A stretch of 64,000 bases of DNA from Flavipsychrobacter sp. (lineage in GTDB: Bacteria > Bacteroidota > Bacteroidia > Chitinophagales > Chitinophagaceae). This document shows positions 1 to 64,000 of this stretch, piece by piece. Location: assembly GCA_024508935.1 (NCBI GenBank), contig JANINW010000019.1, positions 154,823-218,822 on the forward strand, written 5' to 3'. The notes below the pieces were generated by a model, which worked only from the letters and a program-made list of their open reading frames with translations, did no database searches and was not told where the DNA came from. A program made the translations under genes and the position numbers. Position 1 is the stretch's first letter. Every line of letters starts with the position of its first letter.

Positions 1-33
1 GAAGTGCTGAAGCTGGCTTTGATGAAGAAATAA
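1..33 (+). CDS. C-terminal end of a gene that begins upstream of the window
   Basis: Frame 1 reads ten sense codons (EVLKLALMKK) and a TAA stop, and is followed 24 bases later by a strong terminator hairpin. This is what the 3' end of a plus-strand gene looks like. Too little is present to say what the protein is. Confidence 0.55.
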   Translation, partial: EVLKLALMKK

Positions 34-56
34 ACCGGATTTAAAACAACGATTGG

Positions 57-84
57 AAAGCTGCCTGCAGGCAGCTTTTTTTAT
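57..84 (+). terminator. Rho-independent terminator
   Basis: An uninterrupted 11+11 palindrome (AAAGCTGCCTG / CAGGCAGCTTT) is followed by a run of T. It ends the partial gene at the left edge and insulates the BlaI locus. Confidence 0.85.
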
Positions 85-108
85 TTAACAATTCAAAAAT
101 TTGCTTTT

Positions 109-124
109 TACGTTTTGTAACGTA
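109..124. promoter_or_regulatory. Candidate BlaI-type operator
   Basis: TACGTT-TTGT-AACGTA is a perfect 6-bp inverted repeat with a 4-bp spacer, ending 10 bases before the repressor ATG. BlaI/MecI repressors bind short dyads overlapping their own promoter and autoregulate. The dyad is seen directly; its use by this repressor is inference. Confidence 0.5.
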
Positions 125-134
125 TTTTTAAGTT

Positions 135-515
135 ATGAAACGTAAATTATCTCTCCCGACACTTACAAAGGCAGAAGAAGAAGTAATGCATATCATATGG
201 CAGCTGGAGCGGTGCCTGGTGCGCGATATCATAGATAACCTCGGCGACCCGGATATACCGCACAGTACTATATCATCTGTAGTGCGCATACTGGAGAAGA
301 AGGGATTTGTAGACCATAAAGCGTATGGCAAGACCTATGAATATTTTCCGCTGGTGGCAAAAGAAGATTATGCAGAGCACGGTGTAAAAAGCCTGATGGA
401 AAAATACTTTGGCGGCTCACCCAAAAAGCTAGTTAGCTTCCTGGTACAGAATGAAGATATGAACCTGAAAGAGCTGGGCGAGCTGATGAAGAAACTGGAT
501 CAGAAAAAGAAATAA
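135..515 (+). CDS. BlaI/MecI/CopY-family transcriptional repressor
   Basis: The 126-aa protein has the size and N-terminal winged helix of BlaI/MecI repressors: LTKAEEEVMHIIW at the start, a recognition-helix region with HSTISSVVRILEKKGF, then the KTYEYFPLV wing. The C-terminal half is the dimerisation part. In this family the repressor is cleaved after a membrane M56 metallopeptidase senses a signal, and two such peptidases follow at 1550 and 3012. A palindrome at 109-124 is the likely autoregulatory operator. The signal is not visible from sequence; no beta-lactamase is adjacent, although a class D enzyme lies at 34.7 kb. Confidence 0.93.
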   Translation: MKRKLSLPTLTKAEEEVMHIIWQLERCLVRDIIDNLGDPDIPHSTISSVVRILEKKGFVDHKAYGKTYEYFPLVAKEDYAEHGVKSLMEKYFGGSPKKLVSFLVQNEDMNLKELGELMKKLDQKKK

Positions 516-548
516 ATCGCATCATTTACCTTTTTAAAACCAACCCGT

Positions 549-1532
549 ATGAAAAAGAAACTATGGTTCTCGCTATGCGCCGCACTGGTATTGTATATGC
601 CTGCGCATGCACAGAATGAAGATTATGCAAAGCATATAGAGCAGGCAGAGAAATATTACGATAGTAAAGACTTCTTAAAATCGGGGCAGGAGTACACGAA
701 GGCTTTTGATGCATTTGGGGGCAAGGGCATGATAAACGACCGCTATAATGCTGCATGTTCCTGGTCTATGGCGGGCAATAAAGATTCTGCTTTTTCACAG
801 TTGATGCGTATTGCAACAAAGGCCAACTATACGAACCTCAATCACCTGAGTGTAGATACAGACCTGGAATTGCTGCATGACGATAAACGCTGGAACGAAC
901 TGGTGGCTATTGTAAAACAGAACAAGGATAAAGCAGAAGCGAACCTGAATAAGCCATTGGTAGCCATACTGGACACTGTAATGCGTGAAGACCAGGCCGG
1001 GCGTATGCAACTGGATGAAGTAGAAAAGAAATACGGACGGGATTCTAAAGAGATAAAGGCGCTATGGAAAAGTATAAGTGAAAAAGATTCTATCAATACG
1101 CTGAAAGTGACTAAGATACTGGATGAGTATGGATGGGTGGGGCCTGATGTAGTAGGTGGCGAAGGCAGCCAGGCCATCTTCCTGGTGATACAACATGCCG
1201 ATATAGATATACAGCAAAAATACCTGCCTAAGATGCGCGAGGCAGTAAAGAACAGGAAGGCATCGCCGGGTGCGCTGGCCTTGCTGGAAGACCGCGTTGC
1301 CCTGCGTACCGGCAAGAAGCAGATATATGGCAGCCAGATAGGCCGCTTCCCCGATGGTAAATATTATGTATCCCCATTGGAAGACCCGGATAATGTAGAT
1401 AAGCGCAGGGCAGAAGTGGGCCTTTCGCCGTTGGCCGACTATGTGCGCAACTGGCAGCTAAGCTGGGATGTAGCGGCTTACAAAAAAGACCTGCCTAAAA
1501 TAGAAGCACAGGAAAAGAAATATAACCAGTAA
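549..1532 (+). CDS. Secreted DUF6624-like protein
   Basis: A 327-aa protein with an N-terminal signal peptide (hydrophobic core after MKKK, cleavage near AHAQ). Residues about 24-110 are helical and resemble a TPR-like segment (KHIEQAEKYYDSKDFLKSGQEYTKAF). Residues about 190-270 carry a pattern I associate with DUF6624: VGGEGSQAIFLVIQHAD, then a helix, then LEDRVALRTGKKQIYGSQ. No enzymatic function is known to me for that domain. It sits between the BlaI-type repressor (33-bp gap) and two M56 peptidases (17-bp gap), so it is probably cotranscribed with this signalling module and acts in the periplasm. Confidence 0.75.
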   Translation: MKKKLWFSLCAALVLYMPAHAQNEDYAKHIEQAEKYYDSKDFLKSGQEYTKAFDAFGGKGMINDRYNAACSWSMAGNKDSAFSQLMRIATKANYTNLNHLSVDTDLELLHDDKRWNELVAIVKQNKDKAEANLNKPLVAILDTVMREDQAGRMQLDEVEKKYGRDSKEIKALWKSISEKDSINTLKVTKILDEYGWVGPDVVGGEGSQAIFLVIQHADIDIQQKYLPKMREAVKNRKASPGALALLEDRVALRTGKKQIYGSQIGRFPDGKYYVSPLEDPDNVDKRRAEVGLSPLADYVRNWQLSWDVAAYKKDLPKIEAQEKKYNQ

Positions 1533-1549
1533 CAATTAAACCATAGTTT

Positions 1550-3001
1550 ATGCTGCAGTACGTTTTGAATGCGAGCGCCATATGGTTGCTCAGTCTCGTC
1601 GTCTTCGATATTTTCCTGCGCAGGGATACTTATCATGGTTTCAACAGGGCTTACTTATTGCTTACACTGCTTGCCGGGTTAATCATTCCTGCTCTTAGTT
1701 TGCATGCATCTGATGTAGCTATATCCAAACCCTTTGCACCGGTGTCGCAGCGCGTTGCCGGTATCGGGCAGTCTATGGATGCAACAGTGGCGGCCAGCGA
1801 TAGCGCTGTACATATCAACTGGTTCCTGCTGGTATATGGTAGTGGTGCTCTGATAGCATTTTTTCTATTGCTAAAAGAGCTGATGGATATTAGCAGGTTA
1901 TACAAGCATGGTACAAGATCGCAGGACGGCGTGTGGGTTATCATAGAAACAGGAAAAGAGCATGGCCCATTCTCTGCGTTCCGCTATGTATTCATCAGCA
2001 ACCGCAAGAACTATAGTGATGAAGAATTGGCTATTGTGCTCTCGCACGAAGAACAGCATGGCCACCTGCTGCATTTTATAGACCTGTTTTTTGTGCAGCT
2101 GTTAAAAGTGGTGCTTTGGTTCAACCCGCTTATTTATATCTACCTCGACCGGCTGGCTACAGTACACGAGTACCAGGCCGATAGCTCTGTAGCTATGAAG
2201 CCGGTAGCCTATGGTAAGTTTCTAGTAGAGCAATCTATGCTCTCATCAGCCCCTGCCTTATCACATTCTTTTAATCGCTCACCGCTCAAAAAAAGAATTC
2301 TTATGCTTACAAAAACATCTTCCCCATGGGCCGGTGCCAAGAAATTACTGGCATTCCCGGTATTGCTAGTGGCGCTGCTTTGCTTCAGCAAAAATGCTTT
2401 TTCAGATAGTAAACGTGTACGTAATGGTAACACGGTTACTTATCATGGCAACCGTTTCGAATTTAAGAGTATTGCTACAGATACGGTGATGATGCAAGAC
2501 CCGGTTAACGGTGATATGGTCATGAAAATAATGGAGCACGAGCCTGTTCCCGCCAGCATGAATGGCAAGCGGATATATACGGAGCAGGAAATAAAAAAAT
2601 ACCCTGAGATGGGCGACTATGCTAATACGAAAGCCCGTGTTAGCGTAAGCACACTTAAAGAATACCTGCTTACGCATATGAAGGATGAGATAGCTGCATT
2701 GCCCGATGGCCCTTACTGGCTATACATCAGTAATGTGGTGATAGGAGATGACGGCAAGGTCGTTTATTTCGATTATGCGGGTATTTCTACCAAAGGCCCC
2801 TGGCCGGGCATGGAAGTGAATAAGAGTATACTTTCAGCAGCTACTAAAGAACGTTTTGCAAAAAAAGTATTCCAGCTTATAGATGATGCGCCTGCTCACG
2901 ATGCGGCATCGCTGCAGGGCAAGGTTGTGCCTTCTCTGATAGACGATATGGAATTCGGAAATCCTTTCTATGTGAAGAACGGAAAATTAGAAGCCCTTTA
3001 A
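1550..3001 (+). CDS. M56-family (BlaR1/MecR1-like) membrane metallopeptidase, first copy
   Basis: The 483-aa protein starts with hydrophobic helices at about residues 5-22, 33-50 and 88-110. A gluzincin zinc site follows: HEEQH at 166-170 and the downstream ligand motif HEYQAD at 206-211. SFNRSPLKKRI is the segment that follows the peptidase in Bacteroidota M56 proteins. Another transmembrane helix at about 263-280 is followed by a roughly 200-residue extracytoplasmic domain without penicillin-binding motifs. It is expected to cleave the BlaI-type repressor on sensing an envelope signal. Neither a beta-lactam-binding domain nor a TonB domain is seen, so the ligand is open. A paralogue begins 10 bases downstream. 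Confidence 0.92.
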   Translation: MLQYVLNASAIWLLSLVVFDIFLRRDTYHGFNRAYLLLTLLAGLIIPALSLHASDVAISKPFAPVSQRVAGIGQSMDATVAASDSAVHINWFLLVYGSGALIAFFLLLKELMDISRLYKHGTRSQDGVWVIIETGKEHGPFSAFRYVFISNRKNYSDEELAIVLSHEEQHGHLLHFIDLFFVQLLKVVLWFNPLIYIYLDRLATVHEYQADSSVAMKPVAYGKFLVEQSMLSSAPALSHSFNRSPLKKRILMLTKTSSPWAGAKKLLAFPVLLVALLCFSKNAFSDSKRVRNGNTVTYHGNRFEFKSIATDTVMMQDPVNGDMVMKIMEHEPVPASMNGKRIYTEQEIKKYPEMGDYANTKARVSVSTLKEYLLTHMKDEIAALPDGPYWLYISNVVIGDDGKVVYFDYAGISTKGPWPGMEVNKSILSAATKERFAKKVFQLIDDAPAHDAASLQGKVVPSLIDDMEFGNPFYVKNGKLEAL

Positions 3002-3011
3002 TATTTTACCT

Positions 3012-4514
3012 ATGCTGCAGTACATCTTAAATGTTTCAGCTATCTGGTTCCTCGGCCTTTTTGCTTTCGATGTATTGCTGAAGGAAGATACCTACCACGA
3101 TTATAACCGTACCTATCTGCTTGGACTGTTTGTGGCCGGTTTCCTGGTTCCTTTGTGGTCCTGGCAGGGCAATGCTGTTCTGTATCACACGCCCATGCTA
3201 GCTGCGCCTGTTGAGCAGGCTACAAAAGCAAAAGCCATCATCGTTTCTACGGCTGCACTCGCAAAGCCTGCGCTTAGTACGGCTATGATATGGTTTTTCG
3301 TTTATCTCACCGGTGTGCTGATTGTCTTATCGCTTATTGCCAGGGAGATATTCAATCTCGTTCGTCTTTATCGCCAAGGCAGCCGCACGCAAGAGCAAGG
3401 GTGGACTATCATTGAAACCGGTAAAGGCCATGGGGTATTCTCTATCATGCGTTTTCTTTTTGTAGATGACAGGTCTGTTTATTCTGCTGAAGAATGGCAT
3501 ATGCTGTTGCGCCACGAAGCCGCGCACACGGAGAAGCTGCACCTGGCAGATATTGTGCTGATGCAACTGGCCAAAGCAGTGTTATGGTTTCATCCGCTGG
3601 TATATGTGTTTGAGAAAAGGCTGTTGCTTATACATGAATACCAGGCCGACAGTGCAGGAAAGGAGCGGCCTGAAGTATATGGCCATTTCCTGGTAGAACA
3701 ATCAATGGCTGTCGCGCCTTCTATTGTACATTCTTTTAATCGCTCACCTATAAAAAAACGAATAGATATGCTTACAAAAACTTCTCCGCGCCGCAATAGC
3801 ATCAAGCTGATGGTGGCCCTGCCATTGGCCGTTTGCTCCCTGCTTTGCTTTACCAAAACAGGCTTTTCATTCGATCCGGATGATAAGAACACGATCATAT
3901 TCCGCGGCAATAAATTTGAATTTGGCTTCGACGGGAAAGATGCTAATAAGATACCTGCTGTAAAAGACGGTAAAGCTGCCGGAAAAGAAATGATCATTAG
4001 CAGCGATGGTAAAACAGAAGGTATCAGTTTTGATAATGCACCGGGCGGTGGCGAACTGAAGATCATGGCTTTTTCTGCACCAATGAAAATGAACGGGCAA
4101 AAAATATACTGCAAACATGAAGGTTCTACGGACCCTGTCTTTAGAGGGAAGGACGGCAACCTCACTACCTATCTTTTCAACGGTTTGAAGGAAGAACTCT
4201 CCTTATTGAATGACGGCGATTATAATATTCATATCAGCTACCCCATCATCAGCGAAGCGGGCAAGATCGTGTATTACGAGAACCAGGGCATCACAAAGAA
4301 GAATGAAACGCAGGTTATTGATAATGCTGTGAAGAAAACCATTGATGATAAGATCGTTCAATTGCTCGATAATGCGCCGAAATATAAGCCTGCTATGGCT
4401 GCAGGCAAACCGGTACCTTATTATGAGCCCTGGGCTTTTGAAATGGGCTATTATATAAGCGTACACGATCACAAAGTGACATTAGCGCATGCAGAACCTA
4501 CCATGTTGAGATAA
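3012..4514 (+). CDS. M56-family membrane metallopeptidase, second copy
   Basis: A 500-aa paralogue of the preceding gene. Both begin MLQYxLNxSAIW and share the helix layout, the zinc site (HEAAH 168-172, HEYQAD 208-213) and the SFNRSPIKKRIDMLTKTS segment. The extracytoplasmic C-terminal domains have diverged strongly: this one has a Lys/Gly/Asp-rich insert at about 290-350. The tandem arrangement with intact active sites in both suggests two sensors with different inputs feeding one repressor, which is inference. The gene ends just before a bidirectional terminator. Confidence 0.92.
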   Translation: MLQYILNVSAIWFLGLFAFDVLLKEDTYHDYNRTYLLGLFVAGFLVPLWSWQGNAVLYHTPMLAAPVEQATKAKAIIVSTAALAKPALSTAMIWFFVYLTGVLIVLSLIAREIFNLVRLYRQGSRTQEQGWTIIETGKGHGVFSIMRFLFVDDRSVYSAEEWHMLLRHEAAHTEKLHLADIVLMQLAKAVLWFHPLVYVFEKRLLLIHEYQADSAGKERPEVYGHFLVEQSMAVAPSIVHSFNRSPIKKRIDMLTKTSPRRNSIKLMVALPLAVCSLLCFTKTGFSFDPDDKNTIIFRGNKFEFGFDGKDANKIPAVKDGKAAGKEMIISSDGKTEGISFDNAPGGGELKIMAFSAPMKMNGQKIYCKHEGSTDPVFRGKDGNLTTYLFNGLKEELSLLNDGDYNIHISYPIISEAGKIVYYENQGITKKNETQVIDNAVKKTIDDKIVQLLDNAPKYKPAMAAGKPVPYYEPWAFEMGYYISVHDHKVTLAHAEPTMLR

Positions 4515-4535
4515 AGCGCAACCTGGTATAAAATA

Positions 4536-4565
4536 AAAAGCGGGCAACCTGCCCGCTTTTTTATT
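4536..4565. terminator. Bidirectional terminator between convergent genes
   Basis: AAAAGCGGGC-aacct-GCCCGCTTTT is flanked by A-runs on the left and T-runs on the right. It can therefore end both the M56 operon (plus) and the M49 peptidase gene (minus). Confidence 0.85.
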
Positions 4566-4579
4566 TTAGGTATGCCTGC

Positions 4580-6670
4580 TTAGTTTTTTACAGGCAGGTA
4601 AGCATATTTCTTGCCGTATTCCACCATTTGCTGGTAGAAGCTGGTTGGATATTCCACTTTTACATCGGTTATCTTATCGCCTTCCATTACAGGTGTCAGT
4701 TTAGGCTGAATGAAGCCACGGTAAGGTTTGATGTTCAGTTTTGCATAGCGCTCCAGTATCTCTTTATGCAGTTTTGCATCAACTTTTACGCCGTATGTTT
4801 CTACGAGGCTTTTACCTGCGTTAAAATCACCTTCTGATTTGATGCGCTGTATCTCGCGCAGTAATTGTCCAAACAGGTCGCGCAGTTTGTTGTAATCGTT
4901 AATGCGTACATAAGTCTTACCATCTTTCTTTACAAATTCTACCACATTGTCTTTTTTGCCGTGCTCATATACCCAGTGGGCATTCAGGGCGCGGTTGCGC
5001 ATATGGGCTTCTTCCAGTTGCTCTCCCGGTTTCAGGCGGGTAAGCTGTGTCATCAGGCCATTCATCATATAGTTATCGTATTCGGCCATACCTACTTCCT
5101 GGCTGGGCGATACGCCTATGTCTACCAGTTTCTTGTCCATTACATAATACAAGCCTACCAGGTCGGCACGGGCTTCTTCCAGGCAAGATGCATAGTTCTT
5201 CAGGGTCTTATCAGTAGTCTCTACACCCGGGTTTATCTGCCCCGATGCGTGGCCTATACATTCATGCATGTCGGTATGCAGGTCTGCGGCCAGGTTGCCG
5301 TACTGGCGTGCGCGTGCTTTTACAGTATCATTCAGTGCAAACTCATCCAGCATGCCGCCTTTAGCGCTGGCTACATTGTATGAGTAGATGATATTGCTCA
5401 GCGATACAGATTTAGAGCCGTGTTCTTTACGTATCCAGTCAGCATTAGGCAGGTTGATGCCGATAGGTGTGCTCGGTGCAGCATCGCCGCTTTCTACTAT
5501 TACCGTAATGGCTTTCGCTGTAATGCCTTTTACGCTTTTCTTTTTATGCTCCGGCATCAGCGGCGAATTGTCTTCAAACCATTGTGCTTCGTCGGCAATA
5601 GCTTTTATGCGTTTGGTAGCTTCCATGTCTTTCATAGACACGGTGCTTTCAAAGCTGCCTTTCTTGCCTATCGCATCCAGGTACACTTCTATAAAGCCGT
5701 TCACTACATCTATGCGAGAGTTAACATCTGCTACCCAGGCAATGCTGTAGTCGTCAAATGTTTTCAGGTCACCGGTGCGGTAGTATTGTACCAGCAACTG
5801 CAGTGCTTTCTTTTGCTGGTCGTTCTCTGCTACGGTAGCTGCTTTTTCCAGCCAGCCTACTATTTTTTCTATGGCAGCAGAATACATGCCGCCCACTTTC
5901 CATTGCTTTTCTACTATCTGGCCGTTTTCCTTCATGGTCTTGCTGTTGAGCCCCCATGACGGTGCATTGCCTTTGGTGTCAAACTTTGAATAGAAATCTT
6001 CTACTTCTTTTTGTGTTACACCTTCGTAGAAATTATTAGATGAGTTGACGATATTATCCACGTTAGGGCGCAGGTCTACCACTTTAGGTTCTACCTTCAT
6101 ATCATACACCAGTGGTTTTATACGCGCCAGGAATGCATCTACCGTTTCTCCCTGGTCTTTAGGCAATTGAGATGCATCGCTTTTCATTACGATGTCAGCA
6201 AAATATTCATAAGAACATTCGGGTATGAATTTTTCGTTGCTGTAGTGATGGTGGTTGCCATTGCTGAACCAAAACCGGCCGCAATACACTTCAAATTTCT
6301 TCCAGTCATCGCTGCTTTTATCTCCGCTGTAAGTGGTATACACTGTTTCCAGCGTTTTACGCAGCATAATACCGTATTTACTCTTTTGGTCGTAAATGAT
6401 ATCGCGGCCGCAAAGCGCTGCTTCATACAGGTAGTAAGACAGTTGCTTTTGCTGCAGGCTCAGTTCATTCCATCCCGGTACCTGGTAGCGCAGCAGTTGC
6501 AGGTCGGCAAATGCTTCTGCTTCTACGGTAAAGCTGGTATCATAGCTTGCAGGTGCAGCAGCTACGGTATCTGTCTTTTTCTCGTCGGTATTCCCGGTGT
6601 TGCTGTTACAGGCCGTAACAAACACTTGCGCTCCTATTAAAGCCATAACAGGTAAAGACCATTTTTTCAT
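4580..6670 (-). CDS. Lipoprotein M49-family dipeptidyl peptidase III
   Basis: A 696-aa zinc exopeptidase of the dipeptidyl peptidase III family. The M49 signature HEXXGH appears as HECIGH (469-474), and the third ligand lies in EEARAD (498-503). A Cys inside the zinc motif and the short spacing to EEARAD resemble the Bacteroides-type enzymes rather than the eukaryotic HELLGH form. The N-terminus is a lipoprotein signal with lipobox VTAC at about residues 18-21, so the enzyme should be membrane-anchored. The reaction is release of dipeptides from peptide N-termini. It is transcribed divergently from the small lipoprotein gene at 6761 and converges on the M56 operon. Confidence 0.92.
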   Translation of the reverse strand: MKKWSLPVMALIGAQVFVTACNSNTGNTDEKKTDTVAAAPASYDTSFTVEAEAFADLQLLRYQVPGWNELSLQQKQLSYYLYEAALCGRDIIYDQKSKYGIMLRKTLETVYTTYSGDKSSDDWKKFEVYCGRFWFSNGNHHHYSNEKFIPECSYEYFADIVMKSDASQLPKDQGETVDAFLARIKPLVYDMKVEPKVVDLRPNVDNIVNSSNNFYEGVTQKEVEDFYSKFDTKGNAPSWGLNSKTMKENGQIVEKQWKVGGMYSAAIEKIVGWLEKAATVAENDQQKKALQLLVQYYRTGDLKTFDDYSIAWVADVNSRIDVVNGFIEVYLDAIGKKGSFESTVSMKDMEATKRIKAIADEAQWFEDNSPLMPEHKKKSVKGITAKAITVIVESGDAAPSTPIGINLPNADWIRKEHGSKSVSLSNIIYSYNVASAKGGMLDEFALNDTVKARARQYGNLAADLHTDMHECIGHASGQINPGVETTDKTLKNYASCLEEARADLVGLYYVMDKKLVDIGVSPSQEVGMAEYDNYMMNGLMTQLTRLKPGEQLEEAHMRNRALNAHWVYEHGKKDNVVEFVKKDGKTYVRINDYNKLRDLFGQLLREIQRIKSEGDFNAGKSLVETYGVKVDAKLHKEILERYAKLNIKPYRGFIQPKLTPVMEGDKITDVKVEYPTSFYQQMVEYGKKYAYLPVKN

Positions 6671-6746
6671 AAGTTAACAAAGGAGGTTTTAATGGCTTTA
6701 AAAGTAGCGTATTCAGCAGATACAGGGAAATTATTAAACGAAAAAC

Positions 6747-6754
6747 TATTTTTG
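6747..6754 (+). promoter_or_regulatory. TAnnTTTG -7 element, nearly leaderless
   Basis: TATTTTTG lies only 6 bases before the ATG at 6761, so transcription would begin at or just before the start codon. No convincing -33 TTG is seen at the expected distance. Confidence 0.5.
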
Positions 6755-6760
6755 CAGCCC

Positions 6761-7198
6761 ATGAAAAAAACAGTGTTCCTATTTGCTGCTGCCTGTGCGT
6801 TAGTGAGTTGTAAACAAAACGGTGCAGGTGAAAAACAGGAAGCGCAGGCAGAAATAAGTAAGGCAGGACAAATAATTGCCGTTGATAGTATGGCTATTGA
6901 AGAAGATGAGCTGAACAGGCGTGTGTTTTCTGTAAGCATTATCACTACCACCGAAAGCGGCAGTAAAGGGAAATATGATATAGATGCCAGCTGCGGATTT
7001 AATGAGGCACACAGTGGCTTTGCTATGCCCAAAGGAGGCGAACAACTACAGCCGGTGCTGCGCAGGGGTACAGAACCGTATACCTATGTAGTGGGGTTTT
7101 ATAATAATGATGATACTGTTTTTCATGAATACTACAGCATTAGCGCAGCCAACTGCAATATGATGATGAAGTATATCAAAGCCTACGTTTTTCAATAA
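6761..7198 (+). CDS. Small lipoprotein of unknown function
   Basis: A 145-aa protein beginning MKKTVFLFAAACALVSC, a short lipoprotein signal with the lipobox LVSC. The mature part has no domain I recognise. It contains two Cys residues (DASCGF and AANCNM) that could pair in the periplasm. An upstream in-frame ATG exists at 6692, but the ATG at 6761 is chosen because it opens the signal peptide and sits right after a -7 promoter element. It is divergent from the M49 peptidase and 42 bases upstream of the dctA-like gene. Confidence 0.7.
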   Translation: MKKTVFLFAAACALVSCKQNGAGEKQEAQAEISKAGQIIAVDSMAIEEDELNRRVFSVSIITTTESGSKGKYDIDASCGFNEAHSGFAMPKGGEQLQPVLRRGTEPYTYVVGFYNNDDTVFHEYYSISAANCNMMMKYIKAYVFQ

Positions 7199-7240
7199 GA
7201 TATAGCAGCAAATATTATCTTTAACCAGCTGCTTCATCCA

Positions 7241-8485
7241 ATGAAATTTTTTAGAAGTCTGTACGCACAGGTTATTGTAGCTATACTGGCAGGTATAGTG
7301 CTGGGCTATTTTTACCCGCAACTTGGCGTGCTGTTAAAGCCATTGAGCGATCTGTTCATACGGCTGGTGAAGATGATGATAGCGCCGGTTGTATTCTGTA
7401 CTATTGTTACCGGTATAGCCAATATGCAAGACCTCAAGCAGGTAGGCAGGGTAGGGCTGAAAGCTGTTGTTTACTTTGAAGTACTGTCTACCGTTGCATT
7501 GTTGATAGGCTTGCTGATGGTAAACCTGCTGCAACCCGGCAAGGGTATGCACATCAACGTAAATACTTTAGACCAGTCGGGACTGGCGAATATGCCTGTA
7601 AATGCAGAACAAGGCAAAGGGTTCATAGATTTTTTGATGAACCTGGTACCGGAAAATATTATAGATGCACTCGCCAAAGGCAACCTGCTGCAGGTGCTGT
7701 TCTTCGCGGTGCTCTTTGGCATAGCATTGTCTAAAATAGGCGAGAAGGCACGGCCTGTATTAGGTGTCATACAGTCGTTTTCTGATGGCCTGTTTGGCGT
7801 TATTCATATCGTCATGCGTTTTGCGCCGCTTGGTGCTTTGGGCGCTATGGCTTTCACGGTGGGCAAATATGGACTGCATACCTTGCAATCGCTGGGCGAG
7901 CTGATGCTTACGTTTTACCTTACCTGTATCGTATTTGTGGTCTTTGTGCTGGGGCTTGTATTGAAGCTATTGGGGTTGAGCATTTTCAGGTTGCTGAAAT
8001 TTATAAAAGATGAATTGTTTGTAGTGCTGGGTACTTCGTCTTCCGAATCGGCACTGCCGGCTTTGATGGAAAAACTGCAGTTGGCAGGTTGTTCTAAACC
8101 CGTAGTAGGTCTTGTGGTGCCTACCGGTTATTCTTTCAACCTCGATGGTACCTCAATTTACCTCACTATGGCGGCAGTATTTCTCTCGCAGGCCATCGAT
8201 ATGCCTATGTCTTTTTCGCAGCAGGTTAGCCTGCTTATTGTATTGCTGGTAGCATCTAAAGGTGCTGCAGGTATCACCGGCAGTGGTTTTATCACATTGG
8301 CAGCTACTTTGCCGGCAGTAGGGCATATTCCGCTGGCAGCACTGGCTTTGATAGTGGGTATAGACCGTTTTATGAGCGAGGCCAGGGCGCTTACCAATAT
8401 CGTAGGTAATGCAACCGCCACTATCGTGATTGCCAGATGGGAAGGAGAATTGGATAGGGAAAAAGCAGCTGCCTATTTGCGCTGA
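7241..8485 (+). CDS. dctA: DctA-type C4-dicarboxylate:cation symporter
   Basis: A 414-aa polytopic protein of the dicarboxylate/amino acid:cation symporter (DAACS) family. The N-terminus ([21 protein letters not shown]) and the [17 protein letters not shown] stretch are close to DctA rather than GltP. The re-entrant hairpin serine motif appears as [10 protein letters not shown], and the substrate/cation motif as FNLDGTSIY. It should import succinate, fumarate or malate with H+ or Na+. Its 3' end overlaps the convergent acetyltransferase gene by 13 bases. A TATCTTTA sequence at 7216-7223 may be its -7 element. Confidence 0.9.
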
Positions 8486-8916
8486 GTTCCTTTTTTGGTG
8501 AATTTTACATGGCTTTGTACAAAACCGTTTTGTAGATAGAATTTATGTGCAGCAGTACGTTTTACGTTTGATGTTACTTCCAATACATCATATTCTCTTT
8601 CCGAGAGTATAGCTTCCAGTGCTTCCAATAACTTTTTCCCAATACCTGCAGAACGGTACGCCTCTTCTACAAATAATTCCTGTATCTCGTATGCCCAGCC
8701 CATATGGTGCAGCAGCAGCTGCCCATGACAACTGAGAAAACCTACCGCCATGCCATCAGCTTCTGCCACCAGGTAAACATTATTGGGCTGCGCTACAACT
8801 GCCTGGTAATATTTTTCAAAACTTACCCTGCCAAATGCTGCATCTTCCAGCAGGCTTATAAAGCGGTATATGGCATCGCTATCCTGTGGAGTAGCGTACC
8901 TGGTATGTATATTCAT
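8473..8916 (-). CDS. GNAT-family N-acetyltransferase
   Basis: A 147-aa single-domain GNAT protein. The acetyl-CoA binding motif appears as [17 protein letters not shown] (Q/RxxGxG/A type), followed by [21 protein letters not shown], the usual strand-helix pair at the end of the fold. The family acetylates amino groups of small molecules or proteins; the substrate cannot be read from the sequence. Its C-terminus overlaps the convergent dctA end. Confidence 0.88.
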
Positions 8917-8935
8917 AGTTAGTTAGAAGCAATAA

Positions 8936-8958
8936 AAAACCGGGCATAAAGCCCGGTT
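8936..8958 (-). terminator. Terminator of gcvT
   Basis: On the minus strand AACCGGGC-tttat-GCCCGGTT is followed by TTTTTATT. It lies 10 bases past the gcvT stop and separates it from the acetyltransferase gene. Confidence 0.8.
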
Positions 8959-8967
8959 CAAATTTCA

Positions 8968-10053
8968 TTATGCAAATGGCATCTTTACCACTTTGGCTTT
9001 GAGTGCCTTGTCGCGCACCATTACCATCACTTCTGTGCCTTCTGTTGCAAGGTCCTTACGAACATATGCCATACCTATCGCCTTGCCCAGGCTTGGTGCC
9101 TGTGTGCCGCTGGTTACATAGCCTATTTCTTCGCCTGCTGCATTCTGCAGTTTGTAATGATGGCGCGGAATGCCTTTGTCTACCATTTCAATGCCTACCA
9201 GCTTGCGGCTTACACCGTCTGCTTTTTGCTTTTCAATAATGTTGCGGGCCGTAAAGTCTTTTGTGAATTTTGTGATCCATCCCAGGCCGGCTTCAAGCGG
9301 AGAGGTGGTATCATCAATATCATTGCCATACAGGCAGAAGCCCATTTCCAAACGCAGGGTATCGCGTGCAGCCAGGCCTATCGGCTTCAGGCCGTTAGGG
9401 CCACCTACACGAAATATCTCGTCCCATATTTTTTCGGCATTGCCGTCTTTATCTTCAAAGTATATCTCTACACCGCCTGCGCCTGTATATCCTGTAGCGC
9501 TTACTATCACATTGTCAACACCTGCAAACTTTCCTTTTGTAAAGGTGTAGTATTTCAGGTTGGTAATGTCCATATCTGTCAGTTGCTGCATGTACTGTAC
9601 TGCCTTAGGGCCTTGCACCGCCAGCAAACCTGTTTTGTCAGATATATTGTGCATCTCTACGTTCTCTGTATTATGCTTGCTGATCCAGTTCCAGTCTTTT
9701 TCTATGTTCGATGCATTCACTACCAGCATGTACACATTGTTCTCTTCAATGCAGTATACCAGCAGGTCGTCTACTATACCGCCGTTATCGTTTGGCAGGC
9801 AGGAGTATTGTGCCTTGCCGGCCGTCAATTTGCTGGCATCGTTGCTGGTCACGCGCTGTATCAGGTCAAGGGCTTTAGGGCCTTTCAGCATGAATTCTCC
9901 CATATGGCTTACATCAAAAACGCCGGCGTTGGTGCGTACGGTCTGGTGTTCTTCGTTAATACCGCTGTAGGATATAGGCATGTTGTATCCTGCAAATTCT
10001 GCCATTTTAGCGCCCAGGCTTATGTGCTTTTGTGTAAACGGAGTATTCTTCAT
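8968..10053 (-). CDS. gcvT: Aminomethyltransferase, glycine cleavage system T protein
   Basis: The 361-aa length matches GcvT. The N-terminal part contains [16 protein letters not shown] and [12 protein letters not shown]. The central folate-binding region has [12 protein letters not shown], then [22 protein letters not shown], all family hallmarks. It transfers the methylene group of the lipoyl-bound aminomethyl intermediate of H protein to tetrahydrofolate, releasing ammonia. The other gcv genes are not adjacent, which is common in Bacteroidota. Its promoter (TATCTTTG, minus strand) is at 10078-10085. Confidence 0.96.
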
Positions 10054-10077
10054 TTTATATTATTAAATAATTGCGGG

Positions 10078-10085
10078 CAAAGATA
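10078..10085 (-). promoter_or_regulatory. TAnnTTTG -7 element of gcvT
   Basis: Reading the minus strand gives TATCTTTG 24 bases before the gcvT ATG. The -33 element is not clear. Confidence 0.45.
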
Positions 10086-10230
10086 GCAGAGATTCAGTAA
10101 TTAGTGAGGGTCAATAAAATGCAGAAAAAGCTATGTGACACAACAATTTCTTTTTTAATGTGTTTTTAATCTCAACTATTTCTGTTGATATTAAGTTTAA
10201 GTCCGTTAACAACATCGTAAATTGCAGATA

Positions 10231-10929
10231 ATGAAACAGCACATACTGATTGTAGAAGATGAAAAGAAGATAGCAGACACATTACAGGCCGGTCTTATTG
10301 AGAATAATTTTAAAGTTTCTGTAGCATACAATGGGGCCGATGGTAAAAGCCTGTTCATGTCTTACCCTTACGACCTGGTGATACTGGACATCAACCTGCC
10401 GCATATTAACGGGTACGACCTCTGTAAAATCATCCGCGAGGTAGACACGCATACGCCCATCATGCTGCTTACCGCATTAAATTTTACCGATAACAAGATA
10501 GAAGGGTATGAACTGGGTGCGGATGATTACATGGTAAAACCATTTGAATTCAGGGAACTGCTGGCCCGGTGCAAAGCATTGCTGCGGCGCTCTGACATAA
10601 AACCTGAAACGAATACCGACAATAAATTGCTGAAAGTGGCCGACCTGGAGCTGAACCTGGATAGCAAAGAAGTAAAACGGAACGGGACAAAAATACCCCT
10701 TACTGCCAAAGAGTTTCAGTTGCTCGAGTACTTCCTGAAAAACAGGGGTAAAGTAGTGTCGCGTGCAGATATTGCCAAAGATGTATGGGAAATAGATTTC
10801 GATACGCAGACGAATATCATAGATGTTTATGTAAATTTCCTGCGGAAAAAGATCGATAAAGACTTTATTCCCAAGCTTATACATACGCAGGTAGGTATGG
10901 GCTATATCCTGAAGGCTGATAACGACTAA
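10231..10929 (+). CDS. OmpR/PhoB-family response regulator
   Basis: A 232-aa regulator. The receiver domain (1-120) has the acidic pocket VEDE, phospho-acceptor Asp53 (VILDINLP), Thr in LLTALN and Lys in MVKPFEF. The DNA-binding winged helix (about 130-230) contains LTAKEFQLLEYFLKNRGKVVSR and a C-terminal VGMGYIL. The ATG at 10231 is used rather than an in-frame TTG nine bases earlier. Two bases separate its stop from the histidine kinase gene, so the pair is an operon. In this configuration it resembles CusR/CopR-type systems, but the signal is unknown. Confidence 0.93.
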   Translation: MKQHILIVEDEKKIADTLQAGLIENNFKVSVAYNGADGKSLFMSYPYDLVILDINLPHINGYDLCKIIREVDTHTPIMLLTALNFTDNKIEGYELGADDYMVKPFEFRELLARCKALLRRSDIKPETNTDNKLLKVADLELNLDSKEVKRNGTKIPLTAKEFQLLEYFLKNRGKVVSRADIAKDVWEIDFDTQTNIIDVYVNFLRKKIDKDFIPKLIHTQVGMGYILKADND

Positions 10930-10931
10930 TA

Positions 10932-12320
10932 ATGCAGATAAAGTACCGCATAACGCTGGTTTATACATTTATTGTAACTGTTATACTGGCGCTGTTATGC
11001 ATTGGTATCTACGTATCCTCTGTACAAAACCGGGAAATACTCTTCCGTAAGCGTATGGTGAAAAAAGCTCAGAACACCGTAGAATTGCTACGGACGAAAG
11101 GCTTTGATACTTCTATGGTGCGGAAGGTGAACGAAGCTTCCTCAAGCTTGCTGTATGATAAAAGTGTAACGGTATACGACGACAAAGGACAGCTTATATT
11201 TAACTTCACGGATAAGTATATCCGGCCTATATATCTTACACCCGAAATTTCAGCCCGTGTAAAAGAGAACGGCATTCATTATTTCAAATACGGGTACCGC
11301 GATGCGGTGTGCGTAGAGTATGGGCGCACCCATGTAAAATACCTGGTTTTGGTGGCAGCTTATGATAATGACCGGCAGGAATGGGTAGATTTCCTAAAGC
11401 TTATCCTGTTAGCCAGTTTTTTATTTGGTGTAACAGCCGTAATCATTTCCGGTTATATATTCTCTTTGCGCCTGGTAAAATCTTTTACAACACTTACCAA
11501 TAAGCTCAACAGCATTTCCACTACCGATTTTTCTGAGCGGCTGGATGCCGGTGATGGTAAAGATGAACTGCAAAAACTAACAGTAACCATAAACGATCTT
11601 TTAGACAGGCTGCAGATATCATTCGACACGCAGCGCAGGTTTATAGACAATGCATCGCACGAGCTGTCTACACCGCTCACAGCTATATACAGCCAGCTGG
11701 ATATAGCCTCGCAAAAAGACAGGAGTACAGAAGAATACAGGAAAGTGCTGGGCTCGGTAAAAGATGATGTAAAGGGACTGAGCCTGCTGGTGCGCAACCT
11801 GCTGGAGATAGCTAAGGCCAGCGGTTCGGAAAAAGGTATAGAACTATCTTTTGTAAGGATAGATGAATTGCTGATGCGCATTACAGCAGATATACACCGT
11901 ATCAGCCCGCTGTACGAGGTAGATATAGTGCTGGACGTAGGCATGGAAGATGCGGCAGATATGGGTACATTCGGCAATGAGCATTTGCTGTACAGCGCTT
12001 TGAGGAATATTGTACACAATGCCTGTAAATACTCTTCCAATAAAAAAGCCGAAGTGAGCCTGGCTGTAGAAGGCAATTATATATTGATATTTATTGAAGA
12101 CAATGGCCCGGGTATACCGCCTGAAGACCTAAAGAATATCTTCCAGCCGTTCTACCGCAGCAGGAAATATCATAATGTAATAGCAGGCACCGGCCTTGGC
12201 CTGTCGCTGGCATACCATATCATACGCCTGCATAAGGGCGATATTATTGTGCAGTCTGAAGTAGGCATAGGCAGCAGTTTCAAAGTCGTATTACCTATAT
12301 CGCCCGATATGAGCAGATAA
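10932..12320 (+). CDS. Sensor histidine kinase (HAMP-HisKA-HATPase)
   Basis: A 462-aa membrane kinase. Transmembrane helices at about 4-27 and 155-180 enclose a periplasmic sensor region of about 125 residues. A HAMP linker follows, then the HisKA box with phospho-acceptor His243 (NASHELSTPL). The ATPase has the N-box near 359 (NIVHNACKYS), G1 box DNGPGIP and G2 box GTGLGLSLAY, all intact. It should autophosphorylate and pass phosphate to the regulator encoded immediately upstream. Confidence 0.94.
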   Translation: MQIKYRITLVYTFIVTVILALLCIGIYVSSVQNREILFRKRMVKKAQNTVELLRTKGFDTSMVRKVNEASSSLLYDKSVTVYDDKGQLIFNFTDKYIRPIYLTPEISARVKENGIHYFKYGYRDAVCVEYGRTHVKYLVLVAAYDNDRQEWVDFLKLILLASFLFGVTAVIISGYIFSLRLVKSFTTLTNKLNSISTTDFSERLDAGDGKDELQKLTVTINDLLDRLQISFDTQRRFIDNASHELSTPLTAIYSQLDIASQKDRSTEEYRKVLGSVKDDVKGLSLLVRNLLEIAKASGSEKGIELSFVRIDELLMRITADIHRISPLYEVDIVLDVGMEDAADMGTFGNEHLLYSALRNIVHNACKYSSNKKAEVSLAVEGNYILIFIEDNGPGIPPEDLKNIFQPFYRSRKYHNVIAGTGLGLSLAYHIIRLHKGDIIVQSEVGIGSSFKVVLPISPDMSR

Positions 12321-12360
12321 TTTCAGCTTTATTGCTATTATTTACGATAATGGCATTTTC

Positions 12361-12393
12361 TTTGCTGATAATTAAGACAATACAATATTTTTG
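12361..12393 (+). promoter_or_regulatory. Bacteroidota-type promoter (TTTG / TATTTTTG)
   Basis: TTTG at 12361-12364 and TATTTTTG at 12386-12393 are 21 bases apart, close to the -33/-7 arrangement TTTG-N19-TAnnTTTG known for Bacteroidota. It lies 24 bases before the lipoprotein ATG at 12418. Confidence 0.6.
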
Positions 12394-12417
12394 CACTACA
12401 TAAAAACCATTAAACGA

Positions 12418-12876
12418 ATGAAAAAGCAAACATTGTTATTAATGGCAGGTGGCCTGATGGCTCTTGCTTCTTGCAACAACAACGCAGGTGAAGCTACCGG
12501 CGCATCTCAGGCACAGATAGATTCTATGGTCAACGCCCGTGTAGAAGAGATACGTACGCAAATGATGGCCTCTAACGATTCGCTCATTAATGCAATGGCG
12601 GCTATGAAAGCTGATTCCATCATTGCGGCTATGAAAAATACCGGCGGTACTATTACAAAAACAACAAAGACAGTAATTAAGCCATCGGCACCGACCAATG
12701 TTACTCCGGCTCAGAAAGCTCCGGCTAATACAAACCCTATCAAGTCGCACTCTGATCAGAATTCAAGCGGTGGTTTGAAAAATATTAAAGACCATTCTGA
12801 CCAGTCACAACAACAATCGGGTCAATCTGGTTTGAAAGGCATCAAGTCTCACGCAGATAAAAAGCCTGGACAATAA
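12418..12876 (+). CDS. Small lipoprotein with C-terminal KxIKxHxD repeats
   Basis: A 152-aa lipoprotein (signal MKKQTLLLMAGGLMALASC). Residues about 25-80 form an Ala/Met/Asp/Ser-rich helical segment that may be a coiled coil (QIDSMVNARVEEIRTQMMAS). The C-terminal third is low-complexity and carries three copies of a short motif: NPIKSHSDQ, LKNIKDHSDQ and LKGIKSHADK, separated by Gln/Ser/Gly linkers. The His/Asp pairs might bind metal or the cell wall, but this is a guess. The ATG at 12418 is chosen over an upstream in-frame TTG because it opens the lipoprotein signal. Confidence 0.7.
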   Translation: MKKQTLLLMAGGLMALASCNNNAGEATGASQAQIDSMVNARVEEIRTQMMASNDSLINAMAAMKADSIIAAMKNTGGTITKTTKTVIKPSAPTNVTPAQKAPANTNPIKSHSDQNSSGGLKNIKDHSDQSQQQSGQSGLKGIKSHADKKPGQ

Positions 12877-12890
12877 ATATTAAGGTTATA

Positions 12891-12924
12891 AATAAAGAGC
12901 CCTTGTTATGGGCTCTTTATTTAT
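12891..12924 (+). terminator. Terminator of the HSDQ-repeat lipoprotein gene
   Basis: AATAAAGAGCCC-ttgttat-GGGCTCTTTATT forms a perfect 12-bp stem with a T-rich 3' arm. Confidence 0.8.
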
Positions 12925-12950
12925 GCTGCATATCAAAACGACTAATCTAT

Positions 12951-12990
12951 AAAAGAAAAGCACCCTCTCTGAGGGTGCTTTTCTTTTATT
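12951..12990 (-). terminator. Terminator of the EGF-like lipoprotein gene
   Basis: A 17-bp perfect stem (AAAAGAAAAGCACCCTC with its complement, 3-base loop) lies 15 bases past the minus-strand stop. The stem ends in a T-rich tract on that strand and could also serve the plus strand. Confidence 0.8.
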
Positions 12991-13004
12991 AGGTATCTAA
13001 CAAA

Positions 13005-13517
13005 TTATTGTTTGATCATGTTAGAGAAAGTAAAGGTAAGTGTACCTGTGTTGTCTGAACCAGTCAGTGTCAAGCTTGCTTTTGTAGCATCAACTGTACC
13101 AGAACCAGTGTAAGCAACACCTTGAACAGTAGCAGAATTAACTGTAAAAGTTGTAGCAGACTGCAGTGTAACAGTCAATGAAGCTACGTTTGCATTGTTG
13201 CCATCTGCAAGGTCCATTCCCATAACTTTTGCATCAGTACCAACTGCATAAAACTTAATCCTCCAGTTAGTATAAGTATCTCCTTCGTTGTCTACGCCAT
13301 TACCTTTATAGGTGTTGTAGTAAGAAGCCCTAACTTCTGATTCGCATTTGGTACCTGTGTATGCGAATGTACAAGAGCAATTGCCATCGTTACATACGCC
13401 ACCGTTTTGGCATACTACATCTTTACAGGCATCTTTATTACATGCTGTGTAAGTTACAGCGCTCAGAGCGCCCATCGTCAAAAGTGCTGAAAATGCAATG
13501 TTGCGGATTGATTTCAT
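13005..13517 (-). CDS. EGF-like-domain lipoprotein
   Basis: A 170-aa protein with signal MKSIRNIAFSALLTMGALS and a likely lipid-attachment Cys in TYTAC. Immediately after is a compact six-Cys EGF-like module (CKDVVCQNGGVCNDGNCSCTFAYTGTKC in outline, about residues 31-58). The remaining 110 residues are beta-rich with repeated Thr/Val strands and no domain I can name. EGF-like modules directly behind a lipobox are seen in other Bacteroidota surface lipoproteins; the role is unknown. It is a monocistronic minus-strand gene with its own terminator. Confidence 0.78.
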   Translation of the reverse strand: MKSIRNIAFSALLTMGALSAVTYTACNKDACKDVVCQNGGVCNDGNCSCTFAYTGTKCESEVRASYYNTYKGNGVDNEGDTYTNWRIKFYAVGTDAKVMGMDLADGNNANVASLTVTLQSATTFTVNSATVQGVAYTGSGTVDATKASLTLTGSDNTGTLTFTFSNMIKQ

Positions 13518-13691
13518 AGATAGCTAAATTTTGTTTGCAATGAAAGTTTCAAATGTCATGCCAAAAGTACCTTAGAAAGCAGCTTAATACAAATTTTTTG
13601 TAAAAAATATGTATTAAGCAGTTCGTAAACAGTGCATTGTAGCGGCTTACGGCACGATAAACGGAATAAAAATGTTTAAAACAAGTTCTGC

Positions 13692-13699
13692 TAACTTTG
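13692..13699 (+). promoter_or_regulatory. TAnnTTTG -7 element of the TPR gene
   Basis: TAACTTTG lies 6 bases before the ATG at 13706. This implies a leaderless or nearly leaderless transcript. Confidence 0.45.
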
Positions 13700-13705
13700 T
13701 ATGCC

Positions 13706-15196
13706 ATGAGATACCGGTTGCTGTTGATTTGCAGCTTTTTCATTTTTATTGCTTTTTTACCTGCTGCCGTAGCCCAGTATACTTATGATTACAATGCCCG
13801 CTGTGCGGCAGCATACCACCATTATATGTCCCTTCAGCCCGAAGAGGGGAATGCGCTTATCCGTAAAGAAATAGCAGAGCACCCATACAACCTGATGGCC
13901 ACTTACCTGGCCGATTATGAAGATTGCCTGCTGCTGCTGTTCAACGGAGATAAGACGGATTTCAGCCAGCGCATAGGGCATATGGATGCACGACTGGAAC
14001 TGCTGGAGCGGGGAGATGAAAACTCGCCCTGGTACAGGCTTACGAGGGCCGGCATATACCTGCACTGGGCATTTGTATATGTAAGGATGGGCGAAAATCT
14101 CAAGGCTGGTATTCATTTCCGCAAATCGTTTTTGCTGCTGAAAGAGAACCGGAAAAGATTCCCTTCGTTTGCCTATAATGAAGTGTTTTGGGGTTTGGAG
14201 CAGGCTGCTGTAGGCACAGTGCCTGATGAGTATAAATGGGTGGCTTCTGTATTGGGATTGAAGGGGAGTGTAAAAGGGGGTAATGCTGCATTGGATGCCT
14301 TCCTGAAAACTCATTCGAATGAAGACATTTTTTATCGCGAAGCTGTAATATTTTCCTGCTACCTGAAATTTTACCTGCTGTACCGGCAGGAAGAAGTGTG
14401 GAATTTTTTACGCAGTAATAGTTATACTGCGGATAACCTGTTGAATTTATTTGTAAAGGCCAATATTGCCCTCAACTACCGGCAAGCTGATGCTGCGCTG
14501 CAAACATTAAAGCTGATAGAAGCGATGCCCGACAGCAGGCGCTATCCTATTTTTTATTTCGAGCATGCTTCGGCTCTATACCTGAAACTGGATGATGACT
14601 GTATAGGCTACTACCAAAAATTTATTGCTGCTTACAAGGGACGTATTTTCGTTAAAGACAGCTGGCTAAGGATGGCCTATGCTTATTACCTGAAGGGAGA
14701 TATGCAGCATGCTGCATATTGCATGAACCAGGTGCCGAAACAAGGTACCACCACTGTTGATGCAGATAAGCAGGCGCAACGCACAGCCCAAACAGGTGAG
14801 TGGCCCAATAAAGCCTTGCTGCAGGTAAGGCTGCTGATAGACGGGGGCTATTATTCGCAGGCGCTTTCACGCATCAGTACGGTAAAGGCAAACCAGTTGA
14901 AAGAAACAGCGGAACAGGTTGAATATTACTTCAGGCTGGGCCGTATATATGATGAAACGGGTAATAGCCAACTGGCTATCCGCAACTACCAACTTACCAC
15001 CGATATGGGCCGTGACCGCCGCGAATATTTTGCAGCGCGTGCTTTGCTGCAGACCGCGTTTATTTACGAGCGCGAGGGGAATAAGACCAAGGCGCTGCAG
15101 AAATATAATGAATGCCTGGGTATAGGCGACCATGATTATAAAAACTCGATAGACCAGCAGGCAAAAGCAGGAGTAAACCGCCTTACAGTGCGATAA
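13706..15196 (+). CDS. Secreted TPR-rich protein of unknown function
   Basis: A 496-aa protein with a classical signal peptide (MRYRLLLICSFFIFIAFLPAAVAQ). The rest is almost entirely helical with TPR-like pairs, clearest near the C-terminus: EYYFRLGRIYDETGNSQLAIRNY and FIYEREGNKTKALQKYNECL. It likely acts as a periplasmic scaffold. The ATG at 13706 is preferred to an upstream TTG, since it opens the signal peptide and follows a -7 element. It directly precedes the four T9SS genes on the same strand, but a 257-base gap and a new promoter make cotranscription uncertain. Whether it helps secrete those proteins is unknown. Confidence 0.75.
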   Translation: MRYRLLLICSFFIFIAFLPAAVAQYTYDYNARCAAAYHHYMSLQPEEGNALIRKEIAEHPYNLMATYLADYEDCLLLLFNGDKTDFSQRIGHMDARLELLERGDENSPWYRLTRAGIYLHWAFVYVRMGENLKAGIHFRKSFLLLKENRKRFPSFAYNEVFWGLEQAAVGTVPDEYKWVASVLGLKGSVKGGNAALDAFLKTHSNEDIFYREAVIFSCYLKFYLLYRQEEVWNFLRSNSYTADNLLNLFVKANIALNYRQADAALQTLKLIEAMPDSRRYPIFYFEHASALYLKLDDDCIGYYQKFIAAYKGRIFVKDSWLRMAYAYYLKGDMQHAAYCMNQVPKQGTTTVDADKQAQRTAQTGEWPNKALLQVRLLIDGGYYSQALSRISTVKANQLKETAEQVEYYFRLGRIYDETGNSQLAIRNYQLTTDMGRDRREYFAARALLQTAFIYEREGNKTKALQKYNECLGIGDHDYKNSIDQQAKAGVNRLTVR

Positions 15197-15411
15197 TTTA
15201 TATTTTTTGCTTTTTATGGTTCTTTAATGCCTGGGTACCCTGTTGTTTATCAGTTGTTTATGTTTCAGGTAGCAATGTTTTATGTTTAATTAACTGATAG
15301 TTAATTAAAAAGATAATTTTCTTTTCTTTTTTCTGAAGGCTAACAGGATGTTTTCATCCATGTATATTCCTGCTTCATCTGCATAGACTTTTCAAGGGTA
15401 CAAATCGGGGG

Positions 15412-15419
15412 TAATTTTA
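15412..15419 (+). promoter_or_regulatory. TAnnTTTA element before T9SS gene 1
   Basis: TAATTTTA lies 34 bases before the ATG. Similar elements precede the other three genes of the array. It departs from the usual TTTG ending and no -33 TTG is evident. Confidence 0.3.
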
Positions 15420-15453
15420 AGTATGAATCAATTTTACGCTTAAACCTGTACAT

Positions 15454-18400
15454 ATGAAATGTTTTAACGTTCTACAAAAACCGGTATTGTTGCTATTGAT
15501 GCTGCTTGGGTGTATCAGTGCCCGTGCACAATATGCTACCCCGATAGCCTATCCTTTTACGGCATCATCCAAGCCATTCAGCTACCTGGTTGGTGGTTCT
15601 CCTGTAGGCAGCACTACACTGGGCACAGGGATATTGACAGATGATGGTGTGGTGACCGGTATACCGATAGGGTTTACTTTCCGCTATTGCAATGTAAACT
15701 ATACGCAATTGAGCGCCGCAGCCAACTGTTATTTATCGCTGTCCAACAGCAGTACAGCGCAGTGGACCAACAGCCAGGCAAATATGTCCGGCATTACGCC
15801 CATGCTCATGCCATTTTGGGATGATATGTATGGTAATTCATCAGGCGCGGCAGTAACTTATCTTACCAGTGGTGCTGCAGGCAGCCGTGTATTTACCATT
15901 GAATGGAAAAACTGGAGGCCATTGTCGTCTACCGGCAATCCTGAAATGACCATACAAGTAAAGCTGTATGAAGGCGCGAATGCCATAGAGTTTTTATACA
16001 AACAGGAATCGGGCACCTATAGCAGCTACACGGCCACAATAGGCATGGGTGGCACTACCAACGCTGATTATGCGGTGCTGAATAATTCGGGCGCTGCGCC
16101 TACGCCTTCGGCAACAACTTTTACGAACGGCATCAGTTCAAGACCCGCTACCGGGCAGAGCTACCTGTGGGGCTTGCTGAAAAAAGGCTTTAATAATGCC
16201 TCTGCTGCATCGGTGGCCAGTCCTACCGGTACTTTTTGTGCAGGCGTTACATTGCCTGTGTCTGTAGTGATAAAGAACAATGGTTTTAACCAGATCAACA
16301 ACCTGAAAATATACTGGTCGCTGGATGGCGGTACACCTACGCTTATCAACTGGAACACCCTGATAGATACATTGGGCAGTGTGCCCGGCAATGCAGCTAC
16401 AGTGAACCTGGGCAATATCTTCTTCGGAACCACTCCGCACAATTTCAAAGTATATACATCTGTACCCAATGGTATAGCAGATACGGTGAATGTAGATGAT
16501 ACATTAAACTTCGACCTCGGCGCGGCCCTGAACGGTGTGTACTATGTAGGTGGGCCTTCACCTGATTTTGCAACGGTGCAAGATGCCGCCGATGCCGTAG
16601 TAAAATGGGGTGTTTGCGGACCGGTGACCTTCAAAATAAGAAGCGGTACCTATATAGGACGTATAAACCTGGGTACTATATCCGGCGGCAGTGCAGTGAA
16701 CAGGGTGAGCTTTATTGCCGATGATGGTGTACCTGCATCATCCATAAACATCAATTATGCATCAACCGGTACAGGCGATAATTCAGTTATCAATTTCTCC
16801 GGTGCATCCTATGTGACCCTGAAGAACCTGACGATAAACAATACAACCAATGGTTCCGGTGGTACCGGGTCAGTGGTGTTCTTTGCAGCATCCAGCCCGG
16901 GTGATAGTATAATAGGCTGTACGATGAATACACTGGGTACGGTACAGAGCAGCAGCTATGCCTGTATCGCCAGTACTTCTACCGGTTACAACCTCAACGG
17001 GCTCACGATTATGAATAATACGCTGAACGGGTCTGCAGGCATCTATTACCTGTGGGGCACCAGCAGCAGTCCTATATCAGATTTCGTATGCAGCAATAAT
17101 ACAATCAATGCGTATTATATGGGTATTTACTACCTATACTATTTTAACGGCCCAATCATTACCAACAATAGTATAAATGGTACCAGTTCTTTCGCCAATT
17201 ATGGTATATACGAAGTGTACGGAAATGTTACCACTACAAAGCCGATGCTGATAGCGAACAACAGGATAAGGGGTTTTGTAACCTATGGACTGCTGGTAGA
17301 ATATCCTAAGGGAACATCTGCTACGAACAGGGCCAAGATCATGAACAATGTTATATTAAATACGGCACCCAATTCTTATGGGCTCATGGTGTACTACCCA
17401 GCCAATACAGATATGCTGAACAATACGGTTGTCATCAGCGGTGGTACATCTACCTCTACTTCTTATGCTGCCGGCTATTTCACACAAATAGGTGATAATA
17501 ACAGGATCATGAATAACCTGTTTGTAAACTATACTGGTTCCCCTGCCTACAGTCCTAACTTCAATACATCTTTTACCAATAACGAGGTGGATTATAATAC
17601 TTACTATACCACCGGCAGTGTATTTGCCTATGATATATGGAATGGTGTGAACCTGGCGGCTAATATGTCTGCGTGGCGTGCCTCTTCGTATTCTGCGCCT
17701 AATAAAGCAGACAGGAACTCTATATTCTACGACCCGGGTGTAAATCCAGTAACCGGTGTGCCTGATGCTTCAAACCCCGGTGCATGGGCCATTAACGGCC
17801 GCGGTAAACAGGTATTGGGCAACAATACAGATTTCACCGGAGCCGCGCGTCCTGATGTACTTGCAAATGGCGTGCCCGATGTAGGCGCATACGAACTGGA
17901 ACCTACTTCTGTACCGCCTTCAGCTATACCTAACGGCCCTGCCGTGGTGGGCGGTAAACAATACTTCCTGTTTGGCGGTGATACAGTAGCTTCTGTTACC
18001 TGGAATCCTGCTTTGGGTATTACAGATTCGCTGGATGTGAAAGTATACAGCGGCCGCAAAGCTCCGGGCTTCAACCTGGTGAGCCCAACCAAATTTATGT
18101 ACTTCTATACCGACATTAAACCAAGAAGCGCAGTGACAACATTTGATTTTAATACTGAAGTATATTATAAAGACCCGTGGCTGGGCACTATGCCAACAGA
18201 AGCTAATGTAAAGATGGCAGAAAAAGTAGGCCCTGTATGGGTAGCCTACAATGGTGTTGCAAGTGCTACTAATACAACACGCAATTTTATATCGGCACCG
18301 GGCCTTGCCAGCTTTGGCTATTTTACCGGTATTGACGATGGTACCATATTCTCGGCAATAGTAAAAGCTACAAGCTCTACCGTTATATGTAACGGCAGCC

Positions 18401-19533
18401 GTGTGGTACTGAAAGCCAATACGGGTACCGGCTATACTTACCAGTGGAACAAAAATGGTGCAGCAATACCCGGCGCAACACAAGACAGCCTGATAGTACT
18501 GCAGGCCGGGGATTATAGTGTAACGGTCACATCGTCGTTAGGTACCGCTACTTCTATCAGCATTACGGTAAGCACAATAGCTCCGCCAATGGCACAGATC
18601 ACAGCTTCAGGTGCGCTTACATACTGCCCGGGTAGCAACCTTACACTTACTGCTAATACAGGTGCGGGCCTTAGCTATCAGTGGCAATTAGGTGGCCTCG
18701 ATATTACAGGCGCTACCGGTACTACTTATGCCGTTAACGGCGCGGGTACGTATACGGTTAAGGTAAAGAACCTTGGGTGCTCCTCTACTTCCAATGCAAC
18801 TGTAGTTAATTCAGGCCCGTTGTCTATTACCCTGGGTAATGATACTGCTTTCTGCGAAAGCAAGTTCATACCATTTGTATTGGATGCAGGTGTGCCAGGG
18901 GCAAGGTACCAGTGGAGCACAGGAGATACTACTCAAAAAATCAATGTATTTAAAACCTCCGGCAATTATTGGGTAATAGTAAATGCAGGGCCTAACTGTA
19001 TAGATGCAGATACTATACACCTGGCCATAAACCCGCTGCCAAGTGTAAATGCTATTAATGCATTACCTGTGGGTACAAATACCTGGTCGTTCACACCAGC
19101 TGGTGGCCAAAACATTAATAACATACTTTGGATATTCCCTGATGGCACTACCAGCAATCAGAATACGGTACAGCATACCTTCCCCGACGGAAATGTAGTT
19201 GTACGGTTGGTGATGTATAACGATTGCGGTACAGACACTACTATGCTGATACGTTGGGTAACCAATGTAAATACCACCACCAGCGAAGGCTTTGATGTAA
19301 AACTGTACCCGAACCCGGCTAATGAGAATGTGACACTAAGCCTTGATGGTAATGTGTACCTGGAAGATGTCACTATACTGAACAGTGTAGGTGCAGTAGT
19401 ATATCGCAAGGAGATGGAGAACAGTGCGAAGGAAATAGCATTAGATGTTACGCCTTATGCCAGTGGTCAATACATTATCCGTGCCGGTACTTCGGCTGGT
19501 GTAGTAATAAAACCACTAAATATTGTAAAGTAG
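15454..19533 (+). CDS. T9SS cargo: beta-helix surface protein, array gene 1
   Basis: A 1359-aa secreted protein. The signal peptide ends near SARAQ (26). An N-terminal beta domain (about 27-240) starts YPFTASSKPFSYL and has YLTSGAAGSRVFTIEWKNW. A CARDB-like domain (about 250-355) follows. The right-handed beta-helix (about 361-810) begins GVYYVGGPSPDFATV, has Asn-rich rungs and ends VPDVGAYELEP. Then come a conserved GGKQYFLFG...FMYFYTDI domain (about 830-965), three Ig-like segments (975-1190), a PKD-like domain (about 1196-1270, WIFPDGT) and a type A T9SS sorting domain (1281-1359, VKLYPNPA...). It is expected to reach the surface through the type IX system. No catalytic motif is seen; adhesion or glycan binding is inference. 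Confidence 0.88.
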   Translation: MKCFNVLQKPVLLLLMLLGCISARAQYATPIAYPFTASSKPFSYLVGGSPVGSTTLGTGILTDDGVVTGIPIGFTFRYCNVNYTQLSAAANCYLSLSNSSTAQWTNSQANMSGITPMLMPFWDDMYGNSSGAAVTYLTSGAAGSRVFTIEWKNWRPLSSTGNPEMTIQVKLYEGANAIEFLYKQESGTYSSYTATIGMGGTTNADYAVLNNSGAAPTPSATTFTNGISSRPATGQSYLWGLLKKGFNNASAASVASPTGTFCAGVTLPVSVVIKNNGFNQINNLKIYWSLDGGTPTLINWNTLIDTLGSVPGNAATVNLGNIFFGTTPHNFKVYTSVPNGIADTVNVDDTLNFDLGAALNGVYYVGGPSPDFATVQDAADAVVKWGVCGPVTFKIRSGTYIGRINLGTISGGSAVNRVSFIADDGVPASSININYASTGTGDNSVINFSGASYVTLKNLTINNTTNGSGGTGSVVFFAASSPGDSIIGCTMNTLGTVQSSSYACIASTSTGYNLNGLTIMNNTLNGSAGIYYLWGTSSSPISDFVCSNNTINAYYMGIYYLYYFNGPIITNNSINGTSSFANYGIYEVYGNVTTTKPMLIANNRIRGFVTYGLLVEYPKGTSATNRAKIMNNVILNTAPNSYGLMVYYPANTDMLNNTVVISGGTSTSTSYAAGYFTQIGDNNRIMNNLFVNYTGSPAYSPNFNTSFTNNEVDYNTYYTTGSVFAYDIWNGVNLAANMSAWRASSYSAPNKADRNSIFYDPGVNPVTGVPDASNPGAWAINGRGKQVLGNNTDFTGAARPDVLANGVPDVGAYELEPTSVPPSAIPNGPAVVGGKQYFLFGGDTVASVTWNPALGITDSLDVKVYSGRKAPGFNLVSPTKFMYFYTDIKPRSAVTTFDFNTEVYYKDPWLGTMPTEANVKMAEKVGPVWVAYNGVASATNTTRNFISAPGLASFGYFTGIDDGTIFSAIVKATSSTVICNGSRVVLKANTGTGYTYQWNKNGAAIPGATQDSLIVLQAGDYSVTVTSSLGTATSISITVSTIAPPMAQITASGALTYCPGSNLTLTANTGAGLSYQWQLGGLDITGATGTTYAVNGAGTYTVKVKNLGCSSTSNATVVNSGPLSITLGNDTAFCESKFIPFVLDAGVPGARYQWSTGDTTQKINVFKTSGNYWVIVNAGPNCIDADTIHLAINPLPSVNAINALPVGTNTWSFTPAGGQNINNILWIFPDGTTSNQNTVQHTFPDGNVVVRLVMYNDCGTDTTMLIRWVTNVNTTTSEGFDVKLYPNPANENVTLSLDGNVYLEDVTILNSVGAVVYRKEMENSAKEIALDVTPYASGQYIIRAGTSAGVVIKPLNIVK

Positions 19534-19565
19534 GTTTATTGAATTGATTTTCAGTTGTTTAAATT

Positions 19566-19600
19566 AAAAATGCAGCGAACCCTTATTCGCTGCATTTTTA
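19566..19600 (+). terminator. Terminator of T9SS gene 1
   Basis: AAAAATGCAGCGAA and TTCGCTGCATTTTT pair perfectly around a 6-base loop, 32 bases after the stop. Confidence 0.8.
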
Positions 19601-19683
19601 ATTAGATAATAAAAGAGCGCTAATTGTGTACAAGAGATGAAAAAGATATTAAAAAAAAATTCACCCATTTAAATTTTATAATG

Positions 19684-19691
19684 TATATTTA
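19684..19691 (+). promoter_or_regulatory. TAnnTTTA element before T9SS gene 2
   Basis: TATATTTA lies 47 bases before the ATG in an AT-rich gap. It is weak evidence alone and is listed because all four array genes have one. Confidence 0.3.
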
Positions 19692-19738
19692 ATACCTGAC
19701 CAAAATCTGCTTGTTCACGTAATAAATCCTTCTTTGTT

Positions 19739-22700
19739 ATGCGAGTAAAAAATTACACTCCTTACATTTTGCTGACAGCCTTGTGCATGCTGTTTATGCA
19801 TTCAACATTTGCACAACCGGTAACCCTGATGTCGACTGGTACCTGTAGTGGCGGGTCCTCTACCAGTACGGGTAACTGTGAATCTTTTTCTGTAAGAAAT
19901 AACAGTGGTGGGCCTATTGTTATACGGGAGATACATAATTACCACTATGCATCACCAACCGGTGCGGGTACTTATGATCTATGGTACACTACTGTATCTG
20001 GCCAGGTAACCGGGGGGACAGCTACTATTTCTACACCCAACTGGATACAGGCTGCCGCCGGTGTAAGCGTAGGTGGTGCCAATGGTGTAAAACCTTTCTT
20101 TACCGGCCTTAGCATCATTTTGCAGCCGGGGCAAATCGGCAGGTTTGCAATAGTATTCCCTTATACAGTGGGCAGCAGTACTATATTCAGGCCGTCTAAT
20201 ACTATTGGATCGCAGATATATACTTCTGCAGGTGGTGTCGATCTGTTAGCCGGGTCGGCCAACGGTGTAAGTAATGCATTGCTGGGAAGTGGTTTGACAT
20301 TAAATAGTACCTGGAGCTTTTTAGGTGGTATCGTATATGAGATAGCCCTGAAAGGCATGAACAATGCCAGTGTATATAAAATCACCAGCCCGGTAAACTT
20401 TTGCCAGGGCACTTACCCGGTAGTGGTATCTGTTAAGAATTCCGGTAAGAACAAGATCAATAATGTAAAAATATACTGGCTGCTGGATGGTGTACCGCAA
20501 ACACCAATTAACTGGACCACACCAATAGATACTTTCGGCAGCGTAGGTGGTAATGAAGCACTGGTAACGCTGGGTAATGTAACATGGGGGGCTACACCGC
20601 ATACGTTTAAGATATATACCTCTTTACCTAACGGTGTAGCTGATACGGTAAATAACGATGATACAATTAACGTGACCAAAGGTGCAGCATTGAATGGTGT
20701 GTATACGGTAGGTGGTGCTGCACCGGATTATCCAACGCTTTCTTCGGCTATTACAGCACTTAATTCATGGGGTATTTGCGGGCCGGTAACGTTCAATTTG
20801 CGGCCTATAACACACACAGGTAATGTTGCCATCAATACCATATCCGGCGCGAGTGCAACAAACCGCGTTACTATCCAGGCTGAAAATGGAAATGCTGCCA
20901 GTACGGTAGTTTCCTATAGCGCAACAGGTAGTGCCGATAACTTTGTTATGAGCCTTAACGGGGCTTCTTATCTTACCATCAAGAACCTGACACTGAGCGC
21001 TACAGGTAGTAGTTATGGGTATGTAATGCCTATGAGTGGTACTGTGTCGAATGACAGTATCCTGAATTGTAACTTCCTTACCAGTAACGCTGCCAGTTCA
21101 TCTTTTGGCTGTATTTATGCCTCCGGTGTAAGTGGTAATAACGACAATATGGTGTTCAGGAAAAACCTGTTCTCGGGCGGCTATTATGGTGGCCTGTACT
21201 GGGGCGGTAACTCGGCATCTTATGCTGCAGGTATGGTCATAGATAGTAATACGATCAATAACCTGTACTACTACGGGTTATATGTATATTATACCAACGG
21301 TGTCAAGATACGTGATAACAACATCACCGGTTCTACTACCAGCTACTATCCGTTCTATATTCCTTATTGTTACCAGTCTCCGATCATTACCGGCAACAGG
21401 GTGGAATCGCAATATGGATATGGTATGTATATATTGTATGCACAAGGACTCAGCACCAGCAATAAAGGGCTTATAGCCAATAACAAATATGTTGGTAAAG
21501 GAACGACCACTCTTTATTATGGCTTGTATGCCAACTACCCGAACAATACCCGCATATATAACAATACAGCTTTTGTATATAATAACTACAGCAGCTGCTA
21601 TGCGTTTGAGGCATATATGAGTGGTTACTCCGGCAATGATATTAAGAACAACCTGGGGATTAATACAGGCGGTGGTACGGGTGCTTATCTCTACAGCGCC
21701 GGTACAAGCGCAAGCAACCCTTCTGATTATAATAACTGGTATAGTAATAGTACCAGTGCACCGTTTGTGTATAATGGTACTACCTATACATCATTCAATG
21801 CATTCAGAGGTGCATACGGAGATGATAAAAATACACTCTCTTATGACCCGGGATTGAAATTTGACGGTACGCCTAACCCGCTTGATCCGGGTGTTTGGGC
21901 TGTAAACGGGCGTGGTGTGCAAATAGCAGGTAATGCCGCTGATATTGATGGTAATCCAAGGCCAACGCTTGAAGCAAATGGTGTACCTGACCTGGGTGCT
22001 ATAGAAACGGTTCCGCAATGCGAACCGCCTTTGGCTGTTCCGGTTAATCCACCGGTTGTTGGTGCCAAACAATATTTCACATTTGGTTTCGATACGGTTG
22101 CCGCTATCAACTGGAATGCAACACTAGGCCTGACAGCTCCGTTGGAAGTAAGGCAGTATAGCGGCGCGAAAGCTCCGGGCTTCAATCTTATCAGCCCAAC
22201 TAAATTCATGTATTTCTACACAGATGTAAGGCCTATGAGTGGGCTGACAACTTTTGATTACAATGCGGAGATATACTATAAAGACCCTTGGCGCGGTACA
22301 ATGCCAACGGAAGCCAATATCAAACTAGCGGAGCTGATGAATGGTACCTGGTATGCCTATAACGGTAGCAATAGTGCTGCCAATACTACCCGCAATTTCC
22401 TTTCGGGTCCTGGCCTGGCACGTTTTGGTGCATTTACAGGTATAGATGACGGAACTATTTTCTCTGCTATTATAAAAGCTAAAGGATCTACCGTGATCTG
22501 TTATGGCAGCAACGTGACATTGAAATCGAATACAGGTGCGGGTTATACCTATCAGTGGAATAAAAACGGTGCCCCTATTGCAGGTGCTAACGAAGATAGC
22601 CTGGTAGTAAATACCGCCGGAGACTATAGTGTTACCGTAACATCTTCACAGGGTACTGCTACTTCTGTAAGCATCAACGTAAGCACTATAGCACCACCTA

Positions 22701-23644
22701 TGGCACAGATCACTGCTTCAGGTGCACTTACTTATTGCCCTGGCAGCAATCTTACCCTGAATGCCAATACAGGTGCTGGCCTGGCATATCAATGGCAACT
22801 GGGTGGCCTGGATATAGCAGGTGCTACCGGTTCTTCTTATACAGTAACCAGTGCAGGTACTTACACGGTAAGAGTTAAGAATATAGGTTGTGCTACCACA
22901 TCAAATGCTACAGCAGTAAGCCCCGGCCCATTGGCAATAAGCCTGGGTAATGATACTGCATTCTGCCAAAGCAAATACAAACCATTTGTACTGGATGCCG
23001 GAATCACAGGTGCCAAGTATCAATGGAGCACTGGTGATACTACGCAAAAGATCAATGTATATACCACATCCGGCGACTACTGGGTAATAGTAGATGCAGG
23101 TGTAAATTGTGTGGATGCAGATACGGTGCACCTTTCTGTTAGCCCGTTGCCAAGTGTCAATGCTATCAATGCATTGCCTGTAGGTACTAATACATGGGCA
23201 TTCAGCCCGGCTGGTCCTAAGAACGTGAACAACGTACTGTGGATATTCCCTGACGGAACAAGCAACAATACCAATACCCAGCACACTTTCCCTGACGGCA
23301 ACGTAGTGGTAAAGCTGGTAATGTATAATGATTGCGGTTCTGACACGACTATGCTCATCCGCTGGGCCACAAATGTGAATACCACAACAAATGAAGGTTT
23401 TGATGTGAAGTTGTATCCAAACCCGGCCAAGGAGAAAGTAATGCTGACACTGGAAGGTAATGTGTACCTGAAAGATGTAACCATACTGAATAGTGTAGGT
23501 GCTGTGGTGTATCGTAACGAAGTAAGCGGTACCGCTACTAAACAGGCAGTAATTGACATCACTCCATATGCAAGCGGGCAATATATTATCAGGGCAAATA
23601 CATCAGAAGGACCGGTGAATAAAGCACTGAATATCGTGAGATAG
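19739..23644 (+). CDS. T9SS cargo: beta-helix surface protein, array gene 2
   Basis: A 1301-aa paralogue with signal peptide ending STFAQ (26). Its N-terminal domain (about 27-205) is unrelated to those of genes 1 and 3: it opens with a Ser/Thr/Gly/Cys-rich stretch and has SFSVRNNSGGPIVIREIHNY. From about residue 215 it rejoins the family plan: CARDB-like domain, beta-helix (about 320-750, starting GVYTVGGAAPDYPTL), conserved FMYFYTDV domain, Ig-like segments, PKD-like domain (WIFPDGT) and T9SS sorting domain (1222-1301). The swap of only the N-terminal domain suggests different ligands on a shared chassis. It has its own terminator. Confidence 0.88.
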   Translation: MRVKNYTPYILLTALCMLFMHSTFAQPVTLMSTGTCSGGSSTSTGNCESFSVRNNSGGPIVIREIHNYHYASPTGAGTYDLWYTTVSGQVTGGTATISTPNWIQAAAGVSVGGANGVKPFFTGLSIILQPGQIGRFAIVFPYTVGSSTIFRPSNTIGSQIYTSAGGVDLLAGSANGVSNALLGSGLTLNSTWSFLGGIVYEIALKGMNNASVYKITSPVNFCQGTYPVVVSVKNSGKNKINNVKIYWLLDGVPQTPINWTTPIDTFGSVGGNEALVTLGNVTWGATPHTFKIYTSLPNGVADTVNNDDTINVTKGAALNGVYTVGGAAPDYPTLSSAITALNSWGICGPVTFNLRPITHTGNVAINTISGASATNRVTIQAENGNAASTVVSYSATGSADNFVMSLNGASYLTIKNLTLSATGSSYGYVMPMSGTVSNDSILNCNFLTSNAASSSFGCIYASGVSGNNDNMVFRKNLFSGGYYGGLYWGGNSASYAAGMVIDSNTINNLYYYGLYVYYTNGVKIRDNNITGSTTSYYPFYIPYCYQSPIITGNRVESQYGYGMYILYAQGLSTSNKGLIANNKYVGKGTTTLYYGLYANYPNNTRIYNNTAFVYNNYSSCYAFEAYMSGYSGNDIKNNLGINTGGGTGAYLYSAGTSASNPSDYNNWYSNSTSAPFVYNGTTYTSFNAFRGAYGDDKNTLSYDPGLKFDGTPNPLDPGVWAVNGRGVQIAGNAADIDGNPRPTLEANGVPDLGAIETVPQCEPPLAVPVNPPVVGAKQYFTFGFDTVAAINWNATLGLTAPLEVRQYSGAKAPGFNLISPTKFMYFYTDVRPMSGLTTFDYNAEIYYKDPWRGTMPTEANIKLAELMNGTWYAYNGSNSAANTTRNFLSGPGLARFGAFTGIDDGTIFSAIIKAKGSTVICYGSNVTLKSNTGAGYTYQWNKNGAPIAGANEDSLVVNTAGDYSVTVTSSQGTATSVSINVSTIAPPMAQITASGALTYCPGSNLTLNANTGAGLAYQWQLGGLDIAGATGSSYTVTSAGTYTVRVKNIGCATTSNATAVSPGPLAISLGNDTAFCQSKYKPFVLDAGITGAKYQWSTGDTTQKINVYTTSGDYWVIVDAGVNCVDADTVHLSVSPLPSVNAINALPVGTNTWAFSPAGPKNVNNVLWIFPDGTSNNTNTQHTFPDGNVVVKLVMYNDCGSDTTMLIRWATNVNTTTNEGFDVKLYPNPAKEKVMLTLEGNVYLKDVTILNSVGAVVYRNEVSGTATKQAVIDITPYASGQYIIRANTSEGPVNKALNIVR

Positions 23645-23671
23645 GAGCATTAAACTTCAATTATATTATTA

Positions 23672-23712
23672 ATACAAGCGAGTGGGGTTTGCCACTCGCT
23701 TGTATTTTTTAT
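23672..23712 (+). terminator. Terminator of T9SS gene 2
   Basis: A 15-bp stem (AATACAAGCGAGTGG with its complement, loop GGTTTG) is followed by TTTTT, 28 bases past the stop. Confidence 0.85.
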
Positions 23713-23860
23713 ATAAATAAATTGCATTTGTAAATTTTAATCTTAACATGACAAAAGGCCTAAAAAGAGTATTTTTTTAACCATAAATTAATACCAAAAC
23801 ACTTGTAAATACAGGGCATTCTGGTTCACCTTAAATTTTTCCAGCTTCATCTGTTTTTTT

Positions 23861-23890
23861 TTGGTGCATGTTAAACATTTAATAATTTTA
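23861..23890 (+). promoter_or_regulatory. Putative promoter of T9SS gene 3
   Basis: TTG at 23861-23863 and TAATTTTA at 23883-23890 are spaced 19 bases apart, the spacing known for Bacteroidota promoters. The element ends 32 bases before the ATG. The -7 box ends in A instead of G. Confidence 0.45.
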
Positions 23891-23922
23891 GAGGATTATA
23901 TTCGAACCTTTAAGCATGTAAT

Positions 23923-26900
23923 ATGAAATACTTTAACACCGCAAAAAGCATTACACTACTGGTCATTTTGATCCTGTTCTCCCGGAGCAGATCGGAAGCC
24001 CAGTTTCTGACGGCGGCATCCTATCCGTTCACCGCCTCTTCCAAACCGTACACTTATCTTACAGGAGGAACTAATATTTCCTTCTATTACGGTGGTTATG
24101 ACGATGACTACAGGGATAACATTCCTATAGGTTTCCCGTTCACTTTTTGTGGTACTACATATACCACTGTTACAGCAATTACTAACGGCTGGATGCAGTT
24201 TGGTAATGCTTCAAGCAGTTATTACTACTACCCGGCAAGCACCAGCTACCTGCCTTATACAGCCCCGAGCGTATTTGCAGGATGGTGTGATGCAATGGGA
24301 GGTTCGGGCTGGCAGGTATCTTACCTTACAACCGGTGCTGCAGGCAGCCGTGTATTTACGCTGGAATTTAAGAACTGGACCAACTGGTCTGGCTCACCAG
24401 CGACTTACATATCTTACCAGTACAAGTTATACGAAGGTGCGAATGCAGTTGAATTGCTCTACAAACAAGAAGCAGGTACTGCGGGTTTTGCCAGCGGTGC
24501 AGCTATCGGTATAGCTAAGTCTACTACAGACTGGCAAACATTAAGCAATACCAGTGCATCTCCTGTTTCATCCAGCACAGTATTCAATACTTCAACTATT
24601 GCAGGTAACCGCCCGGCTACGGGCCAAAGCTACCTGTGGGGTGTGCTGAAAAAAGGCTATAACAATGCCAGCACAGCATCTATAGCAAGCCCAAGCGGTA
24701 CGTTCTGCTCTGGTGTTACGCTGCCGGTTTCTGTTATCGTAAAAAATGGCGGTCTTAACCAGATCAATAACCTGAAAATATACTGGATACTTGATGGTGT
24801 TCCCCAGCCAGTTATCAACTGGACATCTATGATAGACACGATGGGCAGCACCGGCGGTAACTCTGCTACAGTAAACCTGGGTAATATATTCTTTGGTGCA
24901 GCTTCGCACACATTTAAAGTATATACTTCTTTGCCAAACGGCATAGCTGATACGGTAAATAATGATGACACGCTGAGCTTCACCTTAGGGGCTGCTCTAA
25001 GCGGTGTGTATTATGTCGGTGGTGCCAGTCCTGATTTTGCCACGGTTGTGGACGCGAGGAATGCACTTGTTGCCCGTGGCGTTTGTGGCCCGGTAATATT
25101 TAAGATAAGGGCAGGTACTTATACAGGTGCAATAGACCTGGCTACCGTAAATGGTGTGAGCGCAACCAACAGGGTTACATTCATGCCGGATGACAACGTC
25201 CCTGCATCTGCAGTTAATATCAATTATGCAGCTACCGGTAGCGGCGATAACTATGTATTCCAGTTTAACGGTGCATCTTACATCACACTGAAAAACCTGA
25301 CGATCAATAGTACATCATCATCTTCGGGATACGGGCGTGCTATTTATTTCAATAGCGGTAGTGTTAACGATAGTATAGTAGGCTGTACATTGAATGCAGG
25401 TAACCAAAGCTCTACCAGCAGTAACTATTCATGTATCAGCACCAATACCTCAGGTAATAATTTCAACAACCTGGTATTGCAAAACAATACTATGAATGGT
25501 TCTTGCGGTATCTATTATCTCTACGGTACCAGTAGTAACCCTACTACCGGTTTTGTAATGGAAAATAATACTATCAATGCCTATTATATTGGTACATACT
25601 ATTTCTATTATTTGAACGGTGCTATTATCAGGAAAAATACAATCAATGCAACAGGTGGCGGCAACTCTTATATGGGTATGTATTACATCTACCTGTATGG
25701 CAGCAACCCAACTGATATATCCTACAACTCTGTTAAGGGATTCTATGGCTACGGTATGTATGTATCTAATCCTACAGGTGCATCTCTTACTAACAGGGCC
25801 AAGATCATGAACAACGTGATCATATCTAATCCGTCAACTATGGCTTATTATGGTTTGATGGTGTATTACGCATCTAATACGGATATAATAAACAATACCG
25901 TTATTACTGTTGGACCTAATGCTTCTTCTACTTCATACGGTACAAGTTATTTCTACCAGATGTATGGTGGCAACAAGATCATGAATAACCTGTTTGCAAA
26001 CTACTCAAAGGGTAACCCGATAAATGCTAACTATCCTACCGGTTATTCAAATAACGAATACGATTATAATACGTACTATACTAATGGTACCAACTTCAGT
26101 TACGATCCGTATTATGGTACTACGACAGCTACATTGCCTGCGTTCAGGGCATACAGCTATCCTGCTGCGTACAATGCAGACCGTAACTCTGTATTCTATG
26201 ATCCGGGTGTGAATCAATCAACCGGCGTACCAAACCCAGCTGATCCGGGTGCATGGGCGCTTAATGGCCGTGGTAAACAAGTAGCTGGCAATAATAAAGA
26301 CTTCACAGGTGCTGCCCGCCCGGATATCCTGGCAAACGGTGTACCTGATAATGGTGCCTTCGAACTGGATCCTACTTCTATACCACCACTGGCTACGCCT
26401 ACAGGCCCTGCAGTAGTGGGTGGCAAACAATACTTCCTGTTTGGATTTGATACGGTTGCTTCTGTAACATGGAACCCAACACTGGGTATTACAGACTCAC
26501 TGGATGTGAGGGTATACAGTGGCCGTAAAGCACCTGGCTTCAACCTGGTAAGCCCAACCAAATTCATGTATTTCTATACTGATATCAAACAAAGAGGTAG
26601 TGTTACCACTTTCGATTTCAATACGGAAGTATATTATAAAGGGCCATGGTTAGGTACTATGCCTGTAGAAGCCAATGTGAAAATGGCTGAAAAAGTAGGG
26701 CCAACATGGGTTGCTTACAACGGCAGCAGCAGTGCTACCAACGTAACCCGTAAATTCATATCGGCTCCGGGCCTTGCATCTTTCGGTGCGTTTACCGGTA
26801 TAGATGATGGTACTTTGTTCTCTGCTTTAATAAAAGCAAACGGCTCAACAATTATATGTAATGGCAGCAAGGTAACCCTGAAAGCAAATACAGGTACCGG

Positions 26901-28002
26901 TTATGCATACCAATGGAATAAAAACGGTGCACCGATAAGTGGTGCTACACAGGATAGCCTGGTAGTAACACAAGCAGGTGACTATACTGTAACTATTACT
27001 GCTCCTGCAGGTACTGCCACTTCTATTACTATCACCGTAAGCACCGTTGCACCGCCAATGGCACAGATCTCTGCCTCAGGTGCACTTACTTATTGCCCTG
27101 GTAATGGCCTGAAACTGAGTGCTAATACTGGTGCCGGCCTGGCTTACCAATGGCAACTGAACGGCCTGGATATAAGCGGCGCTACTGCACAAACTTATAG
27201 TGTAGGTACAGCAGGTACGTATACTGTTAAAGTGAAAAACATAGGTTGTACCACTATTTCTAATGCAACGGTTGTAAATGCAGGGCCGCTGGTAGTAGGC
27301 CTGGGTAATGACACCGCATTTTGCCAAACCAAATACATACCATATGTACTGGATGCAGGCATAGCAGGTGCCAGGTATCAATGGAGCACCGGTGATACAA
27401 CACAGAAGATCAATGTGTACAATCAATCTGGTGACTACTGGGTAATAGTAAATGCAGGTCCTAACTGTATAGATGCAGATACGATCCACCTGGCTGTTAG
27501 CCCGCTGCCAAGCGTTAATGCTATCAACTCTCTGCCACTGGGTAATAATACTTATGCATTCAGCCCTGCAGGCGGACAGAATATCAATAACGTACTGTGG
27601 ATATTCGGTGATGGTACTACCAATAACAATTACACAGTGCAGCATACTTTCCCTGACGGAAACATCAACGTAAGGCTGGTAATGTATAACGACTGCGGAT
27701 CTGATACTGCAATGATCCTGCGCTGGGCTGCCAATGTTGGCAGCACCAATAATGAAGGTTACAATGTGAAATTGTACCCGAACCCTGCTAAGGAAAAAGT
27801 GACCCTTAGCCTGGATGGTAATGTGTTCCTGAAAGAAGTGACTGTACTGAACAGCGTAGGTGCTGTAGTATACCGCGGACAAGCAGGTAACAATGAAAAG
27901 AACATCACCGTTGACATCAGTGCTTTTGCAGCAGGTACCTATCTGATGCGCGCCGTAACAACCGACGGAACGGTTACCAAACCATTCAATATTACCAGGT
28001 AA
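23923..28002 (+). CDS. T9SS cargo: beta-helix surface protein, array gene 3
   Basis: A 1359-aa paralogue, exactly as long as gene 1 and with the same plan. Signal peptide ends RSEAQ. An N-terminal domain like that of gene 1 (YPFTASSKPYTYLTGG, YLTTGAAGSRVFTLEFKNW) is followed by CARDB-like domain (about 250-355) and beta-helix (361-807, starting GVYYVGGASPDFATV) with Tyr-rich rungs such as NNTINAYYIGTYYFYYLNG. The conserved FMYFYTDI domain, Ig-like segments, PKD-like domain (WIFGDGT) and T9SS sorting domain (1281-1359) complete it. Genes 1 and 3 are the closest pair in overall layout, while the C-terminal cassette DNA is closest to gene 4. Function unknown; surface adhesin is a plausible guess. 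Confidence 0.88.
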   Translation: MKYFNTAKSITLLVILILFSRSRSEAQFLTAASYPFTASSKPYTYLTGGTNISFYYGGYDDDYRDNIPIGFPFTFCGTTYTTVTAITNGWMQFGNASSSYYYYPASTSYLPYTAPSVFAGWCDAMGGSGWQVSYLTTGAAGSRVFTLEFKNWTNWSGSPATYISYQYKLYEGANAVELLYKQEAGTAGFASGAAIGIAKSTTDWQTLSNTSASPVSSSTVFNTSTIAGNRPATGQSYLWGVLKKGYNNASTASIASPSGTFCSGVTLPVSVIVKNGGLNQINNLKIYWILDGVPQPVINWTSMIDTMGSTGGNSATVNLGNIFFGAASHTFKVYTSLPNGIADTVNNDDTLSFTLGAALSGVYYVGGASPDFATVVDARNALVARGVCGPVIFKIRAGTYTGAIDLATVNGVSATNRVTFMPDDNVPASAVNINYAATGSGDNYVFQFNGASYITLKNLTINSTSSSSGYGRAIYFNSGSVNDSIVGCTLNAGNQSSTSSNYSCISTNTSGNNFNNLVLQNNTMNGSCGIYYLYGTSSNPTTGFVMENNTINAYYIGTYYFYYLNGAIIRKNTINATGGGNSYMGMYYIYLYGSNPTDISYNSVKGFYGYGMYVSNPTGASLTNRAKIMNNVIISNPSTMAYYGLMVYYASNTDIINNTVITVGPNASSTSYGTSYFYQMYGGNKIMNNLFANYSKGNPINANYPTGYSNNEYDYNTYYTNGTNFSYDPYYGTTTATLPAFRAYSYPAAYNADRNSVFYDPGVNQSTGVPNPADPGAWALNGRGKQVAGNNKDFTGAARPDILANGVPDNGAFELDPTSIPPLATPTGPAVVGGKQYFLFGFDTVASVTWNPTLGITDSLDVRVYSGRKAPGFNLVSPTKFMYFYTDIKQRGSVTTFDFNTEVYYKGPWLGTMPVEANVKMAEKVGPTWVAYNGSSSATNVTRKFISAPGLASFGAFTGIDDGTLFSALIKANGSTIICNGSKVTLKANTGTGYAYQWNKNGAPISGATQDSLVVTQAGDYTVTITAPAGTATSITITVSTVAPPMAQISASGALTYCPGNGLKLSANTGAGLAYQWQLNGLDISGATAQTYSVGTAGTYTVKVKNIGCTTISNATVVNAGPLVVGLGNDTAFCQTKYIPYVLDAGIAGARYQWSTGDTTQKINVYNQSGDYWVIVNAGPNCIDADTIHLAVSPLPSVNAINSLPLGNNTYAFSPAGGQNINNVLWIFGDGTTNNNYTVQHTFPDGNINVRLVMYNDCGSDTAMILRWAANVGSTNNEGYNVKLYPNPAKEKVTLSLDGNVFLKEVTVLNSVGAVVYRGQAGNNEKNITVDISAFAAGTYLMRAVTTDGTVTKPFNITR

Positions 28003-28028
28003 TCTTAAATACAAGTATAAAATCTCAG

Positions 28029-28056
28029 GCAGGCGGTATTAACCGCCTGCTTTTTT
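28029..28056 (+). terminator. Terminator of T9SS gene 3
   Basis: GCAGGCGGT-atta-ACCGCCTGC is followed by TTTTTT, 27 bases past the stop. Confidence 0.87.
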
Positions 28057-28093
28057 ATTGGATATTTCCAAGGTTATACGCTATCAGAAGTAA

Positions 28094-28117
28094 AAAAGCA
28101 CCATTTCGGTGCTTTTC
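28094..28117 (+). terminator. Second hairpin, tandem terminator or leader element
   Basis: AAAAGCACC-atttc-GGTGCTTTT is a clean 9-bp stem with a T-rich arm, 38 bases after the first terminator. It may be a back-up terminator. Confidence 0.6.
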
Positions 28118-28321
28118 GCATTTTAGTGTATAAGTGCGTGTCTGCCAGCTTTATTATGCAAAAATTAATGTCAAATATATTTTTTAATAAATTTTTAATC
28201 TAAAGCATGGTTTTTCGGACAAATATTTTAACTTTAAAAGCACACAACTTTAACAAATAATTAAATCATGTCTTTGTGATAGGATTTAACGCAATTTTTT
28301 AATAACAAAAAGTAAACGTAG

Positions 28322-31300
28322 ATGAAGCATTTTAACAAATTGAGACATTTCCTCACTTTGCTGGTAGCGGTAGTTGCAGGCTATATGCCTGCGTCCGCTC
28401 AGCTGGCAGGTGGCGTGTACACGGTAGGTGGCACGAGCCCGAACTATGCTACTATTACAGCTGCAGTTTCGGCAATGAGTGCAGGTATTACAGGTCCTGT
28501 CACATTTAACATCCGTCCCGGTACGTATGCAACGCCGGTAGCATTCACTGCTATTACAGGTGCATCAGCTACAAACAGGGTGGTGTTCCAGGCAGAAAGC
28601 GGTAAAGGTACCGTAACCGTTACTGCGGCAGGTAGCAGTACAACTAACAACTATGTATTCAGGTTTACCAATACTGATTACATAACACTGCGTAACCTTA
28701 CCCTGAGCAATACAGGTACTACCTATGGTGCTGCGGTTGATTTTGTGGGCACATCATCAAACGACAGTGTAGTAGGATGTTTGCTTACAGGTAGTACGGG
28801 TACTTCTACGTCACAGTACAAATCGCGTGTATATGCCAATGGCCATACCGGTACGGGTGTGGTTATATACCAGGATAGTATCATAAGCCCGTCTTATGGA
28901 GTGTATTGGTATGGTTCTTCAACCAGCGCATTGTCTAATAACACGGTGATAGCTAATAACACAATCGTTAATCCGTACTACAGTTGTGTATATACTTACT
29001 ATACCAATGGGCTGAAAGTATTAAACAACAACTCTCCGGCTGTAACAGGTGTGGGGACCTTTTACGCATATTATAACGGATACGGAAATAACCGTATAGA
29101 AGTAAGAGGCAACACAGCCAATGCAAGTGGTTCGGGCAGTATGTATGGTCTTGGTGTTTATTATTGCGCGGGTGATGCAGTTACTCCTGCATTACGAGGC
29201 AATTTCAGCAACAATAACATAACATTGAATACAACCGGTGGTTCTGTGTACCCGGTTTACAACTACTATTCACAATACGATAGTATCACCAATAATACGA
29301 TCAATGCGGTAACTACCTATTCTTCAGGTTACGCTTATATGTACCTGGCTTACAACGCACCGTATTCTGTTATATTGAATAATAATATCGTAGACTCTTC
29401 AGCTAATTATTACGCGTATAACTATGGCGTGTACTACGCCCCGTATTCTGTTGTGAAGAAGAATAATATCCGCCACTCTGCAGGCGGCAGTGGTTATTTC
29501 TACAACTACCCGCTTTATTACTCAAACTATGCGGTAGTAGATAGTAATACATTTATATATCTTAAAAGCGGTACCAGCGGTTATTTGTACAATAACGGTG
29601 GTTCGGGTGGCTATGCTTATTATTCAGACTATGTGAGTGTAAGCGGCAATACTATGCAGCACCTGCTGCCAAGTTCCAGCGGCTACCTGTATGGTGGTAT
29701 GTTCTACTACTGTAACTATGGTGTATGTAAGAACAATAATATGATGAACTATGCAGGTAACACATCAGCTTACCTGTATGGCTACTGGAGCTACTATGGT
29801 AGCAATAACACGCTTGATAATAACTATATAGTAGACTCATGTGGTTATTACACCTACCTGTACAATGGTTATTATTCTCCAAACGTTACCTGGAGCAACA
29901 ATACGCACCGCATGTATTCAGGTACTTATTATATCTACGATTACCGTAGCTATTATGGTGCAGGAGGCAACCGTATCCTGAACAATAATTTCTATTATAC
30001 ACAGGGCAATAGTTCATACACCACCTACAACTATATGATGTATGGTGTACCTAATACACAATATGTAGGTAATACCGTAAGGGCAAACGTAGCCGGTTCT
30101 TATTATGGGTATACTTACCAGGGTTCTGCATCTTATTCTAATGCAACATTTGCGAATAACGATATCAGCGTTACATCTACCGGTGGTGGTACCGTATATG
30201 GTTTGTATTTCCAGTATCCGAATTTCGATACCATTTTCAATAACGTGGTAAGTACTGCTACATCGGGTACCAACTATACGGCTTATATCTATTACCCGTA
30301 TGGTGGCCTGAACCATATTTATAACAATACCTTCAATAGTAATGCAACGGGTGGTACCAACTATACCTTGTACGACTATAACCCGGGTTCATATTCCGGT
30401 ACTACTAAGTATACCAACAATATCATTTCCCGTATGGGCAACTCAGGCCAGGCGCCTTTCTGCATGTATTCGAACGCCTATGTAACGGCCAGCGATTACA
30501 ACAATATATACGCGCCCAATACGCCTTTAATGACCATCAGCAGCACCGGTTATAATACCATATCTGCTATAAGAACAGGTACTATTTATGAGAAAAATTC
30601 ACTCTCATACAACCCTGGTTATGTAAATGCTGCTGGCGGCGATCTGCACCCTGATCCTAACAATCCGTCTGCATGGTCTGTAAACGGCCGTGGTATACAC
30701 ATTGCAGGTAACAATACCGACCGCTCTGGTGCTACCCGTTCTATAACACCTGGTACAGGTGTACCTGATTTAGGTGCTTATGAGTTTGTACCACTGTCAT
30801 CTCCGCCGGCTTGTACGGCTGCTCCGGCAGCACCTGTGGCAGGCGGTACGCAGGTATTCACCTTCGGGCAGGATACTGCAGCCGTTATTACATGGGATGC
30901 AACAGCCCCTGTTCCTTCGGCTATTACCGTTAAACAGTTCAGCGGTGCAGTAGCACCAACACTGACAGGTTTTAATGCTACCTATATGTACTTCTACGAT
31001 TCAATAGGGGTAACAGGTACAGGCGCATTTAACTATACTGTGAAGAATTATTATAAAGATCCATGGATAGGTACTATAGCTTCTGAAAGCTCATTGAGGC
31101 TGGCTAAAAAAGACCTGGCATGGGTGGGTTACCCTGCTACAGCTGGTAACAGCACCGTATGGAACCAGTTCACCACCGCGGGCCTTTCTACCTATGGCCT
31201 GTATACAGGTATAGATGTTTCCAACAATGCCAGTGCCAATTCAGTGGCGGCACCATCAGGCAGCTTCTGCCCGGGCACTTATCCAACATCTATCCGTATT

Positions 31301-34300
31301 ACCAATAACGGTAATAATGTAATTAACAGTGTACAGCTTTGCTGGAAAATAAACGGCGGCAGCACTTCATGTACTACTATTACAGCACCTATACCTGTAT
31401 TCAACGGGACTATAGGTAGTAATGCCATTAGTGTACCGATAGGTAATATCCTGTATGGTACGGGCAACGTGAACATTTTTGCGTGGACCTCAACACCAAA
31501 CAGTGTAGTAGACCCTGCCAATGGTGATGATACCCTGAATATAAATATGCACTCTGCATTGTCTGGTGTATATACTGTGGGTGGTGCTACACCTGATTTC
31601 ACAGATGTGATAACCGGTGTCAATGCACTTAAAACTTACGGTATGTGCGGCCCTGTTATTTTCAAAGTACGTGCAGGTTCTTATGCAGGTAATATAGACC
31701 TGACCAATGTATCAGGCTCAAGTTCTGTAAACCGCTTTACTATGCAGGCCGATGATAATGTTCCGGCTTCAAGCGTAAACATCAGCTATTCTGCTACGGG
31801 CACAGGCGATAACTATGTTATCCGCCTCAATGGCCTGAACTATGTAACGCTGAAGAACCTGACATTTAATGCAACAGGCGGCTCTTATGGTTATTGTATG
31901 ACCTTTGCCGGTGCGCAGAATAACTACGACAGTGTGATCGGTTGTACTTTCAATACAGCTTCTATTTCTAACAGCTATTTTGCGGGTATCTATTGTTATA
32001 ACTTAACCACACCAAACTACCTGGTGATTAAGAACAATACCGTGAACGGTGGTTACTATGGTATGTCGTTCTACTCGACTACCTCAAATACACCGGGCCT
32101 GGTTATTGATAGCAATACCATTTCAAATGTGTATTACTATGGTATCAACTACATCTATTATTTCGATGGTGCCAAAGTGCGGTATAATAACATAAGCACC
32201 ACATCAACTTCAGCTTATTATGGTTTGTACTATTTCTATTGCTCTGGCAATACGCTGCCTATCGAATTTATAGGTAATAGGATATCCGGCTTCTACGGTT
32301 ACGGTACGCTTATTTACTACCCTTATGGTACAGCTGCCAATCGTTCAATTATCCGAAACAATATCATTACTTATAATGGTACCAGCACATCGTATTACCA
32401 GTTGTTCTGCGGCTATAGTACTTATACCGATGTGATCAACAATACGGCTATCAATGCAGGTGGTGCATCATCATCTACATCTTACTGCCCTGGTTATATT
32501 TATTTCTCCAGTTATACAGGCAGCCGTGCATATAACAACCTGTTTGCAAACTATTCAGGCGGTCCGGCTATGTATTGCTATTTCTATGGTGGTTATTCGC
32601 AGGCTTGTGATTATAACAACCTTTATTCAAGTGGCACAAGCCTTGTGTATGATGCTTATAACGGTACCACCTATGCTAATCTCGGCACATGGAGGTCATC
32701 CAGCTTTGCATCTACTACCCTGGGCGGATTTGATAAAAATTCTATCTCTTATAATCCGGGTGTAAATACCACTACAGGCGTACCAAATCCTGCTGATCCG
32801 GGAGCGTGGGCAGTAAATGGCCGCGGTGTTCAGATGTTGGGTAACAACAAGGACATCAATGGCGCTGCTCGTCCGGATGTACTGGCAGCCGGTGTACCGG
32901 ATGTAGGTGCGGTAGAAATCGATCCTACTTCTATACCACCACTGGCTACGCCTACAGGCCCTGCTGTGGTAGGCGGCAAACAATACTTCCTGTTTGGTTA
33001 CGATACGGTTGCTTCTGTAACCTGGAACCCGACATTGGGTATTACTGATACGCTGGAAGTAAGGCAATACAGTGGCCGTAAAGCACCGGGCTTCAACCTG
33101 GTGAGCCCAACCAAGTTCATGTACTTCTATACAGATATCAAACCAAGGAGCACTATCAGCACGTTCGACTATAATACCGAAGTGTACTATATGGCGCCAT
33201 GGTTAGGCACTATGCCTGTAGAAGCCAATGTGAAAATGGCTGAAAAAGTGGGTACTACATGGGTAGCTTATAACGGAAGTAACAGTGCTACCAATGTAAG
33301 TCGCAAGTTCATATCGGCTCCGGGCCTTGCAGCCTTCGGCGCATTCACTGGTATCGACGATGGTACCTTGTTCTCTGCACTGGTAAAAGCAAATGGTTCA
33401 ACTATAATTTGTACCGGCAGCAAGGTGACTCTGAAAGCCAGCACAGGTACCGGATATAGCTACCAATGGAATAAGAATGGCGCACCTATAAGCGGTGCTA
33501 CGCAAGATAGCCTTGTGGTAACACAGGCCGGTGACTATAGCGTTACGATCAATGCACCTGCAGGCACGGCTACATCTATTACAATGAATGTAAGTACTGT
33601 AGCTCCGCCAATGTCGCAGATAACTGCATCAGGTGCGCTTACCTATTGCCCGGGCAATAACCTGACACTGATGGGTAATACCGGTGCAGGCTTGTCATAC
33701 CAATGGCAACTGAATGGCCTGGATATCTCCGGTGCTACTGCGCAAAACTATGCTGTAGCTATGGCCGGTACTTATACCTTAAAGGTGAAGAATATTGGTT
33801 GTACCACTACTTCTAATGCAACTGTTGTAAATGCAGGTCCGCTGGTGGTAGACCTTGGAACAGATACTACCTTCTGCCAGACCAAATACATACCATTTAT
33901 ACTGGATGCAGGCGTACCTGGTGCCAAATACCAATGGAGCACAGGTGATACTACACAGAAGATCAGTGTATCAACGAAATCCGGTGATTACTGGGTACTG
34001 GTAAATGCAGGCGCTAATTGCGTAGATGCAGATACGATACACCTGTTGGTTCACCCGCTTCCAAGCGTGAATGCGATCAACTCACTGCCATTGGGTAACA
34101 ATACTTATGCATTCAGCCCTGCCGGTGCACAGAACATCAATAATGTATTGTGGATATTCGGCGATGGTACAACCAGCAATAGTTATACTACGCAGCATAC
34201 CTTCCCTGACGGAAACGTTATTGTAAAACTGGTAATGTATAACGATTGCGGATCTGATACAGCAATGATACTGCGTTGGGCAACTAATGTGGGCAGCACA

Positions 34301-34555
34301 ACGAGCGAAGGCTTTGATGTGAAATTGTATCCAAACCCTGCCAGCGATAAACTGACACTGACACTGGACGGCAATGTGTACCTGAAAGATGTGACCATAC
34401 TGAACAGTGTAGGTGCAGTGGTATATCGCAGCGAGGTGAATGATAATGCCAAACAGGCTGTCATCGATGTAGCTCCGTATGCTAATGGCCAGTATATAAT
34501 AAGAGCCAATACATCGGAAGGTGCGGTAAGTAAACCGTTCAACATTGTGAGGTAA
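28322..34555 (+). CDS. T9SS cargo: giant double beta-helix protein, array gene 4
   Basis: A 2077-aa protein, the largest of the array. The signal peptide ends PASAQ (about 27) and the beta-helix starts at once (GVYTVGGTSPNYATI, about 31); the N-terminal domain of the paralogues is absent. Helix A (31-815) contains about ten Tyr/Asn-rich repeats of about 28 residues at roughly 315-600. A divergent FMYFY-type domain (841-965, here ATYMYFYDS) and a CARDB-like domain (968-1080) lead into helix B (about 1081-1525, GVYTVGGATPDFTDV). The common cassette follows: FMYFYTDI domain (1550-), Ig-like and PKD-like domains, and T9SS sorting domain (1999-2077). It looks like a fusion or duplication of two family units. 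No catalytic residues are evident. Confidence 0.88.
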   Translation: MKHFNKLRHFLTLLVAVVAGYMPASAQLAGGVYTVGGTSPNYATITAAVSAMSAGITGPVTFNIRPGTYATPVAFTAITGASATNRVVFQAESGKGTVTVTAAGSSTTNNYVFRFTNTDYITLRNLTLSNTGTTYGAAVDFVGTSSNDSVVGCLLTGSTGTSTSQYKSRVYANGHTGTGVVIYQDSIISPSYGVYWYGSSTSALSNNTVIANNTIVNPYYSCVYTYYTNGLKVLNNNSPAVTGVGTFYAYYNGYGNNRIEVRGNTANASGSGSMYGLGVYYCAGDAVTPALRGNFSNNNITLNTTGGSVYPVYNYYSQYDSITNNTINAVTTYSSGYAYMYLAYNAPYSVILNNNIVDSSANYYAYNYGVYYAPYSVVKKNNIRHSAGGSGYFYNYPLYYSNYAVVDSNTFIYLKSGTSGYLYNNGGSGGYAYYSDYVSVSGNTMQHLLPSSSGYLYGGMFYYCNYGVCKNNNMMNYAGNTSAYLYGYWSYYGSNNTLDNNYIVDSCGYYTYLYNGYYSPNVTWSNNTHRMYSGTYYIYDYRSYYGAGGNRILNNNFYYTQGNSSYTTYNYMMYGVPNTQYVGNTVRANVAGSYYGYTYQGSASYSNATFANNDISVTSTGGGTVYGLYFQYPNFDTIFNNVVSTATSGTNYTAYIYYPYGGLNHIYNNTFNSNATGGTNYTLYDYNPGSYSGTTKYTNNIISRMGNSGQAPFCMYSNAYVTASDYNNIYAPNTPLMTISSTGYNTISAIRTGTIYEKNSLSYNPGYVNAAGGDLHPDPNNPSAWSVNGRGIHIAGNNTDRSGATRSITPGTGVPDLGAYEFVPLSSPPACTAAPAAPVAGGTQVFTFGQDTAAVITWDATAPVPSAITVKQFSGAVAPTLTGFNATYMYFYDSIGVTGTGAFNYTVKNYYKDPWIGTIASESSLRLAKKDLAWVGYPATAGNSTVWNQFTTAGLSTYGLYTGIDVSNNASANSVAAPSGSFCPGTYPTSIRITNNGNNVINSVQLCWKINGGSTSCTTITAPIPVFNGTIGSNAISVPIGNILYGTGNVNIFAWTSTPNSVVDPANGDDTLNINMHSALSGVYTVGGATPDFTDVITGVNALKTYGMCGPVIFKVRAGSYAGNIDLTNVSGSSSVNRFTMQADDNVPASSVNISYSATGTGDNYVIRLNGLNYVTLKNLTFNATGGSYGYCMTFAGAQNNYDSVIGCTFNTASISNSYFAGIYCYNLTTPNYLVIKNNTVNGGYYGMSFYSTTSNTPGLVIDSNTISNVYYYGINYIYYFDGAKVRYNNISTTSTSAYYGLYYFYCSGNTLPIEFIGNRISGFYGYGTLIYYPYGTAANRSIIRNNIITYNGTSTSYYQLFCGYSTYTDVINNTAINAGGASSSTSYCPGYIYFSSYTGSRAYNNLFANYSGGPAMYCYFYGGYSQACDYNNLYSSGTSLVYDAYNGTTYANLGTWRSSSFASTTLGGFDKNSISYNPGVNTTTGVPNPADPGAWAVNGRGVQMLGNNKDINGAARPDVLAAGVPDVGAVEIDPTSIPPLATPTGPAVVGGKQYFLFGYDTVASVTWNPTLGITDTLEVRQYSGRKAPGFNLVSPTKFMYFYTDIKPRSTISTFDYNTEVYYMAPWLGTMPVEANVKMAEKVGTTWVAYNGSNSATNVSRKFISAPGLAAFGAFTGIDDGTLFSALVKANGSTIICTGSKVTLKASTGTGYSYQWNKNGAPISGATQDSLVVTQAGDYSVTINAPAGTATSITMNVSTVAPPMSQITASGALTYCPGNNLTLMGNTGAGLSYQWQLNGLDISGATAQNYAVAMAGTYTLKVKNIGCTTTSNATVVNAGPLVVDLGTDTTFCQTKYIPFILDAGVPGAKYQWSTGDTTQKISVSTKSGDYWVLVNAGANCVDADTIHLLVHPLPSVNAINSLPLGNNTYAFSPAGAQNINNVLWIFGDGTTSNSYTTQHTFPDGNVIVKLVMYNDCGSDTAMILRWATNVGSTTSEGFDVKLYPNPASDKLTLTLDGNVYLKDVTILNSVGAVVYRSEVNDNAKQAVIDVAPYANGQYIIRANTSEGAVSKPFNIVR
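29264..30125 (+). repeat. Coding repeat: about ten 28-residue Tyr/Asn units
   Basis: Within T9SS gene 4 the protein repeats a pattern of the form Y-x-x-Y-x(5)-N-N-x-hydrophobic-x(8-12)-G-Y-x-Y-x(4)-Y. Examples are APYSVILNNNIVDSS, APYSVVKKNNIRHSA and SNYAVVDSNTFIYL. Unit length is mostly 28-29 residues with one longer copy. Over residues about 420-559 I count 33 Tyr in 140. DNA copies are degenerate, so it is a protein-level repeat. Confidence 0.75.
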
Positions 34556-34577
34556 AAAAGAACCAGTATTTTTGGTC

Positions 34578-34616
34578 AATATCAAAAGGCGGCTATATGC
34601 CGCCTTTTGATATTGT
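34578..34616 (+). terminator. Terminator of T9SS gene 4
   Basis: AATATCAAAAGGCGG and CCGCCTTTTGATATT pair perfectly around a 7-base loop, 23 bases after the stop. Confidence 0.8.
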
Positions 34617-34669
34617 ATAGTATTTATATGTATTGGTAAAGCATTTTTACGAAGACCCAAAGGCAATTG

Positions 34670-34677
34670 TATATTTG
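34670..34677 (+). promoter_or_regulatory. TAnnTTTG -7 element of the beta-lactamase gene
   Basis: TATATTTG lies 23 bases before the ATG at 34701. A -33 TTG at the usual spacing is not obvious. Confidence 0.45.
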
Positions 34678-34700
34678 CAGCACAAACACTTTTTTGCTGT

Positions 34701-35558
34701 ATGCGTTTAGCTTTATTAATACCGGTAGCACTACTGCTGATATTTTCATCCTGCAGGGAATCCCGTATTCACGATCATGATGAATGGGGCAAGTATTTCG
34801 AGGCGCAGGGCATCAAAAAAGGTTGTTTCATACTTCGTGATAATAACCACGAATCAGTACACTATTATAATAAAGACCGCTGCCTGGAACGTTTTGCCCC
34901 GGCGTCTACCTTCAAAATATTCAGCTCGCTGGTGGCACTGGAGACTGGTGTGGCACCTGATGAGCAACTGGTGATAAAATGGGATAGTGTAGTACGCTGG
35001 AACCCCGAATGGAATAAGGACATGAATATGCGCGAGGCATTTAAGAAAAGCAGCCTTAGCTATTACCAGGAGCTGGCAAGGCGTATAGGTAAAGACTATA
35101 TGCAGCACTACCTGGATACCGTACATTATGGTAATGCACGCATAGGCAATGCCGTAGATGAATTTTGGATAAACGATACACTGCAGGTATCTGCCGATGA
35201 ACAGGTAGGGTTTGTGAAAAGACTTTATTTCAATGAATTACCATTTTCAGAACGCACTCAGCGTATAGTAAAAAGCCTGATGCTGCAGGAAGATACGCTG
35301 GGCTATAAGCTGTATTACAAAACAGGCTGGGCAAAATTGCCTGAAAAACAGGTATTGTGGATAGTGGGTTTTGTAGAAAAAATAGAGCATATGAAAGAGC
35401 ATAAGAACTCTATGAACAAAAGCGATGAACGCCTGTATCCTTATTTCTTTGCAGAAAATTTCGAAGTGGCTCCAACAGATACTACTAAAGACTGGCGTGG
35501 GATAAGGCTGGGTATATTAAAGAAAATACTGGGTGATTACAATGTGATACCTAAATAA
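34701..35558 (+). CDS. Class D (OXA-type) beta-lactamase, lipoprotein
   Basis: A 285-aa serine beta-lactamase. The active-site STFK is at 69-72 (in PASTFKI), where the Lys is normally carboxylated. The SxV box is represented by SSL at 117-119, ahead of YYQELARRIG. YGN is at 143-145, the conserved Trp near 156 (DEFW) and KTG at 207-209 followed by Trp. These are the class D motifs in order and spacing. The N-terminus is a lipoprotein signal with lipobox FSSC (15-18), so the enzyme should be membrane-tethered. Family function is hydrolysis of beta-lactams; the spectrum cannot be read here, and a sensor-type homologue is possible but less likely with all residues in place. No BlaI/M56 pair is adjacent. 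Confidence 0.9.
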   Translation: MRLALLIPVALLLIFSSCRESRIHDHDEWGKYFEAQGIKKGCFILRDNNHESVHYYNKDRCLERFAPASTFKIFSSLVALETGVAPDEQLVIKWDSVVRWNPEWNKDMNMREAFKKSSLSYYQELARRIGKDYMQHYLDTVHYGNARIGNAVDEFWINDTLQVSADEQVGFVKRLYFNELPFSERTQRIVKSLMLQEDTLGYKLYYKTGWAKLPEKQVLWIVGFVEKIEHMKEHKNSMNKSDERLYPYFFAENFEVAPTDTTKDWRGIRLGILKKILGDYNVIPK

Positions 35559-35590
35559 AAGCTCAACAATTTGTTGAGCTTTTATTTTTA
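35557..35590. terminator. Bidirectional terminator between bla and metF
   Basis: AAAAGCTCAACAA and TTGTTGAGCTTTT pair as an almost loop-less palindrome that touches the beta-lactamase stop codon, with T-runs on both strands. It can end both convergent genes. Confidence 0.8.
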
Positions 35591-35607
35591 ACGCGGGTAA
35601 TATCCCG

Positions 35608-36561
35608 TTAAAATAACCTTTTCAATACATTGTATATGACCTGTGGTTTGCCCAGTGTATAAAAATGCAGCACAGGCGCATTGTTCTTCAGCAGGTCTTT
35701 GCATTGTTCCAGCAGCCATTCTTCACCCACACGGTCGCAGGCCTCAGGTGTTTTAGCATTCATCATTTCATTGCACAGGTCTACCGGCAGTTCTACATTG
35801 AATATGCTCGGTATCATTGTCAGCTGGCGTTTGTTGGTCAGCGGTTTTAGTCCTGGTATTATCGGCACGTTCACATTATGCTCCTGGCATTTGGCCACGT
35901 AATTATAATAGTGCGCATTGTTGAAGAACATTTGCGTAGTTACGTAATCAGCGCCCAGGTCTATCTTACGTTTCAGGTAGTATATGTCGGTATCTATATT
36001 AGGTGCCTCAAAATGTTTTTCGGGGTAGCCCGCTATACCTACGCAGAAATCGGTTTTTACGCCGTCCATAATATCTTCTTCCAGGTAGTGTCCTTTGTTC
36101 AATCCTTCTACCTGTTTTACCAGGTCTTCGGCATAACGGTGGCCGCTGGGGTGCGGGGTAAAGAATTTTTCATTCGCAGCAGCGTCACCACGCAAGGCCA
36201 ATACGTTCTGTACACCCAGGAAGTGGAGGTCTATCAGGGCATTCTCCGTCTCTTCCTTGCTGAAACCGCCGCAGATAAGGTGTGGAATAGCCTCTACCTT
36301 GTACTTGTTCATGATAGCAGCGCAAATACCAACTGTACCGGGACGTTTGCGTATTTCTACCCGTTCAAAGTTCCCATCGGCACGTTTTTTATAAACCTGC
36401 TCTGCACGGTGGTAGGTAACATTGATGAATGCGGGCTTGAACTCCATCAGCGGGTCAAGATGCGAATAGATAGAATCAATGCTCTTACCTTTGGTAGGTG
36501 GCAGTATTTCCAGCGATATTATAGGCCCGTTTGCGTTGGCCAGGTATTCGGTTACTTTCAT
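35608..36561 (-). CDS. metF: Methylenetetrahydrofolate reductase
   Basis: A 317-aa flavoprotein that reduces 5,10-methylene-THF to 5-methyl-THF for methionine synthesis. Recognised by the N-terminal [43 protein letters not shown] and [12 protein letters not shown], all family signatures in order. The open frame extends further upstream, but the ATG at 36561 is chosen because the family begins there and a TATTTTTG promoter element lies 12 bases before it. It is divergent from lptB. Confidence 0.95.
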
Positions 36562-36572
36562 AATAAACTGTG

Positions 36573-36580
36573 CAAAAATA
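36573..36580 (-). promoter_or_regulatory. TAnnTTTG -7 element of metF
   Basis: On the minus strand TATTTTTG ends 11 bases before the metF ATG at 36561. It argues against the longer upstream start. Confidence 0.5.
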
Positions 36581-36626
36581 TATATTCTGACGGTAGTTAA
36601 GGGTAAATATGTTAAGGCAGGTTTGC

Positions 36627-36634
36627 TATTTTTG
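36627..36634 (+). promoter_or_regulatory. TAnnTTTG -7 element of lptB
   Basis: TATTTTTG lies 15 bases before the TTG start proposed at 36650. It supports a short protein rather than the long open frame. Confidence 0.45.
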
Positions 36635-36649
36635 TTGAAAATAAGCAAG

Positions 36650-37411
36650 TTGAGCAATAACAAGCTGACTATTACCACCCGTGGACTGATAAAACGTTAC
36701 CGTAGCCGTACGGTGGTGAATAATGTGTCATTTGAAGTGAACCAGGGGGAGATCGTAGGCTTGCTGGGCCCTAATGGTGCCGGGAAGACCACCTCTTTTT
36801 ATATGGTGGTAGGCCTGGTAAAACCAGATGAGGGGGAAGTATTCCTGAACGACCAGAATATCACAAAACTGCCTATGTATAAGCGGGCACAGATGGGCAT
36901 AGGCTACCTGCCGCAGGAGGCATCGGTATTTCGTAAATTGTCTGTAGAGGATAATATCTCGGCGGTGCTGGAAATGACCAAACTGACCCGCGGGGAGCAA
37001 AAAGACAAACTGGAGCTGTTGCTGGAAGAATTCAGGCTTACTCATGTGCGTAAGAGCCCCGGCGATGTACTGAGCGGGGGCGAAAGAAGGCGTACAGAAA
37101 TAGCCCGTGCCCTGGCAGTAGATCCAAAGTTTATATTGCTGGATGAGCCGTTTGCAGGTATAGACCCCATAGCTGTAGAAGATATTCAAACTATAGTAGC
37201 CAGGCTTAAATTCAAAAATATTGGTATATTGATAACGGATCACAACGTACAGGAGACCTTATCCATTACCGACCGTGCCTACCTGCTGTTTGAGGGTAAA
37301 ATACTGAAAGCAGGCAGCGCAGAGGAACTGGCAGCGGACGAACAGGTAAGAAAAGTGTATCTTGGGCAACATTTTATACTGAAACGTAAAGACTATACAC
37401 CCTCCGAATAA
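36650..37411 (+). CDS. lptB: LPS export ABC transporter ATP-binding protein LptB
   Basis: About 253 aa from a TTG start (an alternative TTG is at 36635; no suitable ATG is in frame). Walker A GPNGAGKT is at 40-47, Q-loop LPQEAS, signature [15 protein letters not shown], Walker [13 protein letters not shown] and the H-loop in TDHNVQETL. This set, especially LSGGERRR and FAGIDPIAV, is characteristic of LptB. It powers extraction of lipopolysaccharide from the inner membrane with LptFG, not encoded nearby. The C-terminal DYTPSE tail is short. Confidence 0.93.
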
Positions 37412-37455
37412 GCGTAGTTAAGCGCCACACATACATATAGATATAGCTAAAGAAG

Positions 37456-38970
37456 ATGAGTATTATCAGTCCGGCATTAAAAGGATTTATGAAATTGCGC
37501 CAAAGCGCGATCCACAATTTCATGCTCAACCCGGTAGATACCCAGCAACAGGTGTTCAATGAATTGATCGGTTCTGCACAATTCACCGAATACGGCAAGA
37601 AATATGGTTTTGAAAAAATAAACAGTGTTTCTGATTTCCGTAAACAAGTGCCTATTAACGATTACGATACTTTAAAACCATATATACAGCGCATACTGGA
37701 GGGGGAGCAGAATATACTGTGGCCATCGCCTATCAGCTGGTTTGCCAAATCGAGCGGCACTACCAGCGATAAAAGTAAATTCATACCCATCAGTAAAGAG
37801 GCGCTGGATGATAACCATTACAAAGCCGGTAAAGATGTGCTGGCCCTGTACTTGCGCGAATGTCCCGATTCAAAGTTTATGTCGGGCAAATGCCTGGTAA
37901 TAGGTGGCAGCCACCAGATAAACCAGCTGAATGCCGATTCTTTCTACGGCGACTTGTCTGCCGTGATGCTGCAGAATATGCCTTTGTACGGTCAACTGAT
38001 ACGTACGCCCGATCTCTCTATAGCCCTAATGGAAGAATGGGAAGAGAAAATAGAGATGATGGCCCATACAGTGATACATGAGAATGTGACCTACATTGCA
38101 GGTGTACCTACCTGGACCATTGTACTGATAAAAAGGATATTGGAAATTTCAGGCGCTAAAAACCTTTGCGAGGTATGGCCCAATCTGGAACTATATATAC
38201 ATGGCGGTGTAAGCTTTAAGCCTTACCGCAAACAATTTGAGACCTTCATTCCTTCGCCTTCCATGCATTTCCTGGAAACATATAATGCATCTGAAGGATT
38301 TTTTGCTGCCCAGGATGATCTGGAGCAGGAAGGCATGCTGCTGTTTTTGAACCACGGCATTTATTACGAGTTCATGCCGATGGAAGAGTATGGCAAGGAA
38401 AACCCTGCTACGCTCAGCCTGAAAGAAGTGGAGCTGAATAAGAACTATGCACTGGTCATCAATACCAACTGCGGGCTGTGGCGCTACCTGGTGGGCGATA
38501 CGATACAGTTTACATCACGTTCGCCTTACCGTGTAAAAGTTACCGGGCGCTTAAAGCATTTTATCAATGCTTTTGGCGAAGAAGTGATCGTAGACAATTC
38601 GGACTATGCTATTGCTGAAGCCTGCAAGCTGACAGGTGCTATAGTAAATGACTATACAGCTGCCCCTGTATACATGACTGGGGATAATAACGGTGCCCAC
38701 GAATGGATCATTGAATTTGAAACACTGCCTTGCCCGCTGGATGTATTTGTAGATGCAATGGATAAGTCATTGCAAAAAATAAATTCAGACTACGAAGCCA
38801 AAAGGCATAAGGACATAGCACTACGCAAGCCTATAGTGCATGTAATGCCGGCAGGTGGCTTTACCAAATGGCTGAAGGATAAAGGTAAGTTGGGCGGCCA
38901 GCATAAAGTGCCGCGCTTAAGCAATGAGCGCACTTACCTGGAGCAGATACTGCCTTACATCAATAAGTAG
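37456..38970 (+). CDS. GH3-family acyl-adenylating enzyme
   Basis: The 504-aa protein resembles plant GH3 (auxin-responsive promoter) enzymes, which adenylate carboxylic acids and join them to amino acids. The nucleotide-binding loop SSGTTSDKSKF is at 99-109, followed by YNASEGFFAAQ, CGLWRYLVGDTIQF and VTGRLKHFINAFGEE, as expected for the ANL fold. Homologues are widespread in Bacteroidota with unknown substrates. It lies 44 bases after lptB and may be cotranscribed with it. It converges with the GT-C-like gene with a single base between stops. Confidence 0.88.
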   Translation: MSIISPALKGFMKLRQSAIHNFMLNPVDTQQQVFNELIGSAQFTEYGKKYGFEKINSVSDFRKQVPINDYDTLKPYIQRILEGEQNILWPSPISWFAKSSGTTSDKSKFIPISKEALDDNHYKAGKDVLALYLRECPDSKFMSGKCLVIGGSHQINQLNADSFYGDLSAVMLQNMPLYGQLIRTPDLSIALMEEWEEKIEMMAHTVIHENVTYIAGVPTWTIVLIKRILEISGAKNLCEVWPNLELYIHGGVSFKPYRKQFETFIPSPSMHFLETYNASEGFFAAQDDLEQEGMLLFLNHGIYYEFMPMEEYGKENPATLSLKEVELNKNYALVINTNCGLWRYLVGDTIQFTSRSPYRVKVTGRLKHFINAFGEEVIVDNSDYAIAEACKLTGAIVNDYTAAPVYMTGDNNGAHEWIIEFETLPCPLDVFVDAMDKSLQKINSDYEAKRHKDIALRKPIVHVMPAGGFTKWLKDKGKLGGQHKVPRLSNERTYLEQILPYINK

Positions 38971-38971
38971 A

Positions 38972-40432
38972 TCAGCGTTTTTGTTTTTTCTTTTTACCGG
39001 GCGCAGGTGTACCGGGTGATACCTTCACGGTTTCCGGCGCAGGCTCCGGCTGTATATTATATTCCCAGTTTTGTAGAACGGCAGACAGGCGCAGCAGCAC
39101 CCCGCTGTTGGCCATGTACAGCAGCATCACCGGCAGCAGTTTGAAGGCTCCGCGCTTGGTGGTGTTGCTCAGGTCGTACCATGGGATGAGATAACCTAAC
39201 ACAGGCAAGCCTATGTAGACAATAGCAATGGCATATAGCAGCATCCATTGCTTTTTTAATGTGCTGCGGAAGAAGATAGCGTCAGCTATAAATACCGCTA
39301 TGAATACGTTGATGAAGTAACCGTATATTTTTATGTTGTTACCGCCCAGCAGGTATTCTGTATTCATTTCGTGCAGGCGGGTAAAAATAGGAGAGAGGTC
39401 GCCCAGATTGTGGTTGATCTGCGATTGAACATCGAACCGCACCGGCATATAATATTTCACGAATACACCCATCCATATAAAATAGAATAAGAATGGTATA
39501 AGCAGGAACAATGCACCCCGCAATGCTATGCGTATAGCTCCTAACTGTTCTTTATAGAAGATGTATAAAACAAGTGGCAGCAGCAGACCGGCAAATACCA
39601 GTGTTTCAGACCGTATATAAGTAGCAAAGCCAAACAGGACACAGGAGAACAGGAATGTTTTGTATTGCCTTGTAGCCGCGTATTGCAGCAGGAAGTATAC
39701 GCCGGCAAAGAACAATGCCATATTGGAATAGTCGTATAGCAGCATATAAGTATAGGCGTATACATCGGGTATGGTCATGAACAGCAGGAACAGCATGCCC
39801 GCTATTACGCCATGCAGATGTTCTCTCACTAGGGTGTACATCCAGGTGAGAAAGCTGATACAAAATACCGATAACCATACCTGCCCGAAGGGATGCACTA
39901 ATTGTTTGTAAATGATTTGCAGGCAGGTGATATAAGGTGGCTTTAGATGATTGTTGGTAGAGGTTAGGTCTACTTTAAATACCGAATTGAGCATAGTGTG
40001 TTCGCGGACAGTAAATTCTGCAACCGCTTCAGCTCCCGAAAGTATATCTCTGGCATTGGGCGGGTAAATAAAGCAGCGCCAGGCACTGGGTATCATCAGT
40101 ATGATAAACACGATGATAAACAACCATTCATACAATGGTATACTGCGTAGGCCAGCTGCCAGGCCGCGTATATCGGTGCGCTTATACTTTTTTAGCTGTG
40201 TGATATTTAACAGAATAGCGCAGGCAGAGATGCTGATAACCGTACTTGCCGTGGTAATAGGTATATAAAACAATTGCAGCAGGAAGGGCAGCAGAGATAA
40301 TACCATGATGCCGTTTATCATAGCCAATGCAAACGTTGCCGCGGGCTTTAGCCGGATATCAAAAATATGCAGTAAGGCACGCCCGCAAAGGAAGTGCATA
40401 CATAATAAGAATATGAGTGCAGGCAGGTTCAT
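38972..40432 (-). CDS. Polytopic membrane protein, possible GT-C glycosyltransferase
   Basis: A 486-aa protein with about 11 predicted membrane helices and a basic cytoplasmic tail (GKKKKQKR). The first large loop (about 130-165) is acidic/polar and contains RDILSGAEAVAEF, placed where GT-C enzymes carry catalytic acidic residues. FATYIRSETL is a further conserved-looking stretch. GT-C enzymes move sugars from lipid carriers, often to the envelope; this assignment is by architecture only. Its start overlaps the stop of the 173-aa gene by 4 bases (ATGA), so the two are translationally coupled. Confidence 0.6.
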   Translation of the reverse strand: MNLPALIFLLCMHFLCGRALLHIFDIRLKPAATFALAMINGIMVLSLLPFLLQLFYIPITTASTVISISACAILLNITQLKKYKRTDIRGLAAGLRSIPLYEWLFIIVFIILMIPSAWRCFIYPPNARDILSGAEAVAEFTVREHTMLNSVFKVDLTSTNNHLKPPYITCLQIIYKQLVHPFGQVWLSVFCISFLTWMYTLVREHLHGVIAGMLFLLFMTIPDVYAYTYMLLYDYSNMALFFAGVYFLLQYAATRQYKTFLFSCVLFGFATYIRSETLVFAGLLLPLVLYIFYKEQLGAIRIALRGALFLLIPFLFYFIWMGVFVKYYMPVRFDVQSQINHNLGDLSPIFTRLHEMNTEYLLGGNNIKIYGYFINVFIAVFIADAIFFRSTLKKQWMLLYAIAIVYIGLPVLGYLIPWYDLSNTTKRGAFKLLPVMLLYMANSGVLLRLSAVLQNWEYNIQPEPAPETVKVSPGTPAPGKKKKQKR

Positions 40433-40950
40433 GGTTCCGGTTTGTAAATAGTGGTGTAGGCCTTTACAATTTTATCAATATCTTCTTTACCGCTAAGGTG
40501 TACTATGTCTGTGTTCATAGCAGAATCTATAGCTAAGGCATATTGTGCCTTGTAGAGATACGGGCTATTGGGTAGTATAGTGCGCAGGCCGCTGTAATAA
40601 TAAAATACAATTGGCTCGGGCATAGTGATATTTATGCCATTACGGGTAAAATACTCCTGGGGTGGTATCAGCACCAGCGGGTCTTTAATATGCTCGCGCC
40701 TGAAATAATTGGCCAATCCCTGTGCTCCTATGTAGCTGCCGCCCCACCGTATTTCTTTGCGGTCTTTCAGGCTCATATGCTGCAGGTCTTCCTTCACATG
40801 GCGGCGGAAGGGGAGGATGCGGTCCTCCAGCCAGATATGGGTAGCCTCTGTATTGAAAAAAAGATATATAAAAAGGATGGAAGCAAATAAGAGCAAGACC
40901 CTCCTAACGGTTACGGCTTTATTCTGGTCGTTCTGGTTTTTCAAATTCAT
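40429..40950 (-). CDS. Membrane-anchored protein coupled to the GT-C-like gene
   Basis: A 173-aa protein with one N-terminal membrane anchor (VRRVLLLFASILFIYLFF, about 16-33) and an extracytoplasmic domain containing DPLVLIPPQEYF and MPEPIVFYYYSGLRTILPNS. I do not recognise the family. Its start lies 32 bases inside the engB 3' end, and its stop overlaps the next start by 4, making a tightly packed three-gene unit. It probably works with the membrane protein downstream, since the soluble domain resembles the periplasmic tails of some GT-C enzymes; this is inference. Confidence 0.65.
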   Translation of the reverse strand: MNLKNQNDQNKAVTVRRVLLLFASILFIYLFFNTEATHIWLEDRILPFRRHVKEDLQHMSLKDRKEIRWGGSYIGAQGLANYFRREHIKDPLVLIPPQEYFTRNGINITMPEPIVFYYYSGLRTILPNSPYLYKAQYALAIDSAMNTDIVHLSGKEDIDKIVKAYTTIYKPEP

Positions 40951-41536
40951 TATTCAGCTCATCTATATACCCCAGTATCTCCTTTCTGCCGGTCATTTTC
41001 ACCGTACTGGTAACAAAACTGCGGGGAATAAATTCCCATTCTTTTTTCATTTCCTCTATAAAGGCCCTAACGTTCTTTGCTGTTTCGCGTTGGGTGATTT
41101 TATCTGCCTTTGTAAAGACCATATTAAAAGGTATGCCCCAGTCTCCCAGCTTGCGCAAAAATTCCAGGTCCAGTTTCTGCGGGTTATGACGGCTGTCTAT
41201 CAGTACAAAAACGGTAACAAGGTTCTCGCGTTTTTGCAGGTAGTTGGCTATCATTTTCTCCCAGCTGGCCCTTTGTGTCTGCGATACTTTTGCAAAGCCG
41301 TACCCGGGCAGATCTACCATATACCAGGTATCATTAATGATAAAATGGTTGATCAACTGTGTCTTACCAGGACTTGACGAGGTTTTAGCCAGTTTCGTTA
41401 GGCCGGTGATCATATTTATGAGAGAAGATTTTCCCACATTCGACCTGCCGATGAAGGCATATTCCGGCAGTGTAGGGGCCGGGCAGTTTTCTACCTTCGG
41501 GCTACTTATTAAATATTTTGCTGAGCGTATTTCCAT
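40919..41536 (-). CDS. engB: Ribosome biogenesis GTPase EngB/YsxC
   Basis: A 205-aa TrmE-Era-EngA-EngB-like GTPase. G1 GRSNVGKS is at 30-37, G2 near SSSPGKTQ, G3 as DLPGYGFA, G4 as TKAD and G5 near SS/TS in FVTSTVK. The short length and the GRSNVGKSSLIN motif are typical of EngB, which acts in large ribosomal subunit assembly. It is first in the unit with the two membrane genes and is divergent from ubiE with only 28 bases between starts. Confidence 0.95.
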   Translation of the reverse strand: MEIRSAKYLISSPKVENCPAPTLPEYAFIGRSNVGKSSLINMITGLTKLAKTSSSPGKTQLINHFIINDTWYMVDLPGYGFAKVSQTQRASWEKMIANYLQKRENLVTVFVLIDSRHNPQKLDLEFLRKLGDWGIPFNMVFTKADKITQRETAKNVRAFIEEMKKEWEFIPRSFVTSTVKMTGRKEILGYIDELNNEFEKPERPE

Positions 41537-41551
41537 TGGTAAGCTTTAATG

Positions 41552-41559
41552 TACTTTTG
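41552..41559 (+). promoter_or_regulatory. TAnnTTTG -7 element of ubiE/menG
   Basis: TACTTTTG ends 5 bases before the ATG at 41565. The transcript would be leaderless or nearly so, in a 28-base divergent gap shared with engB. Confidence 0.5.
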
Positions 41560-41564
41560 CACCG

Positions 41565-42314
41565 ATGCATCGGGAAAATGTAACAAATCCGGCACAAGTA
41601 CTGCCGGATTCAAGCTCAAATTTAAGCAAGAAAGACCAAGTGGCCGATATGTTTAATAACATAGCCGGCAATTACGACTTCCTCAACCATTTTTTATCGA
41701 TGGGTATTGACAAAGGCTGGCGCAAAAAAGCTATAGCCGAGATCAATAAAATTCAACCTAAGCTGATACTGGATGTGGCCACCGGCACTGCCGACCTGGC
41801 CATTGCTGCCGTTGCTACCCATGCGCACAGCATTACCGGCATAGATATAGCCAACCAGATGCTGGATATAGGCCGGAAGAAAATAAAAGAGCGCAAGCTG
41901 GATGGTATCATCACGCTTCAATATGGCGATAGTGAAGCATTACCCTTCAGCGATGGTCATTTCGATGCTATAACCTGCGCCTACGGTGTACGCAATTTTG
42001 AGCACCTGGAGGCGGGCCTGAAGGAAATGAACCGCGTGATGCGTACAGGCGGTAAACTAGCCATATTGGAATTTTCACACCCGAAGAAATTCCCTATTAA
42101 AGAGGTGTATAAATTTTACTTCCGTTATATACTGCCTACGCTGGGCAAGCTGGTATCGAAGCACAGCCGCGCTTATACCTACCTGCCCGAATCGGTGAAT
42201 GCATTTCCCGAAGGAAATGTGTTCTGCACCATGCTGGAACGCTGCGGTTTTAAAGATGCCCATGCGCGCCCGCTTACATTCGGCATCACCACCTTGTATA
42301 CAGCTACGAAATAA
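41565..42314 (+). CDS. ubiE: Demethylmenaquinone methyltransferase (UbiE/MenG)
   Basis: A 249-aa class I SAM methyltransferase. Motif I is LDVATGTADLAI, and AYGVRNFEHLEAGLKEMNRV is the UbiE/MenG signature, followed by LEFSHPK. It methylates demethylmenaquinone to menaquinone, the last step of the pathway. In a Bacteroidota genome with mqnD (51.9 kb) the futalosine branch would supply the precursor. The ATG follows the -7 element at once. Confidence 0.94.
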   Translation: MHRENVTNPAQVLPDSSSNLSKKDQVADMFNNIAGNYDFLNHFLSMGIDKGWRKKAIAEINKIQPKLILDVATGTADLAIAAVATHAHSITGIDIANQMLDIGRKKIKERKLDGIITLQYGDSEALPFSDGHFDAITCAYGVRNFEHLEAGLKEMNRVMRTGGKLAILEFSHPKKFPIKEVYKFYFRYILPTLGKLVSKHSRAYTYLPESVNAFPEGNVFCTMLERCGFKDAHARPLTFGITTLYTATK

Positions 42315-42319
42315 AAAAT

Positions 42320-42350
42320 AAAACCCGCTTAAAAAAGCGGGTTACTTTCA
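42320..42350. terminator. Bidirectional terminator between ubiE and PspC genes
   Basis: AACCCGCTT-aaaa-AAGCGGGTT has A-runs before and T after; on the minus strand it is followed by TTTATTTTTTATTT. It suits convergent ubiE and the PspC gene, better for the latter. Confidence 0.75.
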
Positions 42351-42382
42351 TTTGGATTTTGACACGAAAACAGTTTCTACTG

Positions 42383-43066
42383 TTATTTCTTTTTGCTGAA
42401 AAAATCTTTTAATTCACGGCTCATTTGCTCGCCACGCCTTTTCAGGTCCTGCAGTTCATCGCCCATATTCTTTGCCATAGTATGAAAGTCCATAGGCGTG
42501 CCCGACATGTATTGCATATCATAAGGGGTGCGTGCTACCGGTATGATGATCCAGGCGAGGATATATGCCAGTAAACCAATGCCTGCTGTTAAGAACAGTA
42601 CCGCAAATACCAGGCGTACTATTACAGGGTCGATATCAAAATAATTAGCTACACCACTACACACACCGCCAATAAGTTTATCGTTCGGGTTGCGGTACAG
42701 CCTGCGGCTCGAATACTGGCCGCCCTGCTGCCTGTTGTTGGACTGGGATGTGCCGCTATATGGTGCAGGGAAATGGCTTACCAGGTTGCCGGTAGCATCC
42801 CTGCCGTCGTTAAGTGCGCTGGCAGGTCCCAATGTTTCTATTACCTTCAGTACATCGCTTTTGTCAATAGAAGGTGCACCTGCATTCAGCCTTGTGAAAA
42901 ACAGTTCGGCTATGCGGGCTTCTATATCATTGATGATCTCTTCCTTACCATCTTCTCCCGAAAAATGACGTTCCAGGGATGAAATGTAGTCCTTCAATAT
43001 CATGTAGGCATCTTCTTCAATAGGAAGTACCCGGCCCATGATGTTGATCTGTATAATGCGTTGCAT
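42383..43066 (-). CDS. PspC-domain membrane protein
   Basis: A 227-aa protein. The N-terminal 85 residues are cytoplasmic and helical (DYISSLERHFSG, IINDIEARIAELFF, VLKVIETLG). A PspC domain follows (about 120-185): LYRNPNDKLIGGVCSGVANY, then FDIDPVIVRLVFAVL and a hydrophobic stretch ending ILAWIIIPVA. A charged C-terminal tail ends FFSKKK. PspC proteins respond to envelope stress. The gene follows a PadR regulator with 11 bases between, a pairing common in Bacteroidota. Confidence 0.9.
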   Translation of the reverse strand: MQRIIQINIMGRVLPIEEDAYMILKDYISSLERHFSGEDGKEEIINDIEARIAELFFTRLNAGAPSIDKSDVLKVIETLGPASALNDGRDATGNLVSHFPAPYSGTSQSNNRQQGGQYSSRRLYRNPNDKLIGGVCSGVANYFDIDPVIVRLVFAVLFLTAGIGLLAYILAWIIIPVARTPYDMQYMSGTPMDFHTMAKNMGDELQDLKRRGEQMSRELKDFFSKKK

Positions 43067-43077
43067 AAAATTGAGTT

Positions 43078-43410
43078 TTATAATGTAGTGGTTAAATGAT
43101 TGACTGCGTTACTTAATTCATCCCAGGTGCTGCGCAATTGTGCGTAGAACTTCAACCCGGGTTTGGTGAGCGCGTAATACTTGCGCGGCGGGCCCGATGG
43201 AGATTCTTCCCAGCGGTAGGTAAGTATGCCGGCATTCTTCAGCCGGGTGAGCAGGGGATATAATGTGCCTTCCAGTACTACCAGTTTTGCTTCCTTCAGC
43301 TGCTCCAGTATATCGCTGGGGTAGGCCTCCTTCTGCTGGTGTATAATGCCTAAAATGCACAATTCCAGCAAGCCCTTCCGCATCTGCGATTCCGTATTAT
43401 CTATATTCAT
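43078..43410 (-). CDS. PadR-family transcriptional regulator
   Basis: A 110-aa winged-helix protein with the PadR pattern: LELCILGIIHQQKEAYPSDILEQL, then VLEGTLYPLLTRLKNAGILTYRWEES and the GPPRKYYALT wing. PadR proteins are small repressors of envelope and stress genes. It is upstream of the PspC gene on the same strand and probably controls it. Confidence 0.93.
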   Translation of the reverse strand: MNIDNTESQMRKGLLELCILGIIHQQKEAYPSDILEQLKEAKLVVLEGTLYPLLTRLKNAGILTYRWEESPSGPPRKYYALTKPGLKFYAQLRSTWDELSNAVNHLTTTL

Positions 43411-43538
43411 CTTAAAAGCATTTACTATGCAAAACTAAGTGTTTTTATAATACTATGTATAACATAGTACCTTTTTAAGGATAATATTTTGTTAAAGCCA
43501 GTAGTGGGTTATATAATCGTGGTATGAAACTGCTTGAT

Positions 43539-43546
43539 TACCTTTG
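43539..43546 (+). promoter_or_regulatory. TAnnTTTG -7 element of the GlcD-like gene
   Basis: TACCTTTG ends 4 bases before the ATG at 43551 and lies inside the longer open frame starting at 43524. This favours the later start. Confidence 0.45.
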
Positions 43547-43550
43547 TATT

Positions 43551-44963
43551 ATGCAGTTTCAATCCATAACTGAAAAGGATATAATTTTTTTTCGTGACTT
43601 GCCGGGTATAAAGGCCGTGCTGAATGATGAGGAATCGATATTGGCCTGCGCTTCCGACCAGACAGAAGACCTTTGTTACAGGGCGCAATTAGTGATACAG
43701 CCGGAAACTGTGGAAGCCGTGAGCGCTATCATGAAGTATTGCAATGAAGCAGGTATACCTGTTACCCCGCGGGGTGCCGGTACGGGGCTTAGCGGTGGTG
43801 CGTTGCCGGTATACGGCGGCATAGTGCTGGATATGAAACGCTTCAACCGCATATTGAATGTAGATACGCGTAATTTCCAGGTGACGACAGAGCCGGGGGT
43901 AATAACGCAGGAATTGCAGGAGCATGTGAAAGAAAAAGGATTGTTTTACCCGCCAGATCCTGCCAGTAAAGGCTCCTGTTTTATTGGTGGCAATGTATCT
44001 GAAAACTCAGGCGGCCCAAGGGCTGTAAAATATGGCGTGGTAAAGGATTATGTGCTAAACCTGGAAATGGTATTGGCGAATGGGGAAGTGATATGGACTG
44101 GTGCCAATGTACTGAAAAATGCTACGGGCTATAATCTTACCCAACTGGTTGTAGGCAGTGAGGGTACGCTGGGGGTCATTACAAAAATTGTGTTGAGGTT
44201 GCTACCTGCTGTGAAGCACGACCTGCTGATGCTGGTGCCATTCCGCTCTGCAACAGAAGCATGTGCCGCAGTTAATGCTATTTTCCTGGCCGGCCATACA
44301 CCATCTGCACTTGAATTTATGGAGCGCGATGCGCTGGAATGGTCTATGAAATATACGCAGGCCACCGGCATTTCACTGCCTGCCGATATACAGGCACACC
44401 TGCTGGTAGAAGTGGACGGCAATAACCAGGAGCTGCTATATAAAGACATGGAAGAAATAGCCGCTATTGTGCAGCAATATGATATCGACGAGATATTATT
44501 TGCAGATACGCATGAACAAAAACAAATGCTGTGGGCACTGCGGCGCAAGGTGGGCGAAGCGGTAAAAAGTAATTCTGTTTACAAAGAAGAAGATACCGTA
44601 GTGCCACGGGCAGAACTGCCTGAATTGCTACGCATCATCAAAAAAATAGGGAAGGAATATGGTTTCCAGTCGGTATGTTATGGCCATGCCGGCGATGGTA
44701 ACCTGCATGTAAATATTGTAAAAGCAGGTATGAGTGATGCCGACTGGAACAATAAGCTGCCGGAAGGTATACGTAAGCTGTTTAAAGAAGTGGTGCGCAT
44801 GGGTGGTACTATATCGGGAGAGCATGGTATAGGCCTGGTGCAGAAAAACTATATGGATATTGCTTTCAGCAAAGTGCAATTGCAGCTGATGCAGGATATA
44901 AAAAAGGTTTTTGATCCGAATGGCATCCTTAACCCAGGTAAAATATTTGCCGGTGAATTTTAA
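43551..44963 (+). CDS. FAD-linked oxidase, GlcD family
   Basis: A 470-aa flavoprotein of the GlcD/D-lactate dehydrogenase type. The PCMH FAD-binding domain has TPRGAGTGLSGGALP, PPDPASKGSCFIGGNVSENSGG and ATGYNLTQLVVGSEGTLGV; the C-terminal domain has YGHAGDGNLHVN and GGTISGEHGIGL. It oxidises a 2-hydroxy acid such as glycolate or D-lactate; the acceptor is unclear as no GlcF-like Fe-S partner is adjacent. The start at 43551 is chosen because a -7 element ends 5 bases before it. Confidence 0.92.
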   Translation: MQFQSITEKDIIFFRDLPGIKAVLNDEESILACASDQTEDLCYRAQLVIQPETVEAVSAIMKYCNEAGIPVTPRGAGTGLSGGALPVYGGIVLDMKRFNRILNVDTRNFQVTTEPGVITQELQEHVKEKGLFYPPDPASKGSCFIGGNVSENSGGPRAVKYGVVKDYVLNLEMVLANGEVIWTGANVLKNATGYNLTQLVVGSEGTLGVITKIVLRLLPAVKHDLLMLVPFRSATEACAAVNAIFLAGHTPSALEFMERDALEWSMKYTQATGISLPADIQAHLLVEVDGNNQELLYKDMEEIAAIVQQYDIDEILFADTHEQKQMLWALRRKVGEAVKSNSVYKEEDTVVPRAELPELLRIIKKIGKEYGFQSVCYGHAGDGNLHVNIVKAGMSDADWNNKLPEGIRKLFKEVVRMGGTISGEHGIGLVQKNYMDIAFSKVQLQLMQDIKKVFDPNGILNPGKIFAGEF

Positions 44964-45035
44964 GAGAAATTTTACATATCCAATACTTGCCAAAACGGTC
45001 ATCCCCAGCCGTTTTTGTACTAACTTCGCTTGTAT

Positions 45036-45683
45036 ATGAAAAGCATACTATCTGTTTTGTTGCTGAGCCTTGGTTTGGTGATGCATGCATCTGCGCAGGA
45101 AGTTTACAGCAGCAGCGGTAAACCCGTAAAAGCTATCAAGAAAGAAAAGGAAAAAGAGGAGAAGAAATTTGGTAACCGCATTTTATTTGGCGGTGGCTTT
45201 GGTTTGGGTATAGGAACAGTTACCAATATCAGTGTATCGCCCGTAGTAGGCTATGCTATTACAGATAAATTGTATGCCGGTATTGGAATGGGTTACCAGT
45301 ATATTAGGGTCAAAGATTACTGGCCGGTGGTTGATATGTCAACAGGAGAAGGTATTTATAAACCCTTTACATCTAATGTATATTCTCCGAGTGTATGGGC
45401 TCGTTATGTTGTATACCGCAATTTTTTTGTTCATGCAGAATACGAACATAATTTCATGACCTACAGGAAGTATTTTAATAATACAAGTGCACCGCCGCCA
45501 TCCATCGAAAGAGAAGATATCAAGTACAATGCACCTTCTTTATTGCTTGGCGCAGGTATCAGAATGCCGGTTTCTGACAGGGTATCTTTTGTGTTAATGG
45601 GGCTGTATGATGTTATTCAGGATATATATAGTCCGTATAGAGGTACTCTTGCTATCCGCTTTGGTATCAACGCAGGGTTTTAA
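45036..45683 (+). CDS. Secreted or outer-membrane protein of unknown function
   Basis: A 215-aa protein with a clear signal peptide (MKSILSVLLLSLGLVMHASAQ). A Lys/Glu-rich linker (PVKAIKKEKEKEEKKFG) follows. The remainder alternates Gly/aromatic strands (FGGGFGLGIGTV, LYAGIGMGYQYIRV, FFVHAEYEHNFM, LAIRFGINAGF) as in small outer-membrane beta-barrels of about eight strands. It ends in Phe, typical of barrel C-termini. No family name is offered. The ATG at 45036 is used; an upstream TTG two codons earlier is less likely. Confidence 0.7.
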   Translation: MKSILSVLLLSLGLVMHASAQEVYSSSGKPVKAIKKEKEKEEKKFGNRILFGGGFGLGIGTVTNISVSPVVGYAITDKLYAGIGMGYQYIRVKDYWPVVDMSTGEGIYKPFTSNVYSPSVWARYVVYRNFFVHAEYEHNFMTYRKYFNNTSAPPPSIEREDIKYNAPSLLLGAGIRMPVSDRVSFVLMGLYDVIQDIYSPYRGTLAIRFGINAGF

Positions 45684-45715
45684 TTCATATTTATACACAA
45701 TCCGTTAATAATCTA

Positions 45716-45750
45716 CCCCGCCTGTAAATAGGGCGGGGCTTATATTTTCA
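45716..45750 (+). terminator. Probable terminator after the beta-barrel gene
   Basis: CCCCGCC-tgtaaata-GGGCGGGG forms a GC-rich stem followed by TTATATTTTC, just before the symporter gene. Confidence 0.65.
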
Positions 45751-45764
45751 GTATTTTCACGCCC

Positions 45765-47246
45765 ATGAGTTCCGCTATCCTGCTGTCTATTGTACTGGCC
45801 TATTTTGCATTGCTGTTAGGCATTGCATTTTATACTTCGCGTCATTCCAATAATGAATCTTTTTTTATTGGCAACCGCAATAGCAAATGGTGGGTGGTAG
45901 CATTTGGTATGATCGGTACTTCGCTTTCCGGCATGACCTTCATATCGGTGCCGGGTACAGTAGGTAGTGCAGGATTCAACTATTTCCAGGTAGTGATAGG
46001 TTACTGGCTGGGCTATTTTGCAGTAGCTTATATCCTGCTGCCTATTTATTACAAAATGCAGCTTACTTCCATATACACTTATCTGGATAAACGGTTAGGA
46101 TTAACAGCCTATAAGACCGGGGCGCTGTTCTTTATACTGTCGAGGACGTTGGGAGCTACGCTGCGCTTATATCTTGTTATAAAAGTGCTGGAGAAATTTG
46201 TGCTGGATGATATGGGCATACCGTTTGAAATAACCGCGGTGCTCATATTGGCATTGATATTGTTGTACACTTACCGTGGTGGTGTAAAGACCATTGTATG
46301 GACCGACACCCTGCAAACTACTTTTATGCTGCTGGCATTGATCGTATGTGTAGTGTACATCATGAACAACCTGGGGCTCGACTTTGGCAGCACATGGGCT
46401 GCTATGCAGCAAAAAGGTTATACCAAACTCATCAATACTGAATTCAATTCCGGCGGCTTCTTCCTGAAGCAGGTATTGGGTGGTGCATTCATCACTATTG
46501 CTATGACTGGCCTGGACCAGGAGATGATGCAAAAAAATATCAGCGTCAGCAACCTGAAAGATTCGCAGAAGAATATGATCACTTTCTGTTTCACCCTATT
46601 AGGCGCCAATTTCATTTTCCTGCTGCTGGGTGGTTTGTTGTACCTCTATGCAAATGCTAACGGTATTGCAGTGACAGGTGATGACCTGTTCCCGATGATA
46701 GCGGTGAAAAGCGGACTGCCGTTCTTCATCACGGTGTGTTTTCTTATAGGGCTGGTATCGGCATTGTTTCCAAGTGCTGACGGTGCACTTACCGCACTTA
46801 CCTCGTCTTACTGCATAGATATACTGGGTATGAAGCGCCGAGACGACTGGAGCGAGAAAAAGAAAGCCAAAGTACGCCTGGCTGTACACAATGTATTTGC
46901 CGCTGTATTCCTGGCTTGTGTATTCTTCTTTCGCGAAGTAGACAATGGCTCGCTGATAGATACCTTGCTGAAAGTAGCGGGTTATACTTATGGGCCGTTG
47001 CTGGCGCTGTTTGTGTTCGGCATATTTACCCGCCGCTATGTGAACGATATGATGGTGCCTATATCCTGCGTGGTAGCGCCTGTGTTGTGCTACATGCTCA
47101 AAACAAATGAAGCAAGCCTGCTGGGCGGTTATACCATAGGCACCGAATTACTCATCATCAATGCAGGGCTTACCTTCCTGTTCCTGTATATTTTTTCAAG
47201 AAAAAACAGTGTAGCATCTGCACCCGAGATAGCTTATGAAAGATAA
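45765..47246 (+). CDS. Sodium:solute symporter (SSS family)
   Basis: A 493-aa transporter with about 13 helices. Family features: the N-terminal SRHSNNESFFIGNRNSKWW, TLSGMTF-like region SLSGMTFISVPG, YTYRGGVKTIVWTDTLQ (the SSS signature) and LFPSADGALTALTSSYC. SSS proteins import sugars, amino acids or vitamins with Na+; the substrate is unknown. Its 3' end overlaps the LOG-family gene by 11 bases, so the two are cotranscribed. Confidence 0.92.
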   Translation: MSSAILLSIVLAYFALLLGIAFYTSRHSNNESFFIGNRNSKWWVVAFGMIGTSLSGMTFISVPGTVGSAGFNYFQVVIGYWLGYFAVAYILLPIYYKMQLTSIYTYLDKRLGLTAYKTGALFFILSRTLGATLRLYLVIKVLEKFVLDDMGIPFEITAVLILALILLYTYRGGVKTIVWTDTLQTTFMLLALIVCVVYIMNNLGLDFGSTWAAMQQKGYTKLINTEFNSGGFFLKQVLGGAFITIAMTGLDQEMMQKNISVSNLKDSQKNMITFCFTLLGANFIFLLLGGLLYLYANANGIAVTGDDLFPMIAVKSGLPFFITVCFLIGLVSALFPSADGALTALTSSYCIDILGMKRRDDWSEKKKAKVRLAVHNVFAAVFLACVFFFREVDNGSLIDTLLKVAGYTYGPLLALFVFGIFTRRYVNDMMVPISCVVAPVLCYMLKTNEASLLGGYTIGTELLIINAGLTFLFLYIFSRKNSVASAPEIAYER

Positions 47247-47934
47247 ACTGACAAACATAAAAATGCGCGATTGGACGGAGACACGTGCTCACTCCAGTTG
47301 GCAGGTTTTTAAAATAATGGCCGAATTTGTGCAGGGATTTGAGACCCTGGCCAAGATAGGCCCCTGTATTTCCATATTCGGTTCCGCACGTACACAGCCC
47401 GGCCATAAATACTATGATATGACCGTAGAAGTGGCCAAACGTCTTGCCGAAGAAGGGTTTGGTATCATTACAGGAGGTGGTCCCGGCATTATGGAAGCAG
47501 GTAATAAAGGTGCCTCTCTTGGCGGCGGCCGTTCGGTAGGGTTGAATATTGCCCTGCCATTCGAGCAGTTCTCCAACCAGTTCCTCAGTGCAGATAGCTC
47601 CCTTGATTTTGATTATTTCTTTGTGCGCAAAGTGATGTTCGCTAAATATTCTCAGGGCTTCATTATGATGCCGGGCGGCTGGGGTACTATGGATGAATTT
47701 TTTGAGATAGCTACCCTGATACAAACCCGCAAATTCACCCAGACCCCTATGATATGCATGGGATCATCTTATTGGAAAGGCCTGTTTGACTGGATGCGGG
47801 AAACGATGCTGGAAGGAGAAAAGAACATAAGTCCCGGCGACCTGGAAATGATAAAAATATTTGATACTGCAGAAGAAGTGGTAGCCTACCTGCACGAGTT
47901 TTATACCCACAATAAACTGCAGCCTAATTTTTAA
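47236..47934 (+). CDS. LOG-family protein (TIGR00730 Rossmann fold)
   Basis: A 232-aa protein with the lysine-decarboxylase-like signature GGGPGIMEAGNKGA and the PGGWGTMDEFFE motif that binds nucleotide phosphate. Family members of this kind are cytokinin-riboside 5'-monophosphate phosphoribohydrolases or related nucleotide hydrolases. It overlaps the preceding transporter gene and is followed after 4 bases by the methyltransferase. Confidence 0.9.
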   Translation: MKDKLTNIKMRDWTETRAHSSWQVFKIMAEFVQGFETLAKIGPCISIFGSARTQPGHKYYDMTVEVAKRLAEEGFGIITGGGPGIMEAGNKGASLGGGRSVGLNIALPFEQFSNQFLSADSSLDFDYFFVRKVMFAKYSQGFIMMPGGWGTMDEFFEIATLIQTRKFTQTPMICMGSSYWKGLFDWMRETMLEGEKNISPGDLEMIKIFDTAEEVVAYLHEFYTHNKLQPNF

Positions 47935-47938
47935 GAAT

Positions 47939-48592
47939 ATGACACAGCTACTGATACCGGGTGCCATTAATGAATATGCGGAAGTGTTCACCACCACTGA
48001 AGATGAGGTGCTGGCTGCGCTGAACCGCGAAACGCATATTAAAGTAGAACTGCCCGTTATGCTTTCGGGGCAGTTGCAGGGGAAATTCTTATCTATGCTT
48101 AGCCATATGCTGAGCCCCCGCAGGGTACTGGAAATAGGTACTTATACCGGTTATTCTGCTATATGCCTGGCGCAGGGGATGCCTGCAGATGGCATGCTGC
48201 ATACTATAGATATAAATGAAGAGCTGGAAGACATGTGTTTTCGTTATTTTTGCAGAGCCGGATTAGAGGGAAAAATCACCCAGCATATAGGCAGGGCATC
48301 AGAGATCATACCGGCTATGGACGAGGTATTTGATTTAGTGTTTATTGATGCCGACAAGCAAAACTATCACCTGTATTACGACCTGGTATTTGACAAGGTG
48401 CCTGTGGGCGGTTTTATACTGGCCGATAATGTGCTGTATGACGGCGAAGTAGTATTGCCTGCAGAGCAGCAGACAAAAAATGCAAAAGCCATCCATGCGT
48501 TCAATGAAAAGATACGTGCGGATAAGCGGGTAGAGCAGGTATTGCTACCCGTGCGTGACGGAATAACTATAATGAGAAAAATTGCGGACTGA
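47939..48592 (+). CDS. Class I SAM-dependent O-methyltransferase
   Basis: A 217-aa methyltransferase of the catechol/caffeoyl-CoA OMT-like family. Motif I is RVLEIGTYTGYSAICLA; the metal-binding and catalytic region is DLVFIDADKQNYHLYYDL; VGGFILADNVLYDGEV follows. It methylates hydroxyls of small aromatic or quinone-like substrates; the exact substrate is unknown. It sits in the run with the LOG gene upstream and the glucosaminidase downstream (19-base gap). Confidence 0.92.
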   Translation: MTQLLIPGAINEYAEVFTTTEDEVLAALNRETHIKVELPVMLSGQLQGKFLSMLSHMLSPRRVLEIGTYTGYSAICLAQGMPADGMLHTIDINEELEDMCFRYFCRAGLEGKITQHIGRASEIIPAMDEVFDLVFIDADKQNYHLYYDLVFDKVPVGGFILADNVLYDGEVVLPAEQQTKNAKAIHAFNEKIRADKRVEQVLLPVRDGITIMRKIAD

Positions 48593-48611
48593 AAATAAAA
48601 GAATTGAAGCC

Positions 48612-51314
48612 ATGCGAAAATATATTTACTTACTGATAGCTTTTACGGGCCTGGCAGGCGGCAAACTGCATGCGCAGGATAGTTATGATGCGAAGGCCAG
48701 GAAGTATATAGAACAGTACCGGATGCTGGCAATGGCCGAGCAGCAGCGCAGCGGTATACCCGCTGCCATCACGCTGGCACAAGGTGTGCACGAAACCAGT
48801 GCAGGCTGCAGCGAGCTGGCTACACTGGCCAATAACCACTTCGGCATCAAATGCAAAAAAGAATGGACAGGCCAAACATTTGCGCACACCGACGATGCAC
48901 CGAATGAATGTTTTCGCAAATACAACTGTGCTGATGATTCTTACAAAGACCACTCTAACTACCTAAAGAATTCTCCCCGTTATGCTTCCCTGTTCAGGCT
49001 TTCTAAAACAGACTATGCAGGCTGGGCATTCGGTTTGAAACAGTGCGGATATGCTACCAACCCGAAATATGCGCAGATGCTCATTAAGATAATTGAAGAT
49101 TATCACCTGCAGGAGTATACCTACGCCGCTATGGGCAATGAGTTTGGAAATACCTATGCAGCCCGCCAGAATGAGATAGTACCCGAGCAGGATGCGCCGC
49201 AGTCTATTCCGGCAGCAGCACCTGCGGCAGTGCCGGTAACTAAGCCCGCTGCTGTAGCAGCTACTCCGAAAGCAATGCCGGCACCCCAACCGATAGCAGT
49301 AAGAGATGCAGTTGTTCCCAATACCAAACCTATGTATGGGCAGGTAGTAAAAATAAACGGGCTGAAAGCTGTATATGCCCGCAAGGGAGATACCCCGCTG
49401 GAATATGCTTACAAGAATAATATCCGCTATTCAAAACTGCTGGAGATAAACGAGATACCAGAAACACCACTGCCTGCAGATATGTTCCTGTACCTGGAGC
49501 GTAAGAACTTTAAAGGTGTGCGCCCGATGCACATGGTAAAGCCGGGTGAGACCATTCAGCAAATAGCACAGGCAGAGGGCATACAAATAAAATCGCTGCG
49601 TTCTATGAATCTGTTGTTGCCGGGTGAAGAACCTGTAGCCGGTACCGTGCTTGAATTGCAACGCCAGGCTGCTGTAAAACCGGGCATAGCTCCTGTAAGT
49701 GTGCCGCTAAATAATAACAGGCCTAAAACGCAGGAAGAGCTTGCCGCCAGCCGCCAGGCTACTAAAGAGGCTACTGATGCCGCTATGGCTGCCAAAATGC
49801 AGGCTAAAATAAATACAGCGCAGCAGCTCCCTGCATCGAAGCAGCGAAACAACGCCGCCATAAAAGTAAATGAAGATGCCGGTTTACCGCCGGTTGCAGC
49901 ACCGGTTACAACTGCAGCGACACCTGTTGCCGCTGCAATTCCTACAGGCAGCACAGAGCGCCCTAAAACACAGGAAGAACTGGCTGCTGCAAGAAAGGCT
50001 ACGAGAGATGCACAGGCAGCTTATGATGCAGCAATGGCAGCTAAAGCCCAGGCGAGGATGAATGCAGCAAAACAACCGGCTGCATCTTCGATAAAAGTAA
50101 ATGAACATGCCAATGAAGAGCAGGTGGCTGTTCAGCCTGTAAAAGAACCAGGCGCAGAAGTAATACCTGAGGTTGCACCCGTGCAGGCATTGCATGCTGA
50201 AGAAGTAGCAACTATACCCGCGCCTGTAGAGAATATACCGCAGGAAACAGCTAAAGAAATAATACCGGAGCCTGCAAAGCCTATGGAGCAGCCTGTAGCT
50301 GTTGCTCCAGAAAAAGCAGCCGTGACAGAAACAATAGAGCTGCCAGCTATAGAAAAGCCGGTAATGAAACCTCAAACAGTTGCAGCAAATACAAACGCAC
50401 TCAAAACTGCACCGGTCATTGATCCTACCGTAGAAGAAGCTGCAAAACCTGTAGCCGTAAAACCAACGCCTGTATCGGTCCCTGCGGTGCCTGTAAAACA
50501 AGTAGTAGTTGCTGCTAAACCTGTCACGGTGCCTGCAAAAGTGCCCCAGGTAAAAACTGAAGCGCCGATTGCAGTAGAAAAGGAATTACCTGTAGTGAAA
50601 GAAGAGCCTGCAGCGCCTGTTGTGACTGAAGTGATACCGGAAGCAAAAAAAGAAATTATACCTGAACCTGTATCAGTACCTGCCGCACCGGAAGTGGTTG
50701 CCGCAGCGGAGGAACCGGCAGCGCCTGTTGAGAAGATGCCGGAAATGAAGGAAGCGGCTACCGCAGAGAAAAAAGAAATGCTGCCTGCTATGCCTCCCGT
50801 TGATGCAACAGCAAAAACAGCTGTGAAAGAAATGCCTAAAACTCCGGCTGACCCTCCTGCGCCCGCGCCTGTAGCAAAAGAGGCAGTGAAAGAAGCGCCA
50901 ATGCCTGCTGCAAGCTTACCTGTTTTGGGCAATGAGACTAAACCTGGTGCCATTGAAGAACCTAAGGATGAATTAGATGCCTTAAAAGCAAAGTTTGACC
51001 GTGTAGTATATGCACATGGTAAATCATCTGCAGTTATACCGGCCGTGAATGTAAAAACGGAAACACCTGCGGCACCCACTGCAACTAAAGTGACACCTGC
51101 CCCAATTGAAGAACCTGTTGCAGAAACTAAAAAAGAAGAACCTGTTACATTGGCTGCTTCCAATGATCCTGCCAAGTTCTATACAGTAAAGCGGGGCGAT
51201 ACTGCTTTCAGCATAGCTAAGAATAATAACATTACCATGCGCCAGCTGATGGACTGGAACAGTTTGGATTTTGATGCCATAAAAGTAGGGCAACGCCTGC
51301 GTATAAAACCATAG
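48612..51314 (+). CDS. LysM-glucosaminidase with a long Pro/Ala/Glu/Lys/Val linker
   Basis: A 900-aa exported peptidoglycan hydrolase. The signal peptide is MRKYIYLLIAFTGLAGGKLHAQ. A GH73-type glucosaminidase domain (about 30-185) has QGVHETSAGCSELATLANN with Glu61 as likely catalytic acid and HFGIKCK. Two LysM-like repeats lie at about 250-355 (ARKGDTPLEYAYKNN; VKPGETIQQIAQAEG). Residues about 356-850 are low-complexity, with a duplicated RPKTQEELAA segment at about 370 and 450. A C-terminal LysM (YTVKRGDTAFSIAKNNN ... GQRLRIKP) closes it. The ATG at 48612 is preferred to one 30 bases upstream that overlaps the methyltransferase, because it opens the signal peptide. Confidence 0.92.
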   Translation: MRKYIYLLIAFTGLAGGKLHAQDSYDAKARKYIEQYRMLAMAEQQRSGIPAAITLAQGVHETSAGCSELATLANNHFGIKCKKEWTGQTFAHTDDAPNECFRKYNCADDSYKDHSNYLKNSPRYASLFRLSKTDYAGWAFGLKQCGYATNPKYAQMLIKIIEDYHLQEYTYAAMGNEFGNTYAARQNEIVPEQDAPQSIPAAAPAAVPVTKPAAVAATPKAMPAPQPIAVRDAVVPNTKPMYGQVVKINGLKAVYARKGDTPLEYAYKNNIRYSKLLEINEIPETPLPADMFLYLERKNFKGVRPMHMVKPGETIQQIAQAEGIQIKSLRSMNLLLPGEEPVAGTVLELQRQAAVKPGIAPVSVPLNNNRPKTQEELAASRQATKEATDAAMAAKMQAKINTAQQLPASKQRNNAAIKVNEDAGLPPVAAPVTTAATPVAAAIPTGSTERPKTQEELAAARKATRDAQAAYDAAMAAKAQARMNAAKQPAASSIKVNEHANEEQVAVQPVKEPGAEVIPEVAPVQALHAEEVATIPAPVENIPQETAKEIIPEPAKPMEQPVAVAPEKAAVTETIELPAIEKPVMKPQTVAANTNALKTAPVIDPTVEEAAKPVAVKPTPVSVPAVPVKQVVVAAKPVTVPAKVPQVKTEAPIAVEKELPVVKEEPAAPVVTEVIPEAKKEIIPEPVSVPAAPEVVAAAEEPAAPVEKMPEMKEAATAEKKEMLPAMPPVDATAKTAVKEMPKTPADPPAPAPVAKEAVKEAPMPAASLPVLGNETKPGAIEEPKDELDALKAKFDRVVYAHGKSSAVIPAVNVKTETPAAPTATKVTPAPIEEPVAETKKEEPVTLAASNDPAKFYTVKRGDTAFSIAKNNNITMRQLMDWNSLDFDAIKVGQRLRIKP

Positions 51315-51316
51315 AT

Positions 51317-51856
51317 ATGCTGGTGCAGGTACTCGATAGGTGTTTTGAACCGTATATTGACGCTGCTACCATAGCAGCGCGTATAGTACACTTAGGCAAA
51401 GAAATAGATGCAGATTATGAAGGGCTTAACCCCTTATTTATTGGCATACTGAATGGCTCCTTTATTTTTGCTGCAGACCTGCTCCGTGCTATATCCGTTC
51501 CTGCTGAAATATCATTTGTAAAGCTGGCATCCTATAAAGGCACCTCTTCTACAGGTAATGTAGTAACGGCAATTGGCTTGGAAGAAAATTTATCTGGGCG
51601 CCATATTATTATAGTAGAAGACATTATTGATACCGGCCGCACTATGCATGCTTTCATCCCAGAATTATTGCAAAGACAACCTGCATCTGTAAAAATAGCC
51701 ACCTTTCTTTCAAAGCCCGAAGCGCTTGTCTACCCCGACATACAAGTGCATTATACCGGGTTTAGCATACCCAACAAATTTGTGGTAGGCTATGGGCTGG
51801 ATTATGATGGTATGGGGCGTAACCTTCCCGATCTTTATGTTTTAAAAGATCAGTAA
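51317..51856 (+). CDS. hpt: Hypoxanthine phosphoribosyltransferase
   Basis: A 179-aa purine salvage enzyme. The PRPP-binding motif IVEDIIDTGRTM is at about 99-110, and LNGSFIFAADL and the ASYKGTSSTG flexible loop are in place. It converts hypoxanthine or guanine to IMP or GMP. It begins 2 bases after the glucosaminidase stop and its 3' end overlaps the convergent mqnD by 7 bases. Confidence 0.94.
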   Translation: MLVQVLDRCFEPYIDAATIAARIVHLGKEIDADYEGLNPLFIGILNGSFIFAADLLRAISVPAEISFVKLASYKGTSSTGNVVTAIGLEENLSGRHIIIVEDIIDTGRTMHAFIPELLQRQPASVKIATFLSKPEALVYPDIQVHYTGFSIPNKFVVGYGLDYDGMGRNLPDLYVLKDQ

Positions 51857-52683
51857 AACACCGGCAGGGCGGCATTAGCCTCATTTACCAATCCCGCTTT
51901 TTTAGCTTCGCTGAACAGTGTATTAATAGCCCTGTACCCTTCTTCGCCCAGGTCGGTAGTGAAATTGTTCACGTACAGGTTGATGTGTTTGCGCATCACG
52001 TCTTCTTCCATTTCCTGTGCATTATTGGTGATAAATGGCGAGAGTGCAGGGTAGTGCTGCCAGGAATAGTCTATGCTGTCTTTTATTACCGCATCAATAG
52101 TGGCAGATAATTCTTTGTCGAAACTGCGGCGTACCACAATGCCACCTAATGGTATAGCAGCGTTTACATGTTCTTCCCACCAGTCGCCAAGGTCTACCAG
52201 TTTTGTTAGGCCTTTTTGCGCATAAGTAAACCGGTTTTCATGTATGATAAGCCCGGCATCTGCTTTTTCGGATAATACAGCATCTTCTATTTCATTAAAT
52301 ACCAGCTCCTGCTTTTGTTTTGCTTCGGGGAAGGCAATGGATAATAAAAGATTAGCTGTAGTATTGAAACCGGGTATCACTATTTTATAATCAGCTATCT
52401 TATTAAGGTCTAACGGCTCTTTGGAGATTAGCAAAGGACCTACGCCTTTACCCAATGCACTGCCGCTGTGCAATAAAGCATATTTGTCTATAGTGTGAAG
52501 GAAGGTATTGTAGCTGAGCTTGGTAATATCCAGTTTGCCTTCCTTTGCCCACAGGTTGAGCGTTTCCACATCTTCCATTACATATTCAAAAGACAGGCCT
52601 CTTGTGTCTATCATACCGTTCACCATAGCATCGAATATAAAAGTATCATTCGGGCATGGACTAAATCCGAGCGTAAGTTTCAT
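51850..52683 (-). CDS. mqnD: 1,4-dihydroxy-6-naphthoate synthase MqnD
   Basis: A 277-aa enzyme recognised by the N-terminal LGFSPCPNDTFIFDAM and the following DVETLNLWAKEGKLDITKLSYNTF. These are family hallmarks in a periplasmic-binding-protein-like fold. It opens cyclic dehypoxanthine futalosine to dihydroxy-6-naphthoate in the futalosine route to menaquinone. The ubiE/menG gene at 41.6 kb would supply the last step. Its upstream region has a near -7 box (TAAATTG, minus strand) rather than a full TAnnTTTG. Confidence 0.93.
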   Translation of the reverse strand: MKLTLGFSPCPNDTFIFDAMVNGMIDTRGLSFEYVMEDVETLNLWAKEGKLDITKLSYNTFLHTIDKYALLHSGSALGKGVGPLLISKEPLDLNKIADYKIVIPGFNTTANLLLSIAFPEAKQKQELVFNEIEDAVLSEKADAGLIIHENRFTYAQKGLTKLVDLGDWWEEHVNAAIPLGGIVVRRSFDKELSATIDAVIKDSIDYSWQHYPALSPFITNNAQEMEEDVMRKHINLYVNNFTTDLGEEGYRAINTLFSEAKKAGLVNEANAALPVFY

Positions 52684-52750
52684 AATGGCTGCAATTTACA
52701 TGATTTGATAAAGCCAGCCCGATCGATTGCTTTTATAAAAGGATAAGAGG

Positions 52751-53422
52751 CTATAATTGGGGATCGTAAATTCCCAGGCGTATAGCTTCTATTACAATGC
52801 CCACCGTGTTTTTGGCATCCATCTTTTCCAGGATTTTCATACGGTATCCTTCTACGGTGCGGGTGCTCATAAACAGTTCTTCACCTATTTGCTTATTGGT
52901 GTATTCTTTGCAGATGAGGCGGATGATGTCTTTTTCCTTATCGGTAAATTCAGCCTCTTTCTTTTTCTTCTGCATATTATTGCGGCTGATGGCTATCAGC
53001 TTAGCCAGCTTGCCCGATGTGAATTTGCAGTAGTATTGTTTGCCGTCATATACGGTTTGTATGGCATCGGTAATTTCAAATTTATCTGAGTTTTTCAGCA
53101 GGTAACCGTGTGCGCCCGCTTCCAGCATTTCCAGTATCAGTTGCTCATCATCAAACATAGATAAGGCTATGACACCTGTGTCCGGGAAACGCTCTTTTAT
53201 CAGCTTGGTAGCTTCTACGCCATCCATCACCGGCATTTTTATGTCTGTAATAACGACGGCAGGCCGTACACTTTCTATAAGCGCCAGCAATTCTTTACCG
53301 TCCCCGGCTTCGCCTACAAGGTTTACGTTCTCTGCTTTTTGCAGCATCAGTTTCAGGCCGTCGCGAAATATTTCATGATCGTCTGCAATAACTACACTAA
53401 TGGAATTGTTTGTTTGTTTCAT
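52751..53422 (-). CDS. NarL/FixJ-family response regulator
   Basis: A 223-aa regulator. Receiver domain with acidic pair DD in VIADDHE, phospho-acceptor Asp60 (VVITDIKMP) and Lys in YLLKNSD. LuxR-type helix-turn-helix at about 155-215: EFTDKEKDIIRLICKEYTNKQIGEELFMSTRTVEGYR. Its start overlaps the kinase stop by 4 bases (ATGA), so it is the partner of that kinase. Confidence 0.94.
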   Translation of the reverse strand: MKQTNNSISVVIADDHEIFRDGLKLMLQKAENVNLVGEAGDGKELLALIESVRPAVVITDIKMPVMDGVEATKLIKERFPDTGVIALSMFDDEQLILEMLEAGAHGYLLKNSDKFEITDAIQTVYDGKQYYCKFTSGKLAKLIAISRNNMQKKKKEAEFTDKEKDIIRLICKEYTNKQIGEELFMSTRTVEGYRMKILEKMDAKNTVGIVIEAIRLGIYDPQL

Positions 53423-54177
53423 AACACTGCGTTTTGTGGTATTTCAAAAATGTATTGAGTACCCTCTCCCGGCGTCGATTTGTAATTGAACTTTGCATTC
53501 AGTACTTCCGTGCGGCTTTGCAGGTTGAACAATCCTAGTCCCCCGCTCTCACTTATCTTTCCTTCATAATCAAATCCTTTTCCATTGTCAGCGGTCATTA
53601 GTGTTAATGTGCCGTCCTGTTGTTTTAGTTCTATTGCCAGCTCGGTAGCCTGTGCATGTTTTATGGTGTTGTGTATCACTTCCTGTATAATGCGGTACAC
53701 ATTTATTTCCTGTTCTTTAGAAAGATGTATGTTGCCTGCTGTATGCAGGCTGATGTGCAGCTGGTGTATGTCCTGCAGTTTACTGATGTATTCTTCTACC
53801 GCCTTTACCAATCCTTTTCTTACCAGCGTATTAGGTAGCAGGTTGTAGGATATTTCCCGTGTTTTTGCCAGGATATCATCTATATGCTTGTTAGCAAACA
53901 TCACTATCTTCTTATCGTCTTCCGTAGGTGTTTCCAGGTGATTGATCTGTATGCGTACGGCCGATAGCAGGGGGCCCAGCTCATCGTGCAGGTCGGTAGC
54001 AATGCGCCTGCGTTCGTTCTCCAGCGTGTTTATCTCCGCCTTTATTTTGGTCTTATATATACTGATATTCCTCCGCTGGTGCCTTATCATGGTTATGATA
54101 AAGAAGATGATGATGACACCCAGTACGATAGTAGCTACCGCGACGGCAGTATAAAAATTCTCTTCGGAGGTATGCAT
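53419..54177 (-). CDS. NarL-type sensor histidine kinase with one membrane helix
   Basis: A 252-aa kinase of the HisKA_3 class. One N-terminal helix (AVAVATIVLGVIIIFFIITMI, about 11-31) is its only membrane segment; there is no periplasmic sensor domain. The phospho-acceptor is His64 in RRRIATDLHDELGPLLSAVR. HATPase N-box EVIHNTIKHAQA and G boxes DNGKGFD and SGGLGLFNLQSR are intact. Input most likely comes from a partner, the seven-helix protein encoded by the overlapping upstream gene. Confidence 0.92.
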   Translation of the reverse strand: MHTSEENFYTAVAVATIVLGVIIIFFIITMIRHQRRNISIYKTKIKAEINTLENERRRIATDLHDELGPLLSAVRIQINHLETPTEDDKKIVMFANKHIDDILAKTREISYNLLPNTLVRKGLVKAVEEYISKLQDIHQLHISLHTAGNIHLSKEQEINVYRIIQEVIHNTIKHAQATELAIELKQQDGTLTLMTADNGKGFDYEGKISESGGLGLFNLQSRTEVLNAKFNYKSTPGEGTQYIFEIPQNAVL

Positions 54178-54782
54178 GATATGGCTGTTGCCAGCAAAAT
54201 ATTATACCCTACGTTCAGGTAGGATTCTATACCAAAAATATTGTTTTTTATTATTTTTTCCGGTGCATAATAATAAAAGATCTCGGCCAATACCTTATAA
54301 GAAAAGAAAACGATAATAGCTACGCATATAAGGAAGACCGCATTCCGCGTTATTACACCTCTTTCATTTACTATCAGCCAGTTGAGCTGGTTTACAGATA
54401 AGAGTATCAGTATAAGCGAATAACCTACCTGGAATACAGGACTGAAATCATATATCCTGCCCAGTACAATGTTCTCAATGGTCCAGGAAGTCAGTAATAT
54501 ACCTTCCAGTAATAAGAAAGCCCATTTTTCTTTCAGGGTGTTCTTCCACGCATGAAACTGCCAGGTGAGTAGCATGGCCTCGCAAAGGAAATAGATATTG
54601 GTAGGCAGGGCATTGCTGCTGGAATAGAAGAACGTGTAGCAAACGACCTCGTTTGCCAACCCTATGCCCAATGCATATATAAGCGGGCGATAAGATACAG
54701 GGATGTTCCTGTATCTTATCAGTCCGGTTAAAAGGGGTAAAAGGATGCTAAGGCTTAATATAAATGCTAGGCTCCGGCTCAT
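54135..54782 (-). CDS. Seven-helix membrane protein overlapping a histidine kinase gene
   Basis: A 215-aa protein with seven hydrophobic stretches at about residues 3-22, 30-53, 60-80, 86-108, 115-138, 144-170 and 184-205, joined by short loops. I do not recognise the family. The gene overlaps the start of the kinase gene by 43 bases on the same strand, so translation of the two is probably linked. A seven-helix sensor passing signal to a kinase that lacks one is a reasonable inference. Confidence 0.7.
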   Translation of the reverse strand: MSRSLAFILSLSILLPLLTGLIRYRNIPVSYRPLIYALGIGLANEVVCYTFFYSSSNALPTNIYFLCEAMLLTWQFHAWKNTLKEKWAFLLLEGILLTSWTIENIVLGRIYDFSPVFQVGYSLILILLSVNQLNWLIVNERGVITRNAVFLICVAIIVFFSYKVLAEIFYYYAPEKIIKNNIFGIESYLNVGYNILLATAISCIPPKRIFILPSR

Positions 54783-54814
54783 CCGGTGGTGGCTGCTTTT
54801 GTTTTGATGAACGA

Positions 54815-55324
54815 TTATGGCCAGCGCTGGCCTGCTTCTTCCAGCAATACGCTGGTCTCATTGGCGTCGAGCACGGCGCCCGGGTTTTCCTGTTTGCGCT
54901 GCAACAGGTCCTTTCCATCAGGGTCTACACCCACCAGTACCATACGTACTTTTTGCTGGTTGTCCATAGCTAAATAGATACGGAAACCAATTGCATTTTT
55001 CTGGCAGATAAGTGTGTCGATGGCTTTCAGGTTGAAAGTTTCATACAGGGGCAAAGTGCCCTTGTCTTTAAATTCAGGCACCAGCATGTTTTCGTTGGTG
55101 GCGTTAAAATTGTTTATCATGGTCAGCGCCTGCTCTACTGATATGGCATGGTTAATGGCATTCAGGTTGGTGCTAAAAGGTGTGGGGGCTGGCTTATTTT
55201 CTATACATTTTTTACAGTCACCGGTTCCGCCTCCGCCCATGCACGATGAACTGAAGAACAGGATGGTAGTGAACAGGAAAAGGCTGTATCGGCCTTTTTT
55301 TAGTAATGTCAGGTAGTGGCGCAT
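54815..55324 (-). CDS. Small lipoprotein of unknown function
   Basis: A 169-aa protein with signal MRHYLTLLKKGRYSLFLFTTILFF and lipobox SSSC at about 25-28. The mature N-terminus is Gly/Cys-rich (GGGGTGDCKKCIENK), with a CxxC that could bind metal or form a disulfide. The rest is mixed and unrecognised. It lies 32 bases upstream of the seven-helix gene and may belong to the same unit. Confidence 0.65.
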   Translation of the reverse strand: MRHYLTLLKKGRYSLFLFTTILFFSSSCMGGGGTGDCKKCIENKPAPTPFSTNLNAINHAISVEQALTMINNFNATNENMLVPEFKDKGTLPLYETFNLKAIDTLICQKNAIGFRIYLAMDNQQKVRMVLVGVDPDGKDLLQRKQENPGAVLDANETSVLLEEAGQRWP

Positions 55325-55461
55325 ATGTTTGACAGATTTTTATTGCCAGCAAAAATATATCGCAGCTTTTTAAGATGCATGCGTATTTCTACGCAATTTT
55401 TATGGTAGCCACCACCGGGCTTTTCAGTAGTAATGCTTAAGATAAGCCTTTGGGCAGCAGC

Positions 55462-55469
55462 TACTTTTG
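55462..55469 (+). promoter_or_regulatory. TAnnTTTG -7 element of the 732-aa gene
   Basis: TACTTTTG ends 65 bases before the ATG at 55535, giving a plausible 5' leader of about 60 bases. It lies within the upstream extension of the open frame, arguing for the later ATG. Confidence 0.4.
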
Positions 55470-55534
55470 TGATGCATTCAAGAGGATCCTTTTTTATACC
55501 CAACCATTTTTTACCATTTAAACACAAAAACATC

Positions 55535-57733
55535 ATGACAACATCATCAAGAGAGAAAGGCCTGGCAGCCGTGCAGCCCGAAAGGCAGAATATGCACCTG
55601 CTGATGCTCAGTAACCCGAACTATTTCGGTACCCTGCCCAAAGATCATCCGCTGGCTAAAGAATTTAAAGCGGTGAACATCATCAATGCGAAAACTACTT
55701 ATGAGCAGCTCACCTGCGTAGGTTACAACCCCCAGATGAAAACCCTAACGGCTATTGTGAAGCTGAACCTGGACGGCGGCTATAATGGCGGCCCCTGCAC
55801 ACAGGGCAGCAAGGAGTATGTGCGTTTTTATATAGACTATCAACGCAACGGGACCTGGAAAGACCTGGGCGTGGTAAGCTTTGATGCACATGATTTTGCG
55901 CATGCTTCAAAGAACCCTCTGTGCTATGCCGTAAATCTGGCTTTTGCCCCTGAGCAAACACATTGCTGCGATGACGCACCTGTATTGCCTGTAGTACGCG
56001 CTATCCTGTCATGGGGTGCGGTGCCCCCCGCTAATACCCCAGGCTATATACCTGTATGGGGCAATGCACTGGATGTAAACATACAACTGGCGCCTAAAGG
56101 CGGCTGGATATGCTGGCTGAAGCACCACCTGAAAGACCTGGACCTGCAGCTGAAACCTGAACAACTGAAAATACTGACCGAAAAAATGCCTAAACTCCCC
56201 GACGTTGTAAGCCTGGAAACGGAAGAAATGGATATTGCTTCCCTTGCTGCATTATATAAGAAAGATGTAGAACCGGAACGTATTGGCTTTACTGCTGTAA
56301 CAAAAGCCATGAGTGCTTCTATGGCTTCCAATTCACTGATCAGCAATTTTAAGGAAGCGGGGCTGAACCTGAGCAAGGTCATCGATTTCGTATTGAAATC
56401 AAACTTCAATACCACCTATGAAGAGGTAAAATGTGTGGGGCTGAACCGCGACACCAACCGCCTGTATGCAACTATTACTGTAAAGAAGCCATTTGGCTAT
56501 GCAGGCAGTTTATGCGGTGCCGGCAGCAGGGAGTATGTAGCCTTCTATATGGATTTTGGCAGCGGCTGGAACTTTATGGGTACCTCTTCTGTAGAAGTGC
56601 ATGATATAACACCAGTACCGGGTGGTGGCCTTTGCTACCATGTAGAGCTGCCGGTGAACCTGGCCAAATACCAGAAGGCTAAGTGCAGCGAGACCTACTT
56701 TGCCAAAGTACGCGCTATACTTTCCTGGAACCTGTACCCGCCAGATAACCAGCCTGGCTGGGTAGCACCCTGGGGCGACTGGGAGGAAGCATGGGTAGAG
56801 ATACGCAACCTGCAGGGCGGCGGAGAGCCTACCGGTAAGAAACCGATCATCACCACCATTGGTAATATCCCTGCCAAAAAAATAAGTAAGATAACCGGCA
56901 TGATAGATAAAACCCTGGACGCACCTGATGCTTCAGTAGACGGGTACGATGGATTTGCCTTCAACGGTATTATACCTATTACCGGCCTTGTGCCTGAACA
57001 CCCGGATTCTAACGATATAGGTGCTGCACAACTGCGTTATAAAATAATGATGAAGCGCGCCGCTGAACCTGATAGCAGCTTTAAAGAAGTGACTACCGCG
57101 TTCAATGTGCTGAAGAATGTGATATCCGGCGGTGTGCTGACACAGTCTGTGGTTGCACAGTCTACAGATGCGGCTAACTATTACCACTACCTGGTAGATT
57201 ACAATTCACCAACCATTGTAACCGTACAGGGCGATCTGCTGGGTGTTATTTCCGTGGCTGATTCCGATGTATATGAATTTTACCTTGAAACATCTGCCGG
57301 GTACCTGAGCGAACGCTGCCGTGTGAAGGTAGACAAGCATGCACCTAAAGATGTACATATAAAAGTGAACGGATCAGAAGACTGCGGTACCCTGATAAAA
57401 GGCATGGATATAACCGGTACTTACCAGTTGGCAGATGATGAGAATAACTGCCATAGTGTAGCGTTCGAATTCATTACGCTTCGTCCCGGAGACAGCACTA
57501 CATTCAAAGTAGACGGTGTTGTAAGAAGCTTCGGATCGCAGATAGCTGTGCCGGTGATAGGTAAGGTAGGTAACTGGTCTATTACTACCAATAATGTAAG
57601 GAAATGCGGCTACAACATACGCTTGTATGCTTATGATAAAACACTGTATTGTTACCCATTCATCTCGTACGCATATAGTTTTTACCAACAGTACAATGTA
57701 GACACCATAGGCTTTTGTTTGAACGAAGCATAG
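55535..57733 (+). CDS. Unrecognised 732-aa protein with two Cys-patterned repeats
   Basis: Starts at the ATG at 55535 (the frame is open 102 bases further upstream, without a good start). There is no signal peptide or membrane helix. Residues about 55-190 and 294-428 are two copies of one module: TTYExxxCVGxN, then GYxGxxC(x2)GS(K/R)EYVxFYxD, then LCYxV, then VRAILSWxxxPPxNxPG. Four Cys are conserved between copies (61, 88, 130, 144 and 300, 327, 367, 384). Residues about 430-732 are a different, beta-rich region with six more Cys. I cannot name the family or a function. Absence of a signal peptide with conserved Cys is odd; metal binding is one possibility. Confidence 0.6.
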   Translation: MTTSSREKGLAAVQPERQNMHLLMLSNPNYFGTLPKDHPLAKEFKAVNIINAKTTYEQLTCVGYNPQMKTLTAIVKLNLDGGYNGGPCTQGSKEYVRFYIDYQRNGTWKDLGVVSFDAHDFAHASKNPLCYAVNLAFAPEQTHCCDDAPVLPVVRAILSWGAVPPANTPGYIPVWGNALDVNIQLAPKGGWICWLKHHLKDLDLQLKPEQLKILTEKMPKLPDVVSLETEEMDIASLAALYKKDVEPERIGFTAVTKAMSASMASNSLISNFKEAGLNLSKVIDFVLKSNFNTTYEEVKCVGLNRDTNRLYATITVKKPFGYAGSLCGAGSREYVAFYMDFGSGWNFMGTSSVEVHDITPVPGGGLCYHVELPVNLAKYQKAKCSETYFAKVRAILSWNLYPPDNQPGWVAPWGDWEEAWVEIRNLQGGGEPTGKKPIITTIGNIPAKKISKITGMIDKTLDAPDASVDGYDGFAFNGIIPITGLVPEHPDSNDIGAAQLRYKIMMKRAAEPDSSFKEVTTAFNVLKNVISGGVLTQSVVAQSTDAANYYHYLVDYNSPTIVTVQGDLLGVISVADSDVYEFYLETSAGYLSERCRVKVDKHAPKDVHIKVNGSEDCGTLIKGMDITGTYQLADDENNCHSVAFEFITLRPGDSTTFKVDGVVRSFGSQIAVPVIGKVGNWSITTNNVRKCGYNIRLYAYDKTLYCYPFISYAYSFYQQYNVDTIGFCLNEA

Positions 57734-57760
57734 GGCGCATTGTCTATCACCTTGAGAACG

Positions 57761-57790
57761 GGCCCCGCCGACGTGCGGGGCCTATTTTTT
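57761..57790 (+). terminator. Terminator of the 732-aa gene
   Basis: GGCCCCGC-cgacgt-GCGGGGCC followed by TATTTTTT lies 28 bases past the stop. It touches the stop codon of the convergent SnoaL-like gene. Confidence 0.8.
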
Positions 57791-58210
57791 GCCTGCTATC
57801 AGCCCTAGTTTCTTCATGGCTTCGGCCTCGTCCTCGTGCGCCAGCGCCAGTATTATCTTTGGCTCGGGCAAGGCGGTGTGCACTATATATGACATGTCGA
57901 ATTCTATGGGCGTATTCCCCATTTTTTCAAAGTATACAGCCCAATGCGTTTTTACCAGCGCATATTCCTTGCTGATGTCTGTCTGGCTGATAGACATCAT
58001 TTTGGCACCTTGCTGACCGACACTTTTATAAAAGGCCACTGCCTGCTGTGCATTTTGCAGAAATTCCTGCTTATTACAGGATATAGCTCCATTAGGACCA
58101 GCCATGATGAATGTATCTGCAAAATAGTTTGCTTGGTTTTCAAAGTCCAGCTTGCCGAAGGCGGCCGCGTAGTCGTTGAATAATTTTTCTATTGCTGCTG
58201 AAATTGCCAT
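57782..58210 (-). CDS. SnoaL-like / NTF2-fold protein
   Basis: A 142-aa single-domain protein. The opening helix EKLFNDYAAAFGKLDFENQANYFADTFIMAGPNG and the later DISKEYALVKTHWAVYF strands follow the SnoaL-like (NTF2) pattern of a small cone-shaped ligand-binding fold. Members include ketosteroid isomerases and many unknowns; the active residues and ligand are not evident. It is a single minus-strand gene between convergent neighbours. Confidence 0.7.
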   Translation of the reverse strand: MAISAAIEKLFNDYAAAFGKLDFENQANYFADTFIMAGPNGAISCNKQEFLQNAQQAVAFYKSVGQQGAKMMSISQTDISKEYALVKTHWAVYFEKMGNTPIEFDMSYIVHTALPEPKIILALAHEDEAEAMKKLGLIAGKK

Positions 58211-58282
58211 GGTTGCTTAGAAGTTTATATAAAGTTAAACGGTTGCACCTTTGAAAAAGTTTATTGTTGCAATACCCTTGTA

Positions 58283-58290
58283 TATATTTG
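58283..58290 (+). promoter_or_regulatory. TAnnTTTG -7 element of the phosphotransferase gene
   Basis: TATATTTG ends 18 bases before the ATG at 58309. It supports that ATG over the longer open frame. Confidence 0.45.
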
Positions 58291-58308
58291 AGACTGAAAT
58301 CGTTCTAC

Positions 58309-59298
58309 ATGCATTTTTTTCCTGCAACCGAATCTACCCTTTCTGCGAAGCATCTTGGTTTGTTTCTGCAAGAGGTTTATCAATTCGGCCCTCAAACTAC
58401 CTGCAAGCTCTTCCGTACCGGTATGAACCATCTTTATATGGTGACAGATGGGGAGATAAAATATGTACTAAGGGTGTATACCCACAACTGGCGCTCATAC
58501 GAGGATATAGCTGAAGAGATACGCCTGCTCAATCACCTCAAACAAAATAATGTGCCGGTTGCTTACCCGGTAGCAGACCCGCAGGACAATTGTATACAGG
58601 AAATTATGGCGTCAGAGGGCATGCGCTATGCTGTGCTGTTTTCCTTTGCGGAAGGGAGAAAAAATTCCCGGTTTGATGCAGCCACTGCTTATAGCATAGG
58701 TGCTGCTATGGGAAAATTACATACCGCTACACAAAACTTTTTCCTGCAAAGGCTTACTTACGATACAGCTACTTTGCTGAGAGATGCTATGAAACGCACT
58801 ACTGCTTTTTTTGGCGCAGGTAATGAAGACATACAGTTCCTGGCCAGCCTGGCGCAGTTATTGGAAGGAGCCTACGCAAAAGCCGATGCTGCCAGCATGC
58901 GTATTGGTGCCCTGCACCTGGATATATGGTTTGATAACCTGCATATTGATGAAGATGGTAAGGTAACCCTATATGATTTTGATTTTTGCGGCAATGGCTG
59001 GCTATGTCACGATATGGGCTATTTCCTATACCAGTTGCTAAGCACTAATCCCGTGCCGGAAGATTATCAACTGAAAAGTGAAAGCTTTTTTGAAGGATAT
59101 AAATCAATAGTGCCATTCAGTAAAGAAGAAAAACGTTTTATGCCTTATGCAGCGCTGGGCGTGTTGCTGTTTTATATCAGCATGCAGTGCGATAGATATG
59201 ATACATGGTCGAATATATTTTTAAACGAAGACCATTTAAAACGCTATTGCGGTTCCTTAAAAAGATGGATGGCGCATAACGAAATAGAATTAGCATAA
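58309..59298 (+). CDS. APH-family phosphotransferase
   Basis: About 329 aa from the ATG at 58309. It has the kinase-like fold of APH/HomSerK/choline kinase proteins: an N-lobe with ATP-binding residues around YVLRVYTHNW, catalytic HLDIWFDN and the metal-binding LYDFDFCG. Members phosphorylate aminoglycosides, homoserine, choline or other hydroxyls; the substrate cannot be read. The gene has its own promoter. Confidence 0.82.
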   Translation: MHFFPATESTLSAKHLGLFLQEVYQFGPQTTCKLFRTGMNHLYMVTDGEIKYVLRVYTHNWRSYEDIAEEIRLLNHLKQNNVPVAYPVADPQDNCIQEIMASEGMRYAVLFSFAEGRKNSRFDAATAYSIGAAMGKLHTATQNFFLQRLTYDTATLLRDAMKRTTAFFGAGNEDIQFLASLAQLLEGAYAKADAASMRIGALHLDIWFDNLHIDEDGKVTLYDFDFCGNGWLCHDMGYFLYQLLSTNPVPEDYQLKSESFFEGYKSIVPFSKEEKRFMPYAALGVLLFYISMQCDRYDTWSNIFLNEDHLKRYCGSLKRWMAHNEIELA

Positions 59299-59300
59299 AA

Positions 59301-59328
59301 AGGCTTTAAGTAGAAGTACTTAAAGCCT
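59301..59328 (-). terminator. Terminator of scdA
   Basis: A perfect 12-bp stem with a 4-base loop (AGGCTTTAAGTA and its complement) is followed on the minus strand by TTTTTATG. It lies 57 bases past the scdA stop. On the plus strand no T-run follows. Confidence 0.7.
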
Positions 59329-59384
59329 GCGCTAGGGTCTTTCGAAACGAATAACAAACAACTTAAAATATAAAGAACTCTTTT

Positions 59385-60155
59385 TTACCTGAGCTGGCAG
59401 CTTGGCTGCGCTACGGCTGTTTCCAATTCCAGTGCTTTCGGAAACAGGATATTGTTCTCCAGATGTATATGTGTGTACAAGTCATTCACAAACTCTTCCA
59501 GTTTCATATAGGCCACTTTATAAGTGGTGCATGCATCTTCCGGAGGGGTGAAATCGTTGGTCAGTTCTGTTATCCTTGCTACGCGGTTGCCTTCAACAAT
59601 ATGTTCTTCCTGCATTTGGTTTACAGGGTTTGATAAAGTGCCTAAAGGAAATAGAACCGGGATAGGTTCGCTGCTTCTTCGCGATGCTGCAAGTGACTGA
59701 ATAGCCGGGAATAATATGGTTTCCTCTTTCGCCATATGGTGCAATAGTTCTTCTGCACAGTTGGCAAATTGCATCAGTATCTCGTTCAGTTCCGGGTGAT
59801 TGGCCCCATGTACTTTATTGACCTTAGTAAGGTAGGCCAGTATAGTAGGTACATGCTCTCTCACGTAACCGTGATGGGTGGCTTGTATATAATGCGCCAG
59901 TTCATCAAGCGGCATTTCATTGAAATCGGTACTGTTGGCCGAGCCGGATTGCGTGTATTTGGCTGCCAGTTCTCTTTCTATTGTTTCAATATCCAGGTTT
60001 TTATCCCTGCATACATCTTTCAGCAGCCGGCCCCCTTTGCAGCAAAAATCTATATTGTATTTTTTAAACACATCGGCTGTTCTAAAGTTATCAGCTACTA
60101 TCTGCCCTATGGTTATGTTTGATCCTATTTCCTGTATAGCTTGCATTTGTATCAT
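59385..60155 (-). CDS. scdA: Iron-sulfur cluster repair di-iron protein (ScdA/RIC/YtfE)
   Basis: About 256 aa, starting from ATG at 60155 (the longer frame begins with TTG). The N-terminal ScdA-type domain has VADNFRTADVFKKYNIDFCCKGG with a CC pair. The hemerythrin-like domain follows, with His at TTHHGYVREH-like ATHHGYVREHV, HMAKEETILF and HIHLENNILFPKA as di-iron ligands. It repairs Fe-S centres damaged by nitric oxide or oxidants and is usually NO-induced. Its position next to nos genes and a truncated haemoglobin fits that role. No binding site for an NO sensor could be confirmed upstream. Confidence 0.93.
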   Translation of the reverse strand: MIQMQAIQEIGSNITIGQIVADNFRTADVFKKYNIDFCCKGGRLLKDVCRDKNLDIETIERELAAKYTQSGSANSTDFNEMPLDELAHYIQATHHGYVREHVPTILAYLTKVNKVHGANHPELNEILMQFANCAEELLHHMAKEETILFPAIQSLAASRRSSEPIPVLFPLGTLSNPVNQMQEEHIVEGNRVARITELTNDFTPPEDACTTYKVAYMKLEEFVNDLYTHIHLENNILFPKALELETAVAQPSCQLR

Positions 60156-60319
60156 TTTATTTAAAAGCAAAACAACAATTATTTGCTCCTGATGAATATG
60201 TGCCGAATCATAAATTCAGAAAAAATAAACTCTTTCTGCAAATATGATTTCACGCATAAATAGCGGAGTATATGACGTTTATTTTAGTAGTAATTATTAA
60301 TAACTTTTTAATCTTTCTT

Positions 60320-60889
60320 ATGAAAAAGATCTCTTTATTGGCGGCACTTTCAATAGGCTTATTTATTACCTCCTGTAGTCAGGATAACAATAGCGAAACA
60401 ACTACCGCAGCAACAACAGAAACCGCAGGCACAGAGGCTGCAGGTCAATCAGGCGTACAGGATGATATGTCTCAAAAGAATGTAGTACAAGTAGCCATGG
60501 GCAGCAAAGACCATACTACCCTGGTAACAGCTGTAAAAGCTGCTGAGCTGGTAGATGCATTGAGCAATGCAGGCCCTTTCACGGTGTTTGCTCCTACTAA
60601 TGCAGCTTTTGATAAATTACCAGCCGGCACGGTAGAAGGTTTACTAAAACCTGAAAAGAAAGAGGAGCTGGCTGATATACTGCAATACCATGTATCTGTA
60701 GGCGTGTACACAGCAGACCAGCTGCAGGACGGGCAAACACTAGGCCAGGTGAATGGCGGTAATATCACTATATCAAAGAAAGACGGTAAAATAATGGTAA
60801 ATGGCGCCGCTACAGTAGTTGCTTCTATACCTGCTTCCAATGGCATTATCCATGTTATAGATGGCGTGCTGTTGCCAGGCAAAAAATAA
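60320..60889 (+). CDS. Fasciclin (FAS1) domain lipoprotein
   Basis: A 189-aa lipoprotein (signal MKKISLLAALSIGLFITSC). A short Ser/Thr/Ala-rich linker is followed by one FAS1 domain (about 50-187): VVQVAMGSKDHTTLVTAVKAA, the FTVFAPTNAAFDKLP box, the YHVSVGVY segment and IHVIDGVLLP near the C-terminus. FAS1 domains mediate adhesion. The ATG at 60320 is chosen since it opens the signal. It is divergent from scdA and convergent with the truncated haemoglobin. Confidence 0.93.
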   Translation: MKKISLLAALSIGLFITSCSQDNNSETTTAATTETAGTEAAGQSGVQDDMSQKNVVQVAMGSKDHTTLVTAVKAAELVDALSNAGPFTVFAPTNAAFDKLPAGTVEGLLKPEKKEELADILQYHVSVGVYTADQLQDGQTLGQVNGGNITISKKDGKIMVNGAATVVASIPASNGIIHVIDGVLLPGKK

Positions 60890-60912
60890 CCGTGATGTAG
60901 AGTATAAATAGT

Positions 60913-60945
60913 CAGGGCTGAAGATTTCTTCAGCCCTGTCTATTT
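60913..60945. terminator. Bidirectional terminator between fasciclin and haemoglobin genes
   Basis: CAGGGCTGAAGA and TCTTCAGCCCTG pair as a 12-bp stem. The T-rich tract is weak (TCTATTTATA), but a similar one occurs on the other strand. Confidence 0.7.
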
Positions 60946-60960
60946 ATATGCGTTTATTTC

Positions 60961-61332
60961 CTATTCTCCACCCGATAATATTTTTAATTGCATAACGGTG
61001 GAAATACTTAGTGCCCTTTGTTTGGCCAGTGTAGCTTTTTCACCTTCATAATATTCATCTACTGTTTCTATAAATAACTGCTGCCATCTTTTAAAATGAG
61101 CATCATTCAGCGGGCTCTTATCATGGAGTGCTTTATGCGATTTCAGGGGATTGCCAAAATAACCACCGGTGAAGAACAATGCATTTTCCCAAAAGGCATA
61201 CATCACCGGCAGGTGGCGTTCCCAGTTTACACGGGCAAACAAGGGAGCCAATAAGGCGTCAGCTTTTACTTTATCGTAAAAGCTGTTCACTAAATGCTCC
61301 AATTCTTTCCGGCCCAGTATATCTGTTTTCAT
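60961..61332 (-). CDS. Group III truncated haemoglobin
   Basis: A 123-aa haem protein. By alignment from memory with Campylobacter Ctb, the proximal His is His66 (NPLKSHKALH), the B10 Tyr is Tyr19 (SFYDKV), and the G8 Trp is Trp82 (HFKRWQQLF). Typical group III features are the FWENALFFTGGYFGNPL stretch. Group III proteins bind NO and O2. It is the last gene of the nosD-F-Y unit (2 bases after the nosY stop), so it is likely cotranscribed. Protection from NO or nitrosative by-products of N2O/NO handling is a reasonable role. Confidence 0.9.
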   Translation of the reverse strand: MKTDILGRKELEHLVNSFYDKVKADALLAPLFARVNWERHLPVMYAFWENALFFTGGYFGNPLKSHKALHDKSPLNDAHFKRWQQLFIETVDEYYEGEKATLAKQRALSISTVMQLKILSGGE

Positions 61333-61334
61333 AA

Positions 61335-62102
61335 CTACAGATCTTTGTGATTAAACTTTCGCAGTGAATACAATAGCGGTAGAGCTATCCACAGCAGCAT
61401 TACAAAGAAGGATAAGAGTACCCCCTTCTGTGTACCAAAGAAGTCTTTGAAGATGGCGCCGGTATAACCCATTAATGCAGACACATCCATTTTCAGCAGC
61501 ACCAATATCCTGCCCAGGTCTATAGGGTTTAGGGCGGTAACGCCTATCATGGCTTTTTCAATGGGATAATCTGCAAACTGGAATAACAGGAACAGGACAA
61601 TACCATCGAATATCAGTGAGAAGTATAGCCACAATAGTATAGACATACCTATGCCTTTTGCTTTATCGCGGGTTGTTACTGCAGCTAGCATGGCTATAGA
61701 TACAAATATGACGGACAGCATTACACCCAAGCCTATCATCATCATACTAATTACAGAACGTTCGAAAAGGAGCATTGGTACCCCGCTGCCTGCAATAAAA
61801 GCCAGGGCCAGGGCGCCGGCCAGGCCGGAAAATATACTGAGCCATATACTACGCCGCCTGATGGGTTGGCTTACCAGCAGCTCTATAAACTCTGAGCTAT
61901 TATAAATGTAGATAGTTGAGAAAATGATGCTTACCAGGGGTACTATAAACAGTTCCAGGTTCAGCATAGTAAGCATTCCTTTTTGTGTATTGTCTTCTAG
62001 GCTGAACACACTGAGGGTAATAAGCAGCAGGAATGCGGTATATACAAGTACTATTTTGTTCTTGAGTATGTCCAGCAATATATATTTAACGATCTTTCTC
62101 AT
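61335..62102 (-). CDS. nosY: NosY: ABC transporter permease of the N2O reductase maturation system
   Basis: A 255-aa integral membrane protein with about six helices, fitting the ABC-2 permease type (EFIELLVSQPIRRRSIWLS near residue 72; many Leu/Ile/Val stretches). Its start overlaps the nosF stop by 4 bases, and it follows nosF and nosD. NosDFY together supply sulfur to the Cu centres of N2O reductase (NosZ). Assignment relies on gene order with NosD and NosF as well as sequence. Confidence 0.9.
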   Translation of the reverse strand: MRKIVKYILLDILKNKIVLVYTAFLLLITLSVFSLEDNTQKGMLTMLNLELFIVPLVSIIFSTIYIYNSSEFIELLVSQPIRRRSIWLSIFSGLAGALALAFIAGSGVPMLLFERSVISMMMIGLGVMLSVIFVSIAMLAAVTTRDKAKGIGMSILLWLYFSLIFDGIVLFLLFQFADYPIEKAMIGVTALNPIDLGRILVLLKMDVSALMGYTGAIFKDFFGTQKGVLLSFFVMLLWIALPLLYSLRKFNHKDL

Positions 62103-62812
62103 GAGGGTTGGTGCTGTTTCATAAAATGGGATATGGCCCTTGATAATTTTTCTTCCCCTGTCTCCGTCTTCAATGCGTCCAGGGTTTTATGGAAAAGCAA
62201 TTTACCATCCTGCATATACACTACATGCGATACCAGTTCGTCCAGTTCGCTGAGTATATGGGATGTGATAAGAAATAGTTTTCCGTTTCTTTTTTCTGCC
62301 TGTATCTTTTCTTTCAGTAACTCTGACGATACAGGGTCGAGGCCGGCAGTCGGTTCGTCCAGTATCATCAATTCAGGATTGAAGAGAAAGGCGATGGCTG
62401 CGCTCACTTTCTGCATGGTACCGCCTGATAATGTGCCCATGCGTTTGTTGTATAATTTCTTCAGCTGGAAGGCATTGATAATATCTTCGTCTCGCTGCGC
62501 TTTATACATGCGTATATCTGAAAGCATTTCTATTACCTGGCCTATTTTCATATTCTCAGGGTAACGGCCTATTTGTGGCATATAGCCTATCATAGAGCGG
62601 TATTCCCAGCCTTTGTTTACAGCTTCGTTCTTTATTTTAATAGTACCGGCATCAGGTACCACCATGCCCAGCAGGCATTTTATAAGCGTGGTTTTGCCAC
62701 ATCCGTTGGGGCCTATCAATGCTATACATGAGCCGCCGGGGCTGGAAAATGAAACATCATTGAGTACCTGCAGTTTGCCAAAACTCTTTTTAATATGCTG
62801 TACTTCTATCAT
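62099..62812 (-). CDS. nosF: NosF: ABC transporter ATP-binding protein
   Basis: A 237-aa ATPase. Walker A is GPNGCGKTT (about 34-42), Q-loop YMPQIGRYP, signature LSGGTMQKV and Walker B LMILDEPTAGLDP, all intact. It partners NosY and NosD. It overlaps nosD by 4 bases upstream and nosY by 4 bases downstream, so the three are one translationally coupled operon. Confidence 0.93.
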   Translation of the reverse strand: MIEVQHIKKSFGKLQVLNDVSFSSPGGSCIALIGPNGCGKTTLIKCLLGMVVPDAGTIKIKNEAVNKGWEYRSMIGYMPQIGRYPENMKIGQVIEMLSDIRMYKAQRDEDIINAFQLKKLYNKRMGTLSGGTMQKVSAAIAFLFNPELMILDEPTAGLDPVSSELLKEKIQAEKRNGKLFLITSHILSELDELVSHVVYMQDGKLLFHKTLDALKTETGEEKLSRAISHFMKQHQPS

Positions 62813-64000
62813 AACTGTACGGGTTTCATGAGGGGGTGATCGTCTTTTAAATTTTCTGGCGTAAGGCTTGGCAGCACTTTTTCCGAGCGGTCCATAAGCG
62901 TGGTAATAAAGCTCCGGAACAATATCATAGCAGGCGGATTTTTTTCAATGACCATGCTATACATGCTTACCGGCCGGTAGGGTATATCGCCTATCTTGTT
63001 TTTATCCAGGTCGTAGCCCTCGTATTTGTCCCAGTAATTATGGTCGAAATTGTTAAGTACCAGGCTGCCATTGGTACCTACGTCAAATGTGTTCCCAATA
63101 AAATTGTTGTTATTCAGTTTTATATCCATGCAGCTGGCCTGTATTTTCAATCCCCAGCCGTTGCCATAGAAAGAATTTTTGTGCATCTCTACGCGGCTTA
63201 CGCCTTCCATAAAAATGCCGCTGGTATTCTTTTTAAATACATTGCCCTCTATACGACTGTCTGATATTTCTTTCAGCAGTATGCCATATGCTGCGTCTCC
63301 CCAGTTCTCCCTGAAGGTATTGCGGAACATGCGTACATGGTTGGAGAACATGACAGCAACGCCTGCGCCGTTGTTCTCAAAAATGTTACTTGCATAAGTA
63401 TCATTATTGGAAAACATGAAATGCAGCCCATAACGCAGGTTACGAAAAGACCTGTTCTTCCAAATAAGGGAGTTGGTCACAAATTCAAAATAGATACCAT
63501 CGCGGTGGCCGGAAACGGTATTGCCGGTTATCTGCATACTGTCGCTTTTCCAGCAGTGTATGCCATTGCCGCTTTGTTGTTCCTCTTTTTGACTGGCTTT
63601 CAACGTATTGTTGCGGATAGTGCAGCGGATACCGTATTGGGAATAAATGCCAAAAAAGCAGTTCTCTAAATAATTTCCTTCTATAGTTATGTTGTGGCGG
63701 TTGCAGATCTTTATGCCGGCATAGTCGGTAATACTGGATATGCCCGAGTTGCATACCTTGAATCCTTTTATGACCACATCGTCTGCCTTTACCGAAATAT
63801 TTTCATATTTATGTTCTCCGTCAATAACCGGCATGTCTTTGCCCAGTAATGTAATGGGCTTGTCTATAACCAGGTTATGCTCATGGTATATGCCCTGCTG
63901 TACAATAATAGTATCGTAGGGCGCTGCAATAACCAGTGCCTGTGCAATGTTCTTTAGAGCTGCATTTTTACCAACAGTAAGTTGGCGTGCGGTTGCAGGT
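62809..64000 (-). CDS. nosD: NosD: periplasmic beta-helix copper/sulfur delivery protein, 5' end missing
   Basis: The frame is open to the window edge, so the start lies beyond 64000; the 397 residues seen are the C-terminal part. The first visible residues are PATARQLTVGKNAALKNIAQA, followed by APYDTIIVQQGIYHEHN typical of NosD. The rest is right-handed beta-helix (CASH) with rungs such as GNYLENCFFGIYSQYG and GNTVSGHRDGIYFEF. It ends NFDHNYWDKYEGYDLDKNKIGDIPYRP, a NosD hallmark. It works with NosFY in N2O reductase maturation. Upstream genes (nosZ, nosL) should lie beyond the window. Confidence 0.93.
   Translation of the reverse strand, partial: PATARQLTVGKNAALKNIAQALVIAAPYDTIIVQQGIYHEHNLVIDKPITLLGKDMPVIDGEHKYENISVKADDVVIKGFKVCNSGISSITDYAGIKICNRHNITIEGNYLENCFFGIYSQYGIRCTIRNNTLKASQKEEQQSGNGIHCWKSDSMQITGNTVSGHRDGIYFEFVTNSLIWKNRSFRNLRYGLHFMFSNNDTYASNIFENNGAGVAVMFSNHVRMFRNTFRENWGDAAYGILLKEISDSRIEGNVFKKNTSGIFMEGVSRVEMHKNSFYGNGWGLKIQASCMDIKLNNNNFIGNTFDVGTNGSLVLNNFDHNYWDKYEGYDLDKNKIGDIPYRPVSMYSMVIEKNPPAMILFRSFITTLMDRSEKVLPSLTPENLKDDHPLMKPVQL

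Follow-up and report, generated by a model that had tools for sequence, protein, structure and literature searches.

Four adjacent genes of Flavipsychrobacter sp. probably encode a small family of paralogous proteins, exported by the T9SS, whose modules are interchangeable in evolution (a reading to which we give a probability of about 0.6). T9SS cargo genes are numerous and mostly uncharacterised, and the separate trees of the modules point here to a mode of cargo diversification in which the export tail is kept and the outer end is exchanged.

Organization of the locus

The four genes lie on the forward strand of the window, that is, the whole stretch of 64,000 nucleotides that was analysed. 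A sequence-only reading had described them as four adjacent T9SS genes for proteins of 1301–2077 aa, and all four open frames were confirmed, each full-length and with its own signal sequence and tail: W1 (15454–19533, 1359 aa), W2 (19739–23644, 1301 aa), W3 (23923–28002, 1359 aa) and W4 (28322–34555, 2077 aa). W1 is composed of a signal peptide, an N-terminal head (HEAD1, aa 27–244, 15532–16185), a CARDB-like domain, a beta-helix, an FMY domain (aa 816–965, 17899–18348), three Ig/PKD-like domains, a PKD domain and a T9SS type A tail. In W2, a signal peptide and another head (HEAD2, aa 26–205, 19814–20353) precede a body of the W1 kind. W3 has the domain order of W1 and is a mosaic of HEAD1 (aa 27–244, 24001–24654), the CARDB-like domain with the beta-helix (aa 245–815, 24655–26367) and a stretch from FMY through the three Ig/PKD-like and PKD domains to the tail (aa 816–1359, 26368–27999). 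The order in W4 is helix-FMY-CARDB-helix-FMY, three Ig/PKD-like domains, PKD and T9SS tail, with the first helix-FMY unit at aa 32–966 (28415–31219), the second helix and FMY at aa 1083–1683 (31568–33370) and the type A sorting domain at aa 1994–2077 (34301–34552). W1–W3 are placed between W4 and a TPR gene on the same strand (13697–15196, 499 aa, Pfam TPR).

A hairpin follows each gene on the forward strand. The one 3′ of W1 (19562–19603) has 18-nt arms that are 100% complementary and is absent from the list of terminator-like matches; those 3′ of W2 (23671–23706), W3 (28027–28052) and W4 (34577–34615) are terminator-like. Terminator-like matches are mildly more frequent than in shuffles (21 versus 14.8, sd 3.5), promoter-like matches are at shuffle level (50 versus 49.6), and a Bacteroidota promoter pattern was not found upstream of W1–W4.

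The type A sorting domain lies above the curated cut-offs of PF18962 (Pfam) and TIGR04183 (NCBIfam) in all four proteins, in W2 by a narrow margin (23.4 versus 23 bits). These domains had been called almost identical; they are indeed of one type throughout, with pairwise identities of 58–80% that do not justify the term. SprA is encoded in the same genome (TIGR04189, 2629 bits for a cut-off of 200), and with the type A tail as export signal all members would pass through SprA/PorV and reach either the surface or the medium.

Probably portable heads and a genus-conserved body

W1 and W3 had been proposed to share one N-terminal domain. Their heads do belong to the same family, with an identity of only 46%, and are not each other's closest relatives. 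HEAD2 is, as anticipated, a different domain that profile comparison finds unrelated to HEAD1, and the same comparison among all head families gave no relation. Searches of Pfam returned no match for HEAD1, and none between the heads and known adhesive domains. HEAD1 is present in 94 of the 296 genomes sampled across the phylum, and in 11 of 11 loci fetched from other genera it starts at residue 19–43 of the open frame, before different bodies. Its profile, which among the four proteins concerns W1 and W3 only, aligns with residues 22–225 of chain D in PDB entry 8gl6, a chain that carries the label RemA (E=9e-39). A relationship of HEAD2 with SdrD was considered and set aside, the match reaching only E=0.011. 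Structure models of HEAD1 with CARDB (from a two-row alignment) and of HEAD2 with CARDB (one row) have a mean pLDDT of 41 and are useless.

The fourth gene had been described as having no N-terminal domain. This description fails, as a second, longer helix-FMY unit stands in the place of the head; it resembles the T genes of contig C3 in the same genome (34–36% identity to T1–T4). All 14 genus relatives possess the helix-FMY-CARDB-helix-FMY form, and in 13 of them the TPR gene is directly upstream of the W4-type gene, the match ending about 0.25–0.7 kb before it. Judged from these layouts, W4 is the genus-conserved form and not a headless variant. Conservation of the array itself in relatives is not borne out, since 11 of the 14 carry a single body gene at the locus in the stretches that were fetched. 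W1–W3 correspond to the second half of a W4-type body (CARDB-like, beta-helix, FMY, Ig/PKD and type A tail) fitted with separate N-terminal heads.

The presence of the W4 type, which has no separate head, in all 14 relatives is also what would be expected of surface-layer or matrix proteins, whose helices and Ig domains build a coat or biofilm matrix and whose heads serve in assembly or capping and bind no foreign ligand. The long helices rich in Asn, Thr and Tyr, with no recognised catalytic family, are compatible with such a role. We regard it as rather unlikely, because HEAD1 begins a RemA-family protein and precedes different bodies across the phylum, for which a portable functional unit is a better fit.

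The shared body

A common body cassette had been proposed from the translations, and its existence is well established by the alignments: W1, W2 and W3 are 59–69% identical pairwise over the 1088–1111 residues that align between CARDB and the C-terminus, and the second half of W4 is 65% identical to W3, values that cannot be ascribed to chance. The FMYFYTD domain is likewise common to all four proteins, W4 having a second, more divergent copy. This domain is rare (5 of the 296 phylum genomes, the present one included) and has no match among solved structures at E up to 1. A scan of a genome-contig collection yielded 61 loci, in nearly all of which the alignment starts no earlier than about query residue 660, within the Ig/PKD-like and tail parts; module HMMs detected the helix in one of them (L066) and the head, CARDB and FMY in none.

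Right-handed beta-helices are frequent in polysaccharide lyases and hydrolases, and the array could in principle degrade polysaccharides, the helix being the enzyme and the heads directing it as carbohydrate-binding modules. Within the helix body, at least 90% of 26 helices retain the charged residue or Cys at five positions (R56, D122, C127, D353 and R381, numbered as in the W3 helix), which leaves some room for catalysis. However, W1–W4 contain no catalytic family of Pfam or NCBIfam, in keeping with the earlier remark that no catalytic motif is seen. Among the columns conserved at 90%, Asn, Gly and other non-catalytic types are in the majority, the other five charged ones are located at the C-terminal end, and the neighbours that were scanned (part of the window's open frames) include no recognised genes for polysaccharide utilisation. 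An enzymatic array is thus improbable.

Probable mosaic origin of W3

Evidence for exchange comes from W3, in which the head, the front of the body and the back of the body each have a different closest relative, as the suggestion of head swapping would have it. In a tree of 40 heads, that of W3 forms a clade (100/99) with Ca, a gene of the C11 array in the same genome, to which it is 81% identical. A grouping of the W1 and W3 heads is rejected (AU p=0.00024), as is one of W1, W3, Ca and Cb (p=0.0053); the branches of W1 and Cb, both long, come together in this tree. The switch point is near residue 240–245 of W3, at the border between head and CARDB. Beyond it, CARDB and helix of W3 are sister to W1 (SH-aLRT 100 in a quick tree), with W3+W4 rejected at p=8e-55. 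From FMY to the end, W3 groups with W4 (99/95) and W1+W3 is modestly rejected (p=0.036). This disagreement of module trees at module borders very probably reflects modular exchange. The longest exact matches among W1–W4 do not exceed 44 bases, so exchange at W1–W4 is not recent.

Plain tandem duplication and divergence, in which the W1 and W3 heads stem from one headed ancestor and have simply evolved faster than the tails, with no exchange, would account for the head being the least conserved part of this pair (46% identity versus 58–87% for the other modules). It would also agree with the front part, for which W1–W4 as a single clade is not rejected (p=0.17). It is nevertheless very improbable, given that the W3 head is nearer to Ca, which belongs to another array and has another body, and that W1+W3 heads are rejected. 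HEAD2 and GEVED heads without profile relation to HEAD1 are found on the same body, and the genus relative G013 offers the converse case of like heads on unlike tails.

Other arrays and possible recombination between copies

Pairs with unrelated heads on tails that are 60–82% identical are found in three further arrays, and unrelated heads on like tails are seen in other arrays of the same genome and of two genus relatives. Tails are 60–70% identical in the C11 array, and 65–75% or 82% identical in such pairs of G013. In the genus relative G003, a GEVED head precedes the same body as that of the W genes, and HEAD2-like and HEAD3-like heads precede helix-FMY bodies. G013 also has one pair with heads 63% alike and tails 35% alike, and many pairs of its six-gene array have unlike tails as well (34–48%).

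Neighbouring T3 and T4 share 1268 identical bases of tail, which could be due to gene conversion or to an assembly fault, the assembly being a draft of 98 contigs. At fourfold sites, the figures are 227/227 versus 96/226 for T3/T4 and 182/268 versus 55/146 for a G013 pair, and purifying selection alone is disfavoured as the cause of like tails in these two cases. It is weakly disfavoured for W3/W4 and W1/W4, and is not disfavoured for W1/W3, W1/W2, W2/W3, T1/T2 and the pair of the relative G010. Five of nine paralog pairs display no difference between front and back at these sites and two more a weak one (p ~0.025, uncorrected); homogenised tails are therefore not general. We put forward, as a tentative and somewhat doubtful extension, a pool of at least five unrelated heads (HEAD1–4 and GEVED) that moves between four or more constant bodies, with several arrays in each genome. 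Exchange might then be genus-wide and still active, the conserved tails, homogenised in some arrays by gene conversion, might be a recombination platform, and each species might assemble its own surface binders.

The mosaic genes and the 1268-bp identity of T3/T4 do indicate recombination between copies, yet a programme of antigenic or phase variation, with the arrays as a reservoir from which heads move by recombination into an expressed gene, is most improbable, as each of W1–W4 is a full-length frame with a signal sequence, a tail and a hairpin after it, their short exact matches show that exchange there is not recent, the interval 13000–36000 has no more than five inverted repeats of ≥18 nt (two of them hairpins after genes), and neither long flanking inverted repeats in that interval nor incomplete head cassettes among the four genes were found.

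Functional implications

If the locus is a family of interchangeable modules, the head would be its contact surface, adhesin- or lectin-like, and the Asn-ladder helix with the Ig/PKD domains would act as a spacer. Exchange of a contact surface on a constant export body would change what is bound and leave export undisturbed. In F. johnsoniae, the tail is reported to decide the destination of the cargo (accessible part of PMC12618676), so that replacing the head while retaining the tail would alter the target and not the destination. That the heads bind is about an even bet, perhaps slightly better, the one basis being analogy with the RemA-family relative of HEAD1. The proteins most likely serve in attachment, be it to surfaces, to polysaccharides or to other cells. 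HEAD1, widespread (94/296 genomes), without a Pfam match and related to the RemA family, is a target for structure determination and ligand screens.

Comparison with known systems

Among the matches listed in the open-access literature, no array of this kind is described in titles or abstract openings. The closest single proteins are RemA and RemZ, T9SS type A adhesins of Flavobacterium johnsoniae. RemZ is a RemA homologue trapped as a substrate, in which only the CTD is well resolved (accessible part of PMC10994853). The homology with HEAD1 lies at the N-terminus (the comparison being with 8gl6 chain D), and the type A sorting tail is a feature in common with W1–W4. In contrast, no lectin family appears among the listed matches of W1–W4 (E up to 1), the W genes have the helix-FMY body, and HEAD1 is missing from W2 and W4. 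As regards gliding, the GldJ model in the present genome is under its cut-off (319 versus 458 bits).

TANFOR polymorphic toxins of Bacteroidetes combine a constant and a variable part in a Bacteroidota host, as here (available text of PMC7073777). Unlike these, as far as that text goes, the W genes have a variable N-terminus and a constant C-terminal sorting tail, and no toxin family of Pfam or NCBIfam is found in W1–W4.

CshA NR2/GEVED adhesins and fibrillar adhesins, in the accessible parts of PMC10952558 and PMC8286594, probably share with the W genes an N-terminal head, a long multi-domain stalk and a C-terminal anchor. The anchors listed there include Por_Secre_tail, which W1–W4 contain together with PKD/Ig-like domains. 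The GEVED domain, treated in PMC10952558 (same part) as a partner or stalk domain and not as a proven binder, also heads the W sister gene in G003. The differences are that W1–W4 match no known adhesive domain of Pfam and that exchange here takes place between near-paralog arrays within one genus. The array would be a variant within a known kind, that of domain-shuffled adhesins.

Domain architecture of the four tandem genes

The four tandem genes W1-W4 are a genuine and informative example of head exchange among T9SS cargo proteins. ORFs are found at the positions that the sequence-only reading had assigned to them, and its coordinates are right. W1 and W3 consist of a signal peptide, an N-terminal head of the HEAD1 family, a CARDB-like domain, a beta-helix, the shared FMYFYTD domain (FMY), three Ig/PKD-like domains, a PKD domain and a C-terminal T9SS sorting region (tail). 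W2 keeps this order with a head of the HEAD2 family, while W4 runs helix, FMY, CARDB-like domain, helix, FMY, three Ig/PKD-like domains, PKD and tail. 'CARDB-like' and 'FMY' are working labels; for the former, Pfam gave no CARDB match. The helix is recognized from a W2 Pfam match below cut-off (22.2 vs 25.9 bits), a match above cut-off (35.2 bits) in the genus relative G003 and a conserved Asn ladder with a spacing of mostly 23-30 residues. All four proteins carry type A T9SS tails above cut-off, which are 58-80% identical; SprA is found in the same genome, where the GldJ model gives a match below cut-off.

Four separate transcripts are likely, judging from the sequence, because hairpins follow the genes (terminator-like 3′ of W2, W3 and W4; a perfect 18-nt hairpin, missing from the terminator-like list, 3′ of W1) and the regions upstream of W1-W4 are dissimilar. 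Downstream, the array adjoins a class D beta-lactamase-like gene (34701-35558, + strand) with a Pfam transpeptidase domain and an NF012161 score of 238.3 bits, slightly below the cut-off of 250. Elsewhere in the window, a NosD-like beta-helix protein (62809-63834, - strand) and the adjacent ABC-2 type permease (61335-62102) are possibly parts of a nos cluster.

Conflicting histories within W3

The strongest evidence for head exchange is the conflict of histories inside W3, together with the repetition of the pattern in other arrays. Two of these lie in the same genome. On contig C11, four helix-less genes of 609-675 aa (Ca-Cd) combine a head with a CARDB-like domain, Ig-like domains and a tail; Ca and Cb carry HEAD1, Cc HEAD3 and Cd HEAD4, and tails 60-70% identical lie beneath unrelated heads. 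On contig C3, T0 is made of HEAD1 and a tail, and T1-T4 of helix, FMY and tail; the first half of W4 is 34-36% identical to T1-T4.

The head of W3 is 81% identical to that of Ca vs 46% to that of W1, and the head tree (n=40) joins W3 and Ca (100/99). Grouping the W1 and W3 heads is rejected (p=0.00024), as is W1+W3+Ca+Cb (p=0.0053); in this tree the long branches of W1 and Cb come together. Along W3, identity to Ca is 70-95% over residues 41-240 and 36-75% thereafter, while identity to W1 rises from 6-67% to 65-80% at a switch point near residue 240-245. A quick tree of CARDB-like domain plus helix (n=23) places W3 as sister to W1 (SH-aLRT 100) and rejects W3+W4 (p=8e-55). From FMY to the end (n=25), W1-W4 form a single clade (100/100) containing W3+W4 (99/95); W1+W3 is rejected (p=0.036), as is W4 with 13 rows of 11 other genus genomes (p=9e-117). 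For the front part, neither a single W1-W4 clade (p=0.17) nor W1+W3+W4 (p=0.46) is rejected.

Unrelated heads in other arrays

Profile comparison of HEAD1, HEAD2, HEAD3, HEAD4 and a further head family, GEVED, gave no pair with a probability above 20. Unrelated head pairs are 21-32% identical, about the level of a shuffled control (one head, 20 shuffles: 26%, maximum 31%). HEAD1 occurs in 14 of the 15 genus genomes and in 94/296 genomes of the phylum, and HEAD2 in 6/59 relatives (own genome included in each count). In loci of other genera (best matches only, on stretches without C-termini), HEAD1 starts at residue 19-43 in 11/11. Near the C11 array, an 806-aa protein (L171 6280-8700) has a HEAD2-like N-terminus, 39% identical to HEAD2 over part of the domain (profile probability 98.7).

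The relative G013 has six consecutive same-direction T9SS genes with several unrelated heads (L165 3718-15485). Some pairs in this array share 61-75% identical tails under unrelated heads; one pair has heads 63% alike on tails 35% alike, and other pairs are unlike in both (tails 34-48%). Another G013 array, of five genes, includes one with HEAD3; its tail shows 82% identity to the tails of three HEAD1 genes in the array, with 60% for the fourth.

Tails kept alike

The neighbours T3 and T4 on contig C3 are identical over 1268 bases, from the helix end to near the stop (L022 14280-15547 and 17961-19228), while their helices agree at 96/226 fourfold sites. The 1268-base identity may be an assembly error. 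A G013 pair shows the same step between the two parts (182/268 fourfold sites vs 55/146 in the third helix, p=4e-9). Among nine pairs tested, a weak step appears in W3/W4 (p=0.024) and W1/W4 (p=0.027), and none in five others. All of these p-values, that of the G013 pair included, are uncorrected for the nine tests.

The locus in relatives

W3 is matched at E<=1e-10 in 34/39 genomes (own included). Each of the 14 genus relatives has a gene of the W4 type containing two or three helix-FMY units, and in 13 of them it lies just downstream of a TPR gene; the TPR match is absent at the G003 locus. Within the fetched stretch (~20 kb), 11/14 relatives have a single body gene there. Two occur in G003, in G010 (in tandem) and in G011 (on separate contig ends); the G001 gene also runs into a contig end, its tail lying outside the sequence. 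G013 has two additional W4-type genes elsewhere. The extra G003 gene sets a GEVED head (PF20009, 65 bits) before the same CARDB-helix-FMY-Ig-PKD-tail body, and a second G003 locus has helix-FMY bodies with HEAD2-like and HEAD3-like heads. Upstream of the TPR gene in the window, a response regulator and histidine kinase (10222-12320, + strand) both have matches close to the W4-type genes of G013 and G001. A 170-aa protein (13005-13517, - strand), whose sole Pfam match is an EGF-like model below cut-off, is matched in 8/20 stretches compared.

Putative function and known systems

Function is the least secure part of this reading. For HEAD1, a match was obtained to the N-terminal part of PDB 8gl6 chain D, which carries the label RemA. 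PMC12618676 reports that the tail decides cargo destination and that type A tails use PorV and support static anchoring or release. PMC10952558 defined GEVED, groups it with stalk or partner domains and argues that adhesins are assembled through domain shuffling; in PMC8286594, Por_Secre_tail is one of the anchors listed for fibrillar-adhesin-like proteins. Given this match and these sources, W1-W4 are putatively surface-exposed or released, and the head is a candidate contact domain. The locus is no new kind of system; it is a variant of domain-shuffled adhesins.
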